IMG/VR virus record: IMGVR_UViG_3300046796_000243
Location: 1-64,000 of that record
Strand: one strand, 5' to 3'
DNA length: 64,000 nt
Source: a virus
Below, piece after piece: positions 1-64,000 of the stretch; within the stretch, counting starts at the first letter, position 1; the number at the start of each line of letters is the position of its first letter. A program made the translations under genes and the position numbers. The notes under the pieces are model-generated. The model was not told the DNA's origin. It ran no database searches and was given only the letters and a program-made list of their open reading frames with translations.

Positions 1-75
1 CACCCAGGCGCGGTCAATCGCTGCGGTGGCTTCCTTGAACTTCGGGTGGTCCTCATAGAGTTCCCAATTGTTCAT
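1..75 (-). CDS. Partial small early protein (N-terminal 25 residues only)
   Basis: Leftward gene cut by the window edge. It begins MNNWELYEDHPKFKEA and is still open at base 1. The ATG overlaps the TGA of the gene upstream as ATGA, and a good GGAGG ribosome-binding site lies seven bases before it. Function unknown. It belongs to the minus-strand early operon that starts at 5114. Confidence 0.7.
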   Translation of the reverse strand, partial: MNNWELYEDHPKFKEATAAIDRAWV

Positions 76-308
76 TTGTCCTCCACAAAGTTGAAATAGA
101 ATCGCGGGTGGTGGGTGAATTCCAATAATCCACGCTTGCCGTCGCTCTTGCGTATGGCCACGCAGAATGGAGCCATGAATCCCACGATCTCGAAGTGCTG
201 GGCCACCTCCAGGTGGTCCCACTTCTGCTTGGCCTCGGCCAGATCGGCCTGCGGCATGCCGGACTCAAGCATGAGGCGGCGCAGCTGCTCGGTGTCATCG
301 TTACTCAT
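72..308 (-). CDS. Small early protein of unknown function (78 aa)
   Basis: Acidic, probably helical N-terminus (MSNDDTEQLRRLMLESGM) followed by a likely beta-rich C-terminal half with aromatic residues (FYFNF). No family recognised. The start overlaps the end of the upstream gene by eight bases and has a GGGAG site. The gene lies within a chain of coupled cistrons, which supports it as real. Confidence 0.75.
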   Translation of the reverse strand: MSNDDTEQLRRLMLESGMPQADLAEAKQKWDHLEVAQHFEIVGFMAPFCVAIRKSDGKRGLLEFTHHPRFYFNFVEDK

Positions 309-471
309 TCTCGGACTCCCACCATGCGATTGCAGGGTCTACTTCCTCGGCCAGAACCTCCTGCATCTCGCGGATCGCCGCGGCCAGGTCGCCCTTCTCC
401 CAGACCGCGATGACGTTCCGCATCGCGCTCTGGGCCTGTTCGAGCGCGTTGATCAACTCTCCACGTTTCAT
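301..471 (-). CDS. Small early protein of unknown function (56 aa)
   Basis: The product starts MKRGELINALEQAQSAM and ends in an acidic tryptophan-containing tail (AWWESENE). It looks like a short two-helix protein. The ATG overlaps the TGA of its upstream neighbour, and AAGGAG sits eight bases before the start. Both ends are coupled to neighbours, which supports a gene despite its size. Function unknown. Confidence 0.65.
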   Translation of the reverse strand: MKRGELINALEQAQSAMRNVIAVWEKGDLAAAIREMQEVLAEEVDPAIAWWESENE

Positions 472-632
472 GATTCGACTCCTTCAGGTTGGGCGAGCAG
501 CTCGCCGATATGGCTGCGCAGCTCATCGAGGTCGGGGTAGGCGTCCTCCCAGAGCACGTCATCGCTGACGTGATCGAGCAGGAACGCGGTGATGTTGTCG
601 TAAGTCTCTTGCAGGATGTCGCGCGCGGTCAT
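468..632 (-). CDS. Small acidic early protein of unknown function (54 aa)
   Basis: The 54-residue product (start MTARDILQETYDN) is strongly acidic and predicted mostly helical. The start was chosen at the ATG that overlaps the upstream TGA and has AGGGGAGG upstream; longer readings in this frame run antisense-like through other genes. No family recognised. Small acidic early proteins often bind host proteins, but that is only a guess here. Confidence 0.7.
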   Translation of the reverse strand: MTARDILQETYDNITAFLLDHVSDDVLWEDAYPDLDELRSHIGELLAQPEGVES

Positions 633-871
633 TGGTCCTCCCCTGTTGTGCCGTTGGCGATGATCCACGCCTCCAGCGAATAGATGGCTTGCGCGTACTG
701 GCCGCGCTTGAAGGTCTTGCCGGTGATCTGGCCGGCAGCCGCCAGCATGGCCGTGGGCGTCCACGCCCTGTTGGGCTTCATGCCGGTGTCGGCATAGAGC
801 TTGAGGCCGTGCTTGATCGCGATGGCGCGGTAGGTATCGACGCCAGCCTTGCCGGTGAATACGGTGCTCAT
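629..871 (-). CDS. Conserved-looking small phage protein (80 aa)
   Basis: Contains the block GMKPNRAWTPTAMLAAA followed by ITGKTFKRGQY. I recall this block from many phage small proteins of unknown function, but that was not checked. The protein appears globular and helical with a basic centre. Start and stop overlap the neighbouring genes by four bases each (ATGA), and a GAGGCGAGG site precedes the ATG. No biochemical role can be given. Confidence 0.8.
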   Translation of the reverse strand: MSTVFTGKAGVDTYRAIAIKHGLKLYADTGMKPNRAWTPTAMLAAAGQITGKTFKRGQYAQAIYSLEAWIIANGTTGEDQ

Positions 872-1062
872 GCCTCGCCTCCCGTGATCGTGGTATGGCG
901 AAGCATGTAGGCGAGGCTCTCGTTCTCGGCTGCCGCAGCGCGCAGCTCAAAGGCGCGGCGCGCGGTCGGCTTGAGCGCCGCCGCGCTTTCACGCTGGATG
1001 GTGGCCTTGGTCTCACAGTAATCGGCGAGGCTGGCCAGATCGGCGTGGGTCCATGTCATCAT
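868..1062 (-). CDS. Small helical early protein (64 aa)
   Basis: Starts MMTWTHADLASLADYC and continues as an Ala/Arg/Glu-rich helix, possibly a coiled coil. Two adjacent ATG codons are available; the first is preferred because AAGGA lies ten bases upstream. The end overlaps the next gene by four bases. No family recognised. Confidence 0.7.
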   Translation of the reverse strand: MMTWTHADLASLADYCETKATIQRESAAALKPTARRAFELRAAAAENESLAYMLRHTTITGGEA

Positions 1063-1075
1063 TGCTTGGGCGTCC

Positions 1076-1324
1076 TTATTCGTTGGGTTCGCGTTCGGCG
1101 GGCTTGCCGGACTCATAGTCGGTGGTGAGGTATTCGTCGGGTTCGTGCTCCGGGTACGGCACGCGCGGGCCGCAATAGTGCGGGTTGGATACCCACACGT
1201 CCCAATCGTGCAGCAGCCACGCTTCGTCCAGGTGGTCTGCGCCATAGTTGTAGGCCCACTCGGCCACGGCTTCCTGTGGCGTTGCCAAGCGGTCCTCGCG
1301 TTCGTCGTAGTCGTCCCAGCTCAT
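1076..1324 (-). CDS. Small acidic early protein (82 aa)
   Basis: Acidic, tryptophan-rich protein beginning MSWDDYDEREDRLAT. An ATG six codons further upstream exists, but the chosen ATG overlaps the previous stop as TAATG and has a G-rich site, so coupling favours it. The C-terminus (GKPAEREPNE) is charged and probably disordered. Function unknown. Confidence 0.7.
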   Translation of the reverse strand: MSWDDYDEREDRLATPQEAVAEWAYNYGADHLDEAWLLHDWDVWVSNPHYCGPRVPYPEHEPDEYLTTDYESGKPAEREPNE

Positions 1325-1542
1325 TAGAACCCCCGTTTCCATTCGTTGTAATCGATCAAGTCGTATTTCTCCCCAAGCCAGCGGACAAAGTCTTTGGGGT
1401 TCTCCTTGAGCTGGTAGGCCTGCTCAACGCGCTCCGGGTGATCATCGACCAGCCCGCCGTAAGCCCATTGCTTGTTGGCCTGCCATCGGCACGTCGCCAC
1501 GAACGCGACGAACCGCTTGCTGGTGTATTTGGGCTTTCTCAC
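1324..1542 (-). CDS. Small basic early protein, GTG start (72 aa)
   Basis: Basic N-terminus (MRKPKYTSKRFV) and a WLGEKYDLIDYNEW segment near the end. The GTG start overlaps the TGA of the upstream gene as GTGA, showing translational coupling. A nucleic-acid or host-factor binder is possible, but there is no recognised domain. Confidence 0.7.
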   Translation of the reverse strand: MRKPKYTSKRFVAFVATCRWQANKQWAYGGLVDDHPERVEQAYQLKENPKDFVRWLGEKYDLIDYNEWKRGF

Positions 1543-1712
1543 TTGCGCCCTCCCTTCAGGATCTCGCGCGCGGCCTCGACGAAGTCGTAGAGCTGGCCAG
1601 CATCGGCCGCAGTATCGAGCGCCGCGGGCACGTCGTGCTCGTCGGGCAGGATAAGACGCGCCAGCGACTCAACCAGCTTGGCCATATCGTCTTGTTGCCG
1701 GAATGTAGTCAT
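1539..1712 (-). CDS. Small helical early protein (57 aa)
   Basis: The product starts MTTFRQQDDMAKLVESLARL and ends in a basic tail (KGGRK). It is probably a helical hairpin. It overlaps the next cistron by four bases and is two bases from the previous one. Function unknown. Confidence 0.65.
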   Translation of the reverse strand: MTTFRQQDDMAKLVESLARLILPDEHDVPAALDTAADAGQLYDFVEAAREILKGGRK

Positions 1713-1714
1713 GT

Positions 1715-1993
1715 TCAATCGTCCTCCGGTATCGGTCTGGTTTCCTCGTCGTACATCTTGCGGCGGCTGGCGAAGATCGCCTCCAGCTCGTCGGGCGTGA
1801 TGCCGTTGCGGTCGCCCCAGTGGAACAGGTTGCAGAGCAAGTCCCCCAGCGCCTCCTGTCCTGGCTCGCAGCCGGTAATCTCGCTCATGAGGTCAATACA
1901 TTCACCGGCCCAGCATGCACGGTCGGCGTTCATGTTGTCGGGATCGGGCGGCAGCCGCTGGCCCTTGGTGTTGCGTGATTCCTTGGCGTTCAT
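1715..1993 (-). CDS. Conserved-looking small phage protein (92 aa)
   Basis: Central block ACWAGECIDLMSEITGCE followed by a DLLCNLFHWGDRNG motif. I recall similar blocks in small phage proteins of unknown role, but this was not verified. The start is the ATG preceded by AAGGAGTCTAGCA, not the upstream ATG, which has no ribosome-binding site. It carries one of the repeated CTAGCAATG leaders. It directly follows the HNH endonuclease gene. Confidence 0.75.
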   Translation of the reverse strand: MNAKESRNTKGQRLPPDPDNMNADRACWAGECIDLMSEITGCEPGQEALGDLLCNLFHWGDRNGITPDELEAIFASRRKMYDEETRPIPEDD

Positions 1994-1995
1994 TG

Positions 1996-2412
1996 CTAGA
2001 CTCCTTTGTTGGCGTGGTACCACGCGAGTTGATATTCCCTATTGCATTGGATGCAGTAGCGCGCACCGTTTGCGCGATACCTTGTATTTTTAGCAGTGTA
2101 AGCGTGTCCTTCAATACAAGTTGGTTTCAGGTGCAATCGCTCATGCTGCGCACGCGGCATAGCCACAATGTGCGCCGGATTGATGCAGCGTTTATTCTCG
2201 CAAGTGTGGTGAAGCTCGCACCCTTTCGGCACTGCGCCATAAGCGAGCACATAAGCCGCGCGATGTGTACTCATCATGGTTTTTCTATCGTCGTTCCAGA
2301 TTCGCCCGTAACCCTTGGGGACAGTGAATCCAAGCCATACGCGACAGCCTTTAGCTGTCGCACGACTCTTGCGTTTGAGGCGGACGGCCAACGGTGCGTT
2401 CTTTGCGCCCAT
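1996..2412 (-). CDS. HNH homing-type endonuclease (138 aa)
   Basis: Single-domain HNH nuclease. The ELHHTCENKRCINPAHI signature (residues 67-82) gives the tandem histidines, the Asn and the final His of the beta-beta-alpha-metal site. A second zinc-binding set follows (C99, H103, C120, C123). Such free-standing genes are usually mobile and cut DNA near their insertion site. It interrupts the run of coupled small early genes with looser spacing and a weak ribosome site, consistent with later insertion. Confidence 0.9.
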   Translation of the reverse strand: MGAKNAPLAVRLKRKSRATAKGCRVWLGFTVPKGYGRIWNDDRKTMMSTHRAAYVLAYGAVPKGCELHHTCENKRCINPAHIVAMPRAQHERLHLKPTCIEGHAYTAKNTRYRANGARYCIQCNREYQLAWYHANKGV

Positions 2413-2415
2413 GGG

Positions 2416-2715
2416 TCACCACACGCCTAAATTTTCCAGAGTCTCGCGGTCGCGCGCGGCCATGATCATGAATTCACGCGGCAGCGTTTCGAAGTGCTGA
2501 ATCACCTCGTCGCGGATGGCCTTCTGTTCGTCGGTCATGAACAGCATTGCGCCGATGCTGGCCTTGTAGGGGTTGCAGATCAGCATTGCGCCTTGCCATG
2601 CGGCAGCCGCCAGCGTGTTGGACTTGGGACATTTGGCCAGCAGCTGGCCACGGTGCGGGCCTTTGCTGGCATAGGCGAGGCGCAAAGCGCCCCGCGCGGT
2701 TTCGGAGAGTGCCAT
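2416..2715 (-). CDS. Small early protein of unknown function (99 aa)
   Basis: Starts MALSETARGALRLAYASKG, with a central LAAAAWQGAMLICNP segment and a helical acidic/aromatic C-terminal part (VIQHFETLPREFMIMAARD). The ATG with AAGGAATCCCTAGCA upstream was chosen; the longer open frame upstream is arginine-rich and lacks a ribosome site. The CTAGCAATG leader is shared with the genes starting at 1993 and 4053. Confidence 0.7.
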   Translation of the reverse strand: MALSETARGALRLAYASKGPHRGQLLAKCPKSNTLAAAAWQGAMLICNPYKASIGAMLFMTDEQKAIRDEVIQHFETLPREFMIMAARDRETLENLGVW

Positions 2716-2756
2716 TGCTAGGGATTCCTTTTTTGGTTTGGGTTGCCGGAACGTAG

Positions 2757-2852
2757 TCAGGAGAGCAGCAGAACAAACGCCGCGAGGATCACGGCGGCGG
2801 TAGCGACGTAGAGACAAGCGGCGTTGAAGAGAATCAGATCATCATCGGACAT
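2757..2852 (-). CDS. Single-span membrane micropeptide (31 aa)
   Basis: Encodes an acidic N-terminus (MSDDDLILF) followed by one continuous hydrophobic segment (AACLYVATAAVILAAFVLLL) ending in Ser-stop. GGAG lies eight bases before the ATG. The size and topology suit a small inner-membrane effector, for example superinfection exclusion, lysis timing or modulation of a host membrane protein, but no family is recognised. It was found by reading the gap between neighbours. Confidence 0.55.
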   Translation of the reverse strand: MSDDDLILFNAACLYVATAAVILAAFVLLLS

Positions 2853-2883
2853 TGGTCTAGCTCCATTGAGTTGTAAGGTTATG

Positions 2884-2896
2884 GGCCATAATGGCC
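2884..2896. promoter_or_regulatory. GGCC-ATAAT-GGCC palindrome (operator-like)
   Basis: A perfect 6-1-6 inverted repeat between two early genes. It matches the palindromes at 5192-5204 and 5429-5441, and the near-matches at 5141-5153 and 5242-5254. Recurrence in intergenic DNA suggests a phage regulator or replication-protein site. Confidence 0.5.
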
Positions 2897-2903
2897 AGCG
2901 CGT

Positions 2904-3656
2904 CTATTGGAATAATCGTTCCTTGCCGATTCCGCCGTGGGCCATGATTACGATGTCAGCCTTGGCCTTGGCCTGATGGCCTCCGCAGGCCTTGCAGAGG
3001 TCGCAAGTGGTGCGCTTGCCTGCTTCCTTGGATGCGGGGCAAACGCTCTCGTAGGCCTCGCGCGGCTCGTCCTGGCCCCTTACGCGGAACGTGCGAAAGC
3101 CCAGCGCCTTGGCGTCTTCGCGTTCGGCAGGGGTGTCGACGGACGCCATGCAGAACGATGCCAGTTCGGGAAAGTGCTTCCATTGGTGGGTGTACGCTGT
3201 GCCGGTGTCCAAGCCAGCCAGAAGCACGCGCCAGACGTGGAACGGCACGGCTGCGGGGTCGCCGTAAGAGCCGCCGCGAACGGGGCCGGCGAGCAGCTGG
3301 CGAGCCTCGGCGGGCGGCATGTCAGGATATCGGCCGCGCTTCCAGGTGTTCCAGATGTTGAGCGGGGCGGTATCAAGGCGAACGTAGCACTTGCGCTCGA
3401 CGTTCTTGCGGCGGCCGGATGCGGCTTTGACGATGCGTCCCCGGTGCTTGCAATTGCCGCAAATAGAGAAGTCGTGCCCAAGGCGAACGGCCTTGAGCGG
3501 GTCCAGGTCGGCACGCAGAATCCATGTCTGATAGAGTCCGCTTCCTGTCTTGCCGTTTCGGCTGCGCTTCACAATCCCGGTTAGGATTGCAACAATCGGT
3601 TGCCCGTCCAACATGGACGGGCCGCGATAGAATACGATTCCGCTGGGTTTGCTCAT
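2904..3656 (-). CDS. Cysteine-rich zinc-ribbon-like phage protein (250 aa)
   Basis: Two cysteine clusters are visible: CGNC at residues 66-69 with C90, and CDLCKAC at 218-224 preceded by C206. A GPVRGGSYGDPAAVPF block lies near 124-139. I recall this arrangement from a conserved phage family of unknown function (possibly DUF7227), but a search would be needed. The cysteines imply metal binding, so a nucleic-acid-related role is plausible. The start overlaps the upstream TGA by four bases. Confidence 0.8.
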   Translation of the reverse strand: MSKPSGIVFYRGPSMLDGQPIVAILTGIVKRSRNGKTGSGLYQTWILRADLDPLKAVRLGHDFSICGNCKHRGRIVKAASGRRKNVERKCYVRLDTAPLNIWNTWKRGRYPDMPPAEARQLLAGPVRGGSYGDPAAVPFHVWRVLLAGLDTGTAYTHQWKHFPELASFCMASVDTPAEREDAKALGFRTFRVRGQDEPREAYESVCPASKEAGKRTTCDLCKACGGHQAKAKADIVIMAHGGIGKERLFQ

Positions 3657-3853
3657 GACTCGACTCCAACGATGCGCCGCAAAGCGGTGTCTATGTGCTG
3701 ATCATTCAGGCCAGCGTCGTACAGCTGGCGGGTGTCGAAGCCGGAACGCCAAAGCAAGTCCCAGCGGTCGCGCTCGGTGACCGGCACGCCATGGGCCAGG
3801 AACGGGCGCAAGGCGGCTTCCATCGCGTAGTAAAGCTCTTGGGTGATTCTCAT
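3653..3853 (-). CDS. Small early protein of unknown function (66 aa)
   Basis: Starts MRITQELYYAMEAALRPF and contains a WDLLWRSGFD segment; likely a small helical bundle. The ATG overlaps the stop of the gene upstream, and the end overlaps the next start, so translation is coupled at both sides. No family recognised. Confidence 0.7.
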   Translation of the reverse strand: MRITQELYYAMEAALRPFLAHGVPVTERDRWDLLWRSGFDTRQLYDAGLNDQHIDTALRRIVGVES

Positions 3854-4053
3854 GCCTGCACCGTGTCGAGCTGGGCCGTCTGGGTCGTGTGCTCGTTGGT
3901 GATGCGTTCCAGCTCGAACGCGAAGCGGTTGGCGTCCTGCTCGGAGTAGCAAGCGAACAGGAAACGCTGGTTTGCCGAATCGTCAAAAACGCTCACGTCC
4001 CAGATGGGCGAGCCATCGCTAAGGGTGATTCGCATAATCTTGATGGTGGTCAT
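3850..4053 (-). CDS. Small beta-rich early protein (67 aa)
   Basis: MTTIKIMRITLSDGSPIWDV begins what looks like an antiparallel beta sheet followed by a helix (EQDANRFAFELERI). The ATG after GAGAGG and CTAGCA was chosen over a start 27 codons further upstream, because the longer version would translate the hairpin at 4078-4134. Function unknown. Confidence 0.65.
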   Translation of the reverse strand: MTTIKIMRITLSDGSPIWDVSVFDDSANQRFLFACYSEQDANRFAFELERITNEHTTQTAQLDTVQA

Positions 4054-4077
4054 TGCTAGGTTACCTCTCGTTGCGGC

Positions 4078-4134
4078 TTGATTGCCGCCGATGCGGCGCA
4101 GCTGGTCGAGCTGCGCCGCATGAGCTGCAATCAA
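4078..4134. promoter_or_regulatory. Large two-tier hairpin inside the early operon
   Basis: Outer stem TTGATTGC (4078-4085) pairs with GCAATCAA (4127-4134). Inner 13-base stem ATGCGGCGCAGCT (4091-4103) pairs with 4109-4121, leaving a five-base loop. It spans the stop codon of the upstream gene and precedes the next start. There is no U-tract on the leftward transcript, so an RNA-stability, processing or pausing element is more likely than a terminator. Confidence 0.6.
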
Positions 4135-4520
4135 TCGAACATGTTCGGGGTGGTGTTGGCCTTGGTCACGGGCACAATGGGCTTGCGCGGTTCAAGATCG
4201 AGGCCGAACAGGTGGGCGGGCACGTTAACGCCGTTGTCCTGCTTCTTGCGCCAAGCGGGGTTTTTCTTGACCTCGGCGATGATCCCCAGCCAACCATACT
4301 CAACAAAGTATTTGAGCACGGTGCACGGGCCGATTCCGTTCAGGTAGCAATGGACCTTTGCGCCGATCTTGGGCGGGATGCCGTCGCCGCTCCACTTGTA
4401 GGGGTCGGCGTCGTTCAAGAGCGCGCGGTCGCCGCCTTGGGGCTTCTCGCCCCATTGCGCGCGGGTCCAGGTGGTGGGCAGGTCGAAAAACTCGGCATAG
4501 TTCGCGGGTTTGCTGCTCAT
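4131..4520 (-). CDS. Early protein of unknown function (129 aa)
   Basis: Starts MSSKPANYAEFFDLPTTW and has a region that reads like a small beta barrel (GAKVHCYLNGIGPCTVLKYF). Two cysteines could pair. The gene is the second of the leftward early transcript, three bases after the zinc-ribbon gene. No function can be assigned. Confidence 0.75.
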   Translation of the reverse strand: MSSKPANYAEFFDLPTTWTRAQWGEKPQGGDRALLNDADPYKWSGDGIPPKIGAKVHCYLNGIGPCTVLKYFVEYGWLGIIAEVKKNPAWRKKQDNGVNVPAHLFGLDLEPRKPIVPVTKANTTPNMFD

Positions 4521-4523
4521 GGC

Positions 4524-5114
4524 TCAAAAGTCCTGTTCGAGGGAGGAAAGGCCCAGCTTGCCGAAGCATTCCGGGCCGAAGCCGTGCTTGATGGAGCTGG
4601 GGACGGTCAGCTTGCGATTGCATCGGCCGCAATGGCCTTCGTGCCAAATCTCAAGGGTCGACGGGATCGAGCCTTGCATGATGGCCTTCCATGCGAAGGC
4701 GAAGGCTTTCATGCTGGGCGCATCGCGGCCGATGTCCCCAGCGCGCGGAGTCTTCCTGCCCTCCCAAAAGATCGAGCGGGCGATTCGACCCAAATACTTG
4801 TAATCGGTCGAGTTGTCCGGGCCGTTGAGCAGGGCCACAAAGTGGCAAGCGCCGTCGGGGCTGATGCTTACCCGATAGGTGAAGCGGTTGCCGGTCTTGG
4901 TGCTCACCAAGGTCAGGGTCGCTTTGCCAGCCAGGGCGAAGCGTTCGGCGTCGAGCGGGTCGAGCAAGCGCCCGCGCATGTCCGGCACGGTCGCGTCGAC
5001 CGCTTCGAACCTGGGCGAGCTGGGCGAGGTCGGCACGCGCGCGGCGCCGAATGTCAGGTTATCGTGCAGGCCTGGGATTGTGGCCTCAAGATCGGCCAAG
5101 AAGTCGTTCGGCAT
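4524..5114 (-). CDS. DUF6011-like zinc-ribbon early protein (196 aa)
   Basis: The C-terminal part carries HCGRCNRKLTVPSSIKHGFG followed by PEC, the pattern of the DUF6011 zinc ribbon common in phage proteins (identified from memory). The N-terminal two thirds include a beta-rich FTYRVSISPDGACHFV block. This is the first gene of the leftward early operon, with AAGGAG eight bases before the ATG and the control region directly upstream. It probably binds nucleic acid; the exact role is unknown. Confidence 0.8.
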   Translation of the reverse strand: MPNDFLADLEATIPGLHDNLTFGAARVPTSPSSPRFEAVDATVPDMRGRLLDPLDAERFALAGKATLTLVSTKTGNRFTYRVSISPDGACHFVALLNGPDNSTDYKYLGRIARSIFWEGRKTPRAGDIGRDAPSMKAFAFAWKAIMQGSIPSTLEIWHEGHCGRCNRKLTVPSSIKHGFGPECFGKLGLSSLEQDF

Positions 5115-5140
5115 CTGGTTAGCTCCTTTGCTTGGGTTTT

Positions 5141-5153
5141 GGCCTTTGTGGCC
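5141..5153. promoter_or_regulatory. GGCC-TTTGT-GGCC operator-like site
   Basis: GGCC half-sites with five-base spacing, 27 bases upstream of the first early ATG. It keeps the outer GGCC arms of the palindrome family but not the AT core. Confidence 0.35.
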
Positions 5154-5167
5154 GGTTGTTAGGTGTT

Positions 5168-5184
5168 CTGTGATCTAGTCACAG
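5168..5184. promoter_or_regulatory. CTGTGA-N5-TCACAG inverted repeat
   Basis: Perfect 6-5-6 inverted repeat. A second site with the same half-sites and spacing lies at 5398-5414. It resembles a CRP/FNR site but with a five-base rather than six-base spacer, so a phage or host dimeric regulator with its own spacing is more likely. Confidence 0.5.
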
Positions 5185-5191
5185 TCGATTT

Positions 5192-5204
5192 GGCCATTAT
5201 GGCC
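5192..5204. promoter_or_regulatory. GGCC-ATTAT-GGCC palindrome
   Basis: Perfect palindrome, the reverse-complement equivalent of the site at 2884-2896, located between the early operon and its putative promoter. Confidence 0.5.
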
Positions 5205-5241
5205 CATACTCGCCATATCATGAAATTGCATGGCTTGGATA

Positions 5242-5254
5242 GGCCATAATGACC
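5242..5254. promoter_or_regulatory. GGCC-ATAAT-GACC imperfect palindrome
   Basis: One mismatch from the GGCC-ATWAT-GGCC family, 37 bases from the preceding copy. Likely a weaker binding site for the same factor. Confidence 0.4.
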
Positions 5255-5397
5255 TATAAACCTAACAATCTAACAATTGCAGCGATATCAATGGATTAGG
5301 CCAAATTTGGCGGTTGTATTTTTGGCTGATGTAACGTCACTGGTCGAGTTTGGGCGCGATTCCAAAACCAACCAGTGAGTTTTTTAAGACTGTTTTT

Positions 5398-5414
5398 ATG
5401 TGACAACATCACAG
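5398..5414. promoter_or_regulatory. TGTGA-CAACA-TCACA inverted repeat
   Basis: Second copy of the TGTGA-N5-TCACA site, with the flanking G also conserved, 230 bases from the first copy. It sits 35 bases upstream of the plus-strand promoter candidate at 5449. Confidence 0.5.
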
Positions 5415-5428
5415 ACAATTGTGGCCTA

Positions 5429-5441
5429 GGCCATTATGGCC
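5429..5441. promoter_or_regulatory. GGCC-ATTAT-GGCC palindrome
   Basis: Perfect copy, overlapping a GGCCTAGGCC palindrome at 5423-5432 and ending seven bases before the TTGAAA of the promoter candidate. The position suits a repressor or activator of that promoter. Confidence 0.5.
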
Positions 5442-5448
5442 GTATTAG

Positions 5449-5477
5449 TTGAAAAGATAAAAAACAGTAATTATATT
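5449..5477 (+). promoter_or_regulatory. Candidate sigma70-type promoter (rightward)
   Basis: TTGAAA at 5449-5454, a 17-base spacer, then TATATT at 5472-5477, in AT-rich DNA next to two operator-like palindromes. It points toward the HNH and PhoB-like genes, about 690 bases away, so a leader RNA through the GC-rich palindromes would be produced. Confidence 0.45.
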
Positions 5478-5633
5478 AGTTAGTTGCTATAGGGTTATAT
5501 GTTACCTTCTCCTTGGGGATTAGGGTTTTAGCTGGCGTTTTCGCTTCTCGGTGCAGAACGCGCAAAAAAAACTGGGTCTCAAGAATCCAGAATCGGCTCA
5601 AAGTCTACCAGTGACATAGCTAAGTCGATGAAT

Positions 5634-5652
5634 CTATTAAGGAATAGTACTA
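5634..5652 (-). promoter_or_regulatory. Minus-strand copy of the phage promoter-like motif
   Basis: Read leftward, this is TAGTACTATTCCTTAATAG. It matches the ACTATTCCTTA core of the four late-unit motifs at 11902, 18979, 22086 and 40006. It faces the leftward early operon 520 bases away, so it may drive or boost those genes if the motif is a promoter. Confidence 0.5.
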
Positions 5653-5729
5653 GTCAAAACTTTCTCTCTGGGGCCAACTAGTGAGAACTAGTTAGCGAAA
5701 ACACGACCAGGTAAAATACAACCAAGTTT

Positions 5730-5750
5730 GACGAGCTGCCGCAGCTCGTC
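5730..5750. repeat. Ten-base inverted repeat with one-base centre
   Basis: GACGAGCTGC (5730-5739) and its exact reverse complement (5741-5750) flank a single C. First of a row of GC-rich palindromes in the control region. Confidence 0.6.
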
Positions 5751-5819
5751 GCCGATCGCCTGGCCGATCGGCTGCCGATCGCCGATCGCCGGTGGCGAGC
5801 TGCTCCAGCTCGGTGCCGG

Positions 5820-5843
5820 CAAGCGGCCGGATCCGGCCGCTTG
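5820..5843. repeat. Perfect 24-base palindrome
   Basis: A fully self-complementary 24-mer with half-site CAAGCGGCCGGA. Together with 5730-5750, GCCGATCG-type repeats at 5751-5790 and a GAGCTG/CAGCTC hairpin near 5796-5811, it makes a cluster of cruciform-capable DNA. Confidence 0.65.
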
Positions 5844-5917
5844 TCCTCGCCCAGGCACTGCGCCGTGTGCTGGATGTTCTGCAAACAAAGGCCTTTCATG
5901 CCGAAAGGAGTCGAGCG

Positions 5918-5985
5918 CAGCGCGCAGCGCGCGCAGCGCGCAAGAACTAATGAGTCGCGCGCGCAGCGCGCGCCTGCCTCCCCCC
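5918..5985. repeat. CGCG-rich low-complexity repeats
   Basis: Repeats of AGCGCGC and GCGCGC on both sides of a short AT-containing linker (AAGAACTAATGAGT). This is simple-sequence DNA able to form strong hairpins or Z-DNA; no coding evidence. Confidence 0.6.
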
Positions 5986-6162
5986 CACCCCGCCGCCTAC
6001 CCTGCCCAGACGTGCCCCCGCGCGCGCGTACCCCTTCTTGCATATGCAAATACCTTGGGGCTAAAAAAGGGAAAAGGTAATAAGATACCTAAAACCTAAC
6101 CTGGACACCCCTGTCCAAGTATGATAATGGGTCTGGCCAGTAATGTGTGTAGGGTTTAACTT

Positions 6163-6639
6163 ATGCGAGAACATTGGAAGCGGGTTGTTGGATATGAGTA
6201 CCTTTACGCTGTGTCAACCTTCGGCCAGGTCTTCTCATTCCGGGCCAACAGGGTATTAAAACCCTGGTGGAAGCACCGGTCAAAATCTCCTTCACACCAG
6301 TACCTGGCGGTTGAACTCTGGGTTAATGGGAAGGTAAAACAGGTTTATATTCATACGATTGTACTGACAGCGTTTCGTGGCCCCCGCCCCCCTTCTGGAC
6401 AGAGCCGGCACCTGGACGGAGATCGAGCAAACAATCGCCTCGATAACCTTAAATGGGGCACCTACCTGGAAAACCGTGCCGACAAGATCAAGCACGGCAA
6501 GGCGCATAAGTTGACAGTCGAGCAGATCAACCGCATCCGTACTTCAAGTAAGTCCCTGCGGGCCATGGCCGCGGAGATCGGCTGTTCCAAGTCGAACGTG
6601 TGGTTTATCAGGCGCTACAGTACCTGGGCGGATATTTGA
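6163..6639 (+). CDS. NUMOD4/HNH homing endonuclease (158 aa)
   Basis: The N-terminus (WKRVVGYEYLYAVSTFGQVFS) matches the NUMOD4 module. The HNH core is visible as HTIVLTAFRG, then SRHLDGDRANNRLDNLKWG around residues 82-100. A C-terminal helix-turn-helix (IRTSSKSLRAMAAEIGCSKS) probably adds DNA specificity. It is a typical free-standing mobile endonuclease of phages. AGGG lies upstream of the ATG, and a terminator follows at 6726. It may have landed in a minus-strand gene, given the remnant noted at 6608-6706. Confidence 0.9.
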   Translation: MREHWKRVVGYEYLYAVSTFGQVFSFRANRVLKPWWKHRSKSPSHQYLAVELWVNGKVKQVYIHTIVLTAFRGPRPPSGQSRHLDGDRANNRLDNLKWGTYLENRADKIKHGKAHKLTVEQINRIRTSSKSLRAMAAEIGCSKSNVWFIRRYSTWADI

Positions 6640-6725
6640 CTTTTCGCCCCCTGCAGGTCAAGGATGCCGCTCTTGTCGACATTGTCCTTACGGATGGCGT
6701 CTTCATTGCTAGGGTTTCCAACTTG

Positions 6726-6770
6726 AGGCCGGCCGGGTAGTCTCCACTCCCCGCCGGCCTTTTTTCTTTT
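6726..6770 (+). terminator. Rho-independent terminator
   Basis: AGGCCGGC (6726-6733) pairs with GCCGGCCT (6753-6760), closing a 19-base loop, followed directly by TTTTTCTTTT. It ends rightward transcription after the HNH gene but lies only 17 bases before the next start, so it could act as an attenuator for the regulator gene. Confidence 0.75.
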
Positions 6771-6786
6771 CGCCGCGGCCTACCTG

Positions 6787-7314
6787 ATGTATGGCTGGCT
6801 GATGGCTGGCCTACTACCCATGGAATTGGTTGCGGTACGCCTCGCCGACGAGGGGGTGCCGTTACGGGCTATCGCCAGGGCCACCCACATTCCCTCCGCG
6901 GAGCTTCGCGATCGGTTCCGGGACGCTAAGGAAGAGGGCCAGCTGGTCGACCTCCCCAAGGAGGACTGGCCACCGGGCTTCCCCAGGGACCAGCGGGCAC
7001 TGCAGCTCTCAAGGATGGTGACCCAGAATCCCGAAGCCATGACGCTGGCCCTGCACCAGCTGTTCCAGCTGACGCCGACCGAAATCGGCCTGATCATGTT
7101 GCTGCTGCAGCATACGACCGTTCCAAAGGAACGGTTCAACATGGTCCATCGAACGATAGATGTGCACATGTGCCGGATCCGGCACCGCCTGGAGCCGTTC
7201 GGCATTGCCATCACCACCCTTTGGGGTCATGGTTACCAGATAGACGCCGATTCAAGGCGCCGGATCATGGACCTGATACTCAAGGCAGTGGAGCAAGGCG
7301 ATGAAAACCCTTAA
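6787..7314 (+). CDS. Orphan PhoB/OmpR-type winged-helix regulator (175 aa)
   Basis: The C-terminal domain (about residues 90-153) has the order LTPTEIGLIMLLL, then ERF, then IDVHMCRIRHRLEPFGI, then TTLWGHGYQID. This is the effector domain of OmpR/PhoB response regulators. No receiver domain is present. The N-terminal part (PLRAIARATHIPSAELRDRF) looks like a second helix-turn-helix. It probably binds DNA at the control region or at host promoters without phosphorylation control. The start is uncertain (ATG at 6787, 6802 or 6817) because no clear ribosome site is visible. Confidence 0.75.
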   Translation: MYGWLMAGLLPMELVAVRLADEGVPLRAIARATHIPSAELRDRFRDAKEEGQLVDLPKEDWPPGFPRDQRALQLSRMVTQNPEAMTLALHQLFQLTPTEIGLIMLLLQHTTVPKERFNMVHRTIDVHMCRIRHRLEPFGIAITTLWGHGYQIDADSRRRIMDLILKAVEQGDENP

Positions 7315-7471
7315 AGAGAAGCTCGAAGCGCAGTGGAACAAGCCTGGCGTGGCGTTCTCTTTGCGACCGGCGTGCTGGACCTTCGAGAGCGGCCGGCTAG
7401 TGCCCGATGATGTGCCGAACGTCCCTGACGAGGACGACAGTGGTCCATTTTACCCCAGACCAGCCCGCTAG
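7301..7471 (+). CDS. Small protein after the regulator (56 aa)
   Basis: MKTLKEKLEAQWNKPG begins a protein that ends in an acidic, proline-rich tail. GGAG lies seven bases before the ATG, inside the end of the regulator gene, so the two are coupled. Its last 75 bases overlap the end of the convergent minus-strand gene. Function unknown; the overlap leaves some doubt. Confidence 0.5.
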   Translation: MKTLKEKLEAQWNKPGVAFSLRPACWTFESGRLVPDDVPNVPDEDDSGPFYPRPAR

Positions 7472-7804
7472 TCCCAGTCCCGCGATCCGCTTGATGTCGG
7501 AGAACCACGGCTCTTCCTTCCAGCGAAGGGGGGAGTTGGGGTCGACCACGAAGCACACCCATACCCCATCGTCGCCAACCCTGTGGTCGACGACGATCCG
7601 TGCCGTCTTCGGAAACCAGTGGTCCTCGAAATGCTCGTCCTTGAGCCACTGGCAGCTGAAGTCGCGGCAGCGTTGCGGCCGATCGGCATAGATCCCGCAC
7701 CCCTTGCTCTTCAGGCAATGCGGACACCAGGCATGGTCTTCCTTGATCTCGGGAACGCCCATTACCCGGCAGCAGAGCGTGCAAGTTCCACATTCTCTAG
7801 GCAT
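7397..7804 (-). CDS. YkgJ-like zinc/iron-chelating cysteine-cluster protein (135 aa)
   Basis: N-terminal CGTCTLCC (C5, C8, C11, C12), then CPHC (27-30), CGIYADRP and CRDFSC (46-51) reproduce the cysteine pattern of the YkgJ family of putative Zn- or Fe-S-binding proteins. The C-terminal half (WFPKTARIVVDHR...) is of unknown role. The start at MPRECG removes an arginine-rich extension and overlaps the upstream gene by 43 bases. It ends the terminase-containing transcript. Biochemical function of the family is poorly known. Confidence 0.75.
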   Translation of the reverse strand: MPRECGTCTLCCRVMGVPEIKEDHAWCPHCLKSKGCGIYADRPQRCRDFSCQWLKDEHFEDHWFPKTARIVVDHRVGDDGVWVCFVVDPNSPLRWKEEPWFSDIKRIAGLGLAGWSGVKWTTVVLVRDVRHIIGH

Positions 7805-7968
7805 TCGCACCGCTCGATGTCGGGGACTTTCTCGCACCCCAGCATGGTGCAAATTGGCATGCCGGCAACCCGCCACTCCTGTACTTTAGGACAATCCGGC
7901 CGGTGCAGAACCATGGTGTCGTTGAATGGCCCGGCGGTGATCGAGAAGTCATACTCATGTGACATCAT
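7762..7968 (-). CDS. Small cysteine-containing protein (68 aa)
   Basis: MMSHEYDFSITAGPFND leads into a region with CP, CTMLGC and CEC motifs (five cysteines), suggesting a metal-stabilised fold. Two in-frame ATGs overlap; GGGAG lies four to seven bases before them. It overlaps both neighbours, in a run of tiny cysteine-rich genes. Confidence 0.65.
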   Translation of the reverse strand: MMSHEYDFSITAGPFNDTMVLHRPDCPKVQEWRVAGMPICTMLGCEKVPDIERCECLENVELARSAAG

Positions 7969-8128
7969 CACACTCCCTCGCCCATAACACCCCGTCCCGC
8001 CACTCGTAGTCCCAGCCATCCATGGTCGGACCAGGGCAGGGGCACTCGGTGTAGTCCTCGCCGCACAGCGAGCAGCAATCGTCCTCGCCGACGTCGGCGG
8101 CGTAGGACACCTGCATCCACTTGGTCAT
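7955..8128 (-). CDS. Small acidic cysteine-rich protein (57 aa)
   Basis: Contains DDCCSLCGEDYTECPCPGP, five cysteines in about fifteen residues, typical of a compact metal site. It starts at MTKWMQ, where the ATG overlaps the upstream TGA. No family recognised. Confidence 0.65.
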   Translation of the reverse strand: MTKWMQVSYAADVGEDDCCSLCGEDYTECPCPGPTMDGWDYEWRDGVLWARECDDVT

Positions 8129-8352
8129 TTGCCGCGCTGAGAATTTGTCGTCGCCGCCTTGACCGCCCACATCGCGGCTTCCTCATAGGCGGTCTGGGCC
8201 AGGCTCGCGAGCCTGGGGTCCAAGGGTTTCAAGTCTTCACAGAGATCAATCAGATCGGCGGTGTACCGCTTGATCTTGTCGACCATGTTGTCTTTTGACG
8301 GGTTGAAGCTCTCGCGCACCCGGTTCGCGCCTACGCTCATGCCTTCGCTCAT
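8125..8352 (-). CDS. Small helical protein (75 aa)
   Basis: No cysteines, unlike its neighbours. Helical, with a DKIKRYTADLIDLCEDL segment and an AYEEAAMWAVKAA helix near the end. ATGA couplings occur at both ends. Function unknown. Confidence 0.7.
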   Translation of the reverse strand: MSEGMSVGANRVRESFNPSKDNMVDKIKRYTADLIDLCEDLKPLDPRLASLAQTAYEEAAMWAVKAATTNSQRGK

Positions 8353-8528
8353 GGTCCATACCTCATGCTGTGTTCAAACGCTGATAGTCCGCAGACGCTG
8401 CATACCATGGTGCCGCCCCGGCCGTCCTCGAACTCCTGCCAGCCGGCCCAGACGTGCGGCTTGCCATCCCGGCACGCTTCTTCGTCGGCGCGGGCGTGGA
8501 AGGTGAATTCCGGTTTGTCTTCGCTCAT
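8349..8528 (-). CDS. Small zinc-ribbon-like protein (59 aa)
   Basis: MSEDKPEFTFHARADEEAC is followed by WAGWQEFEDGRGG and CSVCG near residues 43-47, the pattern of half a zinc ribbon. It is coupled to the flanking genes by four-base and one-base overlaps. Function unknown. Confidence 0.65.
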   Translation of the reverse strand: MSEDKPEFTFHARADEEACRDGKPHVWAGWQEFEDGRGGTMVCSVCGLSAFEHSMRYGP

Positions 8529-8743
8529 TATGCGTGCCCTGCCTGATTACATGTCACCGTGAACTGGTACGGTCCCCACTCCTCGTAATTCCAACTCGCG
8601 CTGCTGATGTACTCGCAGCACTCGATGCACCAGTAGAGATCCCGCGGCTCCTCGCTACCATGCTGGGACCAGCAGCAGTGCAATGGCGGGCCGTACAGCA
8701 GCGTGCCGTTACATTCGCTACACCGGTTGGGATCTGTGCCCAT
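8528..8743 (-). CDS. Cysteine-rich zinc-ribbon-like protein (71 aa)
   Basis: Cysteines occur as CSEC (8-11), HCC (22-24), CIECC (39-43) and a late C66, enough for two metal sites. Tryptophan-rich. The ATG overlaps the terminase stop as TGATG, so it is translated right after large terminase. No family recognised. Confidence 0.7.
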   Translation of the reverse strand: MGTDPNRCSECNGTLLYGPPLHCCWSQHGSEEPRDLYWCIECCEYISSASWNYEEWGPYQFTVTCNQAGHA

Positions 8744-10200
8744 CACGTCCACCCCATCGGTGTGATCTGTGCCGACGGCGCCCGCCGTGGCCGTGGCGTC
8801 AGTCTTCTGGCGAACTCGGTCATTAATCCCCCATGCACTACCAGCGCCATGTATTGCAGGCAGTCGGCGACATGGCTGAAGCCTTCGCGGTCGAACTTCT
8901 CGGGCACCGTGCGCAGGCCGCCGTCCTTGTGCTTCTTGTAGCGGTAGCCGCCGCTCATCGCCCGCACCAGCCAGGGGCAATTGGTGCCGTTGATCATGAG
9001 CGTTGGCCCGCCGTTGGTCTGGCGGCCCAGCAGGGCTTCGACCGCCCGGAGTCTGGGGTTGATGTCGTTGGTCGGTGCCGGGAACGCCGGGAAGCCCATT
9101 CGCTTCATGGCGTCGAAGCAGCTCTCTTCGCCCACCGTGCCCCGGTTGACACCGCTGGGATCTCCCACCACGATCACCTTGCTCATGATGTACTTTTCCA
9201 TGAACAGCTTGGGCCTCAAATTCTCCTCGACGTGCTTCTCCAGCCCCATATTCGCCGCGGCAACCTCCTGATGGATGATCAGACGCCCCATGTGGTCGAC
9301 CTGGCCGATCAGCGACCATGGGTTGCGGCCGAAATCCTGCCCTATAATCAGTGGGTAACCGGGGATAATCAGCGTCTCTGGGACTACATGAAACGATGGT
9401 TTGAATGTCGAGCGGAAGACGGCCTCGCCGGACGGGTCGTCGCCATATTGCGCGTAGACGTACCGCTTCACCCAGGGGTGGTCGGATCCGTACATCGACA
9501 GGAACTGCTCGTAGTACTTTCTACCCTGCGCCCGACGAAGTGGGTGATCAAAGGGAAGCGCCCGCGTCTCTTCGGTCTGCAGAAGGTAATTCAGGTTCTC
9601 GGCGCGAACGTCCATGCCCGACGGCTGGACGAATATCTGCCAGTTGGGCCGGGGTTCAGTCATGAACTTGTGCCAGTCGCTGAGTTCGACTGGCATGTTC
9701 GTGTCTGCAATTATCCCGTGCCAGGTGGGGACGCCGCGGTTGCCGCTGGGGTACCGGCCTATACGCCCGCTTATCGGCGCAAGCACATCGAAATTCATTT
9801 CAATCGCTTCCGAAAGCCATGCACCAGTCAGCTGCATCGAAAGCAGCCGTGCCTGGTCCTCGGAGTTCTCAAGCGGGATAAAGACTAACTCCGATTTGAC
9901 ATCGGAGAAGTCGAGGTAATAACAGTTCTCCGACACCCGCCACTCACCCAGGCCCTCGAACCATGATTGGGCGTCTTTCAATACGGTATCTTTCAATTGT
10001 TTCAACGTCTGCCGGACCACGGCCCATCGTGTATACCGATAGCCATCCGGTGCTTTTGCTTGAGCCATCGAGCGACGAAGTATTTCGATTAGACACGCAG
10101 TGGTTTTACCCGAACCAACTGGACCGGCCGCCACCCGGCCAAACGCCTCACTCTTCATGAACGAGGCCATCGTCGGCGGTGCGGTATAATTTACGGGCAT
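8743..10200 (-). CDS. Terminase large subunit (485 aa)
   Basis: Packaging motor and nuclease. The Walker A motif is GPVGSGKTT (26-34), with a likely catalytic acid in GAWLSEA (E131). The RNase H-like nuclease acids are probably D289 (IIGQDFGRN), D347 (VVGDPSG) and D446 (HVADCLQ). The length suits the family. The start is the ATG with AGGA eight bases upstream, overlapping the methyltransferase gene by ten bases; the longer frame is antisense-like. Unusually, two sugar genes separate it from small terminase, and the packaging genes oppose the portal. Confidence 0.93.
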   Translation of the reverse strand: MPVNYTAPPTMASFMKSEAFGRVAAGPVGSGKTTACLIEILRRSMAQAKAPDGYRYTRWAVVRQTLKQLKDTVLKDAQSWFEGLGEWRVSENCYYLDFSDVKSELVFIPLENSEDQARLLSMQLTGAWLSEAIEMNFDVLAPISGRIGRYPSGNRGVPTWHGIIADTNMPVELSDWHKFMTEPRPNWQIFVQPSGMDVRAENLNYLLQTEETRALPFDHPLRRAQGRKYYEQFLSMYGSDHPWVKRYVYAQYGDDPSGEAVFRSTFKPSFHVVPETLIIPGYPLIIGQDFGRNPWSLIGQVDHMGRLIIHQEVAAANMGLEKHVEENLRPKLFMEKYIMSKVIVVGDPSGVNRGTVGEESCFDAMKRMGFPAFPAPTNDINPRLRAVEALLGRQTNGGPTLMINGTNCPWLVRAMSGGYRYKKHKDGGLRTVPEKFDREGFSHVADCLQYMALVVHGGLMTEFARRLTPRPRRAPSAQITPMGWT

Positions 10201-10781
10201 AGATGTCGTCCTGTCAGCAACACTTCCCCACCCCGGCAGCCGCACTCGCAGTGCGCCCCGCCCAGCCCGATGCCGACCGGCTCCGCGGTCCATACCCCCC
10301 AGTTGATATGATCGAGCACGCTTGCCGGCTTGCAGTCCTCGAAGATGTCCTCGATGACGTAGAGGCCATCTGATTTCAGGTGCTGCTTCAGATGGTTGGC
10401 GCTGTAGATCTGGTGTTCGGTGACGTGGCTGCCGTCGTCGACGATCAGGTCGAACGGTCCCGGCAGCCGGTTCAGCTCGAAGCCATCGACCTGGTTGACC
10501 TGCAGGCACACGATGCGGCTGCCTTCCTTGTTGAACAGGGTGTCGCGGTTGATATCGATACCGACGATGGCGGCGTTGGGGAAGTATTCCTCCCACATCC
10601 GCAACGACGCGCCGTGGTCGATGCCGATCTCCAGCACGTTGCGGACGTCTTCGCGGCGGCCCCCCAGCAGCGCGTGGTAGGTCGCCGTGTAATTGTGGCA
10701 GGTGCCCCTGGCGGTGTGCCAGCCACCCTTGTCGGTGCCGTACTTGCGGGCCAGCTCGCACAGCGGGGTCATTGTGGGCAA
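10191..10781 (-). CDS. Sugar O-methyltransferase, MycE/TylE-like (196 aa)
   Basis: Class I SAM-dependent methyltransferase. An opening KYGTDKGG motif is followed by VLEIGIDHGASLRMW (SAM-binding loop, about 49-63), then IVGIDI and LIVDDGSH (113-119). This order resembles macrocin/demethylmacrocin O-methyltransferases, which methylate deoxysugars (family from memory). The TTG start has GGAGG five bases upstream; an ATG at 10772 overlapping the epimerase stop is the alternative. With the epimerase it forms a sugar pair inside the packaging operon. Confidence 0.8.
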   Translation of the reverse strand: MPTMTPLCELARKYGTDKGGWHTARGTCHNYTATYHALLGGRREDVRNVLEIGIDHGASLRMWEEYFPNAAIVGIDINRDTLFNKEGSRIVCLQVNQVDGFELNRLPGPFDLIVDDGSHVTEHQIYSANHLKQHLKSDGLYVIEDIFEDCKPASVLDHINWGVWTAEPVGIGLGGAHCECGCRGGEVLLTGRHLCP

Positions 10782-11431
10782 ATCTGCCTCCCGTCGAGGA
10801 TGTCGTTCAACGCGCGTGGCACCCGCTTGTAGGGCTTGCCGGGGAAGTGATTATTGACAATCCCCATCACGGTCAGGTCTTCGCCGTGCAGGATCGTGCA
10901 TGACCCCTTCGGGCTGCTGGGGGCCTCGATCAGGGCGGCCAAAGCATCCTCGACCGGCGCGTAGGTGCGGACCTGGTCGCCCATCCCGGCAATCTCCATG
11001 ACGTCCGCTGCCTCGAACTTCTGGAACACGCCGTGGCCGCCGGGGCCGTAGATGTTGCACAGCCGCACCATCCGCGCGCCATACAGCTTGCACAGATGCT
11101 CGCAAGTGATTTTCGAGATGGCGTAGGGCGTGGTCGGGTAGTTGACCGCGCTGGAGGAGGCAAACACGACGTTTTCGTCGAACTGCTCCAGCACGTTCAG
11201 GGTACCCATCACGTTGGTTTCCATCATGGCGCTGATGTTGCCGGACCGTGCGTCGGTCAGCGCCGCCAGGTGGAAGCACCAGTCGGCTTCGGGCAGCCGG
11301 TCACGCTCCCTGATGTCCTGGCCGTTCTTGAGGTCGTAGCCGATCACCTTCACCCCGCCCAGCCGTCGGAAGGCATTGACCAAGTGATAGCCGATGAAAC
11401 CGCAATGGCCGGTGATCAGGACGGTGTTCAT
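10769..11431 (-). CDS. Short NAD-dependent nucleotide-sugar epimerase/dehydratase (220 aa)
   Basis: Extended-SDR fold. ITGHCGFIG (6-14) is the nucleotide-binding loop, with ASSSAVNYPT around the catalytic Ser (91-100) and YAISK (103-107) giving the YxxxK pair. At 220 residues it is about 100 shorter than typical GalE/RmlB enzymes, losing much of the C-terminal substrate domain, so it may be a minimal enzyme or depend on a partner. It is coupled to small terminase (ATGA) and to the methyltransferase. Likely role: making an unusual sugar donor. Confidence 0.85.
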   Translation of the reverse strand: MNTVLITGHCGFIGYHLVNAFRRLGGVKVIGYDLKNGQDIRERDRLPEADWCFHLAALTDARSGNISAMMETNVMGTLNVLEQFDENVVFASSSAVNYPTTPYAISKITCEHLCKLYGARMVRLCNIYGPGGHGVFQKFEAADVMEIAGMGDQVRTYAPVEDALAALIEAPSSPKGSCTILHGEDLTVMGIVNNHFPGKPYKRVPRALNDILDGRQICPQ

Positions 11432-11901
11432 TTGTTCACCGTGATCAGCTTGGAGGGGTCGATGTCGTTGGGGTCGATCGCGATGCTCTTGTTGTAGGTC
11501 TCGACGTCGGCGCCCAAATTGATGGTGATGACGAAGCGGTCGGAAGCGGAGGCGGGGCTGATCTTGACCTCGCCCAGCCCGGCCAGCTTGGCGACGAACT
11601 TGGCGGCCTCGGTGGCGTTCGACAGGCTCTCATTGGCGTCCATGGCGCGGTTGACCATGACGGGGAGGATCAGCTCGGAGCCGGCGGCGGCCTGCAGGCG
11701 CACCCGGTCGGCGGCCGACTCGGTCGCGTTCCACGCCAGCGCGTACTGCTCCTTGGCGCGCTTGAAGAACTCATGCTTGGAGATTTCGTAGAAGTCCTCT
11801 TCGGAGATGCCATAATCGGCGAACACCACTTTGTAGGGCCGGATGTTGATGGCCATCTCGCGCGCCAGGCCGGCCATCGCCGTCTCGTTCAGGTCTGCCA
11901 T
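11428..11901 (-). CDS. Terminase small subunit (putative, 157 aa)
   Basis: Helical N-terminal half with an HTH-like segment (FADYGISEEDFYEISKHEFF), then a central helical oligomerisation region and a beta C-terminal part (DRFVITINLGADVE). The length and position at the head of the operon containing large terminase suit small terminase, which recognises phage DNA. Identification rests on architecture and context. AAGGAA lies upstream, overlapping the divergent promoter motif. Confidence 0.7.
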   Translation of the reverse strand: MADLNETAMAGLAREMAINIRPYKVVFADYGISEEDFYEISKHEFFKRAKEQYALAWNATESAADRVRLQAAAGSELILPVMVNRAMDANESLSNATEAAKFVAKLAGLGEVKISPASASDRFVITINLGADVETYNKSIAIDPNDIDPSKLITVNK

Positions 11902-11920
11902 CTTAAGATTTCCTTAGTAA
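11902..11920 (+). promoter_or_regulatory. Phage promoter-like motif before the portal unit
   Basis: CTTAAGATTTCCTTAGTAA, 22 bases before the portal ATG. It matches the motifs at 18979, 22086 and 40006 at the CTTAA and TTCCTTA blocks. It occupies the 40-base divergent gap with small terminase. Confidence 0.65.
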
Positions 11921-11941
11921 ATTGCAGCTAACCATATTTTC

Positions 11942-14260
11942 ATGGCACTTGCACCCATAGGCGGACAGAACAACGTGTTGTCGGTGGTCCCGCCGGCGGC
12001 GCTCGAAGCGCAGTTGCGCGCACAAGCGGAGGCCAGGTCTGCCGCCGCGGCTCCCGCACCGCAGCCGATGCCGGAGCTGGCCGGTTACATCCGCGCCCAG
12101 TTCGAGATCATGCGCAACCACCGCAACACCGCCTCTGGCTGGTCCGGCAGATTGATCGAAGCGTTACGGGTTTTCAATGGGCAGTATTCGCCGGACAAGA
12201 TGCGCGAGGTCGCCAAGTTCGGTGGCAGCCAGATCTACGCGCGCCTCACCGCCCAGAAGTGTCGGGCCGCATCGTCTCTCCTGAGAGACGTCTATCTTGG
12301 TGCCGATCGGCCCTGGGCGGTCAAGCCGCCGGCGGACCCGGACGTGCCCGACGAGATCATGGCCAAGATCGACGCCCTCATGAAGCATGAGGCGCAGATG
12401 GTGATGCAGACCACCGGCCAGCCGGCGCCGGAGGATGCGCAGGCGAAGCGGAAGCTGGCGCTGCTGGAGTCGGCGCAGGACGCTGCCAAGAAGAAGGCGG
12501 CGCAGCAGGCCAAGGTCAGCGAGAACCGGATCGAGGAGCTGCTACGCGAGGGAATGTTTTACCACGCCCTTGCTGAGTTCATCGTAGATCTCCCGATCTT
12601 CCCGTTCGCCTGCCTCAAGGGTCCGTCGGTCAAGATTGTTCCAGACGTTATTTGGCCGCCGGGGGGCGGGCAGCCGACGGTCCAGCAGCTGCCGAAGATG
12701 GTCTGGGCACGCATATCGCCATTCGACATCTGGTGGACCCCCGGTGTCGCCGACATAGCCAATGCCAATGTAATCGAGAAGTCCCGGCTGACCCGCGCGG
12801 AGCTGAACGACCTCCTGGATCTCCCCGGCTTTAATCAGGACGAGGTACGGGCCGTTCTCGAAGAGTATGGTCGCGGTGGGCTGTACGACAATTGGGATAC
12901 GACGGACGCCGAACGCGCGGTGCTGGAAAGTCGCGAAAACCCCGCTTGGAATCGCAGCGGCTTGATCAGCCAGATGGAATTTCATGGCAACGTACAGGGG
13001 AACGTCCTGCAGGAATACGGAATGCCGGGAGTCTCTGATCCACTGCGGGACTATCATATCGATGCCTACGTGATTGGATCCCACGTCATCAAGGCAAACC
13101 TATCCCCGTCTCCCCGCGCGCGACATAATTACTTTGTTACTTCCTTTGAAAAAGTTCCGGGCACGCCGATCGGCAACGGCTTGACCGACATGATCTCCGA
13201 CATCCAGGACGTCGCCAATGCCACGCTCCGATCCCTCGTCAACAACATATCTATATCTTCTGGCCCACAGGTCGTGGTCAACGACAACCGATGTCGTGCC
13301 GAAGAGAACACCGACGAGCTGTTCCCCTGGAAGCGATGGCACGTCACTGACGACCCCGTTGGCAACAACTCCAAGCCGCCGGTCGAGTTCTTCCAGCCGC
13401 AATCCAACGCCAATGATCTACTCACGGTTTTTAAAGCATTTGTGGATCTGAGCGACGACGTCTCCGCTATTCCCAAATATATCGGAGGACAGGCAAGTGG
13501 CGGCGCGGGCCGGACCGCGTCCGGCCTCGCCATGCTGATGGGCAACGCTTCCAAGATCCTGCAGACCGTGGCCGCCAACATCGATCGTGACGTGTTCGAG
13601 GTGGCGTTGATGCAGCTGGCCGACCTGGTACTGTTGTCGGATACGACAGGGATCCTGTCCGGCGAGGAGGACATCTATGTTCAGGGGGTTAACGTCGCGG
13701 TACAGCGTGAGACCCAGCGCCAGAGGCAGCTTGAATTCCTGCAGCACACCGCCAATCCAATGGATATGGACATCATCGGCATCGCTGGTCGCGGAGCGGT
13801 TCTTCGATCTGTTAGTCAGACCATCGGGCTGGACGGCGACAAGGTGGTTCCGTCGGACGAGGCACTGCAGAAAAAGCAGGAAGCCAAGGAAAAGAACAAG
13901 CAGCAGCAGGATATCAGCGAGCAGGTCGACAAGGGTATCCAGGAAGGCGTCGAGCAGGGCGTTCGCAAGATCACCAGCGAGTTGACGTCAGGCTTCCTGG
14001 CCTCGCGTGCGCAGCTGCCGGAGGATCCCGGCATGGAGGGCCAGGAGGGTGGCATGCCCGGCCAGGCCCAGCCCGGCACCGGCGGGCCGCCTGGCATGGG
14101 TGGCCCGCCTGGTGGCGACCAGCAGATGCGCAACATGCAAGGCAACCAGCCGTCGCGCATGAGTAACCAGTTGACCCAGCCGCAGGATGTGGTGGGTAAT
14201 CAACCGAAGCCGCCCGGTCCCGGTGGGCGTCCAAGGCCGATCGTCGGTGGACCGGGCTAA
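11942..14260 (+). CDS. Portal protein (772 aa)
   Basis: Large podovirus-type portal, the dodecameric DNA gate at the capsid vertex and scaffold for connectors. The size, first late-gene position and features such as FGGSQIYARLTAQKCRAA (N-terminal helices), the ISPFDIWWTPG wing region and the SGGAGRTASGLAMLMGNA segment, typical of portal cores, support this. The C-terminus (from about 640) is helical, then a Gly/Pro/Gln-rich tail likely disordered. It starts at the ATG after the promoter-like motif. Identification is from pattern, not a search. Confidence 0.88.
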   Translation: MALAPIGGQNNVLSVVPPAALEAQLRAQAEARSAAAAPAPQPMPELAGYIRAQFEIMRNHRNTASGWSGRLIEALRVFNGQYSPDKMREVAKFGGSQIYARLTAQKCRAASSLLRDVYLGADRPWAVKPPADPDVPDEIMAKIDALMKHEAQMVMQTTGQPAPEDAQAKRKLALLESAQDAAKKKAAQQAKVSENRIEELLREGMFYHALAEFIVDLPIFPFACLKGPSVKIVPDVIWPPGGGQPTVQQLPKMVWARISPFDIWWTPGVADIANANVIEKSRLTRAELNDLLDLPGFNQDEVRAVLEEYGRGGLYDNWDTTDAERAVLESRENPAWNRSGLISQMEFHGNVQGNVLQEYGMPGVSDPLRDYHIDAYVIGSHVIKANLSPSPRARHNYFVTSFEKVPGTPIGNGLTDMISDIQDVANATLRSLVNNISISSGPQVVVNDNRCRAEENTDELFPWKRWHVTDDPVGNNSKPPVEFFQPQSNANDLLTVFKAFVDLSDDVSAIPKYIGGQASGGAGRTASGLAMLMGNASKILQTVAANIDRDVFEVALMQLADLVLLSDTTGILSGEEDIYVQGVNVAVQRETQRQRQLEFLQHTANPMDMDIIGIAGRGAVLRSVSQTIGLDGDKVVPSDEALQKKQEAKEKNKQQQDISEQVDKGIQEGVEQGVRKITSELTSGFLASRAQLPEDPGMEGQEGGMPGQAQPGTGGPPGMGGPPGGDQQMRNMQGNQPSRMSNQLTQPQDVVGNQPKPPGPGGRPRPIVGGPG

Positions 14261-14274
14261 CAGGAGACTGAGCT

Positions 14275-14421
14275 ATGGCTACTTTTAGTGTTCGTTCCCG
14301 CACCCTGACCGCGATTGCCACCACGTCCGTGACTGCCTTGACGGCGGAAGCGGCGATTGCCCAGGTGGTGGCGACGGGTGCCTCTGCCGGCTACGAGATC
14401 CAGGTTCTGAGCTGCGTCTGA
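14275..14421 (+). CDS. Small protein after portal (48 aa)
   Basis: MATFSVRSRTLTAIATTSVT, Ala/Thr-rich, ending EIQVLSCV. CAGGAG lies nine bases before the ATG and the gene fits the 14-base gap after portal. Possibly a small structural or decoration peptide; function unknown. Confidence 0.55.
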   Translation: MATFSVRSRTLTAIATTSVTALTAEAAIAQVVATGASAGYEIQVLSCV

Positions 14422-14427
14422 TCTCAC

Positions 14428-16407
14428 ATGAAGCTGGTGTGGAACGCCATCGTCAAGAACGAGGCGGCGATCATCGAACGCTGCGTCAACTCGCTGTTGC
14501 CGCACGTCGATGGCGCTGTCATCGTCGATACCGGATCGACCGACGGCACGCCTGACAAGATCATGGAGTTGTTTGTCGCGGCGGGCAAACCGGTCGAGTT
14601 TCACTATGCCAGCTTCGTCAACTTCGAACAGGCACGCAACGAGGCGCTGAAGCGTGCGCGCGAGAGCCAGAACGTCCCGTGGGACTACCTGCTGCTGGCC
14701 GACGCCGACATGGAGTTTAGGGTTCATCGCCCGGACTGGTTCAACGGCGGCAAGGAGCTGGCCTATGATCTCCGACAACGAGGCGGATCGCTTGGCTATT
14801 ACAATCGCCGACTTCTCAGCCGCGCTGCTACGGGTTGGTATGTTGGCGTCACTCACGAATATCTTGACGTGCCAGCGACTCGCTTTCTCGATGGCGCTGA
14901 GTTTATCGACCACGCCGACGGCGCCAACCGCCCCGACAAGCTCAAGCGTGATATTGCCCTTCTCGAAACCGCCCTCGCAACTGAAACTCGACCTGGTCTG
15001 ATCGAGCGGTATCACTTCTATCTGGCGGGGTCGTATTACGACCTGGGCCAGTTTGAGAAGGCCGCGGATCACTACCACATCAGGACTACGCTTGGCGGGT
15101 TCGCGGAAGAACAGTGGTACGCCAAGATACGTTATGCGCTGTGCCTCAAGAACCAGGACAAGCCCGCCCAATTTGTTTGGAATATGCTGCAGGCCTATCG
15201 CATGCGCCCGCACCGGGCGGAATCGCTGTACGAGCTGGCCAACTACTTTCGTGTGAAGGGCGATAACGCCAGTTCCCTGTTATTTTCAACGCCTGGCATG
15301 GCGCTGCCGCTACCGGCGCAGGAGCTGCTGTTCGTCAACGAGTGGATCTACAAGCACGGCCTTCGCGAAGAGTTCGCGATCTGCGCCTACTACGACCCCA
15401 GGCAGCGCAAGAAGGGTGCCGACGTGTGCGACGATCTGGTTCTGCAGGGCAGCGGGCAGGCGCGCGGCAACCAGTATTGGTACCTTGAGCCGCTGGTGAA
15501 CCACGTCCCCAGCTTCCAGCCGATACGAAGTGATTTTGACCCGCCCGAAGGGTGGGTGGCGATGAACCCGTCGATCATCAACGATGGCGGGGCGCTTACG
15601 ATGTTGGTGCGGACGGTGAACTACACCATCACGCCAGAGGGGCGATATGAAATACGTGGCACCACCGGTACTGCCAACAGTACTAATCCTATCAATACTC
15701 GCAATCATCTTGTTTATCTGGACGATGAGCTGAAGGTCACGGACACGCGCGAACTGCACATGCCGCTGGACTGGCCGGCACCGAAGTACGATCTGGTGAT
15801 CGGGTTCGAGGATTCGCGGCTGTTCAAGCATAACGGCAAGATGTGGACCGTTTCCACGGTGCGCGAGCTGAACGAGCCAGGATTGTGCCAGCAGGTGGTG
15901 GCACCGCTGAACCTCAATGGTTACGGTGACTGGACCGTGTTCGAGCAGCACTCAGACACTCACGAAAAGAACTGGATGCCGTGGGTGTTGGACGGCGAGA
16001 TCCAGTTCGTCCATCGCCTTGGATCCATGATCAAGATGAGCGGCGGGCACGGCTTCTACCGCGATCCCAAGATCGACCCCAGCCGGATCAGCGGCGGCTC
16101 CCAGGTCATCAAGGCAGAGGGCATCAACATCGCCCTGGTGCATGAGGCCAACTTTATTCCGGGCCGGCCGCACAACCGGTTCTACCAGCATCGCTTCGTC
16201 ACTTTCGCCGACGATGGCGGGATGCTGCGGATCTCGCGGCCGTTCTACTTCCATGATCGCCAGATCGAGTTTGCTGCCGGGCTGGCCTACATCCCGGAAA
16301 AACGGCAGCTGGTCGCCAGTTACGGCATCCGCGACTGCGAGGCCTGGCTGGCGACCATGGACTTCGATGACGTCGTTGGTTTTATCGGGGGGTGGTCCAG
16401 CCCATGA
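14428..16407 (+). CDS. GT2 glycosyltransferase fused to TPR-like and GH130-like beta-propeller domains (659 aa)
   Basis: Residues 1-200 are a family 2 glycosyltransferase: WNAIVKNEA, VDTGSTDGT (33-41) and the metal-binding DAD at 92-94. Residues 200-330 read like TPR helices (YHFYLAGSYYDLGQFEKAADHY). Residues 340-659 resemble a five-bladed propeller of the GH130/phosphorylase type (GFEDSRLF at 459-466, EKNWMPW at 513-519, SYGIRDCEAW at 631-640). It likely builds or remodels a glycan in the infected cell. It lies between portal and an HtrL-like transferase, in a virion-assembly operon. Propeller activity is not assured. Confidence 0.82.
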   Translation: MKLVWNAIVKNEAAIIERCVNSLLPHVDGAVIVDTGSTDGTPDKIMELFVAAGKPVEFHYASFVNFEQARNEALKRARESQNVPWDYLLLADADMEFRVHRPDWFNGGKELAYDLRQRGGSLGYYNRRLLSRAATGWYVGVTHEYLDVPATRFLDGAEFIDHADGANRPDKLKRDIALLETALATETRPGLIERYHFYLAGSYYDLGQFEKAADHYHIRTTLGGFAEEQWYAKIRYALCLKNQDKPAQFVWNMLQAYRMRPHRAESLYELANYFRVKGDNASSLLFSTPGMALPLPAQELLFVNEWIYKHGLREEFAICAYYDPRQRKKGADVCDDLVLQGSGQARGNQYWYLEPLVNHVPSFQPIRSDFDPPEGWVAMNPSIINDGGALTMLVRTVNYTITPEGRYEIRGTTGTANSTNPINTRNHLVYLDDELKVTDTRELHMPLDWPAPKYDLVIGFEDSRLFKHNGKMWTVSTVRELNEPGLCQQVVAPLNLNGYGDWTVFEQHSDTHEKNWMPWVLDGEIQFVHRLGSMIKMSGGHGFYRDPKIDPSRISGGSQVIKAEGINIALVHEANFIPGRPHNRFYQHRFVTFADDGGMLRISRPFYFHDRQIEFAAGLAYIPEKRQLVASYGIRDCEAWLATMDFDDVVGFIGGWSSP

Positions 16408-17087
16408 TCACCGCGGTCACAGGCTACGTTCACATCCCGGACCATCCGCGTTCGGGGAACGAGTATTGTGACCTGGGACACAAGCTGTCGGCGTGCGACA
16501 TCAACCTGATGTGTACCAACCAGGAGGTCGAAGAGTGCTGGATGTTCGAGTTCTTGCAGCGGCGGGGCAAGAAGTTCACTTATTCGGCGGCGGACAACCC
16601 GAAGAAGAACTCGATCTCCTACCACATCGTGCAGGCTCAGAAGTCGCATTGGCTGGCGTCGGCGGCGCGATCGATGCCGGAGGCCGATCCCCTGGTCTGG
16701 ATTGATTTCGGGATCTTCCACGTTCCTGGGGTTACCCGCCCGATCATCGAATCCTTCATGAAGCGCGCGCAAGGCGAGCAGGCAATCACGATTCCCGGCT
16801 GCTGGGAAAAGGATTACGTCTACAATGACGCGCAGCCGTGCTGGCGGTTCTGCGGCGGGGTGATGGTGGTGCCGCGCGAGCACGTCTTCAAGTTCGACAT
16901 GAACATGAAGGAAGAGTACCTCACCTGGATGGAAGAGAAGAACAACCTGTCCTGGGAGGTCAACACTCTCGCCAGGCTGGAGCGGCGGGTCGAGGGCGCG
17001 CCGATCTGGTGGTACAAGGCCAATCACGACGCATCGCTGTTCACCAACTACCGGACGACGGAGCACGCCGATGGCACGCAGAGCTAA
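16404..17087 (+). CDS. HtrL/YibB-like glycosyltransferase (227 aa)
   Basis: The VWIDFGIFH block (98-106), CWRFCGGVMVVPRE (146-159) and a WEVNTLARLE acid-containing helix (184-193) match the order in the HtrL/YibB family, proteins with a GT-A-like fold linked to surface polysaccharides (from memory). The ATG overlaps the stop of the GT2 fusion, so the two are co-translated. Probable partner in the same glycan pathway; the acceptor is unknown. Confidence 0.7.
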   Translation: MITAVTGYVHIPDHPRSGNEYCDLGHKLSACDINLMCTNQEVEECWMFEFLQRRGKKFTYSAADNPKKNSISYHIVQAQKSHWLASAARSMPEADPLVWIDFGIFHVPGVTRPIIESFMKRAQGEQAITIPGCWEKDYVYNDAQPCWRFCGGVMVVPREHVFKFDMNMKEEYLTWMEEKNNLSWEVNTLARLERRVEGAPIWWYKANHDASLFTNYRTTEHADGTQS

Positions 17088-17880
17088 GGCTACCCAGAAA
17101 CTGCTCGACCAGGTCAATGCGGCGTGCCCGTCTCGCAACAAGGGCAGCGACGGCTGGATTGGTGACGCCGCGCACGCCGCGAGCAAGTCGGACCACAACC
17201 CCAATAGCGCCGGCGTGGTGCAGGCGCAGGACATCACCCATGACCCTGCTAGTGGATTTGACAGCCACAAGTTCGCGGAGTTCCTGCGCACTCACAACGA
17301 CAAGCGCATCAAGTACGTCATTTCAAATCGAAAGATCTTCTCTGGTCCGGCCGGACCGCAGCCTTGGGTATGGCGATCTTATTCTGGCAAAAATCCTCAT
17401 GACCAGCACGTCCATGTGTCGGTGGCTGATAGTGCCTCGCTTTACGACAGCACTGCCGCCTGGGAGATCCCATTTACAACTGGGTTGCCTGACACTTCCG
17501 CTCCCGTGATCACGCTGCCGGTGCTGAAAAAAGGCGCCAAGGGGTTCTATGTTGCGATGATGCAGACGCTGCTTGGCTTCACCGGCAGGGAGGTCGACGG
17601 CGATTTCGGTCCCGGTACCGAGAATTCGCTGAAGCAGTACCAGCGTATCCAGAAGCTGGACGCCGACGGCATCTGCGGCGTCTACAGCTGGCGCGAGCTG
17701 CTGCGGCCGTGGGCCAAGGAAACCGGGCTGCTGCCGGCCGATCCGAAGGCCAGGCTGACCGAGATGGCGCTGGTGGCGCAGAAGACCGGGTCGACGGCGT
17801 CGACCGACGAGCTGGTCACTGCCTTCGCCGCGGTGTTCGAAGACATCCTGCCGCCGGGGTTTGTGCTGAAGGAGGGTTAG
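17071..17880 (+). CDS. Endolysin: M15-like peptidase plus peptidoglycan-binding domain (269 aa)
   Basis: Cell-wall hydrolase. The N-terminal domain has SDHNPNSAGVVQAQDITHD (40-58) and HDQHVHVS (110-117), giving the His/Asp/His zinc ligands of D-Ala-D-Ala carboxypeptidase-like (M15) lysins. Residues about 150-215 are a PG_binding_1 repeat (VDGDFGPGTENSLKQYQR). No signal peptide is visible, so export would need a holin. GGAG is upstream of the ATG, and small membrane proteins follow. Confidence 0.9.
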   Translation: MARRAKATQKLLDQVNAACPSRNKGSDGWIGDAAHAASKSDHNPNSAGVVQAQDITHDPASGFDSHKFAEFLRTHNDKRIKYVISNRKIFSGPAGPQPWVWRSYSGKNPHDQHVHVSVADSASLYDSTAAWEIPFTTGLPDTSAPVITLPVLKKGAKGFYVAMMQTLLGFTGREVDGDFGPGTENSLKQYQRIQKLDADGICGVYSWRELLRPWAKETGLLPADPKARLTEMALVAQKTGSTASTDELVTAFAAVFEDILPPGFVLKEG

Positions 17881-17882
17881 CC

Positions 17883-18152
17883 GTGTCTGAACTCAAGGGA
17901 TGGTTCAAGGAGAATCAGGCTCTGGTGATCGGACTTGTCGCGCAGGCGATCGTTGCCGGTATCTACATGGTCAATCTGGAAGCGCGGGTGTCGACGCTGG
18001 AAGAGCGTGGCTCAAGGCACCTTGAGGGCATCAACAACAGACTGACGGTGACGGAGAAGGAAACCGAATCCAATGTAAAGCGGATCGAGCGGATCGTGGA
18101 TATCATGACGAAAGACCTGCACATCGCGCCTGCGGACCTGAAAGTTAAATGA
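17883..18152 (+). CDS. Membrane-anchored coiled-coil lysis protein candidate (89 aa)
   Basis: GTG start with AAGGAGGG six bases upstream, directly after the endolysin stop. Residues 14-31 (LVIGLVAQAIVAGIYMVN) form one membrane span, followed by a heptad-rich coiled coil (LEARVSTLEERG..., then KETESNVKRIERIVDI). The layout suits an inner-membrane spanin-like or holin-accessory protein. No lipoprotein spanin partner was found. Confidence 0.7.
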   Translation: MSELKGWFKENQALVIGLVAQAIVAGIYMVNLEARVSTLEERGSRHLEGINNRLTVTEKETESNVKRIERIVDIMTKDLHIAPADLKVK

Positions 18153-18164
18153 GGGGGATAGGCC

Positions 18165-18380
18165 ATGACTGAAATGGATGACGACGACATCAGGAATATG
18201 ATGCTTGAGGCGTTCGAGCATGCGTTTCAGGCCCAGCTTGGAAAGCTGTTTGAGGTTTTTCTTTCCAGCGGTTCGCCCGATGAACAGGCGGTAAGAACCA
18301 AGAGGGGCATCGAGAACGCCGTCGAGGCGTACAAGCGAGCGGTATCGGCCGTAGATTCCTGGAGTAGCGAAGGAGGCTGA
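18165..18380 (+). CDS. Small acidic helical protein in lysis cluster (71 aa)
   Basis: Starts MTEMDDDDIRNMMLEAF and is helical and acidic, with no membrane span. It lies between two lysis-type membrane genes, so an antiholin-like or regulatory role is possible but unsupported by motif. GAGG lies before the ATG. Confidence 0.6.
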   Translation: MTEMDDDDIRNMMLEAFEHAFQAQLGKLFEVFLSSGSPDEQAVRTKRGIENAVEAYKRAVSAVDSWSSEGG

Positions 18381-18381
18381 A

Positions 18382-18600
18382 ATGGCTTCAATGGCAATTT
18401 CCGTACTGTGGTTCCTGATCGGGCTGATCGTGCTCGCGGGTGTGATTTATCTCGCGATCTGGGTCATTGAGTCCTTCATTTTCCCAATTCCCGAGAAGGT
18501 AAAGCAGGGGATCTGGGTGGTTGTGCTGATACTCGCCCTGATCGCGTTGATTGGCATATTCGCTGGAGGCGGCCCAAATCCCTTTCACTTCTCGCGGTAG
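18382..18600 (+). CDS. Two-span holin candidate (72 aa)
   Basis: Two hydrophobic segments, LWFLIGLIVLAGVIYLAIWV and GIWVVVLILALIALIGIFAG, are separated by a short charged PIPEKVKQ loop; the tail is short. Size, two spans and position after the endolysin fit a class II-type holin. AAGGAGG is upstream, with the previous stop one base before the ATG. Confidence 0.7.
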   Translation: MASMAISVLWFLIGLIVLAGVIYLAIWVIESFIFPIPEKVKQGIWVVVLILALIALIGIFAGGGPNPFHFSR

Positions 18601-18662
18601 CGGCATCGAGGTGATGCCGCCGCTGGATACGACCCAACCCAAGATCTGCAAGGGATGCTGAC

Positions 18663-18983
18663 ATGGCGATTATGAAGGCTGCTAGAATCGGGGTGCGGAT
18701 CATGTCCGACGGCACCACGTCGACATTCACGGTCAAGCTGGCGACCGATGGCGATCCGTACTGGGTTGGAGAGGCCAGTGACGCTGGCATTCGTGGTACC
18801 CAGGTCGAGAATTGGTTCTCCCAGCCGAATGCGGCCAACGCTCCCAAGGCGGTGAGGATGGTCGACGGAGGCGGGGCTACTTCGGTCAGTCTTGCCGTCC
18901 CGACTTCGGTTCTGACGGTGAACATTGTTCCTGCACCGAAGGACGTGATCCAGATGATCTTCGTCGAGCTGCTGTTCGCTTAA
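18663..18983 (+). CDS. Small protein, possible virion component (106 aa)
   Basis: Beta-rich sequence (ARIGVRIMSDGTTSTFTVKL; TSVSLAVPTSVLTVNIVP) with no membrane span. It ends at the promoter-like motif, whose CTTAA contains its stop codon. Last gene of the portal unit. Function unknown. Confidence 0.65.
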   Translation: MAIMKAARIGVRIMSDGTTSTFTVKLATDGDPYWVGEASDAGIRGTQVENWFSQPNAANAPKAVRMVDGGGATSVSLAVPTSVLTVNIVPAPKDVIQMIFVELLFA

Positions 18984-18997
18984 CATTTCCTTAAGAA
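18979..18997 (+). promoter_or_regulatory. Phage promoter-like motif before the scaffold/capsid unit
   Basis: CTTAACATTTCCTTAAGAA, 42 bases before the next ATG. The match to the copy at 22086-22104 is 17 of 19 bases. Confidence 0.65.
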
Positions 18998-19038
18998 TTA
19001 CGAACTAGGCTTCCTGTAGATTCACAGGAGGATCCCCT

Positions 19039-19266
19039 ATGGCTTCTAATCCCAAGGCCAGAGAAAATTCACACAACGTGACGTTCGCCGAAGGCGGCGA
19101 CGGCCACATGTTCGGTCAGCAGGCGGCTGGCCCCGACAAGCCCGGCAACACCGGCAAGGACACCTCCGGCGCGCCTGGTCCGAAGTATGCGAGCGGCGGC
19201 TCCGGCAAGATGTTCGGCTTCTCGCCGTCCCAGGCGGCGAAGTCGGGACAGACGGGGGCACGCTAG
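19039..19266 (+). CDS. Small Gly-rich protein with two MFG motifs (75 aa)
   Basis: Low-complexity, Gly/Ala/Lys-rich. GGDGHMFGQQAAG and GGSGKMFGFSPSQAAKSG are repeats of one motif. CAGGAGG precedes the ATG. Small proteins of this kind are often found beside scaffold genes in podoviruses; the role is unknown. Confidence 0.7.
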   Translation: MASNPKARENSHNVTFAEGGDGHMFGQQAAGPDKPGNTGKDTSGAPGPKYASGGSGKMFGFSPSQAAKSGQTGAR

Positions 19267-19493
19267 TGCCTCCCAGCATGGGTCCGTCGCTGCGCGCGTT
19301 GCGCCGGGTGCCCGGCCCCAAGCCGGCGCCGATGGATCCCGGCAAGGCGGTGATGGCCGCGCCCCGGATGCGGCCGATCTCGACGCGCAACTACGGCAAG
19401 GGCGGTTCGCCGATGTCGGGTGCCGCGGATCCCGGCATTCGCGGCGGCGGTATTGGCTATGGAGGCTTTGGTCCCAATGACGTTCCACAATAA
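19266..19493 (+). CDS. Small Pro/Gly-rich basic protein, GTG start (75 aa)
   Basis: Begins MPPSMGPSLRALRRVPG and ends with a Gly-rich GGGIGYGGFGPND stretch. The GTG shares its first base with the previous TAG. It overlaps the next gene by 17 bases. Probably a disordered virion-associated peptide; no known family. Confidence 0.6.
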   Translation: MPPSMGPSLRALRRVPGPKPAPMDPGKAVMAAPRMRPISTRNYGKGGSPMSGAADPGIRGGGIGYGGFGPNDVPQ

Positions 19494-19782
19494 GCCCTAC
19501 AAGAAGGACATCACTGCGTTCGCCAAGGGCGGCAAGGTGGTCAAGCACGTCGGCAAGGGTTCGACGGAGCAGTCGCGCGGTCGCGGCATGGACACGATCA
19601 CGGGTGCCGACCAGCTGTCGCGGATGGCCAACAGCTATCCCAAGACGCCTTCCGGCGGCTCTGTTGGCAATCTGGGCGGGCCGCCGACCTCGACGCCCCC
19701 GGTTCCGATGGGATCGCAGTCGCCGGGCGCACCGACCGCGATGATGCCGCCCGGCGAGCCGGATGAGGATGATGTTGCGTGA
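19477..19782 (+). CDS. Small virion-region protein, basic then Pro-rich (101 aa)
   Basis: Starts MTFHNKPYKKDITAFAKGGK, then a Pro/Gly-rich half ending in an acidic DEDDVA tail. The internal ATG with GGAGG upstream is preferred to the one at 19420, which would extend through the neighbour in an Ala-rich frame. Function unknown. Confidence 0.65.
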   Translation: MTFHNKPYKKDITAFAKGGKVVKHVGKGSTEQSRGRGMDTITGADQLSRMANSYPKTPSGGSVGNLGGPPTSTPPVPMGSQSPGAPTAMMPPGEPDEDDVA

Positions 19783-20003
19783 GTTCTACGTCTGATTTGG
19801 TGACCAAGGCCAGGTTCATGCGCAACGCCTCGCCGCAGGCGTATGACGCATTTTGCAAAGCATTTGAAGATTACGTCGAGGCGGCGACCATGGCTCTGAT
19901 CATGGCGACCGAAAACGTGCCACTGCATCAGGGTTATGTGCGGCAGTGCCTGACCCTCGTAAACGCTTTTGAAGACGCCAAGAAGGAGACCAGAAATGGT
20001 TGA
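19779..20003 (+). CDS. Small helical protein before scaffold (74 aa)
   Basis: GTG start overlapping the previous TGA. Helical with RNASPQAYDAFCKAFEDYVE and LHQGYVRQCLTLVNAFED. I recall similar short proteins next to scaffold or capsid genes of podophages, not verified. It overlaps the scaffold start by eight bases. Confidence 0.7.
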   Translation: MSSTSDLVTKARFMRNASPQAYDAFCKAFEDYVEAATMALIMATENVPLHQGYVRQCLTLVNAFEDAKKETRNG

Positions 20004-21015
20004 CGTGACGGTTGATCTTAAACCTATCAACAAGGCGCCATATGACCCGAACGATCTCCCGGACGCCGTCAAGCAGCGGGTAGCCGCCGTCGAGGCGCTC
20101 TACAACGCGCCGGCACCGGAGCAGCCTTCGCAGGCGGTAGCCCAGCCGGCTGAAGCCACACCCCCGGCTCCCCCGGTCCAAGCTCCGTTGCCGCCTGCGG
20201 ACATCGCGCCGGTCGATGAGAACTCCGACACCTGGAAGTCCCGTTACATGGGCCTGCAGGGGCGGTTCACGACGTTGCAGAAGACGATCGGCGAGCAGGA
20301 CCAGATCATGCAGCAGATGGGGCAGGAGCTAATGCACGCCCAGCAGCGTCAGGCTCCCCCGCCAAAGCCGGCGCGCCAGGCACAAAACTACCTGACTGAA
20401 GCGGACGTCGAGAACTACGGTCCCGATCTGCTCGACGTTACCCAGCGTGCGGCGCTGCAGGCGGTGCAGCCGCATCTGCAGGAAGTCGAACAGCAGAACG
20501 CGGCCCTGCGTAAGCAGCTCGCCGTCGAAGGCCGCCGTCGGCTCGACCAGTCCGTCGAGCTGGCGGTGCCGAACTACAAGGAAATCGATCGCAATCCGCG
20601 CTGGCACCGCTGGCTGTTGGGGATTGATGTTTTGTCTGGACGTGTTAGACAGCAACTGTTGAACGAAGCTATCTCGTCAGCCTCCGCGCCACGGGTAATC
20701 TCGTTCTTCAACGGTTTCCTCAACGAGGAAGCAGCCACAGGGCACGCCGATCCAGCGCCCAGCTCCACGCAAAGGCCAACGCCGTTTGCGCGGGAGCCGG
20801 CAATTCCACTGGCATCGTTAGCGGCTCCTGGCAGGGCAAGGCCGGCGACAGGCGGTGACGCTTCGACGCCCAGCGACAAGCCAATTTACACACGCGACCA
20901 AGTCAAGGCGCTGTATCGCGCGCACCAAAAGGGCGCGTATCTCGGCCGTGAGGCCGAATGGGCACGGCAGGAAGCCGACCTTTACGCAGCGCAGAGAGAG
21001 GGTCGTTACCGGTAA
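19996..21015 (+). CDS. Scaffolding protein (putative, 339 aa)
   Basis: Immediately upstream of the major capsid gene. Pro/Ala-rich N-terminus, then a long Gln/Glu-rich helix (GLQGRFTTLQKTIGEQDQIM..., EQQNAALRKQL) typical of scaffold coiled coils. A basic C-terminus (KALYRAHQKGAYLGREAEW and a late GRYR) could bind coat protein. AAGGAG lies eight bases before the ATG. Guides capsid assembly and is then released. Confidence 0.82.
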   Translation: MVDVTVDLKPINKAPYDPNDLPDAVKQRVAAVEALYNAPAPEQPSQAVAQPAEATPPAPPVQAPLPPADIAPVDENSDTWKSRYMGLQGRFTTLQKTIGEQDQIMQQMGQELMHAQQRQAPPPKPARQAQNYLTEADVENYGPDLLDVTQRAALQAVQPHLQEVEQQNAALRKQLAVEGRRRLDQSVELAVPNYKEIDRNPRWHRWLLGIDVLSGRVRQQLLNEAISSASAPRVISFFNGFLNEEAATGHADPAPSSTQRPTPFAREPAIPLASLAAPGRARPATGGDASTPSDKPIYTRDQVKALYRAHQKGAYLGREAEWARQEADLYAAQREGRYR

Positions 21016-21073
21016 ACCTGGGGTCGCTCGTCCATCCGCATGCAGTGGCCCCGATGCATAAGGGGCCACGGCC

Positions 21074-22090
21074 ATGCCTATTGGTACTTCTGCCTATCCC
21101 GTCGCAACGTCGGTATCATCGACGCCGCTTACGCCTACGGGTTCTACGCCCAATACCCTCGTCAATACCGGTTTTATCCCGGAAATCTGGTCCGCCAAGC
21201 TGGTCGAGAAGTTCTATGCCTCGACGGTGCTGCAGGCGATCAGCAACACCGACTATGAGGGCGAAATCCAGAACATGGGCGACCGTGTCAAGATTCGCAC
21301 CAAGCCCACCATCACCATCAAGGACTACCAGGCCGACGGCCTGCTTGGCCTCGATCGTCCGTCCGGCGGCAACATCGAGCTGTACATCAATATTGGCAAG
21401 TACTTCAGCCTGATCCTCGACGACGTCATGGAGATCCAGTCGGATCTCAATCTCCTGAGCATGTGGTCCGACGATGCGGCCCAGCAGCTCAAGATCGTTG
21501 TCGACCGCGACGTTCTCGGTGGCATCACCGTCCAGGCGCATGCCAAGAACCGCGGTACGACCGCTGGCGTGATCTCCAGCGTGTCCGGCACCGCGATCAA
21601 CCTGGGTGTCAAGTCGACGCCGCTGACGGTGGCGAAGGCGCCCACTGCCGGCCAGGTCGACATTCTCGATGTGATGCTTCGTCTCGGCCAGGCGCTGGAC
21701 GAGCAGAATATCCCGGAGGAAGGTCGCTGGCTTGTGATGTCCGCGGCTGCGGGCCGTTACCTCAAGCAGAGCGAGCTGCGCCAGGCCTACCTGTCCGGCG
21801 ATCCCGTCTCGATGCTGCGCAACGGCCGTCTCGGCATGGTGGATCGTTTCACGATCTACATCTCCAACCTGCTGCCCGGCTCGACAACGGATGCGACCAA
21901 CTTCGCAGCCAGCGAGCAGCCGGTGTTCGCGGGTCATGCCCATGCGCTGACGTTCGCTTCGCAGATCAGCAAGGTCGAAACCATGCGCTCCGAACTGACC
22001 TTTGGTCAGATTCTGCGCGGGCTGCAGGTCTACGGTTATCAGATCCTCGACCCGACGGCGTTGGCCCAGGCCCAGATCATCCTGGCTTAA
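21074..22090 (+). CDS. Major capsid protein (338 aa)
   Basis: Placed between scaffold and connectors, with the length and composition of an HK97-fold coat protein. Visible elements are an N-terminal arm (FIPEIWSAKLVEKFY), an E-loop-like beta stretch (GDRVKIRTKPTITIKDYQ), and a late SNLLPGSTTDATNFAA segment. Follows AAGGGG and the ATG at 21074. The stop codon lies within the next promoter-like motif. Forms the icosahedral shell. Confidence 0.87.
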   Translation: MPIGTSAYPVATSVSSTPLTPTGSTPNTLVNTGFIPEIWSAKLVEKFYASTVLQAISNTDYEGEIQNMGDRVKIRTKPTITIKDYQADGLLGLDRPSGGNIELYINIGKYFSLILDDVMEIQSDLNLLSMWSDDAAQQLKIVVDRDVLGGITVQAHAKNRGTTAGVISSVSGTAINLGVKSTPLTVAKAPTAGQVDILDVMLRLGQALDEQNIPEEGRWLVMSAAAGRYLKQSELRQAYLSGDPVSMLRNGRLGMVDRFTIYISNLLPGSTTDATNFAASEQPVFAGHAHALTFASQISKVETMRSELTFGQILRGLQVYGYQILDPTALAQAQIILA

Positions 22091-22104
22091 CTATTCCTTA
22101 AGAA
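22086..22104 (+). promoter_or_regulatory. Phage promoter-like motif before the connector/tail unit
   Basis: CTTAACTATTCCTTAAGAA, the consensus copy, containing the capsid stop codon and 39 bases before the next ATG. Confidence 0.65.
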
Positions 22105-22142
22105 ACGACCCCTAAGCTCGCTCCAACGAGCGAGGTTAGGGG

Positions 22143-22592
22143 ATGGCCACTTCTGCCAGTTACCACGGCAATTTCAGCGACATGGACCAGCCCACGCTCA
22201 ACACCGTGGCTGACTACATGGCTGACGCCAGGGTGCAGCTGCAGGATATCATTCCAGACTTTCGCTACAACGAGGCCTCCATGCTGACGGCATTGAACGT
22301 GGCGCTGCTGGAGGCGCGTCGGATCAAGCCGGAGCTGTTCGTCTACAACTGGGAAGTCGGCGGCCAGGTTCAGTCGTTCACAGAGGTTGATGACACCTAT
22401 GTCGACATCGAACCGCAATTTCGGCTTGCGATCCTGCACGGGCTTATTGGCCACGCGCTCGAACGCGATCAGGAAGATGTACAGGACACACGCGCGACGG
22501 CGTTTCTGGCGCTGTTTACGCAAGGGCTGGTTGGCAAGGCACTTGGTGCTGTGGTCGGTGGTTCAGCCCCGAAGGGCAAGGGTGGTGGCTGA
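22143..22592 (+). CDS. Head-tail connector / adaptor protein (149 aa)
   Basis: ARVQLQDIIPDFRYNEASML and LNVALLEARRIKPELF are typical of phage head-tail adaptor proteins (DUF6682-like, from memory). Located right after the capsid gene, it probably docks under the portal and starts tail assembly. The Gly/Lys-rich tail is probably flexible. Confidence 0.78.
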   Translation: MATSASYHGNFSDMDQPTLNTVADYMADARVQLQDIIPDFRYNEASMLTALNVALLEARRIKPELFVYNWEVGGQVQSFTEVDDTYVDIEPQFRLAILHGLIGHALERDQEDVQDTRATAFLALFTQGLVGKALGAVVGGSAPKGKGGG

Positions 22593-23239
22593 TGGCCAAG
22601 AAGAACGAGTTCAACGCCTATTGGGGCAAGCTGATCGGATCGGCCAAGGTATATCTGATGGGCGCCTCAGAGAAACAGCTGCGCGTGGCGCTGTTCGACG
22701 TCCTCAATGATTTCTTCGATGGTTCTAACTGCTGGAATGAGAACATCCGGTTCACCGCCATCCCGGATACGCTCGATTATCCGCTCCAGGTGACCAAGGG
22801 GCGGATCCTGCGGCTGGAGTGCGTGTACGACCAGCACGGCACGGTGCAGGCGGCGGTCATGCCGGACATCAGCACGGTGCATTTTCTCTATCCTTACACC
22901 CAGACCCAGCCGATGACGGCGGTCGTGGTCAAGACGGTTACCGATCCGCTGGACTGTTTTCCGCCCAACATCCCGGACTGGATCCTTCCCAAGCACGGAT
23001 TGATAATCCTGCACGGCCTGATCGGCAGCATGATGATGCTGCCGGCGCAGAGCTACACCAACCCGGAGATGGCCAAGTTCTATCTGGGCAAGTTCTACGA
23101 TGGTATCTCCGCTGCGTTCGTGTCGCACTCCAAGGCCAACACCGTTGGTGTGCAGCCCTGGATTTTCCCGCAGAGCCACCGGTCGTCCAGCCAGCGCGGC
23201 GGAATCTCGACCTACAATGTCCATCCGCAGCCGAGGTAG
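22592..23239 (+). CDS. Second connector-like structural protein (215 aa)
   Basis: Starts MAKKNEFNAYWGKLIGSAKV, with RVALFDVLNDFFDGSNCW and a beta region (IRFTAIPDTLDYPLQVTKGR) that resembles tail-tube or adaptor folds of podophages. It shares its first base with the previous stop (TGATG). Likely the second ring between portal and nozzle. Confidence 0.7.
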   Translation: MAKKNEFNAYWGKLIGSAKVYLMGASEKQLRVALFDVLNDFFDGSNCWNENIRFTAIPDTLDYPLQVTKGRILRLECVYDQHGTVQAAVMPDISTVHFLYPYTQTQPMTAVVVKTVTDPLDCFPPNIPDWILPKHGLIILHGLIGSMMMLPAQSYTNPEMAKFYLGKFYDGISAAFVSHSKANTVGVQPWIFPQSHRSSSQRGGISTYNVHPQPR

Positions 23240-23241
23240 CC

Positions 23242-23634
23242 ATGGCCGTTGAATGGTTCGGGCACAGTGTTACGTCGGCGCACACCAATCTTGCGATCGA
23301 CAATAACGGCACCTGGTCCGACGCCTATCAGTTCGGTGAGGAAGATGATTTCACCTGGACACTGGACAACATGACGTTCGAGCTGGACGTCCAGCGCAAT
23401 CCTTACGATCTGGTGCCGCTGTTGTCGTTGTCCTCGTCCAACGGCCGCATCATCACCGCCGACACGGTGCAGCGGGTGATTTACTTCAATGTTCCTCCTG
23501 ACGACATCCAGGCCGCGCTGTCACCCGGCACTTACGTCTACGACCTGGTGATGGTCGACGGACTGACCGCGGTTCGAACGCCATTGATGCACGGGACGCT
23601 TGAGGTGGCGCAGGGCGTCACCTACCCCCCATAA
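23242..23634 (+). CDS. Tail-region structural protein of unknown role (130 aa)
   Basis: Beta-rich: WTLDNMTFELDVQRNPYD, LLSLSSSNGRIITAD and YVYDLVMVDG suggest a small beta-sandwich, as in tail attachment or fibre-base proteins. It lies between connectors and the first collagen-like fibre, two bases after the previous stop. The start ATG is preceded by GAGG. Confidence 0.7.
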   Translation: MAVEWFGHSVTSAHTNLAIDNNGTWSDAYQFGEEDDFTWTLDNMTFELDVQRNPYDLVPLLSLSSSNGRIITADTVQRVIYFNVPPDDIQAALSPGTYVYDLVMVDGLTAVRTPLMHGTLEVAQGVTYPP

Positions 23635-23646
23635 CGGGGGAACCCC

Positions 23647-24990
23647 ATGCCCATTGAAGACAACGAACCCGCCAGGATAAGAGCGCAGCCGGTCGTTGTC
23701 GTTCGCGAAGGCGTGGTTGTCGAAGGCCACACCGGTCCGACCGGGCAGGAAGGCCCGTCGGGGATCACCGGGCCGACCGGACGCGGGGCGTTCACCGGCG
23801 CCACCGGACCTACCGGCCTGCAGGGCGCGGGTGCGTTCACCGGCCCGACCGGCTCTACCGGATTGACCGGTCCGCCAGGGATGGGAATCCCCGGCCCGAC
23901 GGGATGGACCGGGCCATCCGGGCCGCTTGGACCTCTCGGCACCGGGCCGACCGGGCCGCAAGGGCCGGACGGGTTTGCCTCCACCACGGGCGCCACCGGA
24001 CCGACGGGGCGGGTAGGCCAGACCGGCCCGCAGGGGATCCCAGGGACCGCGACCCTTACCGGTGCCACGGGTGCGTCCGGGCCGTTCGGCCCGACCGGCG
24101 CTACCGGCATGACCGGCCCGCAGGGGCTGGCGACTAACACCGGTGCTACCGGGCCGACCGGCATGACGGGACCGCTGGGCGTGACCGGACCGCGTGGTGT
24201 GATCGGCGATGCCGTCAACACCGGGGCTACCGGGCCGACGGGGGCAGGCGGGTTGGGTCCGACTGGACCGGCGTCGACCGTGACGGGGCCGACAGGCGCT
24301 GGGGGATCTGCTGGATCCGTGGGATCTGCCGGCGCAACCGGCCCGACTGGTTCGGCGTCGACCGTGACGGGTCCGACCGGGCCGTCGGGATCTGGCGGTG
24401 GTGGCGGCGTCGGTGGGGCGATCATCAGCGATACGCCACCGACAGGTCCGACCGGCGGGCAGTTTTGGTGGGAGAGCGACACCGGGCAATTATTCCTCTG
24501 GTACCCGGATGGCACGTCGAGCCAATGGGTAAGCGCGTGGCTGGGTGGGTTGACCGGTCCGACGGGGATGACGGGGGCGTCCGGCGTCGTGGGCGCCACC
24601 GGCGCAACCGGTCCTGCCAGCAATTCCGCGATTGTCGCGATCATCGATGGCGGCGGGGCGACGATAACCACGGGGATGAAGGGCAACATCACGGTGCCGT
24701 TCCCCTGCACCCTCACTCAGGTGGACATGATTGCCGACCAGTCCGGCAGCATTGTCGTCAACGTGTGGAAATGCACCTACGCGCAGTTCGATGCCGGGCT
24801 TACGCATCCGGTGGTTGGCGACAAGATCACGGCCTCGCTGCCGCCGACGATATCGTCATCCTACAAATCCACAAACAGCACGCTTACTGGCTGGACCACA
24901 TCGATCGCTTCGGGGGACGTCCTCGCGTTCAACGTCGACAGTGCCGCCTCGATCCAGCGTGTAAATCTCACGCTCAGATATACAAGGTGA
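23647..24990 (+). CDS. Collagen-like tail fibre 1 (447 aa)
   Basis: N-terminus [14 protein letters not shown], then a long Gly-X-Y collagen tract (about residues 28-330) rich in GPTG, GATG and GPQG triplets, and a C-terminal beta domain ([20 protein letters not shown]) likely to trimerise. The QPVVVV stretch matches the other two collagen fibres and is probably the attachment sequence. Forms a trimeric fibre. The Gly-X-Thr triplets are candidate O-glycosylation sites. Confidence 0.85.
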
Positions 24991-24993
24991 TGC

Positions 24994-27900
24994 ATGGCGA
25001 CACTGGTCTGCAACAACAACGGAAACATGACTGGAGCAAGTACGTTCGCGGCCATCGACATGGCGACGGGTGCTGCGAATTTAATGATCCGAAACGACTT
25101 CAATACTATGACCGGCACTGGCACGTTTACTTCTGGAACCTTCACCATTACGAACGGTGCTGTGATCGATGGCGTGTTCATGTGGCTGGGGTGCGACATA
25201 CGCGATGGCACCCCCACAGGCACGTTTACTCTGCAGTTCAAAAAGGGCGGCGTGGTGCAGGGCACGCCTGTTACCATTAACAAGGCTGATCTGCCGCAGT
25301 TTTATATCCAGTACACACCACAACCTGTCTTTTTCAAATACGGTTCAAACATCACCGGGGATGGTGCGTCTGACTGGACGCTGGCACTTGTCGCAAGCAC
25401 TTCTTTCACTGTTTTCTACAATTCCGCGCCTGGTGGCAGCAGTTTCTGGACACGCTACTTGCGAACCACCACTGCTGCCACGCCGGCCGCGGGTGACAAT
25501 CTTCTCATTGCTGGAGAATATACAGCTGCAGGTGCGCGAACTGCCCGCACGGTGACGATGGACAGTACGGCAACCACGGTCTGGGGCAATGGCACGGTCA
25601 AATCAAATTCGGTGGACGGAGGTCTGATCGCTGTCGGTGCTGGAGGTACATTGGCTTTCGCCAACAGCGCCAGCACGAATTACAAGTTGTGTCTCGCCGG
25701 GGATCTGTGGGTTGGCTGGGGCGGTCTGTTGACGATGGGGTCGAGTGGCGCGGAGATCCCGCGCGATTCGAGCGCCTTACTGGAATTCCAGCCGGTGACC
25801 GGAGACGGTAATTTTGGTTTGCAGTGCTGGGATTTTGGTCGGGTAGACACCGGCGGTTTGTCGCGTACCAGCGGCAAAAATGTCTGGCGATGCAAGCTGA
25901 CCGCCGATGTGGTGGGTGCTAACACGCTCAATGGCGGCTCCAACACCAACGTCACCAACAATGGCGCGGGATCTAACCTGGACGCCACGGCCACCTCGTT
26001 TGTCGCGTCGAATATTGTCGACACCACGACCAACGCCACCCACAGCCTTGGGCTTTCCGGGCCGTCCGTGACCAACACGACCCAGGTTGTGACGCTGTGG
26101 ATCGCGCGGGGCACCGGCACCAACAACCGCTATGCGCGGCTTACTCTCGGCAACAATGGTAACCAGGCCAGCGTCACCAACGGCTGCTATACCGATCTCG
26201 ATCTGCAGGCCGGGACTGCCAGCGCCCCAACCGCGGTGGGTACGGGTACGGCGACTAGCGTTACCATCACGCCCTATGGCATCGGTTATATCGTCAGGCT
26301 GACCGGCAGGGTTGCCACGACGGCCAGCACGCCCTGGGTGCTACTGAACATCTGCAACGCGCCCGGCGGCATGAGCTTTGCCGGCGCCAACAACATTGCC
26401 TTCTACTACGACCGTTTGGCGCTTGTCACCGCATCTTCTCTTGGGGACACCACTTTCAACGTGGACACCGACACCGGTTGGCTGACCGGCGATGTCGTTT
26501 GCGTGTCGTCTACGACCCGTTCGTGGGGCGACAACGAGCTTTATTCGCTCAATGCCAACGCAGGCGCGAGTTCGTTCACCAGTCCGCTATATCCTTTCGG
26601 CTTCACCTATGCGGCGACCCACCATGGCACCGCACCGGCGCAGGCCGACATCGGGCTGCTGACCCGCAACGTCAAGATCAAGTCCAACAGGGCGGACTGG
26701 ATGACGTTCGTCTACTTCGCACCGTTTGCGACGTGCAACCTATACTGGACCGAATTTGCCTACACCGGGACTAACACGGATCGAAAGCGCGGCATCGATT
26801 TCGAGAGCACCAACAGCCCGTATGTTGCAAATCCGAAGGTGATCAGTAACTGCTCGATCCATGACGGCGAGTATTACGCTGTCCAGGTCAGCAGCTTTGG
26901 CACCAACAGTGTGAACGCATCGGTTTTGAACTGCGTGACCTGGCGTCACAACAACATGATCCAGGTGTCTTCCGTACTGACCCTGACTGACTGGACGATC
27001 AGCGGCAATCTGCTCATGCAGTCCACGTTCAACAATGCTGCCTTGGCTTTTTTCGATATAGGCGGGACTTGTACCAACAACACCGTGTGCGGGATGCAGA
27101 GTTGGGGGATGTATTTTTCTGAAAGCAACGGTGCTGCTTTCGGTACTTTCAGTGGCAACACGGTCCATTCTTGCGGCGGTGGGCTGACGTTCAACTATCC
27201 GGCGATAGGTACGTTCGCTAATTACACTGCGTGGCGAAACAACAACGCCGGCATCAATGCGCTTGGCGATATTTCGGGGCTTGTATGGGATGGTTTGACC
27301 CTGTTCGGGAACGCCACTTACAATATTTATGTGGATGATGCGTCGACACTGAACATCACCGGGTCGAGCATCATCTCCAGCGACCCGCTGTCCACCACGA
27401 CAACGGGCATCTATTGCTACTATGAAGGCGTTTACCCCTTCAACATGCAGAATGTGGATATGTCGGGTGTCGGCACTGGGCTGACGCCGCATACCAATGA
27501 CTTCCATTTCAATCTCGCCTCCGGCAGGTACGGGTTTGTTACGCCGATGGGGGTGGCGGTAAATTGTAAATTTGGCGCGGTTAACCTGTTCTCGACAGCA
27601 AGCCGGGACCGGTGGACGAAATCGTCTTATTTCGGTTTCAAGAGTTTCAACCAGATCTCTACCGACGATCGTCTGGAGATGAAATATGGGCAGCTGAAGA
27701 CCGACACGTCGATCTTCAACACCGCCTCGCCATCCATGAGGATGACGCCGAACAGCACATCCAGCGCGATCAACAGGCTGGAGAGCGCGCCCAGGCGCGA
27801 GGGCATCAAGGTTCCCGTCAATAGCGGCAGCGCGATCGGGGCTACCCTGGCCATCCGCAAGGACGCCACCTATACGACGGGTACCCAGCCCCGGCTGATC

Positions 27901-28923
27901 GTTCGCGCCAACCCTGCCGTCGGCATCAACGCCGACACGGTACTGGCATCGTGTACCGACACGCTGTCACCAGCCGGGTGGACCCCCGCCAGTCTCACGG
28001 GGATTCTCAGCTGGTGGGATGCGAGCGTGTTCGCCAGCATGACGTTTTCTGGTTCGACCATCCTCACCGTTGCCGATCAAGGCCCAAGCGGCAAGACGCT
28101 TGGGCAGAACGGTGCGATTGCTAGACCGACCTACAACGCTACGGGGTTTAATGGTTTGCCGGCGATGATGTTCGCGGCAAATCCGGGACAGGTGCTTTGC
28201 GCCGATACCTTCCCGATGGGCACCGGCAACACCATGACGATATGGATGGTGGGCTACTACACGTCGAACAGTATAAATTACGCCCGGCTGCTGTCGTACA
28301 CGTCGTCTTCGGGGCACGATTACAACAGCGTTGGTTCGTGGTGTCTGGATCGTGTGGGCGTCACCACCACGGTCCAGATGGAGCGCAACGCACAGCTTGC
28401 TGGTGGAACGATCCTTTATTCGACCCCGGTTCGGATCATCGTCACCGTCACTGCTGCCGGCCTCATTACGGTCTACGTTAATGGCACGGCGCTGAACTCA
28501 GGAACGTCGAGCGGCAACTGGATCACCAACGGTTCGTTTGTGCTTGGCTGCGGTAAGTTTGAAACTAATTACATGGATGGTGCAATCGGTGAGGCTGGCG
28601 TTGCGACCGGTCTTGCTAGCGCCGCCGACATAGCGAAGCTCGACAACTATCTCGCTGGCAAGTGGGGCTTTGGCTACAGCCTGGGCACCGCGACCTGGGC
28701 GCCGCTTTCGGGCACCACAATAGCCGCCACCGCCGACGGCGTGATGGAATTCATCGTCGATTGCAGTGGCCCAGGCTTCATCAATATCGAGGATTGGTCA
28801 TTCACCGGCGCGGCGACGACTTCGGGCGGACTGAAAAACTGGTTCAACGGCCTGCCGATCGTAAGCGCCGGGTCTGGCGGCGGTGGCGGCGGGGCGGGGT
28901 ATTTCGCGGGAGGGTTCGTATGA
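24994..28923 (+). CDS. Giant beta-rich tail fibre / tailspike (1309 aa)
   Basis: Asn/Thr/Gly-rich beta protein. The middle (about 450-900) has beta-helix-like repeats with regular N, G and T positions (CSIHDGEYYAVQVSS, LNITGSSIISSD). Residues about 1000-1230 look like a LamG/concanavalin-type domain (LSWWDASVFASMTFSG, GATGLASAADI-like end). The Gly-rich tail ends in FAGGFV. Likely receptor binding or polysaccharide processing; catalytic residues were not identified. Confidence 0.8.
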   Translation: MATLVCNNNGNMTGASTFAAIDMATGAANLMIRNDFNTMTGTGTFTSGTFTITNGAVIDGVFMWLGCDIRDGTPTGTFTLQFKKGGVVQGTPVTINKADLPQFYIQYTPQPVFFKYGSNITGDGASDWTLALVASTSFTVFYNSAPGGSSFWTRYLRTTTAATPAAGDNLLIAGEYTAAGARTARTVTMDSTATTVWGNGTVKSNSVDGGLIAVGAGGTLAFANSASTNYKLCLAGDLWVGWGGLLTMGSSGAEIPRDSSALLEFQPVTGDGNFGLQCWDFGRVDTGGLSRTSGKNVWRCKLTADVVGANTLNGGSNTNVTNNGAGSNLDATATSFVASNIVDTTTNATHSLGLSGPSVTNTTQVVTLWIARGTGTNNRYARLTLGNNGNQASVTNGCYTDLDLQAGTASAPTAVGTGTATSVTITPYGIGYIVRLTGRVATTASTPWVLLNICNAPGGMSFAGANNIAFYYDRLALVTASSLGDTTFNVDTDTGWLTGDVVCVSSTTRSWGDNELYSLNANAGASSFTSPLYPFGFTYAATHHGTAPAQADIGLLTRNVKIKSNRADWMTFVYFAPFATCNLYWTEFAYTGTNTDRKRGIDFESTNSPYVANPKVISNCSIHDGEYYAVQVSSFGTNSVNASVLNCVTWRHNNMIQVSSVLTLTDWTISGNLLMQSTFNNAALAFFDIGGTCTNNTVCGMQSWGMYFSESNGAAFGTFSGNTVHSCGGGLTFNYPAIGTFANYTAWRNNNAGINALGDISGLVWDGLTLFGNATYNIYVDDASTLNITGSSIISSDPLSTTTTGIYCYYEGVYPFNMQNVDMSGVGTGLTPHTNDFHFNLASGRYGFVTPMGVAVNCKFGAVNLFSTASRDRWTKSSYFGFKSFNQISTDDRLEMKYGQLKTDTSIFNTASPSMRMTPNSTSSAINRLESAPRREGIKVPVNSGSAIGATLAIRKDATYTTGTQPRLIVRANPAVGINADTVLASCTDTLSPAGWTPASLTGILSWWDASVFASMTFSGSTILTVADQGPSGKTLGQNGAIARPTYNATGFNGLPAMMFAANPGQVLCADTFPMGTGNTMTIWMVGYYTSNSINYARLLSYTSSSGHDYNSVGSWCLDRVGVTTTVQMERNAQLAGGTILYSTPVRIIVTVTAAGLITVYVNGTALNSGTSSGNWITNGSFVLGCGKFETNYMDGAIGEAGVATGLASAADIAKLDNYLAGKWGFGYSLGTATWAPLSGTTIAATADGVMEFIVDCSGPGFINIEDWSFTGAATTSGGLKNWFNGLPIVSAGSGGGGGGAGYFAGGFV

Positions 28924-29720
28924 CAGCCCTCGATTTCCCCACCAGTCCTGCCGTCGGTCAGGTGTACGACAAATACAGCTGGGACGGCGAGAAGTGGTTT
29001 TCGACGCTTGGCGGCACTCCCGGTGTGCTGTGGCCGCCGCTGGACGGTCTTTCGTCGACGGGGGCGTGGTCGGCGTCGAGGAAAATACTGGCGGCCTATG
29101 GTGGGGCGTATTTCACGCCGTCGGGATCGCCAACCAGGGCCAACCCGGTGCTGGATCAGTCCGGCAACAGCCGCAACCTGACGCCACCGTCGGGTGGCGG
29201 GGCACTCGTTGGCGGCACGTCGCCGGAGACATTTGTCTTTAACGGCAACACGGCTGCAAACACGTTTTTGCAGAGTGGCGTGTCCACGCTGATTACCACC
29301 ACGTCGGCGTACATGATCATCTCAGCAAAAATCGCCGCGTGGACCGGCAACGGTGTCACGCTGATGATGTGCCAGGGGCTGAACTACGGGTTGGGTATCA
29401 GCGGAACGGGCAGTCTGGTTTATGCTCTCACCTACCCGTCTTCTGTGTCGATTTCCGGCCTCGCGCTGAACACGCCATATGTATTCGAGTATCGCATCGA
29501 AGGTGGTGGCGTTTACCTGCGAGTGAACGGCACCGGTGAAGTTTCGGTGTCGGCTTCGACGGGCCAACCCATGAGCAATATTAATTTAGGCGGCAGGTGG
29601 CTCTCCAACTGCATGGATGGATCGATTTTCGAAGCCGCTACGTTCTCGACGGTTCCGACGCTGGCACAGCGCAACGCGCTGGTGCAGAACTTTGGCAGGT
29701 ATGTGGGGGCCAGCGTGTGA
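28920..29720 (+). CDS. Fibre protein with DFPTSP anchor motif and LamG-like domain (266 aa)
   Basis: Opens MTALDFPTSPAVGQVYD then WDGEKWFSTLGG, a motif shared with the next gene and common at phage fibre N-termini. The rest (SLTGILS-like WDAS region absent, but NLTPPSGGGALVGG and YRIEGGGVYLRVNGTG present) resembles a concanavalin/LamG fold. The ATG overlaps the previous TGA. Likely a carbohydrate-binding fibre. Confidence 0.72.
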   Translation: MTALDFPTSPAVGQVYDKYSWDGEKWFSTLGGTPGVLWPPLDGLSSTGAWSASRKILAAYGGAYFTPSGSPTRANPVLDQSGNSRNLTPPSGGGALVGGTSPETFVFNGNTAANTFLQSGVSTLITTTSAYMIISAKIAAWTGNGVTLMMCQGLNYGLGISGTGSLVYALTYPSSVSISGLALNTPYVFEYRIEGGGVYLRVNGTGEVSVSASTGQPMSNINLGGRWLSNCMDGSIFEAATFSTVPTLAQRNALVQNFGRYVGASV

Positions 29721-29929
29721 TGGCTTACAATTTTCCAGATTCTCCGAGCTACAATACCACCTTTGGCGCCTACAAATGGGATGGCGAGAAGTGGATCCTG
29801 GCTGCTGGTGGCATCGGCATGCCGAACCCGCCATCGTCACCGAGAACAGCAATCATAAGTCCTGCATGGACAGGGTTGGGGGCGTCGATCTTCTACGACA
29901 GCGGAGCTGGCGTGACGCGGATCATTTAG
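29720..29929 (+). CDS. Short fibre stub with WDGEKW anchor (69 aa)
   Basis: MAYNFPDSPSYNTTFG then KWDGEKWILAAGG copies the N-terminal motif of the preceding gene, followed by only about 40 residues. It looks like an anchor domain without its distal fibre: a remnant after recombination or a small capping subunit. It shares one base with the upstream stop. Confidence 0.65.
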   Translation: MAYNFPDSPSYNTTFGAYKWDGEKWILAAGGIGMPNPPSSPRTAIISPAWTGLGASIFYDSGAGVTRII

Positions 29930-29938
29930 GAACAGACC

Positions 29939-31462
29939 ATGGCTGACTGGTATCTCTCGACGGCGGCTCACATGGCGATCCCGATCTGGGTAGCCAATAC
30001 CGCATACACGGTCGGGCAGTTTCTCCGTCCGACGACGCTGTCTTCTTTTCAACAAAACAGAGGCGCGTGGCGTTGCACGACGGCGGGTACGACAGGGGCG
30101 ACCGAACCAAATTTTAACGGCTCTCCTGGTCCCAACGATGTGGTCGCTTCAGGTACGGCGAATTTCACCAACGTCACCGGGGTGGGGACGTATGGCTGGT
30201 CCGCTGCCGCCTACGACATCATGTCGTTGTCTCCGTCCAACTATAATCGTGTGGTTGCGGGGGATCGGGTTTTCGTATCGAGCGACCACAACGAAGCCTA
30301 TGTCGGCACGCCACAGCTGCTGTGGGGGACCAACAACGGCTTCGGCAATGCGCGATTCATTTCGGTCAATCGCGCCGGGTCGGTGCCGCCTGTCGCCGCG
30401 GACGAGCTGGCCGGCGCGTACATGTCCACGACCAGCACCCTGACCTACGACAACTGGATCAATGCGTTCTACCAGGGCATGACTTTCGAGCATATTGGCG
30501 GCAACATCTACTTCGGAGCCAACGGGTCGAAGACAAACTATTTCAAAAATTGCTCGATTTATCCTTCGGTGAACGCCGCCACCAAGTTTCTCAACAATGG
30601 TGCGTGCGGCTTGGTGCTTGAAAACACCACCCTGCGGTTCGGCAACACCGGGCAGGGATTTGGTATCGGCTCCTACCCTTGGGATATTACCTGGCTGGAC
30701 ACGCCTTCCGCCATTGCGGGGTCGAACATCCCCACTTCGTTGTTCACGGAAAACAACGGCACCGGGTACAGTACCGTCAACCTTCGCGGGGTGGATCTCA
30801 GTGCGCTGAACACCACGCTGTTCACGCCCTATCCCAGCGGCATCAATAATTTTTCGAAGATTCTGTTGACCGATTGCAAGATAAATTCTGCGGTTGTCCG
30901 CTTCGCCACGCCGGGCAATACCGGCAGTCCCAATTCCGAAGTCGAGCTGATCAACTGCCATGACGGCACCAACATCATCAACGAGCGGCACAATTGCGCA
31001 GGCGCCGTGACGACGGAGCGAACCACGGTCCTGACCGGCGGACCGACCGACGCCCAGGGCGCGTTCAGCCTGAAGCTGGTGTCGACTACACGTTCGGACA
31101 TCATCGACCATCCCGTTGCCAGTTTCTGGCTCGATATCGAGAACAGCATCATAGGTGTCTCCCGCACGGCAACGGTCGAGATCACTGGAGCCGTGGCGCT
31201 CAACACCGACGAGATCAGGATGGCGGTGCAGTATCTCGGCACGGCAGGATCAGCGCGCACGTCCATCGTCGACACCTGGCGGGCGATCGTCGCCGTTGCC
31301 GCGCATCCAACCTCGTCGGTTACATGGACCAGTGGCGCCGCGACCAAGCAGTATCTGCGCGTGACGTTCACGCCACAGGTAGCGGGGCGGGTGCGGGCGC
31401 GTGTGTATCTCGGCAAGATATCGACTACGGTCTACGTCAATCCACAGATTGCGTTGGCATAG
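29939..31462 (+). CDS. Beta-helix tail fibre / tailspike (507 aa)
   Basis: MADWYLSTAAHMAIPIW opening and Asn/Gly-rich beta-strands (FEHIGGNIYFGANGSKTNYF, GLVLENTTLRFGN) read like a right-handed beta-helix. The C-terminal part (VEITGAVALNTDEIRMAVQY) looks like a beta-sandwich. Likely host-surface binding; no hydrolase motif recognised. Confidence 0.75.
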   Translation: MADWYLSTAAHMAIPIWVANTAYTVGQFLRPTTLSSFQQNRGAWRCTTAGTTGATEPNFNGSPGPNDVVASGTANFTNVTGVGTYGWSAAAYDIMSLSPSNYNRVVAGDRVFVSSDHNEAYVGTPQLLWGTNNGFGNARFISVNRAGSVPPVAADELAGAYMSTTSTLTYDNWINAFYQGMTFEHIGGNIYFGANGSKTNYFKNCSIYPSVNAATKFLNNGACGLVLENTTLRFGNTGQGFGIGSYPWDITWLDTPSAIAGSNIPTSLFTENNGTGYSTVNLRGVDLSALNTTLFTPYPSGINNFSKILLTDCKINSAVVRFATPGNTGSPNSEVELINCHDGTNIINERHNCAGAVTTERTTVLTGGPTDAQGAFSLKLVSTTRSDIIDHPVASFWLDIENSIIGVSRTATVEITGAVALNTDEIRMAVQYLGTAGSARTSIVDTWRAIVAVAAHPTSSVTWTSGAATKQYLRVTFTPQVAGRVRARVYLGKISTTVYVNPQIALA

Positions 31463-31471
31463 GAGCAAACG

Positions 31472-32203
31472 ATGGTTGTTCAATCAGGCACACCAGCTCC
31501 GATCATGACCAAGCCGGTCGTGGTTGTCGGCGGACCGACGGGTCCGTCAGCCGGACCGCAGGGAGCCACCGGTTCGCGGGGCGCGACCGGTTACACCGGG
31601 CCAACCGGCGCGATGGGTCCGTCTGGCGTTGGCCCGACCGGAAACACCGGTCCGCAGGGTGCCGGCGCCTTCACCGGTCCGACCGGCATGACTGGGCCAG
31701 TCGGGGCCGGCGCGCCGGGACCGGTGGGGCCGACCGGCGCGGCCGGGAGTGTCGGTTCGGCGGGACCGCCAGGCAGCAATGCGAGCGGGATCGACAACTA
31801 CAACGGCTATTTCGCCGCCAGCGTTCCCGGCAACGTCTCCACCACGATCAAGGCGATGGGACTGGCCGCGGCCATTACGCCCAACGGCTCCGGCAAGCTC
31901 TTCGTGCTGTTCTCCGGGATGGTGCAGAACTCCACGGCTGCCGGCAACGGCGCCACCATCAACGTCATCTACGGCACCGGTACCGCGCCGGTTAACGGCG
32001 CCACCACCTGGACCGGCGGGCAGCTGAGTATCGGACTGAATTTCATCGCTTCCACCACGGCAGGGAAACAGGGGTTCTGCCTGCATGGCATCGTGTCGCT
32101 CACCGTCGGCACGCCGTACTGGTTTGACATCTCGCTCAGTGCCCTGACGGCCGGTGGTGCTACGGTGTTTGATGTCCACTACACCATATTCGAGTTGGGC
32201 TGA
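31472..32203 (+). CDS. Collagen-like tail fibre 2 (243 aa)
   Basis: N-terminus [15 protein letters not shown], a short collagen tract (about 20-105, [10 protein letters not shown]-type), and a beta C-terminal domain ([18 protein letters not shown]). It shares the PVVVV anchor with fibres 1 and 3. AGGAG precedes the ATG. Trimeric fibre expected. Confidence 0.83.
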
Positions 32204-33774
32204 TGGCCGATATCCCCGCCGCCCCAATCATGGCTCGACCCGTTGTGGTCGTCTCCGGCCCCGCCGGTCCGACTGGCGTGGGTGGTATTGGTCCGACCGG
32301 TCCCGCCGGGGGACCGACCGGAGCTGCCGGGCCGACGGGAGCGCAGGGTGATGTCGGTAATTACGGGCCAGTAGGCGATACCGGTTATACCGGGCCGCGG
32401 GGGCTGACCGGACCGATCGGGCCGCAGGGGGTGCTGGGTCCGTCCGGGCCAACCGGCTCTCCCGGACAGGCATCGGCGACCGGTGCCACAGGCCCTTTAG
32501 GATTGACGGGGCCGTCGGGTCCGACCGGCGCGCCGGGTTTGGCGTCGGCGACCGGCTCTACCGGGCCAACTGGGGGCGTCGGCGGGGCTGGCCCTCAAGG
32601 ACCAACCGGTAACACCGGGTTCACGGGTCCGCAGGGGCTGCTTGGGCCGTCGGGGCCGACTGGCGTGCAGGGGCTGATCGGCCTGACCGGTCCCTCCGGG
32701 CCGACTGGTGCAATCGGGCCACAGGGCGTGACCGGGGGCACCGGACCCACGGGGGTGACCGGCTTCGGCGCCACCGGGCCGTCCGGGGTGACCGGGATGA
32801 CTGGTCCGCAGGGCCAGGTTGGCAATATCGGCAACGCGGGTCCGACCGGGCCGACCGGGTTGACGGTCATCGGCCCCCAGGGACCGCAGGGAATTGGCGG
32901 CTTCACCGGCTACACCGGACCGACCGGGTTCACGGGTTACACCGGCGCTGCCGGCACCGCGGTGACCACCGGGGCGACGGGACCGACCGGGCCAGGCGTT
33001 GGCGCGACCGGGCCGACCGGGCCGATCGGACCACTGGGCACCGGTCCTACCGGCATCGCCGGTTTCAACGGTGTCGACGGGCCGATCGGGGCAACCGGGG
33101 CAACCGGACGAACTGGGCCATCCGGGGCAACCGGGGCACAGGGCATAACCGGTCCGACCGGCGCCAAGGGTGATATCGGCCCGCTGGGGATCGGTCCAAC
33201 CGGTCACACCGGTCCGAGCGTGACCGGGCCGACCGGCAATACCGGGATCACCGGTCCTGTCGGGCTGACCGGGCCGACAGGTTCGAGCCTGACCGGGCCG
33301 ACGGGGCCAGTAGGTTCGGCATCCACCGGAGCGACCGGGCCGACCGGGATCAGCGGCAACAAGGATGCCTTCCGCGCCAAGATGGCGTCGAACCAGACCA
33401 ACGTGGTCGACAGCGTCAACACCAAGCTGGTGTTCGGCACCAAGGTGTTCGACATCAACAACAAGTATGATTCGACCAACTCACGTTGGACCCCGGCAGC
33501 GGGTGCCGTGATCCTGGGCGCGGCGATCAGCATCCAGGCTACCCTGGCCAAGAACACGCTGCCGCAGGTGCTGATCTACAAGAATGGTACCGTGATCGCA
33601 CAGAACGGTTCAACCACGGTCGCCGGCACCACCAACGCGCAAGTCGGCGTCGTCGACCAGGCCAGTGGCACGGATTATTACGAGTGTTACGCCAACGTGA
33701 ACACGTCCGGCAGCGGCAACGCCACCATCCTGGCGGTCAACTTTGTGACGATGTTCTGGGGAGCGGTGTTCTGA
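32203..33774 (+). CDS. Collagen-like tail fibre 3 with C1q-like head (523 aa)
   Basis: N-terminus [15 protein letters not shown], then the longest collagen tract (about 22-385) of GPTG/GATG/GPQG triplets, and a C-terminal domain ([46 protein letters not shown]) with the look of a C1q/TNF-type jelly roll. Collagen plus C1q is a trimeric receptor-binding architecture. The gene starts on the last base of fibre 2. Confidence 0.85.
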
Positions 33775-33899
33775 TGGAAGATGAAATCTGGGTGCCCGAG
33801 GAAAACCGGACTATTGTCATCGTCGGAGACGATTTCGAGATCGAGATACCCGGCGAGGTATGTGTGATCGAGGTACAGGAAGATGGCACTGCTAGGTAG
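33774..33899 (+). CDS. Acidic peptide after fibre 3 (41 aa)
   Basis: [20 protein letters not shown]..., acidic and beta-like, Glu/Val/Ile-rich. The ATG shares a base with the fibre stop, and the next gene starts within its last 17 bases. Possibly a fibre cap or chaperone peptide; function unknown. Confidence 0.55.
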   Translation: MEDEIWVPEENRTIVIVGDDFEIEIPGEVCVIEVQEDGTAR

Positions 33900-34164
33900 C
33901 AAACAACATACCGAAGGCGACAGCAGGCGCTGGACGGTCAAGTACGAGAAATGGTTGGCGAATGGCGCCAATATCGACCAGATCGACGTGCAATCCGATT
34001 CGGTCACCTGTACCGTCGGTACCGCCACCATCCTGGGGCCGGACGTGTATTTTCTGTTGACGGGTGGTGAGCTGAACGAACGTCTGACGGTCACGTTAGT
34101 CATGGCCGACAACCTGGGTAACATCAAACGCGACACGATCGCCTTCACGGTTGTGCCGGCATAG
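33883..34164 (+). CDS. Small beta structural protein (93 aa)
   Basis: The sequence SVTCTVGTATILGPDVYFLL and RLTVTLVMADNLGNIKRDT suggests an Ig-like beta-sandwich, of a kind seen next to phage fibres. It starts MALLGSKQHTEGDSRRW, with AGGAAG before the ATG. Role unknown. Confidence 0.68.
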   Translation: MALLGSKQHTEGDSRRWTVKYEKWLANGANIDQIDVQSDSVTCTVGTATILGPDVYFLLTGGELNERLTVTLVMADNLGNIKRDTIAFTVVPA

Positions 34165-34173
34165 GAGGAGAGC

Positions 34174-34674
34174 ATGAAAGAACGCGCCGAACTGGAATCG
34201 ATGACCAAGGACGAGCTGGTTGCCTACGCCGACGAGCAGGGGATCGAGGTCAGTGCCCACTGGGTCAAGGACGACATCATCAAGGAAATCGTGAAGGGCC
34301 AGAAGGCCGCGGCCAAGGCTGAAGCCAAGGCCGAGCCGGACAAGGCCGATTCAACCAAGCAGCACGAAGCCAACATCGCCAAGTTCGAGGCTGAAACCAC
34401 CGCAGCCATGGAGAACCAGGAGATCGCCAATTTCCACGGTCTGCCGAAGGAAGGCGAGACGCGCGAGCAGCTGCTGGCCCGCATTCGCAAGATGCGTGAG
34501 GCCCCGCCGCCCGAGCCTGAAGCCAAAGTCCATCGTTCCGAGGCGGCGCAGAAGGAATTCGACGCCGAACTGGCGGCGGGCAAGGCCGCGGTGGCCAAGG
34601 CCGAGGAAGCACAGAAGAAATATCAGGAGCACCTGGCAAAGGAAGCCGAGGGGGAAAAAAATCCGGCTGGGTAG
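34174..34674 (+). CDS. SAP/HeH-like domain and long Lys/Ala/Glu helix protein (166 aa)
   Basis: MTKDELVAYADEQGIEVSAH and DDIIKEIVKGQ (10-42) resemble the two-helix SAP/HeH/Rho-N fold. The rest is an Ala/Lys/Glu-rich helix, probably a coiled coil or extended rod (QKKYQEHLAKEAEGEK). Probably virion-associated; GGAGGAG is upstream. Confidence 0.72.
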   Translation: MKERAELESMTKDELVAYADEQGIEVSAHWVKDDIIKEIVKGQKAAAKAEAKAEPDKADSTKQHEANIAKFEAETTAAMENQEIANFHGLPKEGETREQLLARIRKMREAPPPEPEAKVHRSEAAQKEFDAELAAGKAAVAKAEEAQKKYQEHLAKEAEGEKNPAG

Positions 34675-34782
34675 GCCGGTGACTGAGGGTTGGATGGAGC
34701 CTGTGTACCACCCCAACCCCAGCCAGGATCAGGAATTCCCCACGACCGGTTCTACACTGGGCAAGAACAGGACGGGCTATCG

Positions 34783-37071
34783 ATGACTGCTTATAAAATC
34801 GATAAATTCGGGGGGATGTTGCCTGCCTGGCACACGAACCTGCTTCCCGAAGGCCAGGCGGATTATTCCGTCAACGCCTATTTGTTCTCCGGCGCGCTGG
34901 TTGGCTGGCGGCAACCGAAGCTGCTGAAGGCGCTGCAGGATCCGACCGCCAAATATGTCTACCGGGTGCCGAACCGCGACTCCAGCGACAACGGCATCAC
35001 GGCAACCGACTCGCACTGGATGGAATTCCCTGACCCGGACACCACGGTGATGCACTCGCCCGTGGTTCAGGATCAGTGGCAACGCTACTACTGGGCCTCC
35101 TCCTCTGATGTACCAAAGTACAATACCTACGACCGCATCAGGGCGGACCAGCATCCGTGGGTGCTGGGCGTGCCGGCGTCGGGCTGCACGCCCGGTGTCA
35201 CCGTTACCGGTGGCGGCGACACCATGCAGATCGGCAATCCGACGGTGCCGGCGGACGGTGGCGGCGGCTACAGCGATTACCATCCCGGCAACGGACTGTT
35301 CCTGATTCCGATCGTGCCCGACGGTTCGATGCTGGTCACTTCCGTCGGCTTCATGCCGGCGTCGACGGACGCGGCGATGCACTTCCAGGCGGTGGTCTAC
35401 ACCGACCTCAACGGGGCACCGCATACGCTGATCGAAACAGGCGAGGAAGTTACCGGCATCACCGAAGGTTCTTCCGCCACCAGCCTGTTCACCAACGGGC
35501 CTTCGGTAATAGCCAACAAGACGTACTGGATCGGCATCGCGCACGACAACCCGATGAGCGTGATCGTCGCCGACGCACGACTCACCAACGGCGTCATGGG
35601 CAGCAACACCTACTCCAACGATCCGCCAGATCCGGTATCGGCGACCGGGCCGCATCCGGGCTGGCAGATGTGGACCGACATGCTGGGTGCTTCGGTGTTT
35701 GAGGCAAGAGGCTACGTCTACACCTGGGTCACCGAGTATGGCGAGGAGGGTCCGCCGTCGGAGCCGGTGCTGGTCAACGGCTGGTCGAACGCGACCTGGA
35801 CCGTCGAGTGCTTCCAGCCGCTGCCGGAGAACCTTGGCGCGGACTGGCTCGATCCGGTCGACAGCGTGGTCAAACCGGCCAAGCGCAACATCACCACCAC
35901 AAGGCTCTATCGCACCATTTCCAACCAGGCCGGGCAGGGCACCTACTTCTTTGTCGCTGAATTCCCGGTTAGTCAGGCGACCTATGTCGATACCAGGCCG
36001 GATGATGAAGTGGCGATCGAAGCCCAGCTCACGTCCCTGTACTGGTTCGCGCCCCCGGAAGACCTGCAGGCGATCGTGCCGTTCCCGAATGGCATCGCGG
36101 TCGGCTTCCGCAAGAACGAAATCTGGTTCAGCGAGGCCTATCGGCCGCATGCCTGGCCGCCGGGTTACGTCATCACGACCGAATTTCCGATCGTTGGTAT
36201 TGGCGTTTGCGGCCAGGCGATCGTGGCCTGCACGCAAGGAACGCCCTATGTCGCCAACGGCGTCAATCCGGCCTCGATGGCGTTGACCAAGATCAATCTG
36301 GCCGAACCCTGTCTCCATAGGGGATCCATCGTTTCGACGGATACGACCGTACTTTACGTTTCGCAGAACGGCTTGATCCAGGTCAGCCAGTCCGGCGCCG
36401 GCGACAACATGACCGAAGGCTGGATCAGTCGCGAACGCTGGCAGAAGCTGACGCCGCATCTGCGCGTGCGCGCCATCAAGCTGACGTCGGCCTACTTTGC
36501 CTTCGGCGGCGATCCGATTCGCGATGGTTTCACAGTAGAATTATCGGCCGAGGACAAGACCTCCTTCACCATCTGGCCACAGGCGGGCGGGCATCGGCTG
36601 GGCTTCAACAAGCTGACGTCGCCGAACGAGTTCGACATCGACAATGTCGAGGTCGACCCGTGGACCGGCACCGGCCTACTCGTTCAAAATGGCGGTATTT
36701 GGTATTACGACTTCACCGACCAGTCGCCGACCATCGTGCCGTATCGCTGGCGCTCGAAGACCTACCAGCAGCTGGCGCGCAAGAACTTCGAAGCGATCCG
36801 GGTCTGGTTCACGGTGCCGGACACCACGCCGCCGCAAATAACAAGGGATGTCTCCAACCCACAACTGGAGCTGGGCGACAACCAGTATGGCATTGTGCGG
36901 GTGTTCGTCGACGGCGAAATCTGGACCACGCGCGAGATCCGCTCTTCCGGCGAGCTGCTGCGCATCCTTAGCGGCATCAAGGGCGAGCAGTGGCAGTTCG
37001 AGATCGAGGGCCGGGTCAACGTCTCCAATCTGCAGGTCGCAACTTCAGTCAAGGAGCTGGCACAGGTATGA
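34783..37071 (+). CDS. Tail nozzle-like protein (762 aa)
   Basis: Large beta protein. Its opening (YKIDKFGGMLPAWHTNLLPE, then SVNAYLFSGALVGWRQPK) resembles the start of podovirus tail nozzle proteins of the T7 gp12 class, with propeller-like repeats (FPNGIAVGFRKNEIWFSEAY, GLIQVSQSGAGDN). The ATG at 34783 has AGGACGGG upstream; a TTG at 34690 would add an out-of-character N-terminus. It probably closes the short tail tube and carries fibres. Confidence 0.72.
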   Translation: MTAYKIDKFGGMLPAWHTNLLPEGQADYSVNAYLFSGALVGWRQPKLLKALQDPTAKYVYRVPNRDSSDNGITATDSHWMEFPDPDTTVMHSPVVQDQWQRYYWASSSDVPKYNTYDRIRADQHPWVLGVPASGCTPGVTVTGGGDTMQIGNPTVPADGGGGYSDYHPGNGLFLIPIVPDGSMLVTSVGFMPASTDAAMHFQAVVYTDLNGAPHTLIETGEEVTGITEGSSATSLFTNGPSVIANKTYWIGIAHDNPMSVIVADARLTNGVMGSNTYSNDPPDPVSATGPHPGWQMWTDMLGASVFEARGYVYTWVTEYGEEGPPSEPVLVNGWSNATWTVECFQPLPENLGADWLDPVDSVVKPAKRNITTTRLYRTISNQAGQGTYFFVAEFPVSQATYVDTRPDDEVAIEAQLTSLYWFAPPEDLQAIVPFPNGIAVGFRKNEIWFSEAYRPHAWPPGYVITTEFPIVGIGVCGQAIVACTQGTPYVANGVNPASMALTKINLAEPCLHRGSIVSTDTTVLYVSQNGLIQVSQSGAGDNMTEGWISRERWQKLTPHLRVRAIKLTSAYFAFGGDPIRDGFTVELSAEDKTSFTIWPQAGGHRLGFNKLTSPNEFDIDNVEVDPWTGTGLLVQNGGIWYYDFTDQSPTIVPYRWRSKTYQQLARKNFEAIRVWFTVPDTTPPQITRDVSNPQLELGDNQYGIVRVFVDGEIWTTREIRSSGELLRILSGIKGEQWQFEIEGRVNVSNLQVATSVKELAQV

Positions 37072-37451
37072 GCAACGCACCCTTTTGTCCGGTTAGCCGT
37101 AATGGTCCGCTGCAGTCGTCAAAGACGGCGCAACCGCCGGCGGCTACTATTCCGACGATTCCGCCGGCGCACGATCTGCGTTCGGTGATCAACGCCATCA
37201 ACCAGATGAACAGCGTGATCCAGCACATCACGATCGGCGTGCCGGTCATCAACAATATCGGCACCCCCCCGGTGCAGCAGCCGACCTACGGCTATAAGCG
37301 GGTGACCTGGAAAGAGGTGTCGCGCAACTACCAGGAGCAGGAAGTAATCAACCCGGATAACAAGGACCAGAAGATCAAGATCAAGACACTTTCACAGGTC
37401 AACTGGATCGAATCGACTTCCGGGCACCAGCTCACTTACCAGAGTACATAG
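37068..37451 (+). CDS. Tandem-paralogue tail protein A (127 aa)
   Basis: MSNAPFCPVSRNGPLQ followed by IPTIPPAHDLRSVINAINQM is the same plan as the next two genes: a Cys-Pro-x-Ser-Arg N-terminus, then a helix of the DLxSxIxAxN type. A beta C-terminus contains WKEVSRNYQEQE. The ATG overlaps the nozzle stop. Likely a tail adaptor or fibre-base component. Confidence 0.72.
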   Translation: MSNAPFCPVSRNGPLQSSKTAQPPAATIPTIPPAHDLRSVINAINQMNSVIQHITIGVPVINNIGTPPVQQPTYGYKRVTWKEVSRNYQEQEVINPDNKDQKIKIKTLSQVNWIESTSGHQLTYQST

Positions 37452-37453
37452 CC

Positions 37454-37954
37454 ATGCCGACCTATTTTGGCCCGATCGCACCGTACTGCCCGATCAGCCG
37501 GGACTCGCCGCTTGGGCCGGAAACCTGGGCGCCGTCGATCCGCACCGTGATCCCGCGCGCCTACGACCTGGCTTCGGCACTGCTTGCGGTCAACATCGCG
37601 CGCTCTATCGTTACCCAGCTGGTGATCGACAAGGTCATCAACAACGTCCACACCCCGCCGCCGCCGAAGACGGTCAAGAAGACGCGAACCTCGCGCTGGA
37701 AGCAGGGCACACCGGTCAAGCGCAAATACAAATATTACCTGAAGGACGAGAACGGCGAAAAAGACAAGGATAGCTGGGTGATGACGGAGCGGATCGAAAA
37801 CCTGACCTGGACTGATCGGGCCTGGCAGACCTCGCTGAACTTCACCTATGGCGACAAGGGTGACGAGGGCGAACCGGTTGGTGGCGGTGGTGCCGCCACC
37901 GGCGGTGCGGACTTCGATACGGGTGATTTCAATACGGGTGACTTTAGTCAATGA
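37454..37954 (+). CDS. Tandem-paralogue tail protein B (166 aa)
   Basis: IAPYCPISRDSPLG and IPRAYDLASALLAVNIARSI match proteins A and C. The C-terminal half is basic (KQGTPVKRKYKYYLKDENG), then a Gly/Asp-rich tail (FDTGDFNTGDFSQ) that is disordered. Two bases after the preceding stop. Confidence 0.7.
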   Translation: MPTYFGPIAPYCPISRDSPLGPETWAPSIRTVIPRAYDLASALLAVNIARSIVTQLVIDKVINNVHTPPPPKTVKKTRTSRWKQGTPVKRKYKYYLKDENGEKDKDSWVMTERIENLTWTDRAWQTSLNFTYGDKGDEGEPVGGGGAATGGADFDTGDFNTGDFSQ

Positions 37955-38469
37955 ACGCGCCGTTTTGCCCAATCAGTCGAAACCAGCAGCCTACCGGGGG
38001 CGCGCGAACGCCTGCGGCCCTGCTGCCGACGATCCCGATCGCCACTGACCTGCCGTCGATGATCCGCGCCGTCAACATCATGCGCGATATCCTGCGCACG
38101 CTGACGACGTCGCTGACGGTCAACAACATCTGGGAACAGCAATACGGCAACACTTACATCCTGTCGCCCTATCCTGACTGGGCGCAAGTCGGTGCCGACA
38201 ACGTGACGGGGTTCGTCTACTACAAGGCCAAGAATAAGCCGCCCGATCCCGACCAGCGCGCCTACGTCCAGCGCACCAACGCGGTCGAGTTTCGCAATAC
38301 CCAGCGCGGCGAAGATCCGACGTTCTTCTGGCGGCTCAAGAAGCCGCTGGATTCCGAGTACGGCGACAGCAAAGGGGTGACGCCGTTCCAGGAAGATTTC
38401 TTCGAGCGCGTGGTCAACGTGAAGTGGGGCGACGGGCTTGCCGTGGTGTTTTACGATGGGGCTGAATGA
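37951..38469 (+). CDS. Tandem-paralogue tail protein C (172 aa)
   Basis: NAPFCPISRNQQPTGG and IPIATDLPSMIRAVNIMRDI are the third copy of the motif. The C-terminal half (FVYYKAKNKPPDPDQRAYV, RTNAVEFRNTQRGED) is a beta domain. It overlaps B by four bases and the next gene by four. Confidence 0.7.
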   Translation: MNAPFCPISRNQQPTGGARTPAALLPTIPIATDLPSMIRAVNIMRDILRTLTTSLTVNNIWEQQYGNTYILSPYPDWAQVGADNVTGFVYYKAKNKPPDPDQRAYVQRTNAVEFRNTQRGEDPTFFWRLKKPLDSEYGDSKGVTPFQEDFFERVVNVKWGDGLAVVFYDGAE

Positions 38470-40010
38470 TGAGTTATCTGCTGTTGCCCAAAGGACTTGA
38501 TGTCGAGGCAACTGCTGGTGCCAAGGGTCCGATCGGTCCGACGGGGCCGATCGATACGGATGCCGGCGAAACAGAAGCACCGACAGGGCCAACCGCACCG
38601 GATCCTGCTGATCCTGACGGACTCAACAAGGCGACGATCTCGCTGTTTTTTCGGATACCAAGCCGGACTTATGACTTAGGGAAGTCGATTTTACTGTGTG
38701 CCTTTGGCAAAGGGCAGCAGGAAACCCCCTTGACGCCAATCGTAGAAAATCTTCCTGGTCCCGTGACACCTGTTTTTAATTATCCTTACGGCACCCCGGT
38801 AGATCCTGGCCCACTCTGTTTTGCGACCACCGGTTTTACGGAAGGAGAAAAAAGCGATCTACCTCCATGTTCCATTGCCGTGGAATGGACTGAATTCAAT
38901 ACGGCTGTCCTGGTCTTCAATTTCCAAACCAAGGGCATCGCCACCGGAGTCGGGCTTTCTGTTTCCGACAAAACGGCTTCTGAAGTGATGTTTCCCGAGT
39001 GGCCAGCTAATCTAAATGAGCTGCTACAAACCAATGGTTCTGGCTGGATTCGGCAGGACTGGTTCTGGATCGATAAACCCAGCAGCATCGTTATTGCGAT
39101 ATATAATCACGTCGTCCGAGCTTCCGGTCTTTCGGATCTCAGCAACGACGTGCTGAAAGCCAAGCCGGAATTCTATCATGTCAAAACCATACACCCCATC
39201 ACGCCAGATCGCTGGCATCATCTGTTGCTGTCGTTCGATCTGTCGCCTGAAATTGTTACCCGTGGTCCACCGCTTGAAGAGGGTCGTGATGGCCCGATAG
39301 GTAGCGGCTGGGACAATGTCTGGGAGGGTACATATGGATACGCCAAGCTGTGGTACGCGATCGACGACGTCGACTATCGTGGTCGCGCCAAAGAACTAAA
39401 TGATCGCGGCGACGTGCAATATCATTTAGGCCCCTATTGCGTTGATCACGACAGTTCGCTGACAGAATTGCTGATGCTCCGCGGATTCGGAGGAGGCCCC
39501 AAGCCGATGGGCGATCCAAACGGCATCCTGACCAAGGCGGGATGGGAAGTCCCTTATCATGGTTCCTCCGCTACGACCCTTGGCAATCAGCTGCTCATGA
39601 CCCCGGTCTATAATTTTTCCAACAGCACGCTGCCGGTCAAGGATGCCGAGTTGGGGATCCCGTCCATATCGGCTTACGTCGATGAGATTCATGAGGTCGA
39701 TATGGCCGAACTGCAGTTCTTTGCCGGTGTCGCGCTGGACACCGGCAAGGAGTCCAACCGCCGCATCTTCATAACCAAGGACGGCAAGCCGGTGTACGCG
39801 GACCAGAAAGCGGATGCCAACCATCCCAACAGCGGCTCGATCGAGCGGTTGGGCAAGGAGCCGGAGATCTACCTGCACAAGACCAAGAACTGGAAAACCG
39901 GCAAGAACCTGGGCACCGCCGGTGACTTGACGCCGACCGGCAAGATCGATCGGTTCAAGCCCGAGCCGAGCCTGCATGGCGACCAGACGGCCGTCCCGCC
40001 GAACCGTTAA
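38466..40010 (+). CDS. LamG/concanavalin-like tail protein with short collagen segment (514 aa)
   Basis: The N-terminus has KGPIGPTGPID, a collagen stub. The middle is rich in beta strands (FRIPSRTYDLGKSILLCAF, HVKTIHPITPDRWHHLLLSF) with the WHHLLLSFD motif typical of LamG-like sandwich domains. The stop codon lies in the promoter-like motif at 40006. Carbohydrate recognition or fibre attachment is likely. Confidence 0.72.
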   Translation: MMSYLLLPKGLDVEATAGAKGPIGPTGPIDTDAGETEAPTGPTAPDPADPDGLNKATISLFFRIPSRTYDLGKSILLCAFGKGQQETPLTPIVENLPGPVTPVFNYPYGTPVDPGPLCFATTGFTEGEKSDLPPCSIAVEWTEFNTAVLVFNFQTKGIATGVGLSVSDKTASEVMFPEWPANLNELLQTNGSGWIRQDWFWIDKPSSIVIAIYNHVVRASGLSDLSNDVLKAKPEFYHVKTIHPITPDRWHHLLLSFDLSPEIVTRGPPLEEGRDGPIGSGWDNVWEGTYGYAKLWYAIDDVDYRGRAKELNDRGDVQYHLGPYCVDHDSSLTELLMLRGFGGGPKPMGDPNGILTKAGWEVPYHGSSATTLGNQLLMTPVYNFSNSTLPVKDAELGIPSISAYVDEIHEVDMAELQFFAGVALDTGKESNRRIFITKDGKPVYADQKADANHPNSGSIERLGKEPEIYLHKTKNWKTGKNLGTAGDLTPTGKIDRFKPEPSLHGDQTAVPPNR

Positions 40011-40024
40011 CTATTCCTTAGTAT
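40006..40024 (+). promoter_or_regulatory. Phage promoter-like motif before the ejection-protein unit
   Basis: GTTAACTATTCCTTAGTAT, containing the previous stop codon, 49 bases before the next ATG. The TTAACTATTCCTTA block is identical to the copy at 22086. Confidence 0.65.
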
Positions 40025-40072
40025 TTTGCTGTCACCTTGGACCGGTCCAGTCATCTTCGGGGCCGTAAACAC

Positions 40073-42460
40073 ATGGCCGGTTCATCAGCCAGCGTAAGCC
40101 ACAGCGAAAGCCAATCCGACACCTACATCCCGGAGTATTCCGAGACACCCATCCTGCAGGAGATCGCCCTGCATGCGCGGGCGATGTCGGACACCGTCTA
40201 CAACTGGGGCATGGACCGGTTCAACAAGAACCAGGGTGACATCGACTCGTTGATGCGCGATGCGCTGTCCTACGCTTCGCCGCAGCGTATCGCCGTCGAC
40301 ATGGGGATGGCGGAAGCGGGTGTACAGCAGGCCGGCGAGCGTGGCCGTCTCAGTGCGATCCGCGACCTGGAGTCCTACGGCATCGATCCGTCGTCCGGCC
40401 GCTATGCGCAGCTCGACAGCGCCAACCGGGTCATGACGGCAGCTTCCGCGGCCGGTGCCGGCAACCAGCAGCGCATGGCCGACCAGGCCGCCGGCAACGC
40501 GATGCGCCAGCAGGCGCTCGCGGCCGGGATGCAGAACGCCCAGTTCGGGCTGGGCGTCGGTGATTCCGCCAACAAATTCCTGAACACGGCCTCGCAGCTG
40601 AAATATCCGCCGCTGGGTCGCAAGTCGACTTCTGTCTCCGACAGCGCGAGCAAGAGCGTACAGACCGACAAGCCCGATCAACCGAAATCGCCGCAGGATC
40701 CGAAGCAGCAGCAGGAGCAGCAGCCGAAGGGTGGCGCCGGTGCCGGCGACAAGGCGGCCAAGGCGGCCAAGCCACAGCCCCAGAAGGACAAGCCGCCGAA
40801 GGAAGAAGAGGATCCGACAAAGCCAAAAGAGACTGGGGAAGACGAATCGGATACCGGGGATCTGGCAAAAGAAGGCCAGCGCCTGGTTGGCGAGGTGCCG
40901 GACCCGTCCGAGTACGAAGGCAAGATGCCGCCGATCCCCGATCCGGCAGAACCCGACTTTTCCGATATCACGCCCAATACCGGCTATGCCCAGCCCGACC
41001 AGACCGCCGGGACCGAGGATCCAAACAACCTTACGGGTTACGCCCAGCCTGACCAGACCACCGGGACTGAAGACCCCAACAATCTGTCTCCGACCTATCA
41101 GCCCAACACCACGGCAGGAACCGAGGATCCATACAACATCTCCCCGGACCAGGGACCGGCAAGCCCGTCCGGCGGGGTACAGCGCGGGAACGATCTGGAG
41201 GGAGTACCGAACGGCCAACCGTTTGATCCAAATACACCGACGTCGGGCTACGACCCTTATGAGGGCAACGTCCAGAACGCTTCCTTCACCAGGGGTATCG
41301 ACCCGGACACCGGGCAGCCGGTCAGCAACACCGATGCTGAAACCAACCAGGATCCGACCGGCAGCCTCTACGGGATCGATCCGTCAGGCGGTGGCGACTG
41401 GACACTCGATGTCGCGCAGCCGACCGCGGCCGACTGGGGTGATACCCAGACAACGGATTTCGGCGACCAGCAGGGCACCTACGACTCCACGCTCGACACC
41501 TGGACCGATGCCGGCGGGGACTATCAGGCGCCGCAGGACGTCCAGTACGACGACACCGGCGATACCGGCGGGGACTTCACCTACGATTTTGGTCAGGACC
41601 AGGACTATTACGGCGACCAGACCTACGACTACGGCGACAACACCGGCGATTTCACCGACGCCGGCGACTACACCGATCCCGGCTACGAGTACGACGATTC
41701 CGGCGACACCTACGATTTCGGCGACGATTCCAGCGACTTCACGGACTACGACGCCTATGACGATTCCGGTGACGATTCCTACGAGGACTACGCCGACGAC
41801 AGCGGCGACGATTACGCCGACGAGGGTGGTGGCGATTACGAGGACGACAGCGGCGATTATGAGGACTCCGGCAGCGGCGACGACGAGGGGTACGCGCGCG
41901 GCGGGCAAGTCAGAATGAGGAGAGGCGGCATGCCGACCGGTTTCCAGCAGCAACGACCCCAACGGCCGGGACGCGGGCTGCCTCCACCGCCGCCTGGTGC
42001 TACGCGACTGGACCCACCGCCCCAGGCTCCGCGCCCGCAGCGTGGCGCACCGATGGCGCGGCCGGGTGGCCCCCGGCCGGGAGCAATGCCGCGCGGGCCG
42101 ATGATGCCCGGCAACATGATATCGGCCAACGGCATGCCGCCGCCGACCGGGCAGATGCCGCAGCGGATGGCGGGTGGCGGTCAGGCCGGACGCCCAGAGC
42201 CGACCCGCGGCGGCTTCGTGTCGCGCGAGCTGTCGCCGTCGAGCGGCAGCCGGACCGACGACGTGCAGGCCCGGCTCAACGCCGGCGAATTCGTGATCCC
42301 CAAGGACGTCGCTGCCTTCAAGGGCAAGGAGTTCTTCTACAAGCTGATCGCCCAGGCCCGTAAGAACCGGACCGGCGGCGGCCAGCCCCAGCAGCCACAG
42401 CAATCCCAGCGGCCCCAGCGGCCACAAACCGGCTATCGGCCGTCGCGAGGCATGCGATGA
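40073..42460 (+). CDS. Large disordered ejection/internal virion protein with acidic Tyr-Asp-Gly tract (795 aa)
   Basis: Helical Ala/Gln-rich N-terminal region (ARAMSDTVYNWGMDRFNKNQ, then an Ala-Gly stretch), a Lys/Pro-rich part, then a GYAQPDQTxGTEDPNNL repeat and a long tract of D, Y, G, S and E (residues about 485-610, with YDDSGDDSYED-type units). The C-terminus has VSRELSPSSGSRTDDVQARL then NAGEFVIPKDV, a motif I associate with podovirus internal proteins. Start ATG 40073 is after GGGGCC; a TTG at 40037 is possible. Probably ejected with DNA. Confidence 0.65.
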   Translation: MAGSSASVSHSESQSDTYIPEYSETPILQEIALHARAMSDTVYNWGMDRFNKNQGDIDSLMRDALSYASPQRIAVDMGMAEAGVQQAGERGRLSAIRDLESYGIDPSSGRYAQLDSANRVMTAASAAGAGNQQRMADQAAGNAMRQQALAAGMQNAQFGLGVGDSANKFLNTASQLKYPPLGRKSTSVSDSASKSVQTDKPDQPKSPQDPKQQQEQQPKGGAGAGDKAAKAAKPQPQKDKPPKEEEDPTKPKETGEDESDTGDLAKEGQRLVGEVPDPSEYEGKMPPIPDPAEPDFSDITPNTGYAQPDQTAGTEDPNNLTGYAQPDQTTGTEDPNNLSPTYQPNTTAGTEDPYNISPDQGPASPSGGVQRGNDLEGVPNGQPFDPNTPTSGYDPYEGNVQNASFTRGIDPDTGQPVSNTDAETNQDPTGSLYGIDPSGGGDWTLDVAQPTAADWGDTQTTDFGDQQGTYDSTLDTWTDAGGDYQAPQDVQYDDTGDTGGDFTYDFGQDQDYYGDQTYDYGDNTGDFTDAGDYTDPGYEYDDSGDTYDFGDDSSDFTDYDAYDDSGDDSYEDYADDSGDDYADEGGGDYEDDSGDYEDSGSGDDEGYARGGQVRMRRGGMPTGFQQQRPQRPGRGLPPPPPGATRLDPPPQAPRPQRGAPMARPGGPRPGAMPRGPMMPGNMISANGMPPPTGQMPQRMAGGGQAGRPEPTRGGFVSRELSPSSGSRTDDVQARLNAGEFVIPKDVAAFKGKEFFYKLIAQARKNRTGGGQPQQPQQSQRPQRPQTGYRPSRGMR
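40976..41145 (+). repeat. Tandem repeat GYAQPDQTxGTEDPNNL
   Basis: Two near-perfect copies plus a degenerate third (YQPNTTAGTEDPYN) encoded in a row in the ejection protein gene. A recent duplication, judging from the similar bases. Confidence 0.7.
41530..41890 (+). repeat. Acidic Asp/Tyr/Gly low-complexity tract (coding)
   Basis: Encodes a long run of DDTGD, DYGDN, DSGDD and EDY units with almost no positive charge. The complementary strand gives a hydrophobic Val/Ile frame that is an artefact. Confidence 0.75.
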
Positions 42461-45063
42461 AAAGCATGGGTTACGGCAGTTACAACGCCTATGGCGACAG
42501 CACGGTCCCGCATGGCGGGATGTATCCCGGCATGGCGTCGACGCCCCCGGCGCCCAGTGGGGATGCTTCGACCGGAAGCGATGTCGGGGCCGATGGAGGC
42601 GGCGATGCTGGCGTGGGTTATCGGGAGGGCGGTCCTGTCCGTCCTGCTTCTAAGCGCGCTACTGTATTACGCGCTCCTGCTGGTGCTCGCCGCCCTGGTA
42701 AGCAGTCTCGTCCTAAGCGTCGTAAGGCTGTTACGGGTTACGCTGGAGGCGGTTCGGTCAATCCTCTCCTGATGTCGGTGTCGCTGGACTCGCGTTCCAA
42801 GGGCGACACCCATGAGGAAGAGGATCGCGAGGCGTTGGCCACGCGGCCGGGTGGCGCACCCAGCGCGCCGCAGGAGTTCAGGCGGGGTGGCGAGGTCTAC
42901 GACGACGACGAACAGGATGACGACGACCAGGAGCAGGAGCCGGCTGACGAGGAAGAGCTAGAGCCTGGCGGCTACACACTGGCTGGCGGACCGGATGAGA
43001 TGCCCGAAGGCGAAGCCCCGGAGGAGCTACCAGAAGGCGAAGTGCCGGAGGAGCTGCCGGAAGGCGAAGCCCCGGAGGAGCTACCGGAATCTCCCGGCGG
43101 TGGTGGTGCGGGTGGCGGTGGCGGTGGCGCAGCTCCACAGCGCGCACCGACCGGCTATCAACAGCCGGAAGAGGAAGCCGCGCCCGGCGACGAAGCGCAG
43201 GCGACCGGTTACGGCCAACAGGCGCAGGCACAACCCAGGCCGGCGACCCCGCTCAAGGAGGTGCTCGACTACACACGCCGGCAGCTGGGTGTAACCGCGC
43301 CGCAGCAGGCGCCTGCGGCAGCGGAGTCACCGGACCAGCAGTTGACTGCCGCCAGCGCGGCAACGGTGCAGGCCGCCGGGCCGTCCGGTCAGACCGGGTC
43401 TACCGTCGACGAACCGGCCGAAACAGCGATCCCGCAGCCGCCCCCGCAGCAGGCGACCGCACCAGGAACCGAGCATGTGCCGGCTACGCCGTCCGTGCGA
43501 ACGGAGCAGCAACCCGCCACGCCTTCCGGTCCCGGCAACAAGCAGGCGATCCAGGATTACGTGTCCGGGAAGGGTGCGTTCACGCCGGATCAGATGACGG
43601 AGATACTGGATCGGACCAACCAGACCGACCCTAATCTTGGACAAGAGGGTTCAATCAGAAAGGCGTTCCAGGGCCTGGTCGACAAGGGCGACGTGGACGG
43701 GGCGTCCAAGTTCGTGCAGGCGCTCCGTCCGTCCTACGACAGCATGCGCGCGCTGCTGATCGCCGCCACCGCCAAGGGCGACTTCACCACGGCGATGCAG
43801 ATCGCCGGCCGGATGAACAGCCTGGTCCCGAGCGACGAGCAGGTCCGGTTCGACGAGACGGCGAACGGACAGATCCTGGCGACCATCCAGCCTGCCGACG
43901 GCGGGCCGTCGACCTCGTTCACGCTGACGCCACAGCAGTTCGCGCAATACGCCAACTCGCCACTCAGCCTGTTCGATCACACCGCCGAACAGGGGATTGG
44001 GACCAATTTGTCGATGCTGACGGGCGGGCCGGGCCAGCAGGGATCGTCGGCGTCAGCCGCCGGCACCCAGTTCGCTGGTGGTGCAGCTCCTGGCGCAACG
44101 ATGACCGACGCCGGACCAGCGACCGGCGCACAACCTCCGGCAGCTCGACCTCCAGTCACCGGTTTCAATCCCTATGGCGCCGGAGGTGATGATGCTGGTG
44201 GTCTGAAAGAACGGGGGTATCTGCGAGATACACCAGCGCCGAATCCGAACCGGCCGACAGTAGAGCCGATGGGACGGACCGCCCCCAGACAGGAATCGAA
44301 CGCCATGAAGGCGTGGCGCGCGTTCCCCTACGACAACCAGCGCACCCAGCGGGGTCGCTACGAGGAACGGCTGACCATGCAGGATCGCCGCGATGCGGCG
44401 CGGGGTAAGCCAGAAGATCGGATGGCGATCGAGCAGCTCAAGTCCAAGGATCGCGTCGAGCGCACCAAGGCGATGCTCATCAACAACTATTTGACCAACG
44501 GCACCAAGATCCAGAGCGAAGTCTTACACAGGTCTATGTCGGACTATCTGGCCCGGCAGAAATCATGGAACGATGCCAATCAGGGCGTGCCCTACGTTTC
44601 GCGCGACCCGGAACAGCGGGCGCGGGACAACGCCATGTTCCAGTGGCTGAACAACAATCTCCAGAACTCCCAGATTGACTTCACCCAGCCCAGCGGCCGG
44701 CGCGCGCCAGGCGCGCCGCAACAGGCACCGGCGCAGGCGCAGCCGCGTCCGGCACAGGCCACACCGGCAGCAGCCCCGGCTGGAGCACCGCCGCCGCCAC
44801 CGGCAGGCGTCGACCTCAAGACTTACAAGGGCACCGCCCCGCCCTACCAGCTCGCCCCGGCAGACAAGCAGGGCTGGCAGTGGTCCCACATGGAAGACGG
44901 TACCGGCTGGCTGCTGGTGCCGAGACAAAAGCCGGCCGCCGCAGCGCCCGCGCCAACGCCCGCGCCAACGCCCGCAGCGCCCAGGCCAGCGCCCGCGGCA
45001 ACGCCCGAACCCGAGCCTGAGCCTGCCGCGCCGTGGCGGTCACGGCCACCGAGTTATGACTGA
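42457..45063 (+). CDS. Large Pro/Ala/Gly-rich ejection-type protein (868 aa)
   Basis: Disordered N-terminus with a basic block (RRPGKQSRPKRRKAVTG), an acidic tract (VYDDDEQDDDDQEQEP), and tandem PEGEAPEELPEGE repeats near residue 185. The middle (about 365-520) has a folded helical stretch (KQAIQDYVSGKGAFTPDQMT, KAFQGLVDKGDVDGASKFV). The C-terminus is Pro/Ala-rich. The ATG overlaps the previous stop. Likely an internal virion protein. It hosts a hydrophobic open frame at 42605. Confidence 0.65.
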   Translation: MKSMGYGSYNAYGDSTVPHGGMYPGMASTPPAPSGDASTGSDVGADGGGDAGVGYREGGPVRPASKRATVLRAPAGARRPGKQSRPKRRKAVTGYAGGGSVNPLLMSVSLDSRSKGDTHEEEDREALATRPGGAPSAPQEFRRGGEVYDDDEQDDDDQEQEPADEEELEPGGYTLAGGPDEMPEGEAPEELPEGEVPEELPEGEAPEELPESPGGGGAGGGGGGAAPQRAPTGYQQPEEEAAPGDEAQATGYGQQAQAQPRPATPLKEVLDYTRRQLGVTAPQQAPAAAESPDQQLTAASAATVQAAGPSGQTGSTVDEPAETAIPQPPPQQATAPGTEHVPATPSVRTEQQPATPSGPGNKQAIQDYVSGKGAFTPDQMTEILDRTNQTDPNLGQEGSIRKAFQGLVDKGDVDGASKFVQALRPSYDSMRALLIAATAKGDFTTAMQIAGRMNSLVPSDEQVRFDETANGQILATIQPADGGPSTSFTLTPQQFAQYANSPLSLFDHTAEQGIGTNLSMLTGGPGQQGSSASAAGTQFAGGAAPGATMTDAGPATGAQPPAARPPVTGFNPYGAGGDDAGGLKERGYLRDTPAPNPNRPTVEPMGRTAPRQESNAMKAWRAFPYDNQRTQRGRYEERLTMQDRRDAARGKPEDRMAIEQLKSKDRVERTKAMLINNYLTNGTKIQSEVLHRSMSDYLARQKSWNDANQGVPYVSRDPEQRARDNAMFQWLNNNLQNSQIDFTQPSGRRAPGAPQQAPAQAQPRPAQATPAAAPAGAPPPPPAGVDLKTYKGTAPPYQLAPADKQGWQWSHMEDGTGWLLVPRQKPAAAAPAPTPAPTPAAPRPAPAATPEPEPEPAAPWRSRPPSYD
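42605..42772 (+). CDS. Nested out-of-frame hydrophobic ORF, holin-like (55 aa)
   Basis: ATG with GGAGG five bases upstream, in the +1 frame inside the larger gene. Residues from MLAWVIGRAVLSVLLLSALL onward form one or two membrane spans, followed by a basic amphipathic tail (VVRLLRVTLEAVRSILS). By hand count 42 of 55 nested-frame codons end in G or C, as is usual here, while about 31 of 56 codons in the containing frame end in T. That suggests selection on the nested frame. Possible holin, pinholin or channel peptide. Confidence 0.45.
   Translation: MLAWVIGRAVLSVLLLSALLYYALLLVLAALVSSLVLSVVRLLRVTLEAVRSILS
43002..43093 (+). repeat. Tandem PEGEAPEELPEGE repeat (coding)
   Basis: Three successive copies of a 10-residue unit PEELPEGEAP, near-identical in bases, in the acidic N-terminal part of the 868-residue protein. 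A likely slippage product. Confidence 0.75.
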
Positions 45064-48000
45064 TGGACCCGGAAGACGAGAATGAAGAGGTACCGGAGGT
45101 AGCGCCGGATCCAGAACCGACGCCGCCGCCACGCGCGCCGCCCCCGGAGCCTGAACCGGAGCCGGAGCAACCGCCTCCGGCGGCGACCGCTGCCGCGCCC
45201 GGAGCGCCAAGGCGCGTGCTCTACGAAGACCCGGACGAAACAGGCCCGAAGCGGGTTCTCTACGAGGATCCCGACGAAGGCGCGTTCACCGCGTTCGCCC
45301 GCGAGATCGCACACGGTGTCGGTCCGGCGGCCGGCGGGGCGATTCTGGGCGCGGGTACCGGTGCCGTAGCCGGTGCCTTTACGGCTAACCCTATCGGTAT
45401 CGGTGCCGCGGCCATCGGCGGCGCGATTGCTGGTGGTTACGGGGTCGACGTCGCGCAGGAAGCCGGGCTGCGCGCCCTGGGCGCGCCCGAAGACGCCGCG
45501 ATCCGCCGCGCCAACGAGGCGGCGCACCCCTGGGCGACTTATGGCGGCAAGTTTCTCTCCAACGCCGCTGGCGGTGCGGCCGGTTTCGGGCGAGCCGCGA
45601 TATCCGGTGGCGCGCGTCTGCTTGGCGGCGGTATCGGCGCGGCCTGGGAAACCGGCGTGGCGATCAACGAAAAGAAGTCATTCAAGGAGGCGCTGCCTGG
45701 CGTCCTGTCCAGCGCCGCCGGCGGTGCGACGTTCGCCGGCGAGCGGCCGTGGACACGGGGCGCGCAACGGGCGGCCGTTGCGGCCAGGCCCTATTACACC
45801 CGTCCTCCACCGCCCCCGCCGCCTCCCGCGCCTCCACCGCCGGTCACCCAGCCGGGTGTAAGAAACCGTGATTGGACCGGTCCGCCGCAGGACGTGCCGC
45901 AGGCCACCGGGTTTCAGCAGGGTCAATTGCCGGGGATCGGCGACGTGCAGCCGTCGTTGCCGGGCATGGAGAGCCAGCCGCCGCCGATGCCCGGCCAGCA
46001 GCCGCGCCTGCCCGGCGAGCACGAACCGGGGCTGCCGTTCGAGCGGTCGACCATCGACGCCGAAGGCCAGTACGGGTTTGACATCACCGCGCCGGACCCG
46101 CGCAACGCCAGCCGGAACGGCATGCCGCCCACGTCCGGGGTATCCGGCACCCCCGCGCCACCGGCAGCGGGTGTCCAGCCGCGCAGCAACACCGGCTATG
46201 CCAAGGAGGGGAGCTTCCCGGAAGCGCGCCCCTGGGCCAACGAACGGGAAGAGCGTCCGCACAGCGTCGTCGGCCAGGGCATCATGGCCGCTGCGGACGA
46301 GGTGCCGCCGAGGGCCGCTTCCGGCATCAACGTGATCCAGGCTGGTCAGATTGATCCCGACCTGGCTCTCGCCCACGGTTCGATTCCCCGGACCAAGGTC
46401 GAGCCGAACGCGCCGCAGCGCCCGCCGCCGGGACCGCCCGGACCACCGCAGCCCCCGCGCGCACCGGCCCCGCCGATCGAGCGGCGAGGTGTGCAGAACC
46501 CGGACTGGCAGGGACCGCCGGCGCCGATCCCGCGAAATCAACAGGTTATGGTCCGTCCGCCCGACACCACGCAGGGCGTGCTGGTCGAGCCGCCGGTGCG
46601 ACCCGACCGGGTCCGGCTGTACCGCACCGATCCGCAGGCCCCGCGCGCCTTCACCACCGACCGCGCTGCCGCCCAGCAGTTCGGGCCGCTGCGCCATGTC
46701 GACGTCAACCGTGGCGAGCTGGCGGCGCAGTTCCGGCCGGGGCGGGACCAGGGCAGCTACGTCGCGCATCCGATCTGGGAGCATCCGGCCTACCAGCGAC
46801 GGGTGCAGCCAACCATGCAGCCGCGGACCCAGCCGACGCAGCGGCGCTGGCCGCCGCCGGAGTCGCCGCACGGGCCGCCGCCACCCCCAGCTCCACCACC
46901 CAGAGGAGGAGGTCCAGGGCCTGCAGGGCAGCCCCCCGGTGGACCCCGGATGGCTGACCCGCGGCTGGATGCGGCGGTCGCGCGCGCGGTAGGGGCACCG
47001 CCGTCAGGCGGCACGCCTCGCGGTCCGCGCCGCGCTGCGCCGGCGACACCTGCGCCGTCGCAGCCGTTCGCCAGCAGAGGCTTGCCGCAATACAGCCGCG
47101 AGCAGGCCAACGCGCTCGTCAATCGCCGTGACGTTCTGAACCGGGAGGCTGCCATACAGGGCATGACCCCGGAGGCGCTTCGAGCGAAAGCGATGGAGAT
47201 CGTCCGAAGCCACGAAAGCCAGCCGGCACCGCCTCCCGCGCCCAAGCGACCCATAAATCTGCCGGATGACGCTGCGAATTACCAGAGTGCCCCGCCATGG
47301 GCGCAACCAGACCCGAACCCACCACAGGCGGCCAAGGTCGACAAGGTCGAGGCGTCGGTCCAGCGCAGCAGGAAGAAGTCGGACAAGGTCAACGCGCGCG
47401 AGGCTGCGCGCGAGGCGGCATCGCCACAGCCACCGCGCGGCCGGGGCAAGGTCGACGTGGAAGCCAGGAAGGCGAAGAACGACGAGTTCTCCAAGTGGCT
47501 CGACGAGGAGGCGAAGAAGCCCGGCTCCAAGGCCGAGGAATTCCGCAAGCTGGCGGACAAGGAGGTCGAGGTAAGCCGCGACGGCATGTCGAAGGAAGAG
47601 TGGAATCGCCGCAACGAGCTGCTTGACGATCTCAACGCGGAATTCGAGCAGCGGAAGCCAGCCGCCAAACCAGCCGAAGTGGACCATGCGGCGCTGGCGC
47701 AGGCACGGCACGAAGCAGCCGGCAAACTGCAGGAAGAAGCTCGCGCCATCCCCGAATACAAGACCAAGGGTAAAGGCAAGAACATCGGCGAGATGTTCCC
47801 CGAGGAGTTCGACGAATTCTCGTCGAAAAACCCCACGCATCCGGGCATCGAGAAGCGGTATGAGCGGGAAGACACCCCCGGTACCTGGGAGCAGCGGGTA
47901 CGCGATGCCTACGACGAGCGTAAGCATGACCTGGCAGCGATGGTCGCGGCGCGCGCGGAGCCGCAATTCAAGGAGTATCACGACCTGCAGGCCAAGCCGA

Positions 48001-51000
48001 ACAAGACCCGTGCCGAATTCGATCGCCTCAACGCGCTGCACGACCAGATCTCTGCCCGCGCCGACGAGATCGCAAACGAGAAGCCGATTGCCAAGTCCAG
48101 GAAAGCCAAGGCTGAACCAGCCGCACCACCACGCGAGAAACCACCCAGGGAAACCGCACCGAAGAAGTTCGGTGTCGCGCCGGAGCTGGCCGAAGCCGCA
48201 ATCGCGACGTCGAAAGCCAAGGCAGCAGCGGGAATCAAGCCTGCAGATGCCGGGCCGCGCAGCCTGCTTCAGCACATCCAGAAGCTGGGCGGCATCAAGC
48301 CCGACGACAAGGGCGAACTGGCCGCGGCGTTTGGCGGCAAGAAGAGCGGGATGTATCTCGCCATCGCCCGCAAGAACGGCATCCCGCTCGATCGGGTGGT
48401 GGAGAACGTCGCGCGCGGCGCGCCGGAAGAACGCTACCTGCATGAGGGCGCGGGCATCAGGGATCTCCTGGATGCGCTCAAGGGCAGTCGAGATCACTAC
48501 CCGGCTGGCGAGGAAGCCCACGTCCCCAAGTCCAAGCAGGAACGCTACGCCGAGGAGAACCGGGCCTACAACGACAAGCAGGTTGATGAATTCCTCGCCG
48601 ACCCGAAACGCGACCTGGCCGATTTTAAGGAAGGCGATCGGCAGCGGATGTACGACTTGATGGACACCGGGGACTACGCCGACCCGGCCGCGGCCTACAA
48701 GAAGCTCGTCGAGGAACGCGGTGCCGGTAAGGAGCCGGACACCCGCGCCCAGATCGAGAAGGACATCGACGCCTGGGTCGAGTCTCCCGATCACGATTAT
48801 TACGATCCGGGGATGCGCGACCGGATGGTCGAGCTGCTGGAGAAAGGGGATGCCAAGGATCCCGCTGACGCCCATGCCAAGGCGGTCGAGGAGTGGGACG
48901 TCAAGCAGCGGGAGTTCGAGGGCGACATCGGTCCACCCAAGGAGATCACGCCGCCGCCCGAGAAGAGCGTCGATAACAAGCTCCAGGAAGTGATCCCCGG
49001 TGCCGGGAAGGACATGAAGACTGCGGCACAGCGCGCGGCCGACGCCCCGCTGAAGCCGACGCAGGCGCAGAAGGGGTCCGACTTCGGCATGTTTGCCGAC
49101 AAGCAAAATGATATGTTCGATGCCCCGCCGAAGCCGAAGGAAGAGCCAAAGGCTGCAGCAAACGAGGTACCGGAAGGTTTCAAGGTCTTTGAACGCGACG
49201 GCAAGTGGATCACGGAGTCCATCGAGGGTCGTTGGGAAATAGCCAGCAAAACCCAAGCGGAAGCAATCAAGGAAGCCCACGACACCGTAAAATCATTGGA
49301 GAAACTTAAAGGCGGTAAGCCCGCCCGCGCCAGCGCCATAGAGGCAGCTGCCGAGAAGCATGGTGGGTTGGCTAAGGCCACTGAAGCCCTAGAAGGGCGA
49401 CTGGCCGAGCGGGTCAAGGCGATCGAGGAAGGCACCGCGAAACCTGCCAGCTTCCCCGGCGCGCAGCGTCTCGCCATGACGCGCAAGGACATGGACGCTA
49501 CACGCGCGGCAGCCAAGAACAACAAGCCGCAGGTGATTGCCACCGACAAGTTCGGCAACGAGGCCAAGTTCACCGGCGCCACCGTGCATGAGGCTGCCGT
49601 GTTCGCGCGCGCTGCCGGCTACAAGCCAGACCAGATCAAGCTGTTGAGCGGTGCCCCCTACGTGCCGCCGAAAGCAGCTGCGCCTGCAGCGCCCACACCC
49701 CCAGCTGCAGCGCCGCCGGCTGGCGGCGGTCGTCCCCCGCCGCCAGCTGCACCACCGCCGGCTGGCGGGACACCGACCCCACCGCCACAGGGACCGGCCG
49801 GCTCCGTCGAGGCTGCGCGCGCGTCGATCCTGTCGCACGTCGCCAAGGAAGTGCCCTGGTACAAGAAGATTCCGACCAGCAAGGCCGAAGCCAAGGCGCT
49901 GTGGCGCACGTTCTACACCCAGGCCAAGAACGCCATGGACCCGTTCGACCAGGCCCGGAAGACGATCGAGCGGGAAACCGGGCAGCGGCTGTCGGAGGCA
50001 GACGACTTCGCCCAGCTGGCGCGCCTGACCAAGGGCCTGGGCGGCCGGTTCAAGCAGCTCATGCAGTACGGCACCTATGACATCGACACCGGCAAGGTGA
50101 ACGGCAAGGGACTGGACGAGGTGCTCAAGCCGGTCAACGACGACCCGAACGGCTTCACCGCCTATGCGATGTCCAAGCGGGTGATTGAGCTGGAGGGGCG
50201 CGGCATCAAGACCGGCATGAACCTGGCTGAAGCCAACCAGGTGGCGGCGGCGGACGCCGCCAAGTTCGAGCCGGTGTTCCGCGATCTGCACGCCTTCCAG
50301 GATCGCGTGCTGCAGAACATGGTCAGGTCCGGCATTCTGAGCGATGCCGCTGCCGCCAAGATGCGCCAGATGAACAAGGAGTACGTGCCGTTCTACCGGA
50401 TGCTCGACCCCAGCAGCGAGCTGGGCCAGCAGCTGGGAAGCGGGCTGCAGACCAGGAATCCAATTTTCAGGATCAAGGGGTCCGACAAGGATGTGTTCGA
50501 CCCCATCACCTCGATCATCAAGAACACCTACGTCTTCACTGACCTGGCGCATCGCAACCAGGTCATCACCGCGATGAAGCGCGCCAACGACCTGATGCCG
50601 GCCGACAAGCAGTTCATGGTGCGCGACCGTTCCAGCCACCCGATCGAGGTGCAGCCGCAGGAGATTCAGAAGTTTCTGGACGCCCACGGCATCGAGGGCT
50701 TCGCCGACGACGCCATGACGATTTTCCGGCCCAACGCCTTCCGCCCGGCCGACGACAAGATCCGGCTCTACAACAACGGCAAGGCCGAGGTCTACACGGT
50801 GCCGAAGGATATCGGCACCGCGGTCAACGCGCTGGACTCGCAGTCGATGGGCCTGTTCCTCAAGATCGCGGCGACCCCGGCCAGCCTGCTGCGCGCCGGT
50901 GCGGTGTTCTCGCCGGAGTTCATCGTGCGCAACCCGCTGCGCGATCTCCTGAGCGCCTTCATCCAGGCCAAGCACGGCTCGATCCCGGTCTACGACTTCG

Positions 51001-52475
51001 CGATTGGGCTGACGCATATCCTGAAGAAGAGCAAGGATTTCCAGGAGTGGATGATCGCGGGTGGTGCCAACGCCAATCTGGTGTCGATGGACCGCGCCAT
51101 GCTGCACACTGACCCGATGACGCTGCGGGTGGCCAACAAGGTGGTGAACCCCAGGCAGTGGCTCAAGATGCTGCAGGACGTCTCCGAGCTGTCGGAGAAC
51201 GCGACCCGCATGGGCGTGTACTCGCGGGCCAGGGGCAAGGGCATCAGCCAGGGCGAATCCGCGTTCTCGTCCCGCGAGGCCACGCTCGACTTCGCCCGGC
51301 TGGGCGCGTCCCCCGTAGCCCGCGCCCTCAACTCCACCATCCCGTTCTTCAACGCCCAGGTCGAGGGCGTCGACCAGGCCGCGCGCGCGTTCCGCGACAA
51401 CAAGCTGGGCTTCCTGACCAAGGCCGGTGTCGGCATCACGCTGCCGTCGGTGTTGCTGTGGTTCAAGAACCAGGGCGACGAGCGGGTCAAGGAGCTGCCG
51501 GCGTGGCAGAAGGATCTGTTCTGGATCGTGCCTGGAGCCGACAAGTGGGTGCCGATGTCGGGGCAGGACGCTGCCAGGTGGGAGGGCAAGGATCTCTCCA
51601 AGCTAACCCACACCGTGCGCCAGGGGCCGAATGGGCTGGAGCGCAACGATGCCACGATCTGGCGGGTGCCGAAGCCGTTCGAGGTTGGCGTGCTGTTCGG
51701 TTCGGTGCCGGAGCGGCTGCTGGATGCCTATTACGATCACAACCCGAATGCCTTCAAGAACCTGGGCAGCACCATGATGCAAGCCTTGACCCCGAGCGTG
51801 GTGCCGCAGGCGGTGCTGCCGGTTGGCGAGCAGTGGGCCAACAAGTCGCTGTTCCTGGACCGTTCGCTGCTGACCGAAGAACAGAAGAAAAAATCGCCGT
51901 CCCAGCAATATGGCCCGTACACCAGCGAGACGGCGAAGGCGATCGGCAGCGTCGTCCGCACCGTGGCCGGCGAGAAGACCTCGTTCGGCTCGCCGATCAT
52001 GATCGACAACTACATCCGGCAGTGGACCGGGGGCTTAGGCAAGCACGTCGTCGACCTGATCGACATGGGGATCAAGTCGCAGCAGGACCGGCCGCCGGAG
52101 CCGTCCAAGGGCCTGGCCGACATGCCCGGCATCAAGGCGTTCGTGGCGCGCTTCCCGAGCCAGAGCGCGCAGTCGATCCAGGACTTCTACGACACCCGCA
52201 CCGACCGCAAGATGAACGCGGCCGATATCAAGGCCCTGCAGAAGACCGACCCGGCAGGCGCTGCGGAGCGCAGAAGCAAATCCGACACCTACACCGGCGA
52301 CACGTTCGCCAAGCAGCTGAAGGCCGACCGGGATGCCATCAAGCGGATCGCTGCCGACAAGAACATGTCCCCGGACGACAAGCGCGCGGCCATGGACCTG
52401 ACCTATCTGTTGATGATCGAACACGCCAAGGCGGGAAATGCCGCGTTCGAGCGCAACAAGCGGAGGGCGCCATAA
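45063..52475 (+). CDS. Giant ejection protein with C-terminal LPD38-like domain (2470 aa)
   Basis: Pro/Glu-rich N-terminus with RVLYEDPDE twice, then a glycine-zipper hydrophobic region (about 90-135, GAILGAGTGAVAGAF and IGAAAIGGAIAGG) that could insert into membranes. A long Pro/Ala/Glu disordered and coiled-coil middle follows. Residues about 1600-2330 form a folded part. Its PEFIVRNPLRDLLSAF, ENATRMGVYSRARGKG and STIPFFNAQVEGVDQAARAF motifs match the large polyvalent protein-associated domain LPD38, found in giant phage proteins. Likely ejected into the host at infection. It shares one base with the gene before. Confidence 0.72.
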   Translation: MDPEDENEEVPEVAPDPEPTPPPRAPPPEPEPEPEQPPPAATAAAPGAPRRVLYEDPDETGPKRVLYEDPDEGAFTAFAREIAHGVGPAAGGAILGAGTGAVAGAFTANPIGIGAAAIGGAIAGGYGVDVAQEAGLRALGAPEDAAIRRANEAAHPWATYGGKFLSNAAGGAAGFGRAAISGGARLLGGGIGAAWETGVAINEKKSFKEALPGVLSSAAGGATFAGERPWTRGAQRAAVAARPYYTRPPPPPPPPAPPPPVTQPGVRNRDWTGPPQDVPQATGFQQGQLPGIGDVQPSLPGMESQPPPMPGQQPRLPGEHEPGLPFERSTIDAEGQYGFDITAPDPRNASRNGMPPTSGVSGTPAPPAAGVQPRSNTGYAKEGSFPEARPWANEREERPHSVVGQGIMAAADEVPPRAASGINVIQAGQIDPDLALAHGSIPRTKVEPNAPQRPPPGPPGPPQPPRAPAPPIERRGVQNPDWQGPPAPIPRNQQVMVRPPDTTQGVLVEPPVRPDRVRLYRTDPQAPRAFTTDRAAAQQFGPLRHVDVNRGELAAQFRPGRDQGSYVAHPIWEHPAYQRRVQPTMQPRTQPTQRRWPPPESPHGPPPPPAPPPRGGGPGPAGQPPGGPRMADPRLDAAVARAVGAPPSGGTPRGPRRAAPATPAPSQPFASRGLPQYSREQANALVNRRDVLNREAAIQGMTPEALRAKAMEIVRSHESQPAPPPAPKRPINLPDDAANYQSAPPWAQPDPNPPQAAKVDKVEASVQRSRKKSDKVNAREAAREAASPQPPRGRGKVDVEARKAKNDEFSKWLDEEAKKPGSKAEEFRKLADKEVEVSRDGMSKEEWNRRNELLDDLNAEFEQRKPAAKPAEVDHAALAQARHEAAGKLQEEARAIPEYKTKGKGKNIGEMFPEEFDEFSSKNPTHPGIEKRYEREDTPGTWEQRVRDAYDERKHDLAAMVAARAEPQFKEYHDLQAKPNKTRAEFDRLNALHDQISARADEIANEKPIAKSRKAKAEPAAPPREKPPRETAPKKFGVAPELAEAAIATSKAKAAAGIKPADAGPRSLLQHIQKLGGIKPDDKGELAAAFGGKKSGMYLAIARKNGIPLDRVVENVARGAPEERYLHEGAGIRDLLDALKGSRDHYPAGEEAHVPKSKQERYAEENRAYNDKQVDEFLADPKRDLADFKEGDRQRMYDLMDTGDYADPAAAYKKLVEERGAGKEPDTRAQIEKDIDAWVESPDHDYYDPGMRDRMVELLEKGDAKDPADAHAKAVEEWDVKQREFEGDIGPPKEITPPPEKSVDNKLQEVIPGAGKDMKTAAQRAADAPLKPTQAQKGSDFGMFADKQNDMFDAPPKPKEEPKAAANEVPEGFKVFERDGKWITESIEGRWEIASKTQAEAIKEAHDTVKSLEKLKGGKPARASAIEAAAEKHGGLAKATEALEGRLAERVKAIEEGTAKPASFPGAQRLAMTRKDMDATRAAAKNNKPQVIATDKFGNEAKFTGATVHEAAVFARAAGYKPDQIKLLSGAPYVPPKAAAPAAPTPPAAAPPAGGGRPPPPAAPPPAGGTPTPPPQGPAGSVEAARASILSHVAKEVPWYKKIPTSKAEAKALWRTFYTQAKNAMDPFDQARKTIERETGQRLSEADDFAQLARLTKGLGGRFKQLMQYGTYDIDTGKVNGKGLDEVLKPVNDDPNGFTAYAMSKRVIELEGRGIKTGMNLAEANQVAAADAAKFEPVFRDLHAFQDRVLQNMVRSGILSDAAAAKMRQMNKEYVPFYRMLDPSSELGQQLGSGLQTRNPIFRIKGSDKDVFDPITSIIKNTYVFTDLAHRNQVITAMKRANDLMPADKQFMVRDRSSHPIEVQPQEIQKFLDAHGIEGFADDAMTIFRPNAFRPADDKIRLYNNGKAEVYTVPKDIGTAVNALDSQSMGLFLKIAATPASLLRAGAVFSPEFIVRNPLRDLLSAFIQAKHGSIPVYDFAIGLTHILKKSKDFQEWMIAGGANANLVSMDRAMLHTDPMTLRVANKVVNPRQWLKMLQDVSELSENATRMGVYSRARGKGISQGESAFSSREATLDFARLGASPVARALNSTIPFFNAQVEGVDQAARAFRDNKLGFLTKAGVGITLPSVLLWFKNQGDERVKELPAWQKDLFWIVPGADKWVPMSGQDAARWEGKDLSKLTHTVRQGPNGLERNDATIWRVPKPFEVGVLFGSVPERLLDAYYDHNPNAFKNLGSTMMQALTPSVVPQAVLPVGEQWANKSLFLDRSLLTEEQKKKSPSQQYGPYTSETAKAIGSVVRTVAGEKTSFGSPIMIDNYIRQWTGGLGKHVVDLIDMGIKSQQDRPPEPSKGLADMPGIKAFVARFPSQSAQSIQDFYDTRTDRKMNAADIKALQKTDPAGAAERRSKSDTYTGDTFAKQLKADRDAIKRIAADKNMSPDDKRAAMDLTYLLMIEHAKAGNAAFERNKRRAP

Positions 52476-52627
52476 TGCCACTGGACAAGACAGGATCGCG
52501 GGCCTCGATCGGCCGCAACATCAAGACCGAAATCGCCGCTGGCAAGCCACGCAAGCAGGCGGTAGCCATTGCACTCGACACGGCCAGGCGCGCAGGCGCG
52601 AAGATACCGAAGAAGGGAAAGAAGTGA
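52475..52627 (+). CDS. Small basic conserved phage protein (50 aa)
   Basis: MPLDKTGSRASIGRNIKTEI followed by AGKPRKQAVAIALDTARRAG and a basic tail. The IGxNI..E..AGKPxKQAVAIAL pattern is a widespread small phage/prophage motif of unknown role (from memory). One-base overlap with the giant gene stop. Confidence 0.8.
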   Translation: MPLDKTGSRASIGRNIKTEIAAGKPRKQAVAIALDTARRAGAKIPKKGKK

Positions 52628-52860
52628 TGACCTACACCAAGGGCACCGGCGCGGTTAGCGCCAAATACGCGATGGGCGGGGCGTGTCTCCATGACACGCG
52701 GTCTAAATTCATGAAGACGCCGAATCAGTTCACCTCGCGCAAGGAAGCCACCAAAAACCCGGAGGTCGAGCAGGACTACGGCAAGACCGGCAAGGGTGGC
52801 ACCCTGTCCAAGACCGAAGGCGAATCCAAGAAGCAGCCGGTGATCAAACCTCGAACATAG
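52627..52860 (+). CDS. Small basic protein ending the late unit (77 aa)
   Basis: MTYTKGTGAVSAKYAMGG, Lys/Thr/Gly-rich and probably disordered. The ATG shares a base with the preceding TGA. The last 17 bases overlap the convergent replication-side gene, so late and early transcription collide here. No terminator was seen. Function unknown. Confidence 0.7.
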   Translation: MTYTKGTGAVSAKYAMGGACLHDTRSKFMKTPNQFTSRKEATKNPEVEQDYGKTGKGGTLSKTEGESKKQPVIKPRT

Positions 52861-53245
52861 ACTTGCGCGAACGCTTCGGGGGTCGCGGTGGCGGCGGCAA
52901 CGCCAAAATCGTATCGGCGTAAGGCGATTTGCGCATCACCTTTTGCGGAAACCCGGATTCGCCGTTGCGGGTGTCCGGCCCCCGCACGATCAGGTTCTTG
53001 CGCTCCAGGGCACACGGCCGCGCCGTGATGCTGGAGTAGGGTAGATAAGGGTGGTCACGCAGCAGATCGTCGGCGATGCAGCCATTTGCGTCGTAGGTAC
53101 AGATGGCTTCAAACACCATTTTCTCCAGCTTGCCGGTCCTGACACCATAAGCTGCGACAATGGAGGTAGACGGTCCCTCCCGCCGATGCAGCATGTATGG
53201 TTCCGTCCCGAATATCCCGTAATCCTGGTTATCCTTCCTGCTCAT
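52844..53245 (-). CDS. Winged-helix DNA-binding protein (putative, 133 aa)
   Basis: The segment YSSITARPCALERKNLIVRG followed by DTRNGESGFPQKV has the rhythm of a winged-helix recognition helix and wing. The C-terminus is Pro-rich and basic (PPPPRPPKRSRKSM). AAGGAG lies eight bases before the ATG. It is the last gene of the leftward replication operon, so a replication or transcription accessory is likely. Confidence 0.65.
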   Translation of the reverse strand: MSRKDNQDYGIFGTEPYMLHRREGPSTSIVAAYGVRTGKLEKMVFEAICTYDANGCIADDLLRDHPYLPYSSITARPCALERKNLIVRGPDTRNGESGFPQKVMRKSPYADTILALPPPPRPPKRSRKSMFEV

Positions 53246-53249
53246 CGTC

Positions 53250-56186
53250 CTACTCCTTGGTTAAACCTCGCGCTTCCAGCATGTGGGACAGCACATGCGG
53301 CCGTCCCGGCGGGATGAAAATCTCGATGCAGTTCTCCTGTGCCTGGGAATGCACGGTACCCGCACCCAGCGTGTGCCGGATCTCCTTGGCAGCGAAGTAG
53401 CTCTCCAGCCCGCCGAAGATCTGGCGAACCTGGATCTCGCGCTTGTGCAGGAAGTCGCGCATCTCGCGCTTGCTGAATACGATCTTGCGCTCGTCGCGCG
53501 CGATCTGCACCACGATCGGATGGCCCTTTTCAGGAGGGTGCAGCACATCGATGATCTGGTGGCGGTGATGAAAGAACTTGTCGACATAGAGCGCGTTGCC
53601 ACTACCTACGAAGTGGTTCAGGAACGCCACCAGCCCGCCTTCGGTGTTCGCGTAGCTGCCGCCTTCGGTGCCTTCGGAGCCGCGGATGGTGCGGTTGTGG
53701 ATGAAGGCTTTTTCCAGGAACGCTTCCATGGCGTCGATGTCGAGTTCGGCACCCAGCTTGTTGGCGAGCATGGCCCCGGCCAGGACAACGCCGCAGGTGC
53801 CCCACCAGTAGGCCTCGTCCCCGGTGCCGTCGACCTTCTCGCAAAACGCCTTCATGATCTTGGTGACCATGATGTAAATCGCGGCGTGTTCCTTGGCCAG
53901 CAGCCGGGAATACTCGACACCCATCTGGCCGTAATTGTGCTCCAGCTCGCCGAAGATGTTGCCGGCGGTCACCGCGTTGATCATCCCAGGCTCGTCGAGC
54001 TTCTTGTTGAACTCGATCTCGAACACCCGACGCATGCCGGCGGTGGTGCTCTTCTGCTTGCGGGTCAGGTACTCGACGAACGATGCGTTGGAGCAAGCCA
54101 CCAAGAGCGTCTGCCACTCCAGGCGTTCCTTCATGGTGGCGTCGGTGTTGAGCCGGCCACCCTCTGCTCCTTGCGTGGCCACAAACATGGTCTGGAACAG
54201 GGCGTCCTGGTGCCGTTCGTCCTGGATGTCGTCCCAGTAGGCGGCGAGGTTGCGGCACAGGCCCAGCCTGCGCTGCACGCTCTTCGGTGTACTATTCAGA
54301 CTCTCGCGGGTCTGCTTGGGATGACCCCAAATCGCGGCAGCTACCTGCTGGGCGGTGGACTTCGAGGTGCCGGGATCGCCCCAGATCGACAGGATGCAGC
54401 CATACAGCGTTCCGGCGAACGTCATCAGCGGGGCGGCGAAGCCGACCGCGATGATGATGTCCAGCTCCGGCCGCTTGCGGTCCGTCAGCAGCTTGGCGGC
54501 CAGCAGCCAGGCATCCTTGCTGCCGACCGGCATGTACCAGGAGCGGAAGTCGCTGTCGGATGCAGCCAATAGCGGCACGTCGCGGCCGTCGGAGTGGTAG
54601 AGCGTATTGCCGTAGACGAAGCCGATCCGCTTGTTGTCCTCGTAGCGCCAGCCCATCGTGCCGCTATCGCGGCTGGCGACGTGGGCCTTCATCAACTTCT
54701 CCAGCCAGGACGGCGCGAACAGGTCCGACAAGATAGCCTTCGCCTCCTTGTGTCCGTTGAACAGCACCGCGTGCTTGGGCAGGAAGGCGAGCAGTGCGTG
54801 CCCATAGCAATTGGAGGCACTCATGAACACCTCCGCGGTGCCGTTCAGATCGGTATTGGCAATGAACCCAATACCAAAATCCCCATCCTTGTGCTGCAGC
54901 GACGGCGCGCGGATGATGGTCTTGAGCAAGACCACCAGGCGCGCGGAATGAATAACTTTTCCTACTTTCTTGGCGCGAACGACAGCGCAGATGCGCCCCT
55001 CCAGGTCTACGCAGTAGCCCTCCGGGAGCTGAAGGTCTTCCGGGCGGATACCGCCGAGAGCTTTGATGTCTTGGTCGACTTGGCCCGCCCTTGCGGCTGC
55101 AAGGCCGAGGTTAACCGGGGACTTTTCTTTGACGCGGTGAGGGCAGGCTGCGCAGTGCGTGCTGCCCGCGCTTTCGATGGTTTTGCATTGCGGCCAGCCG
55201 AGCTTTTTTGCTTTCCGCTCAACGCCTTTCCTTTCCCAGAGTTCTTCCGTTTTTTCGAAGATGTAGGTTTGGTGCTTGTCCGCGAACTTGTGCGCAAGGT
55301 CATGTCCATTCTCCAAAAAATGAGCGATCAGAGTTGTAAGGTTCCAGAGATTATTGTCAAATGCAGCACCCCCCGTCTCATAGGCCTCACGCAGGAAGCC
55401 ACATTCGGCCATGATGGGTTCGAACGGCAGCGGGGGGAGTTCCTCCAGCAGGTCGCCAGCCATCGGCTTGACCGGCTGACCCTTGAATTCCGGGGCGATG
55501 TTGAGTTTGCCGAGGCCACCGCCGCCGCCAACGACCGTCAACTTCGGGTGATTCAGCAGCTTCTTGAACACTTCGGCGAAATCGTGCTTGGTGCCTGGGC
55601 TGTAATTGGGCGGCAGCATGCGGACCGTCCGCGGCGCGCCGTACTTCCAGTTGCTGGTACCGGGTACGCGCAGCACCCGTGCGGCATCCCCGGTACACTG
55701 GCGGTCAAACTTGATCCCGGCCCTGATGGCGGCGTGCTTGACCGCGTCAGCGTAGAGCTGCCACTCCTCGACCGGCAGCACCCGGTCCGACAGCCAGTAG
55801 ACGTGCAGGCCGCCGCCGGTCACCACCATGTAAGACGGCCGCGGAATGCCGACCAGCAGGCAGAACTCGAAGATCGCGACAATGGCTTCCGGTACCGAGT
55901 GGTAGTGCTTGGGGCTACCGGGCTTGATATCCGAATCCATGGGGAGGCAGACCAACCCCATAGCATGGTCGCGATCGCGCTGGCCGTTGTTACGACTCTG
56001 GTGCGATATGCAGTAGTAGATGTTGTCCTGGGTCTTGTCCGCGAGATCGGTAACGAACGCCAGGGCCGCGTCGAGCGTCTTGAAGGACCGTCCGCGGAAG
56101 TTACTCCCCGGACGGTGCCAGTGTATCGTGACGTAACCCCCCAGATTCCAGGGGACTACGTTTTCCAGAAATCCCCTGACGTCCAT
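53250..56186 (-). CDS. Primase-helicase: AEP primase domain plus DUF927-type helicase (978 aa)
   Basis: N-terminal primase of the archaeo-eukaryotic type: MDSD (83-86), a GGGLHVYW block (124-131) and DAARVLRVPGTSNWK (167-181). C334, C345 and C348 (CKTIES...CAAC) may form a zinc finger. The C-terminal half has WGDPGTSKST (602-611, Walker A) and AAYWDDIQ (649-655, acidic motor motif), as in the DUF927 helicase family. It would make primers and unwind the phage fork with the family A polymerase. Confidence 0.85.
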   Translation of the reverse strand: MDVRGFLENVVPWNLGGYVTIHWHRPGSNFRGRSFKTLDAALAFVTDLADKTQDNIYYCISHQSRNNGQRDRDHAMGLVCLPMDSDIKPGSPKHYHSVPEAIVAIFEFCLLVGIPRPSYMVVTGGGLHVYWLSDRVLPVEEWQLYADAVKHAAIRAGIKFDRQCTGDAARVLRVPGTSNWKYGAPRTVRMLPPNYSPGTKHDFAEVFKKLLNHPKLTVVGGGGGLGKLNIAPEFKGQPVKPMAGDLLEELPPLPFEPIMAECGFLREAYETGGAAFDNNLWNLTTLIAHFLENGHDLAHKFADKHQTYIFEKTEELWERKGVERKAKKLGWPQCKTIESAGSTHCAACPHRVKEKSPVNLGLAAARAGQVDQDIKALGGIRPEDLQLPEGYCVDLEGRICAVVRAKKVGKVIHSARLVVLLKTIIRAPSLQHKDGDFGIGFIANTDLNGTAEVFMSASNCYGHALLAFLPKHAVLFNGHKEAKAILSDLFAPSWLEKLMKAHVASRDSGTMGWRYEDNKRIGFVYGNTLYHSDGRDVPLLAASDSDFRSWYMPVGSKDAWLLAAKLLTDRKRPELDIIIAVGFAAPLMTFAGTLYGCILSIWGDPGTSKSTAQQVAAAIWGHPKQTRESLNSTPKSVQRRLGLCRNLAAYWDDIQDERHQDALFQTMFVATQGAEGGRLNTDATMKERLEWQTLLVACSNASFVEYLTRKQKSTTAGMRRVFEIEFNKKLDEPGMINAVTAGNIFGELEHNYGQMGVEYSRLLAKEHAAIYIMVTKIMKAFCEKVDGTGDEAYWWGTCGVVLAGAMLANKLGAELDIDAMEAFLEKAFIHNRTIRGSEGTEGGSYANTEGGLVAFLNHFVGSGNALYVDKFFHHRHQIIDVLHPPEKGHPIVVQIARDERKIVFSKREMRDFLHKREIQVRQIFGGLESYFAAKEIRHTLGAGTVHSQAQENCIEIFIPPGRPHVLSHMLEARGLTKE

Positions 56187-56196
56187 GGGTTGAAGA

Positions 56197-57195
56197 CTAC
56201 TTGAGCATGTTGTTCGTCTTGTTCATCAGCTTCTGCACCGTCGCGTCAAGATCGGTGTCGCTCTCTTCCCAAGGTTCGTCACCATCCTCCGTTTCCGGTG
56301 ACTCCGGCGGTGGTGCCGCCAGTTCCGGTTCCGCTTCGATCACGGTTTCGATCTTCTTGGCGCGGGTCTTCTTCGGCGGGGGGATTACCTCCACCTCATC
56401 GTCGTCTTCATCCGCCTCCCCGAAAGCATCCATCAAGCCGGTTTCGATCCGCTGTTGGGGCGGGGCCTGGCGTGACGGGAGCTGGCGAAGGTTCGACGTC
56501 TCGCCAATGATGATCTTGGTCTGCGGGTCTTCGGTGAGCTGCAGCACGCGCGGGGCTTCCTTGGCAGTCAGGGCCTGCACGGTTTCGAAATGCATCTCGA
56601 ACTGCTTGCCGTCCACGAACGACACGCGGGTAACCACCGCGTGGGGCTGAATGCCGGCGGCCACGAACATGTCGTCGTACTTCTTGAACGTCTTGAAGCT
56701 GCCGGGCGGGATCTTGAAGAACACCGGCTCCAGCAACGGTGCCGGCAACAGCTTCTTGGTCATGTCCGGCATCAGCAGGATTGCCACCCGCTTGTGCTCC
56801 TGGCACTCGGGCTTGCTGCTGCCGTCAGGTTTCACGGACCACTGACTGCGCGGGCAGGCCGCGCAGGTCTTGGACTGCGGAATGCTGACGCCGGGATCCG
56901 GCACGTCGCCCTTGAGCGAGGCGCAGATCGGCCCGGAAGCGTTGTCCTCGTCCCACGCGGGGAAATATATCCGGGACTTTTTCTCGGCGCCGCCCAGGAT
57001 GACGAAATCGACGTAAGGCAGGTTGTAGCCCTTGTCGTCCTTGATCGGGTAGGACTTGCCGCCCAGGTTCAGATTCCACATCTTGCCCTTGCAGCGGAGC
57101 GATGCGAAGCCGGACGAGAGATCGGCCGCCATCGACTTGACCGGACCGCCGGTCTTGAATGCATCGGCAATCTTGAATTTTGAGAGATCGCTCAT
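56197..57195 (-). CDS. Putative ssDNA-binding / replication accessory protein (332 aa)
   Basis: Beta-rich core (SLRCKGKMWNLNLGGKSYPI, VDFVILGGAEKKSRIYFPAW) with four cysteines (C-x-many-CAAC-x-C) that may bind zinc, and a strongly acidic C-terminal tail (EWEESDTDLD-like, ending NKTNNMLK). Acidic tails are typical of SSB-type proteins, and the position beside helicases and polymerase fits. The family is not recognised. The ATG overlaps the previous stop. Confidence 0.6.
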   Translation of the reverse strand: MSDLSKFKIADAFKTGGPVKSMAADLSSGFASLRCKGKMWNLNLGGKSYPIKDDKGYNLPYVDFVILGGAEKKSRIYFPAWDEDNASGPICASLKGDVPDPGVSIPQSKTCAACPRSQWSVKPDGSSKPECQEHKRVAILLMPDMTKKLLPAPLLEPVFFKIPPGSFKTFKKYDDMFVAAGIQPHAVVTRVSFVDGKQFEMHFETVQALTAKEAPRVLQLTEDPQTKIIIGETSNLRQLPSRQAPPQQRIETGLMDAFGEADEDDDEVEVIPPPKKTRAKKIETVIEAEPELAAPPPESPETEDGDEPWEESDTDLDATVQKLMNKTNNMLK

Positions 57196-57608
57196 GACTT
57201 GGTAACTCCTATTGTCCTTCTGGAATTGATTTTGACGCCCGGTGGCAGGCTGCCGTGTTCTTCGGCGTAGGCCAGGCACGCAGTCGGATTGGCAACCCGG
57301 TTCATCAGTTCATAGGCGTCGTTCTCGCGCACGAACTCCATGAAGGCATCGGGATCGCTCAGGGGCGAAGTAGATTTGACAAGGGCGGTCACCAGGCCGA
57401 ACGCGGTCCTGGCGCTCTTCAGGTGATTCTTGTCGAGGAACTCCAGCAGCTCGCCGGCCAACTTTTCCTTGGTCAGCTTATGCTCCTTGAGTTCGTCAGC
57501 CTGTCTCTTCTCGATCCGCTCGATCTCGCCGCGGATCCAGATATATTGCTCCACTCGCTTGTCGATGTGGTCGGTGGTGTTCTCGACCACCAGTTTAGGT
57601 TTCGGCAT
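57192..57608 (-). CDS. Coiled-coil replication-region protein (138 aa)
   Basis: Begins MPKPKLVVENTTDHIDKRVE, then a charged helix (IEKRQADELKEHKLTKEKLA). The start at 57608 has GGAG six bases upstream; the upstream ATG at 57620 lacks a ribosome site. The family of Gam-like or exonuclease-associated small proteins comes to mind, but no decisive motif is present. Confidence 0.7.
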   Translation of the reverse strand: MPKPKLVVENTTDHIDKRVEQYIWIRGEIERIEKRQADELKEHKLTKEKLAGELLEFLDKNHLKSARTAFGLVTALVKSTSPLSDPDAFMEFVRENDAYELMNRVANPTACLAYAEEHGSLPPGVKINSRRTIGVTKS

Positions 57609-59181
57609 AGTCTTCTCCATTTGCCATAGAGGTTTTGATCATTTCGAGGAACGCATCTTGCGTGCGCTGCTTGGAACGCAACATCTGATAGACCTTGCGT
57701 TCGATTGGTGAAGATTGCAGATGCAGGAATAGCTGTTTGTGTTGCTGTCCGACCCTCCTTATGCGTGCGTTGGCTTGTTCGTAGATGTCGAGGCTATACG
57801 TCGGCGAGTACCAGATGATCGTGGTCGCGGCGGTGAGTGTCAGGCCGTGATGCACGCATCCGGGGTGCGCGAGCAGTACACGGTATTTGTTTGTGTTTTG
57901 GAATGCATTAAAAATCGTTTCACGTTTTTTTACATCTCCATGCACCACGGCATGGTCGAGCGGTTCCTTCAAACCATCGAACAGTGCGCTCAATCCGTCG
58001 ATCAAATGCCTCCAGGGTGCGAACACGATCACTTTGTGCGGGGCCTCCGCGATCATTTCCAACAACATCTGCTGCCTGGGTTCGGAGTCCAACACCACAT
58101 GTAGCGGGTTGTCGTAATAGACGTAGCCGGCGCCGACCTGCAGCAGCTTGCCGGTGGCGACCGCGGCATTGGCGGCGGTGATCACCTTGTCCTTCACCAG
58201 CATGGCGAACTCGTTGGCCATCTTGCGGTACTTAAGGGCCTGTTCCCCGGACATCTCGACTTCGACGGTGCGGTAGATCGCCGGCGGCAGCTCGACCACG
58301 TCGTCGAGCGCGAATCGGACTGCCGGCTGCATCCAGGAATACGCCATGTCGATCGCGTCAGTCTTGGGTACCCATTTGTACTGGTTGACCTGGAGCATCA
58401 GCATGGACTTGGCGTGCCGGAAGAACTTCGGCACATTGGCAGGGGTCAGAATCTTGCACTGGTTCCAGACGTCCGTCGGGGCGTTGGGCATCGGCCTGCC
58501 GGTCATGCCCCAGACCCAGGTGAAGCGTTGGGCAAAGTCGCGCATCCGCTTCGAACGCAGCGAGTTGTTCCGGTAGACCGCCAGCTCGTCGAGAATCAGG
58601 GTGTCGATGTCGGTGCGGGCATAGAGTTCGGCGACGATCGACTTCACGCCGTCATGGTTGATGATGTAAGCGTCGGCATCGCTATCGAGCAGCTTGAGCC
58701 GCCGCGCGCGGCTGCCGTGCAGCACCGCGACCTTGATGTCCGGCATGGTGATCAGGAGTTCACGCATCCAGACGAACTTCAGCGTACTCAGGGGGGCGAC
58801 GATTAGGAGCTTTTTGGCCACACCAGCATTATGTAGATACCGCCAGGACCAGAGGGAACTCTTGGTCTTGCCAGTACCCATGTCATTCAGAATGTAGGCC
58901 CGTCGATGAGATGTTGCCAAAACCGCAGTGTTTTTCTGGACTTGGAAGGGGACAGCCCCGTCCGAGGACGCCCAATCATAGTGAAACAGGATGGGCGCTG
59001 GCGCTTCCATGCCCAGGGCACGCAGCTGCATCTGGGTGCGTGGAGTGTGCGGCAGGATGGCGAAGGTCTGGTTATCGTGATCGATGGTTTTGATGTCCCC
59101 GCCGACCAGGCTATCGAGCTTCGGGCTATAGGGGACCAGTAGTTGGCCCGTCGAGCGGGAAACGATCATCGAAGAGGGCAC
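57595..59181 (-). CDS. SNF2-type DNA helicase (about 528 aa)
   Basis: Superfamily 2 ATPase: LNDMGTGKT (about 98-106, Walker A), LIVAPLSTLKFVW (motif Ia), LDELAVYRN (motif II, about 197-205), TGRPMPN (motif III-like) and HHGLTLTAATTIIWYSP with ANARIRRVGQ in the C-lobe. It probably remodels protein-DNA complexes or aids recombination-dependent replication. GTG at 59181 has GGAG seven bases upstream; alternatives are TTG 59202 and ATG 59169. It overlaps the nuclease gene by 56 bases. Confidence 0.85.
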   Translation of the reverse strand: MPSSMIVSRSTGQLLVPYSPKLDSLVGGDIKTIDHDNQTFAILPHTPRTQMQLRALGMEAPAPILFHYDWASSDGAVPFQVQKNTAVLATSHRRAYILNDMGTGKTKSSLWSWRYLHNAGVAKKLLIVAPLSTLKFVWMRELLITMPDIKVAVLHGSRARRLKLLDSDADAYIINHDGVKSIVAELYARTDIDTLILDELAVYRNNSLRSKRMRDFAQRFTWVWGMTGRPMPNAPTDVWNQCKILTPANVPKFFRHAKSMLMLQVNQYKWVPKTDAIDMAYSWMQPAVRFALDDVVELPPAIYRTVEVEMSGEQALKYRKMANEFAMLVKDKVITAANAAVATGKLLQVGAGYVYYDNPLHVVLDSEPRQQMLLEMIAEAPHKVIVFAPWRHLIDGLSALFDGLKEPLDHAVVHGDVKKRETIFNAFQNTNKYRVLLAHPGCVHHGLTLTAATTIIWYSPTYSLDIYEQANARIRRVGQQHKQLFLHLQSSPIERKVYQMLRSKQRTQDAFLEMIKTSMANGEDYAET

Positions 59182-59476
59182 GGGCTTTCTCCACTGTATC
59201 AATCACGAAGGTCAGGCCGCCGGCGTTCCGGATCTGCTGTGCCGTTATTCGCTGGCGCAGGGTTGGCTGGCCGCCTGGTCGCTTGGTTTCTATTGCGAAG
59301 TACAGTCCATTGAGACAGCCGTGACAGTCTAGACATGGATTTCCCATGCCCATCTGGACTGGCCAATGGTGGTAGGCGCCTATTGCGTTAAGGCGCTTCT
59401 TGACGGCTTCTTTAACGTGCTTTTCACTTACTCCAGCGATGCCGCCCATTCCTGACGGCGTCGTGCCCATTGTCAC
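59126..59476 (-). CDS. VRR-NUC domain nuclease (116 aa)
   Basis: SEKHVKEAVKKRLNAIGAYH, then GLYFAIETKRPGGQPTLRQR and NAGGLTFVID match the VRR-NUC fold, with E63 and K65 (ETK) as catalytic residues. It is a small PD-(D/E)XK-type nuclease, often partnered with SNF2 helicases in phages. The start is uncertain (59476, 59470 or 59449), because the HNH gene overlaps the N-terminus; CxxC residues 48-54 may bind metal. Confidence 0.85.
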   Translation of the reverse strand: MTMGTTPSGMGGIAGVSEKHVKEAVKKRLNAIGAYHHWPVQMGMGNPCLDCHGCLNGLYFAIETKRPGGQPTLRQRITAQQIRNAGGLTFVIDTVEKARALFDDRFPLDGPTTGPL

Positions 59477-59780
59477 TTTTTGTACCCCACCGCAGGTTTT
59501 CTAAGTGGTTGTTGGTTATGTCGTCATCCCAATGCAAGCCACAAGCATCATCAGAAGGCGGTGGTCCTACAAAGGCTTCAAGAATGATTCGGTGAAGAAG
59601 TTCGGCTTTCTTGGGTAGTCGTCCTGTCCCCTTGTGACCTTTCGTGTCACCAACTGTGAAATTGACCAGGCTACGACCAGTATTGCCAGTACGGGTCTGC
59701 ATGATGCTGGCAACACGTCCTTTGTTGCTCACAAGGTAGAGTGGATATCCTGGAGCGGGCTTCCAAATCTCTTCTGTCAT
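59424..59780 (-). CDS. NUMOD4/HNH homing endonuclease (118 aa)
   Basis: The start EEIWKPAPGYPLYLVSNKGR is a NUMOD4 motif. The HNH core is LHRIILEAFVGPPPS, then HWDDDITNNHLENLRWG with the final His-Asn pair. The ATG at 59780 overlaps the previous TGA; the end overlaps the nuclease gene by 53 bases, which suggests insertion into the junction. It is the third such gene in the window. Confidence 0.9.
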   Translation of the reverse strand: MTEEIWKPAPGYPLYLVSNKGRVASIMQTRTGNTGRSLVNFTVGDTKGHKGTGRLPKKAELLHRIILEAFVGPPPSDDACGLHWDDDITNNHLENLRWGTKSDNGHDAVRNGRHRWSK

Positions 59781-60490
59781 TTGCCATAATACTCGCAGGA
59801 GCGGACAGGACACCAATTCCGACAGAACCGGTTGGGTTGCGGCGGAAAATTGTTACTGGCCGTAGCACTTTCCAGTCGCGCCACCCGCGGCAGGATGTTG
59901 GTCCACTGCGCCGCGCACTCGTTACGGTACAGCACCTGGGTGGTCTGACAATCCTCCTGCAGCCAGATGAAGTCCGAACGCACGCACTCCAGCTTGGGGA
60001 ATTGCAGGAAGGCCATCAGCGACGTCAGCATCAGCTGGACCGGATCGCCGTTGAGCGACTTGCCGGTCTTCCAATCCACCACCAGGGCGACGTTGTCATC
60101 CAGCTTGACCGCGTCCGCGACCGTGCGCAGCCAGACATCCTTGGCGAACCAGGCACACGGCTTCATCTCGCGCGTCACCGCCCACTGGCACTCGTCCTCC
60201 ACCAGCAGCTCGCCGGGAGTACGCGCAACCTTGTCGATCCATTGCTGGAATTGCTTGTACTTGGTCGGCAGCGGCTGGTTGTGACGCAGGGCGACGGCCA
60301 TGTGGCTGTGAACGTCGTCGCCGAATTTAAGAATCGCCGACGGCTCTTCCGGCCATTTTGGTTTGCCGTGCTCGTCCTTGAGAACCTGCGTTTCGTGGTA
60401 CCGGCGCGGGCAATCCTCGAATGCTTTCAGACGGCTGAACGACCAAGAGAAGCTCTTGGGCACCGATTCCAACATCTTTTCATCTTTCAA
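59777..60490 (-). CDS. Cas4-like / PD-(D/E)XK exonuclease with Fe-S cluster cysteines (237 aa)
   Basis: SWSFSRLKAFEDCPRRYHET gives the first cluster cysteine (C27), and RFCRNWCPVRSCEYY gives C223, C227 and C232, the Cas4/AddB four-cysteine arrangement. Nuclease residues are probably D126 (VADAVKL) and D139, K141 (VVDWKTG). Acts as a 5'-3' or ssDNA-specific exonuclease in recombination or replication. TTG at 60490 overlaps the previous TGA; ATG at 60475 is an alternative. Confidence 0.85.
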   Translation of the reverse strand: MKDEKMLESVPKSFSWSFSRLKAFEDCPRRYHETQVLKDEHGKPKWPEEPSAILKFGDDVHSHMAVALRHNQPLPTKYKQFQQWIDKVARTPGELLVEDECQWAVTREMKPCAWFAKDVWLRTVADAVKLDDNVALVVDWKTGKSLNGDPVQLMLTSLMAFLQFPKLECVRSDFIWLQEDCQTTQVLYRNECAAQWTNILPRVARLESATASNNFPPQPNRFCRNWCPVRSCEYYGK

Positions 60491-60912
60491 TCTTTTGTAA
60501 GAACCAAAGTATCCGCCTGCTCCGGGTTGAAGTCAAACTTGGCCTTGGGGTCGAGCAACAGGGTGGTGTCCAGCTCATAGACATGAACTCCGATCGCCAG
60601 CGCCACGGCACGTTCGGCCATGGCTCCCGGCGACCGCTCCCAGCCGGGCAGCAGGCACACCACCTGGGCATGGTCCATGATCCAGTTGATCTCGTCCTTG
60701 AGGCCGTGCTTGCGCGCCAGCTTGCGGATCTCCTTGGAGAATCCCTTGATCTTCTCAACGGAGCCGTGGTGCCGCCGAAGGTGTTCGGCCGGGCTGAACA
60801 CCTCGCAGCCAAGACTGCGCAGCATTTGGGTGACATGATCGAACAGCGGCAGATTCCAATTGCCGCCGGCACTTTCCATCGGACCGGCAACATAAACACG
60901 TAGACCTTGCAT
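60487..60912 (-). CDS. DUF4406 / nucleoside 2-deoxyribosyltransferase-like protein (141 aa)
   Basis: VYVAGPMESAGGNWNLPLF, then VFSPAEHLRRHHG, VVCLLPGWERSPGAMAERA and ALAIGVHVYEL match the DUF4406 family, related to nucleoside deoxyribosyltransferases. It may alter nucleotide pools or bind nucleotides, but catalysis is unproven. It shares one base with the polymerase stop (TAATG). Confidence 0.82.
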   Translation of the reverse strand: MQGLRVYVAGPMESAGGNWNLPLFDHVTQMLRSLGCEVFSPAEHLRRHHGSVEKIKGFSKEIRKLARKHGLKDEINWIMDHAQVVCLLPGWERSPGAMAERAVALAIGVHVYELDTTLLLDPKAKFDFNPEQADTLVLTKD

Positions 60913-62762
60913 TACTTACACTCCCCATAATTAGCGCCTTGCCCCAGCTCCACAGCCAGCGGCAGCCCCGGCAGCCAGTCCGGCTCCCGAATCATCTCAA
61001 GCTCGATCAACGCTCTTGCCTCTGCTACATCGTCATCCGGTACGATGAATACCAGCTCATCGTGTGCCTGCATCACGAACCGTAGCTTCTGGTCGGCCAG
61101 CCGCACCGCGGCCGACATCACCACGATACGCGCTAAGGCCTGAACGATGTTCTCCAGCAGCTTGGCACCGTACAGCTTGGTGGTGTCTTCATAACGCAGG
61201 TACATGTTGTTCGGCAGCCTGATGCGGCCAGACGAGAACGTCACCGGCCCCCAGCTGGATTTCTGGGTCTTCAGCTTGTTGTTGATGTAGCCGCTCAGAT
61301 AGTGATCCAGCCGCCGCCAGGACTTCGGGATGTTGGAGAACAGCTGCCGGTAGGTGTCGACGATCTCCTGCGCGATCTCGTCGTCGAAGATGCCATCGAG
61401 CGGGATGCCGTACTGCCGCGCCTGGGTGCGGACCATGACGATGAACCGCTCGACGCCGCAGCCATAGCCCAGGCCAAGGATGGCCGTCTTTCCCAGAAAT
61501 CGCTCATTAGGGTGAGACTTCTTGGTAATCAGGCGCTGAAACACCTTGGAGGCGAACCAGGCATAGACGTCCTCGTTGCGGCGAAACCGCTCGACCAGAT
61601 CACCCTGGTCGCACAGTGCGGCGACGATGCGGGCCTCGATCTGGGCGAGATCGGCCGTGATCATGGTGTGGCCAGGCGGGGCCATCAGCGCCTGGCGCAG
61701 CTTGCTGCGGGTCTTGTCGCGCGGCAGGTTCTGCATGTTCATCGACCACTCGCCACTTAGACGATGCGTGTGGGCACCGCCGTAGCGCAGCGGTACGGGC
61801 AACTGGGGCGTGCCGGCGGGCCAGGGCAGCTTGGCGATGTTGATGAACCGCTCTGTCCTTGTTTCTTCAAGCGTACTCTTCTGCGACAGCCGCGCCGCCG
61901 CCAGGGTCTGGACCTGATAGTTGATGTCGTCGGCCGACGTGCCGTCTTCGCTGTAGGAGTCGTACTCCAGCAGCTCGGCCATGAACGGGTCCGTTTTTGA
62001 AAATTGTGGAATGGTCTTGCCGGTCGGCGACAGCTTGGTCTTGACCTCGACCCCCAGAGCTTCGAGTGCCTTCTGGAACATGTTGGTCGACATCAACGCC
62101 GCCTTGTCGTACCCACACTCGCGCAGCATCCACTCCTTACGCTTGCGCAGGTCAGCCAGATGCGCCTCCAGCAGCGGCACGTTGGCCTGCACCACCGGAT
62201 CGACCGCGGCCCGCAGCACCAGGTCCATGACCTTCCTTTCTTCTAACGGGAATTCCTTCTGCAGCGCCATGTAGATGCGAAAGCACAGCATGACGTCACC
62301 CATCGCGTAGGTACACATGCCCGGCCACAGCCCGGCGCGCTTGATGTCGGCCGCGGTCATACCCTTGACCCTGGCCAGCATGCCGCCCTTGGTGTCGGCA
62401 CCGAACAGCTCCTTGGCTACGCTTCCCAACGAGTTGCGCTTGAACGAACGCAGCGCCCGCACCATGCCCAGCGTATCGACAATACGCGCCGGCACCCAGC
62501 CGTAGCGCCAGGACAGGATCGATGCGTCGAACAGCGCGTTGTGCGAGCAGCACGCGGTTTCCTCCGACGGATACTTGGCCAGGAATGCCGGCAGCTTGTC
62601 GGCGTTGATGATCTTGGGTGCGGCCCAGTGCGGGTCATAGGCCGCCATCATGATCGTCTCGTACTGGTCGCCCAGGATGTACTCGGGTGGCGACAGGCGC
62701 GAGAGCGAATACTCGGCCGAATAGAACGTCTCGAAGTCAACGAACAGGAAGTTCTTGATCAT
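60912..62762 (-). CDS. DNA polymerase, family A with 3'-5' exonuclease (616 aa)
   Basis: Exonuclease motifs: VDFETF (8-13), HNALFDAS (75-81) and YAMGD (152-156). Polymerase: motif A ADLAQIEARIV (370-380), motif B ERFLGKTAILGLGYG (420-434) and motif C MQAHDELVF (564-572). All catalytic acids are present, so replication with proofreading is expected. The length matches phage family A enzymes lacking the 5' nuclease. The ATG overlaps the upstream TGA. Confidence 0.93.
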   Translation of the reverse strand: MIKNFLFVDFETFYSAEYSLSRLSPPEYILGDQYETIMMAAYDPHWAAPKIINADKLPAFLAKYPSEETACCSHNALFDASILSWRYGWVPARIVDTLGMVRALRSFKRNSLGSVAKELFGADTKGGMLARVKGMTAADIKRAGLWPGMCTYAMGDVMLCFRIYMALQKEFPLEERKVMDLVLRAAVDPVVQANVPLLEAHLADLRKRKEWMLRECGYDKAALMSTNMFQKALEALGVEVKTKLSPTGKTIPQFSKTDPFMAELLEYDSYSEDGTSADDINYQVQTLAAARLSQKSTLEETRTERFINIAKLPWPAGTPQLPVPLRYGGAHTHRLSGEWSMNMQNLPRDKTRSKLRQALMAPPGHTMITADLAQIEARIVAALCDQGDLVERFRRNEDVYAWFASKVFQRLITKKSHPNERFLGKTAILGLGYGCGVERFIVMVRTQARQYGIPLDGIFDDEIAQEIVDTYRQLFSNIPKSWRRLDHYLSGYINNKLKTQKSSWGPVTFSSGRIRLPNNMYLRYEDTTKLYGAKLLENIVQALARIVVMSAAVRLADQKLRFVMQAHDELVFIVPDDDVAEARALIELEMIREPDWLPGLPLAVELGQGANYGECK

Positions 62763-63424
62763 TTCTTCGCCACCACCGCCTTGAGTAGTTCGATCATCTG
62801 GATGCTCTTGACCAGCAGCTCATGCGAGCGATCGTAAGCGGCCTGCATCTCGGCCAGTATCATCTGGGCTTCGCCCTTGAACTTGTAGGTGTTCTCGTTC
62901 AGCTCAGGGCCGAACGTCTCGTCCCGGATCGTGGACACCCAGACTCGCGGCACGCCCATGTCTTCGGCCACCTTGTCGTCGGTCCAGTCGCCGGCATAGC
63001 CGACGGTTTCGTTGAGATAGATCTCCTGCATCTTGGCGATGATGATCCGCCTTTCGTCACGGGTCATGGCACGCTCGCCTCGCGGCAGCTCGACGGTCTG
63101 GGATGCGAGGGCGGTGGACGTCATCGGTACGACTTTGTTGCTCATGGCTTCTTCTCCCTTGTGCTTGGCGGCACTCTTGATGGCGATGAAACACTTTGGA
63201 CATCGGTGCTGGCTGGCGGTCTTGCCGATCTTCCAGCCACGCTGCTCGAACTTGGCGATGGCCATCCGCTCAGACTGTTCGCTATCCTCGCCGTAACTTC
63301 TGGACGTGTTGATCGGGACCGCCAGCTCGGCCGGACAGTAGCCGCACCTGACGCGAACGCCTCGGTGTGGCTTGTGATCGTCGCCTACCTGTACCTGACA
63401 CGCTTCGAACGCTGCATAGGGCAT
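62759..63424 (-). CDS. Zinc-ribbon and helix-turn-helix regulator-like protein (221 aa)
   Basis: N-terminal VRCGYCPAELAVP (25-37) and HRCPKCFIA (72-80) supply four cysteines of a zinc ribbon. Residues about 118-170 contain an HTH-like block (WTDDKVAEDMGVPRVWVST), and the C-terminus is a helical coiled coil (YDRSHELLVKSIQMIELL). It probably binds DNA next to the polymerase gene. GGAG lies seven bases before the ATG. Confidence 0.75.
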   Translation of the reverse strand: MPYAAFEACQVQVGDDHKPHRGVRVRCGYCPAELAVPINTSRSYGEDSEQSERMAIAKFEQRGWKIGKTASQHRCPKCFIAIKSAAKHKGEEAMSNKVVPMTSTALASQTVELPRGERAMTRDERRIIIAKMQEIYLNETVGYAGDWTDDKVAEDMGVPRVWVSTIRDETFGPELNENTYKFKGEAQMILAEMQAAYDRSHELLVKSIQMIELLKAVVAKK

Positions 63425-63427
63425 GGG

Positions 63428-63649
63428 TCATCTCCGGGGTCGCCACACATTGAATCCGTCCTTCTTCAACAATCCGGCTTCGCGCATGGCATTTAAATGG
63501 TACCAACTTTGATCCCAACGGCCGACGATGCGCGCCCTGGCGTTGGTGATCGAGCCTTTCTTGCGTGCTTCATTCAACACGCGCTCCCTGGCGCGTGCGG
63601 TCTTCTCGCGATCGATCTTCTTGAAGCTGATCTTCTTGCGCTTCTTCAC
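63428..63649 (-). CDS. Small winged-helix-like protein (73 aa)
   Basis: Very basic N-terminus (MKKRKKISFKKIDREKTARA), then SITNARARIVGRWDQSWYHL and LLKKDGFNVWRPRR, which read like a small winged-helix fold. The GTG start overlaps the previous TGA and has TAAGGAG upstream. Likely DNA-binding regulator. Confidence 0.65.
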   Translation of the reverse strand: MKKRKKISFKKIDREKTARARERVLNEARKKGSITNARARIVGRWDQSWYHLNAMREAGLLKKDGFNVWRPRR

Positions 63650-63930
63650 CGTTTACTCCTTACTATGCGGTAGCTGCCTGGCCGATTGCCGTCGCGTTCA
63701 CACCGAATCCGCGTGTGGGTTGCTTCCAGCATGGCGTTGATCTGGTTGACATGCTGGCGAATGTTGTCGGGTTTGTTGCTGACGTGATAAGCGATCCCTT
63801 CCGCGGTGACACCCTGGTGTGCGTGGATGAAGTCGAATATCTGCGCCTTGAGGGCGGGCAGGTAAACGCCCTCGCGCGATTGCGGCGGCAATGGCTGACC
63901 ACATCGGGGGCACATGCACTTTTCACTCAA
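63646..63930 (-). CDS. Zinc-ribbon and winged-helix protein (94 aa)
   Basis: MSEKCMCPRCGQPLPP provides CMCPRC for metal binding. ALKAQIFDFIHAHQGVTAEG, then HVSNKPDNIRQHVNQINAML form a winged-helix DNA-binding unit. The TTG start overlaps the previous TGA; ATG at 63915 is an alternative. It belongs to the leftward operon entering the window from the right. Confidence 0.7.
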   Translation of the reverse strand: MSEKCMCPRCGQPLPPQSREGVYLPALKAQIFDFIHAHQGVTAEGIAYHVSNKPDNIRQHVNQINAMLEATHTRIRCERDGNRPGSYRIVRSKR

Positions 63931-64000
63931 CTATCCAGCTTCCCATGCGACTGCAGCTCTTCGGCCAGGTCGTCCTGCACGCGCCGTGTCTCGTCGATGA
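63927..64000 (-). CDS. Partial gene at the right edge (last 23 residues)
   Basis: Open from the window end to a TGA at 63927. The visible C-terminus is IDETRRVQDDLAEELQSHGK then LDS, a charged helix. It does not join in frame with the partial gene at base 1, so the genome continues beyond the window. Confidence 0.55.
   Translation of the reverse strand, partial: IDETRRVQDDLAEELQSHGKLDS

Follow-up and report, generated by a model that had tools for sequence, protein, structure and literature searches.

Late transcription often lacks an explanation in bacteriophages without a polymerase or sigma factor of their own. The window, i.e. the whole stretch of DNA that was analysed (64,000 nucleotides of a viral contig of 68,372 bases), raises this question directly, as a short motif stands at the head of its late transcription units: what reads it? 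The first-pass annotation proposed a phage-specific promoter or a processing site, unlike host sigma70 sites, and sought the specificity factor either outside the window or among the HTH proteins within it. The answer that appears quite probable from the comparisons presented here is that a receiver-less, CtrA-like phage activator turns on the late operons via four activator-dependent promoters. The expression of the main virion operons would then be explained by one small protein together with a promoter rule of 32 bp, from which transcription starts, a leaderless mRNA for the portal and the set of conforming relatives can be predicted. The features concerned are as follows.

6787..7314 (+): proposed late activator, 175 aa; HTH at about residues 12-49, OmpR/CtrA-type winged helix at about 72-152; conserved family A2
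8743..10761 (-): terminase large subunit (phrog_2, E 1e-21); synteny anchor between regulator and portal
11903..11934 (+): putative late promoter 1 (portal); box TTAA-GATTTCC-TTAG at 11903-11917, N10, -10-like C-TAACCA at 11929-11934
11942..14260 (+): portal protein, first gene of late unit 1 (phrog_332 / PF23899)
18980..19011 (+): putative late promoter 2 (unit leading to scaffold/capsid); TTAA-CATTTCC-TTAA at 18980-18994, -10-like TAGGCT at 19006-19011
21074..22090 (+): major capsid protein (phrog_267, E 1e-53); its TAA stop lies inside the promoter 3 box
22087..22118 (+): putative late promoter 3 (connector/tail unit); TTAA-CTATTCC-TTAA at 22087-22101, -10-like TAAGCT at 22113-22118
22109..22142 (+): inverted repeat, arms 22109-22122 and 22129-22142; spans the -10 and the ribosome site
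40007..40038 (+): putative late promoter 4 (ejection-protein unit); TTAA-CTATTCC-TTAG at 40007-40021, -10 CACCTT

Four sites and their geometry

The contig has a G+C content of 61%, and TTAA occurs in it only 41 times. The copies of the motif reported earlier at 11902, 18979, 22086 and 40006 are borne out by the spacing count and the matrix scan described below. They are less alike than the close variants of one 19-mer that had been claimed, with an exact match at 22086-22104, two mismatches at 18979-18997, four at 40006-40024 and five at 11902-11920; what all four keep is the spaced core TTAA-N7-TTA(A/G), with a -10-like TA 11 nt further on. With its strict 7-nt spacer, this core corresponds to the CtrA box, TTAA-N7-TTAA, exactly in two copies and as TTAA-N7-TTAG in the other two. 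The earlier reading had overlooked this identity of the motif with the CtrA box.

When spacers k from 0 to 20 are compared on the + strand of the genome, k = 7 yields four copies of TTAA-Nk-TTAR, k = 1 and k = 20 yield a single copy each, and all other values yield none. Counted on both strands, TTAA-N7-TTAR was observed 6 times versus a mean of 0.35 in simulated genomes, and together with a downstream TA 3 times versus 0.013. A matrix built solely from the portal-upstream sites of other phages ranks exactly the four late sites first (31.5, 31.0, 28.5 and 26.9 bits), while the fifth-best genome site scores 9.8 and the highest score reached in 10 simulated genomes is 13.6. All four late copies are genuine; nowhere else does this genome of 68,372 bases contain a site of comparable strength. 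The placement described earlier holds as well: each site precedes the first ATG of its late unit, at a distance of 21-48 nt (ATGs 11942, 19039, 22143 and 40073), and in three copies the upstream TAA stop lies within the first TTAA (genes ending at 18983, 22090 and 40010). A fifth copy, proposed at 5634-5652 (-), was rejected. It ranks 316th in the matrix scan with a negative score, and consists of the downstream half-box only (ACTATTCCTTAA), the first TTAA being absent and no -10 being correctly placed.

Across twelve phages, TA is found at offset 11 past the second half-site in 28 of 71 sites, versus at most 7 at every other offset. If a -10 element begins with this TA, the box spans about -38 to -24 and so occupies the -35 position. 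The same layout of box and -10 is known from E. coli PhoB promoters; in PhoB/OmpR class II promoters, half-sites 11 bp apart lie about 10 bp upstream of the -10, and a pho box replaces the -35. These differ from the present sites in the half-site, CTGTCA versus TTAA, and in that the activator proposed here has no receiver domain. The box start, predicted at -38 from the conserved TA, would also lie near the position at which the full CtrA box most often starts in activated Caulobacter promoters, namely near -35 (PMC4287350; also PMC11264516). Such geometry is expected where an activator takes over the role of the -35 element for host RNA polymerase with sigma70.

The site statistics and the linked -10 support the earlier reading of the motif as a late-promoter element. 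The same cannot be said of its supposed unlikeness to host sigma70 sites, since a sigma70-like -10 follows the boxes at a fixed spacing, which makes host RNA polymerase with an activator the simpler reading. A scan of 11-24 kb for sigma70 promoters of the E. coli type gave no match. Behind the CtrA boxes of host genomes, TA was counted 11 times at the phage -10 offset versus 7 at a control offset.

The arrangement of late promoters is, as judged from sequence, conserved in related soil phages. Among the best 80 of 287 portal-encoding IMG/VR stretches, which were kept for comparison, there are 36 distinct TTAA-N7-TTAA sites, and no other spacing exceeds 10. A second set, chosen by the regulator and comprising 75 newly fetched loci (11 from bacterial genomes, and with contigs partly shared with the portal set), gave 35 at N7 versus at most 12 at other spacings; for the box with a -10 element, the counts were 29 versus at most 4 elsewhere. 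In the near-complete genomes G001, G002 and G013, sites stand at the same four unit heads, and in G003 at three of the four. The closest isolate phages by portal are Rhizobium phage RHph_TM27A and its kin (58%); RHph_TM27A has no such sites, and no prophage relatives of the portal were found in bacterial genomes.

The 175-aa protein and its ties to the boxes

The earlier suggestion that the specificity factor may be an HTH protein within the window is supported by the 175-aa winged-helix protein (codons 6787-7311), the only one found in a search of the record for OmpR-type DNA-binding domains. It matches PF00486 (Trans_reg_C) with 30.4 bits versus a curated cut-off of 26.2 (E 4e-7), and its AlphaFold (AF2) model, with a pLDDT of 84, shows a helical N-terminal HTH and a C-terminal winged helix. 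Pfam and NCBIfam scans reveal in this protein no receiver domain with a phospho-acceptor Asp, as a CtrA orthologue would have. A fold search with the two-domain model gave nothing below E 0.001, with a BaeR structure among the top matches. In relatives, homologs of the regulator lie upstream of portal and terminase, and the gene adjoins terminase in all near-complete genomes with sites. The protein itself (query P0001) matched nothing among annotated phages, and distant homologs used as queries led to CtrA-like proteins in Rhodobacter, Roseobacter and Paracoccus phages.

Homologs of the regulator are also found in bacterial genomes of Pleomorphomonas and Enterovirga, where they adjoin phage-type replication genes; true CtrA is present in the four examined bacterial genomes that carry such homologs. 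The recognition helices of these homologs are nearly like that of CtrA; in Pleomorphomonas, the homologs read KIIDVFVCKIRAKL and CtrA of the same bacterium reads KIIDVFICKLRKKL. When the domain profile of the family was run against two of these bacterial genomes, CtrA came first after the homologs themselves (51.1 and 49.6 bits), and the next response regulators reached 32.8 and 34.1 bits, a lead of 15-18 bits. Descent of the family's DNA-binding domain from CtrA is likely on these comparisons. For the window's own, more diverged member, such descent is not proven: it is identical to CtrA at 23 of 63 positions, and its best NCBIfam matches are PhoB and TctD. The host would belong to the Alphaproteobacteria, probably to the Hyphomicrobiales.

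A further tie between protein and sites comes from their presence and loss together. On the portal tree, in which tips with too short a flank were left open and many of the relative contigs are fragments, gene and portal box are both present at 19 tips and both absent at 7; the gene occurs without a portal box at 3 tips, and the box never occurs without the gene. Joint absence falls on two separate branches. One is the clade of L038, L039, L040, L061 and L065, whose sister L034/L060 has boxes, and zero TTAA-N7-TTAA occur in the whole records of the L038/L039 clade. The other is L025/L033, among phages closer to the window; here the state of the regulator was judged from L025 alone. Other genes occupy the place of the regulator beside terminase in both L039 and L025. 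Distant L067, L070 and L078 have the gene and no clear box at the portal. The close phage L177 has the regulator without a portal box, and the association between gene and box is therefore strong, not absolute. Additionally, three isolates with very CtrA-like domains, Paracoccus phage R3, Roseobacter phage RDJL3 and Rhodobacter phage RcPescado, have no TTAA-N7-TTAA in the stretches checked, so the domain alone is no predictor of sites.

From the computed sites, their geometry and conservation, the joint loss with the gene and the domain similarity to CtrA, we infer binding, activation, use of the host polymerase and timing as follows. A CtrA-type box, with two TTAA half-sites 11 bp apart, would replace the -35 element, and a sigma70-like -10 would lie eleven nt downstream. 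Transcription of the late operons by host RNA polymerase would require the box to be occupied by a winged-helix protein of the OmpR/CtrA type. This protein is most likely the 175-aa product of the phage, a receiver-less CtrA-type DNA-binding domain fused to an N-terminal HTH, which would be active without phosphorylation and act as the late switch once it has accumulated. In other words, the 175-aa protein probably switches the late promoters on.

Candidate readers of the boxes and known systems

The main rival is the direct use of host CtrA. In its phosphorylated form, CtrA would read the boxes and tie the late structural genes to the cell-cycle stage (a direct "lytic deferment"), and the phage HTH protein would be otherwise employed. 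In its favour, the box agrees exactly with the CtrA consensus, binding and regulation by CtrA are known for promoters of other alphaproteobacterial phages (PMC9437464), and phage Jorvik requires host ctrA (PMC10589892); the likely hosts are Alphaproteobacteria, given the nearest isolates on Rhizobium and the homologs in Pleomorphomonas and Enterovirga genomes with CtrA. This account nevertheless leaves unexplained the joint absence of box and regulator on two branches and the lack of any box without the gene, and it would be unusual for the virion genes of a lytic phage to await the cell cycle. Direct use of host CtrA is unlikely overall. Somewhat less doubtful, while still tentative, is a reading in which both proteins act. 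A phage mimic would share the boxes with host CtrA; the latter could either prime the late promoters or repress them, and the mimic could in turn act at host CtrA targets, for example flagellar genes or the origin. The identical box consensus and the similar recognition helix favour such sharing, whereas the helices have diverged in the window's own clade (HRTIDVHMCRIRHRL). It may be added that this reading overlaps the preferred one and is not exclusive of it.

Two other explanations carry far less weight. T7-like and T4-like phages also have a motif at the head of their late units, and the present one might be the promoter of a phage-specific RNA polymerase or sigma factor. A search of the genome for sigma region 4 found nothing, no polymerase family appeared among the proteins scanned, and a search for a T7-type polymerase gave no match to the RNA_pol family (PF00940), with controls that were equally silent. 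Spaced half-sites with a -10 at a fixed distance suit an activator with sigma70, and a dedicated phage polymerase or sigma factor is very improbable. Finally, the overlap of three copies with stop codons might point to a terminator, to chance similarity or to the processing site suggested in the first-pass annotation. Against this stand the matrix scan with the simulations and the two spacing peaks; a processing site is unlikely because TTAA-N7-TTAA has the architecture of a DNA box, with 11-bp periodicity and a linked -10, and this whole group of explanations is hardly credible.

Parts of the preferred reading, a phage activator at CtrA-type boxes, have precedents: both CtrA boxes in phages and a receiver-less phage CtrA gene are already known (PMC9437464, PMC6363796). 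The LPEG phages PhiCbK, vB_BsubS-Delta and Cp1R7A-A1 carry boxes for host CtrA, with activation shown for PhiCbK and Cp1R7A-A1 promoters (PMC9437464). Like the window phage, with its inferred host, they are alphaproteobacterial phages with TTAA-N7-TTAA in intergenic promoter DNA. They differ in having many boxes in one gap or terminal repeat, which control a few uncharacterised genes, and no phage-encoded reader has been described for them. Here, there is one box per virion operon and a candidate reader, the 175-aa protein; the single boxes are dispersed over 28 kb, with no gap or terminal repeat in which they accumulate, and would escape a measure of clustering.

The roseophage RDJL Phi1, a GTA-like phage, has a receiver-less CtrA gene between homologs of gafA and rcc01866, for which neither target sites nor a role were given (PMC6363796). 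Its product resembles the window's protein in having a CtrA DNA-binding domain minus the response-regulator domain. In RDJL3, R3 and RcPescado, a similar domain sits on a longer N-terminal part, whereas here it is fused to another HTH and accompanied by matching boxes. GafA (PMC6363796), which directly activates the structural operon of RcGTA, is likewise an element-encoded activator of a structural promoter that works with host RNA polymerase and is tied to the CtrA network; it differs in its DnaA-like and sigma-like domains and in that CtrA does not bind its promoter. None of the freely accessible papers searched describes a CtrA-like late activator that is encoded by a phage and paired with CtrA boxes at its late operons.

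On balance, it seems that a widespread group of soil phages has combined a receiver-less CtrA DNA-binding domain with CtrA-type boxes into a complete late-gene switch, freed from CtrA phosphorylation, whose protein may also hit host CtrA targets. The use of CtrA in phages, known from box clusters close to small uncharacterised genes, would thereby reach the structural genes themselves. Moreover, a phage version of the CtrA DNA-binding domain beside matching sites would make the take-over of a cell-cycle regulator directly testable.

The individual late units

The units differ in how the predicted transcripts begin. Promoter 4 has the poorest -10 of the four, with TA missing at the usual place. 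The first gene behind promoter 2 has its ATG at 19039 and a ribosome site AGGAGG. For promoters 2 and 4, the predicted starts are at about 19018 and 40045. In the portal unit, the predicted start near 11941 falls at the portal ATG (11942) and a ribosome site is absent; a leaderless portal mRNA is therefore predicted. Among 29 non-redundant relatives, the first ATG lies 22-25 nt past the portal box in 18, and in 3 further ones the portal start lies at this distance, preceded by an earlier chance ATG.

Rfam and tRNA scans of the window gave no matches. The inverted repeat of the connector unit may affect translation. With the start predicted at about 22125, inside the hairpin loop, the ribosome site would be masked in read-through RNA only; the folding of read-through RNA exceeds chance (z -5.2), that of RNA made from the promoter does not (z +0.8). 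Translation would thus be poor from read-through RNA and good from promoter RNA, as is the case for some T4 late genes. Hairpins comparable to this one are present in 3 relatives.

Sequences upstream of the portal gene

In two relatives, G002 and G013, the CtrA-type box upstream of the portal gene is flanked on both sides by a -10-like TA:

G002 57638-57652, portal box with two-sided -10-like TA
G013 29913-29927, portal box with two-sided -10-like TA

Because of this arrangement, the box in these genomes may serve divergent promoters, one for the portal gene and one for the terminase-side gene. The L035-L065 clade of related phages, which has neither box nor regulator, carries a different conserved sequence upstream of portal, CCCTATAACATTTCCCG...GTAGCAT.

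Regulator gene and CtrA-type domains in isolate phages

Immediately 5' of the gene for the regulator, the proposed late activator, lies an endonuclease gene:

window 6163-6639, HNH endonuclease carrying a NUMOD4 motif

Some isolates, namely Paracoccus phage vB_PmaS-R3, Roseobacter phages RDJL, and Rhodobacter phages RcPescado and kin, also have proteins whose DNA-binding domain is of the CtrA type; these carry the annotations CzcR-like, HTH or CtrA. TTAA-N7-TTAA was absent from three isolate-phage genomes with such a domain, two of them covered in part.

Major capsid and ejection-unit genes

In three related phages the major capsid gene is split by group I introns, which match Rfam RF00028 at 78-83 bits:

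L115 19365-19575, intron
L107 13814-14044, intron
L142 2409-2629 and 3215-3441, introns

Two of these introns lie in G005, and the capsid gene of G012 has a separate insert at codon 39, encoding a LAGLIDADG-like protein. In the window, the capsid gene is uninterrupted. The ejection unit includes one large protein:

window 45063-52475, 2470 aa, Pfam LPD38

Its sole Pfam match, at residues 2198-2355, is to LPD38, a domain occurring in large polyvalent proteins.

Follow-up and report, generated by a model that had tools for sequence, protein, structure and literature searches.

The lysis gene E of phiX174 lies inside gene D, where a membrane lysis protein is read in another frame of a virion-morphogenesis gene; E itself is both conserved and essential. 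Among the two-component spanins, the lipoprotein Rz1 can be encoded within Rz, which is a lysis gene. In single-stranded RNA phages, lysis genes (sgl) are often embedded in the +1 frame of less conserved regions (e.g. rep) and undergo gain and loss among closely related phages, according to the available extract of PMC7693330. In the same extract, 178 of the 293 candidates tested had a predicted transmembrane segment and showed no effect when plated on inducing medium. None of the literature titles listed describes a holin nested in a podovirus virion gene, which allows little conclusion about the literature as a whole.

In this study, we analyzed a hydrophobic open reading frame (ORF) nested in the +1 frame of a larger phage gene. 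The window, that is, the whole stretch of 64,000 nucleotides that was analyzed, is part of a virus record of 68,372 bases (IMGVR_UViG_3300046796_000243). The portal of this phage shares 58% identity with the portal of Rhizobium phage RHph_TM27A and 68-100% with those of the best 80 IMG/VR loci. Like phiX174 E, the nested ORF sits in a gene of presumed virion type; unlike E, it is unconserved in the homologues examined. With Rz/Rz1 it would have in common the arrangement of a nested lysis gene in dsDNA phages. It resembles in kind the sgl genes as the extract of PMC7693330 presents them, being small, preceded by a Shine-Dalgarno sequence, hydrophobic, read in the +1 frame within a less conserved region of a larger gene, and unconserved. 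The function of the sgl genes was tested by expression (PMC7693330, same extract), whereas the nested ORF is known from sequence alone. The nested ORF also belongs to a dsDNA phage in which an endolysin and a small membrane protein are already encoded. Our analysis suggests that the nested ORF is probably a by-product of an odd codon patch in a fast-changing basic linker, and not a gene.

The nested frame and its containing gene

The features of the locus, all on the plus strand, were as follows.

42457..45063, plus strand: containing gene, 868 aa, an ORF for a presumed virion-associated protein, assigned from its neighbours only
42595..42599, plus strand: GGAGG, Shine-Dalgarno-like, 5 bases before the ATG at 42605
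42605..42772, plus strand: nested +1-frame ORF, 55 aa, hydrophobic and Leu/Val-rich, absent from relatives, probably incidental
42616..42639, plus strand: first GYxxGGxV motif (GYREGGPV), aligned with GYARGGPV in locus L092
42640..42735, plus strand: basic linker rich in Arg, Lys, Pro and Ala, which aligns poorly with the nearest relative and in which the T run described below reaches its highest density
42736..42786, plus strand: conserved motif GYAGGGSVNPLLMSVSL, from alignment with the nearest relative

The original prediction, a holin-like peptide of 55 residues with a basic tail encoded inside an ejection protein gene, was correct to the base in its reading of the ATG, the GGAGG and the hydrophobic peptide within the 868-residue gene. 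The ORF runs from the ATG at 42605-42607 through 55 codons to a TGA stop at 42770-42772. Its peptide has a best 19-residue Kyte-Doolittle mean of 2.64, sufficient for a membrane-spanning segment, and its C-terminal part contains the basic residues of a charged tail. An open frame with a start and a ribosome site is thus present inside another gene. The +1 frame is also open further upstream, and an earlier ATG at 42491 would give 93 aa. Both ends of the ORF coincide with coding elements of the containing frame: the GGAGG doubles as Gly-Gly codons (GGA GGC), and the stop is created by the Leu-Met codons (CTG ATG) of GYAGGGSVNPLLMSVSL and is also found in the nearest relative. GGAGG or AGGAG stands 4-10 bases before 6 of 186 off-frame +1 ATGs in plus-strand genes, so that such a site is not very rare.

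The 868-aa protein had no PHROG or Pfam match and only its neighbours resemble virion proteins, so that the label of ejection protein is at most putative. The short motif [YF]AxGG/GYxxGGxV recurs in several presumed virion proteins of the phage group (19039-19782 and 41900-42800). After the basic linker, a 27-base tandem repeat of 3.7 copies (42991-43089) encodes an acidic Pro-Glu-Gly repeat of the same protein.

A run of T-ended codons in the containing frame

The following feature was delimited in the containing frame.

42556..42765, plus strand: maximal run of T-ended codons (best-scoring segment)

The hand counts that accompanied the original prediction were confirmed, with 31 of 56 codons T-ended in the containing frame across the nested ORF and 42 of 55 codons G/C-ended in the nested frame; A-ended codons number 3 of 56 in the containing frame. 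The count of 31 ranks first among 14,215 windows of 56 codons in the genes of the 64-kb window (runner-up 23), where the genes, as for the expectations, simulations, Shine-Dalgarno base rate and codon-usage score in this study, were hand-picked from ORFs and not taken from an annotation. For the amino acids encoded, codon usage in the other plus-strand genes predicts 7.8 T-ended codons (z 9.3), and usage in the remainder of the gene predicts 6.7 (z 10.7). In a survey of 254 genes from the window and its relatives, z was 10.5 for this run and 7.3 for the next, the best value per gene having a median of 3.4 and a 99th percentile of 7.1; these genes, like the 409-kb coding set used below, are longest-ORF picks filtered by composition and may include spurious ones. 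All 14 Ala/Pro codons in the run are T-ended, compared with 20 of 214 elsewhere in the gene. The run is beyond chance and represents a large local codon anomaly.

A low-GC patch was considered and rejected as the cause. A/T-ended codons here (34 of 56) are equalled at 44077 (34) and exceeded at 38742 (36), and a plain fall in G+C is insufficient because T and A share those two patches, while here the excess is nearly T alone. The patch at 38742 belongs to a 514-aa gene and the one at 44077 to a later part of the 868-aa gene (56-codon windows, plus strand); both may reflect mosaicism. The idea that a synonymous T run is general in the portal gene was also rejected, since among 46 portals checked it was limited to some relatives (mean 8.3 versus 7.7 expected). 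Near the RETxRQRQ motif, the portals of L042, L043, L047, L059 and L060 have 16-18 of 56 codons T-ended, against an average of 11-12% T-ended codons in these portals, and this patch is common to a few relatives only.

The T preference differs among codon classes, 17 of 19 NCN codons being T-ended, 10 of 19 NGN codons and 1 of 8 NTN codons. In an NCN codon of the containing frame, a third base other than T places Pro, Arg, His or Gln in the nested peptide; in an NGN codon, C as third base places Ala there, which is also acceptable. If a uniform T bias is estimated from the other codon classes, 6.2 of the 19 NCN codons should end in T, and the 17 observed were reached in none of 100,000 simulations. 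An NCN excess of this kind would be expected if Leu were selected over Pro, Arg, His or Gln in the nested peptide. The class pattern fits selection on the nested frame, which is possible but unproven, and the size of the anomaly, both in Ala/Pro and in NCN codons, stands against the incidental origin that we favour. Codon bias in the overlap beyond the background, as expected of an overprinted gene, is thus present and class-specific.

These observations speak for a second reading, that of a young overprinted gene that arose in the hypervariable linker and is confined to this phage lineage. It would be translated from the ATG at 42605 by its own Shine-Dalgarno sequence, its product would be a small inner-membrane peptide acting in lysis or otherwise on the membrane, and selection for Leu and Val would have rewritten about 55 codons of the containing gene to end in T. 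We consider this combination unlikely. Besides the rank and class specificity of the run, it draws on the flanks of the ORF, which are without T excess (10 of 49 codons before it with 8.8 expected, and 5 of 43 after it with 6.0 expected), and on the position of the Shine-Dalgarno sequence and ATG at the 5' side. Against it, the maximal T segment already begins 49 bases upstream of the nested ATG (it ends 7 bases before the end of the nested stop codon), and the base rate given above is that of Shine-Dalgarno sites of equal strength.

Codon run and hydrophobic look as one signal

T at the second codon position specifies Leu, Val, Ile, Phe or Met. Because a third-position T of the containing frame is a second-position T of the nested frame, the T-ending of the one and the hydrophobicity of the other are the same observation. 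The G/C-ended look of the nested frame follows likewise from the reading register, since its third position coincides with the first codon position of the containing frame, where G/C makes up 71% across the gene. When T was weighted 8- to 12-fold in synonymous choice, the +1 frame was open and transmembrane-like (at least 1.6) in 47-65% of simulations (3000 draws each), compared with 0.0% in the unweighted control.

The codon-usage score of the nested frame was 0.16 (background mean 0.33 in frame 0 and -0.17 in the +1 frame). About 10% of 353 background +1 windows score as high, and the overall score is unremarkable for a +1 frame; the frame 'switch' falls in the 1.1% tail of the 353 windows. 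The argument from a switch in codon usage, on which the original prediction relied, was therefore borne out in part: the T run is beyond chance, while the G/C-ending and the codon-usage score of the nested frame are not.

A T-ended run yields both the membrane look and the codon look, and these should not be treated as separate lines of evidence. In the phage group, 409 kb of coding sequence contain 13 +1-frame ORFs of at least 50 aa with a mean of at least 2.3. De novo proteins in the +1 frame are enriched in hydrophobic residues according to the available extract of a review (PMC8227390), so that, as far as that extract goes, hydrophobicity alone is to be expected. Upstream, on the minus strand at 41384-42427, a very Val/Ile-rich ORF lies opposite an Asp/Tyr/Gly-rich part of the 807-aa gene and is another hydrophobic frame produced by biased coding of the other frame.

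Relatives of the containing gene

Homologues of the 868-aa protein were found in 7 of 50 related records searched, which are part of the best 80 portal loci, with a best identity of about 51-55%. Searches with the protein alone or with the 2470-aa neighbour gave no close relatives, and neither the 807-aa neighbour alone nor a scan of genome contigs gave any relative. A three-row alignment of the 868-aa protein used as query led to 3 relatives, and others were obtained by way of alignments of the N-terminus of the 807-aa neighbour, of its C-terminus and of the portal.

The nearest homologue, L092 (L092/L112; 1099 aa), aligns through the stretch of the nested ORF. It comes from a related soil phage (IMGVR_UViG_3300011439_000016), occupies the same gene position and has the same order of GYxxGG, basic linker and GYxxGGSVNPxLMSVSLDSRSK. 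GYARGGPV, an Arg-rich linker and TGYAEGGSVNPMLMSVSLDSRSK in L092 correspond to GYREGGPV, linker and TGYAGGGSVNPLLMSVSLDSRSK in the window, and L092/L112 keeps GYxxGGPV, the basic linker and TGYAxGGSVNPxLMSVSLDSRSK in the containing frame. L092 differs in that its linker consists mostly of G/C-ended codons (CGC/CGG/CCG-type), with at most 6 of 56 codons T-ended within the first 160, and in that its +1 frame is interrupted by stops and lacks a hydrophobic run, sharing only the stop from the conserved Leu-Met codons. Compensating frameshifts, by which the true frame would be +1 through the linker, were rejected on the same comparison, as the nearest homologue has a basic linker in the containing frame and a +1 frame that is not hydrophobic. 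In the homologues L102, L110, L123 and L125, a basic stretch at the start or inside the protein is followed by a GYxxGG-type motif.

No transmembrane-like +1 frame was found at the place of the nested ORF in any of 14 homologues, a set to which L107 had been added. The best 19-residue means of their +1 frames over the first 150-160 codons were at most 1.65, versus 2.64 in the window, and a +1 frame of at least 1.9 occurred elsewhere in the gene in 3 of the 14 (L115, L117 and L123). One scan parsed 16 of 20 loci (L107, L108, L109 and L121 were left out) and, with four duplicates, covered 12 distinct loci including L120, for which homology is not shown; a second had 6 of 21 loci without a following gene and included several neighbours by position, such as L136, L138, L139, L141 and L142, with homology not shown. 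Disruption in close relatives had been named as an observation that would refute a nested gene, and in every homologue examined, the best at about 51-55% identity, the frame is interrupted or not hydrophobic. Preservation of the frame among relatives is thus not seen in the homologues examined, and the suggested selection on the nested frame is left with a fitting class pattern on one side and a broken +1 frame on the other.

On the comparative evidence, a nested gene appears possible but on balance improbable. The young-gene reading is weakened by this absence and by the lack of any match in related records, phages, plasmids, PHROGs and PDB, although two considerations temper the result. The best homologue is only about 51-55% identical, which leaves room for a gene confined to this lineage, and in ssRNA phages the embedded lysis genes may be present in one phage and missing from a close relative (PMC7693330, in the extract cited), so that non-conservation is not fatal to such a gene.

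The same comparison bears on a constraint of another kind, in which translation speed through the basic linker, or an RNA or DNA signal, chose T-ended codons and the ORF arose as a by-product. This fits a bias for T only, with few A-ended codons and no simple fall in G+C; no T run occurs in the corresponding part of the nearest homologue and no specific signal was identified, and of the readings given here we hold this one the least probable.

Lysis genes elsewhere in the window

Two further features bear on the question of a holin.

17071..17880, plus strand: endolysin-like gene, 269 aa, matching PHROG endolysin families and Pfam PG_binding_1
18382..18600, plus strand: gene for a 72-aa protein with two apparent membrane segments (hydrophobic stretches), shortly after the endolysin

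The 55-aa peptide had no match in PHROGs, Pfam, phage DNA, plasmid DNA or PDB and none in 50 related records (a search without a positive control), and its description as holin-like is without homology support, no known holin family being matched by the 55-aa form in PHROG, Pfam or PDB. The nested ORF is also about 25 kb away from the endolysin, outside a lysis cassette. The gene for the 72-aa protein has GGAGG 5 bases before its ATG. The protein itself gave no PHROG match and no Pfam match above the cut-off, and it matched 9 of 50 related records, with identities of 55-78% in 8 of these matches; the 50 records in the searches with the 55-aa and 72-aa proteins were a somewhat different set from those searched with the 868-aa protein. 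By position, the 72-aa protein would be a better holin candidate than the nested ORF, and its family is plausibly a holin family without a name so far. The presence of this recurrent membrane protein after the endolysin was counted for the incidental reading and against a young gene. The large share of transmembrane-bearing candidates without effect in the extract of PMC7693330 was likewise counted against a young gene.

Origin of the linker

The T run is densest at 42628-42729 (21 of 34 codons T-ended), where the alignment with the nearest relative is poor. One source could be captured foreign DNA, in which the linker once encoded a membrane segment elsewhere and the nested frame is a fossil whose frame is now shifted. 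The normal-looking codon-usage score of the nested frame would agree with this; on the other side, the 55-aa peptide has no related membrane protein, the T excess reaches past the linker into the conserved VTGYAGGGSVNPLL (6 of 14 codons versus 2.5 expected), and the repeated in-frame AAG Lys codons suggest selection on the containing frame. We regard such a capture as distinctly unlikely.

The incidental origin, which we prefer, would run as follows. Between two conserved glycine motifs, the 868-aa protein has a basic linker of low complexity that changes fast, and in this lineage the linker (about 42628-42735) would have gained T-ended Ala, Pro, Ser, Thr, Gly and Arg codons. Such codons necessarily give a Leu/Val-rich +1 reading that rarely meets a stop, and the frame ends at the TGA supplied by the conserved Leu-Met pair. 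The T run itself may have come from replacement or local expansion of the linker, e.g. by recombination with a T-rich relative.

A parallel case is found in L115 and its relative L103. The L115 homologue has a Pro/Ala linker in which 15 of 17 Ala/Pro codons are T-ended, with an open, Leu-rich +1 frame (2.05); in L103, 2 of 19 Ala/Pro codons are T-ended and the +1 frame has stops. This pair shows how Leu-rich +1 frames arise from T-ended linkers. The lineage-specific linker of L115 (8290-8523 of IMGVR_UViG_3300046683_000413) has a +1 frame of 77 aa from an ATG, with no strong Shine-Dalgarno sequence.

Two T-rich relatives, L132 and L133, are possible donors in a recombination, GCT and CCT together reaching up to about 50% of the Ala and Pro codons in a gene. 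Their main forward genes have a T-ended share of 0.31-0.44 at a GC content of about 0.5, and they have an upstream GEFVIPKD-type motif in common with the phage of the window. No donor sequence for the linker was found in phage DNA, in the window or at the loci of relatives: the DNA of the segment gave short chance matches only against phage records, and a comparison of the segment with the remainder of the window and with the relatives' loci, by blastn and six-frame tblastn, returned only the homologous motif of the nearest relative and short fortuitous matches. Repeats give little indication of a local expansion: two 10-base copies lie 15 bases apart, and TRF detected no tandem array at the linker.

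Conclusions

The locus provides a caution, in that a run of T-ended Ala, Pro, Arg and Gly codons mimics a membrane protein with normal codon usage in the +1 frame. Were the nested ORF a true gene, the range of overprinted membrane peptides would grow to include variable linkers of virion genes in dsDNA phages. Such a gene would be comparable in kind to the sgl genes of ssRNA phages, but would come on top of a normal endolysin-based lysis cassette.
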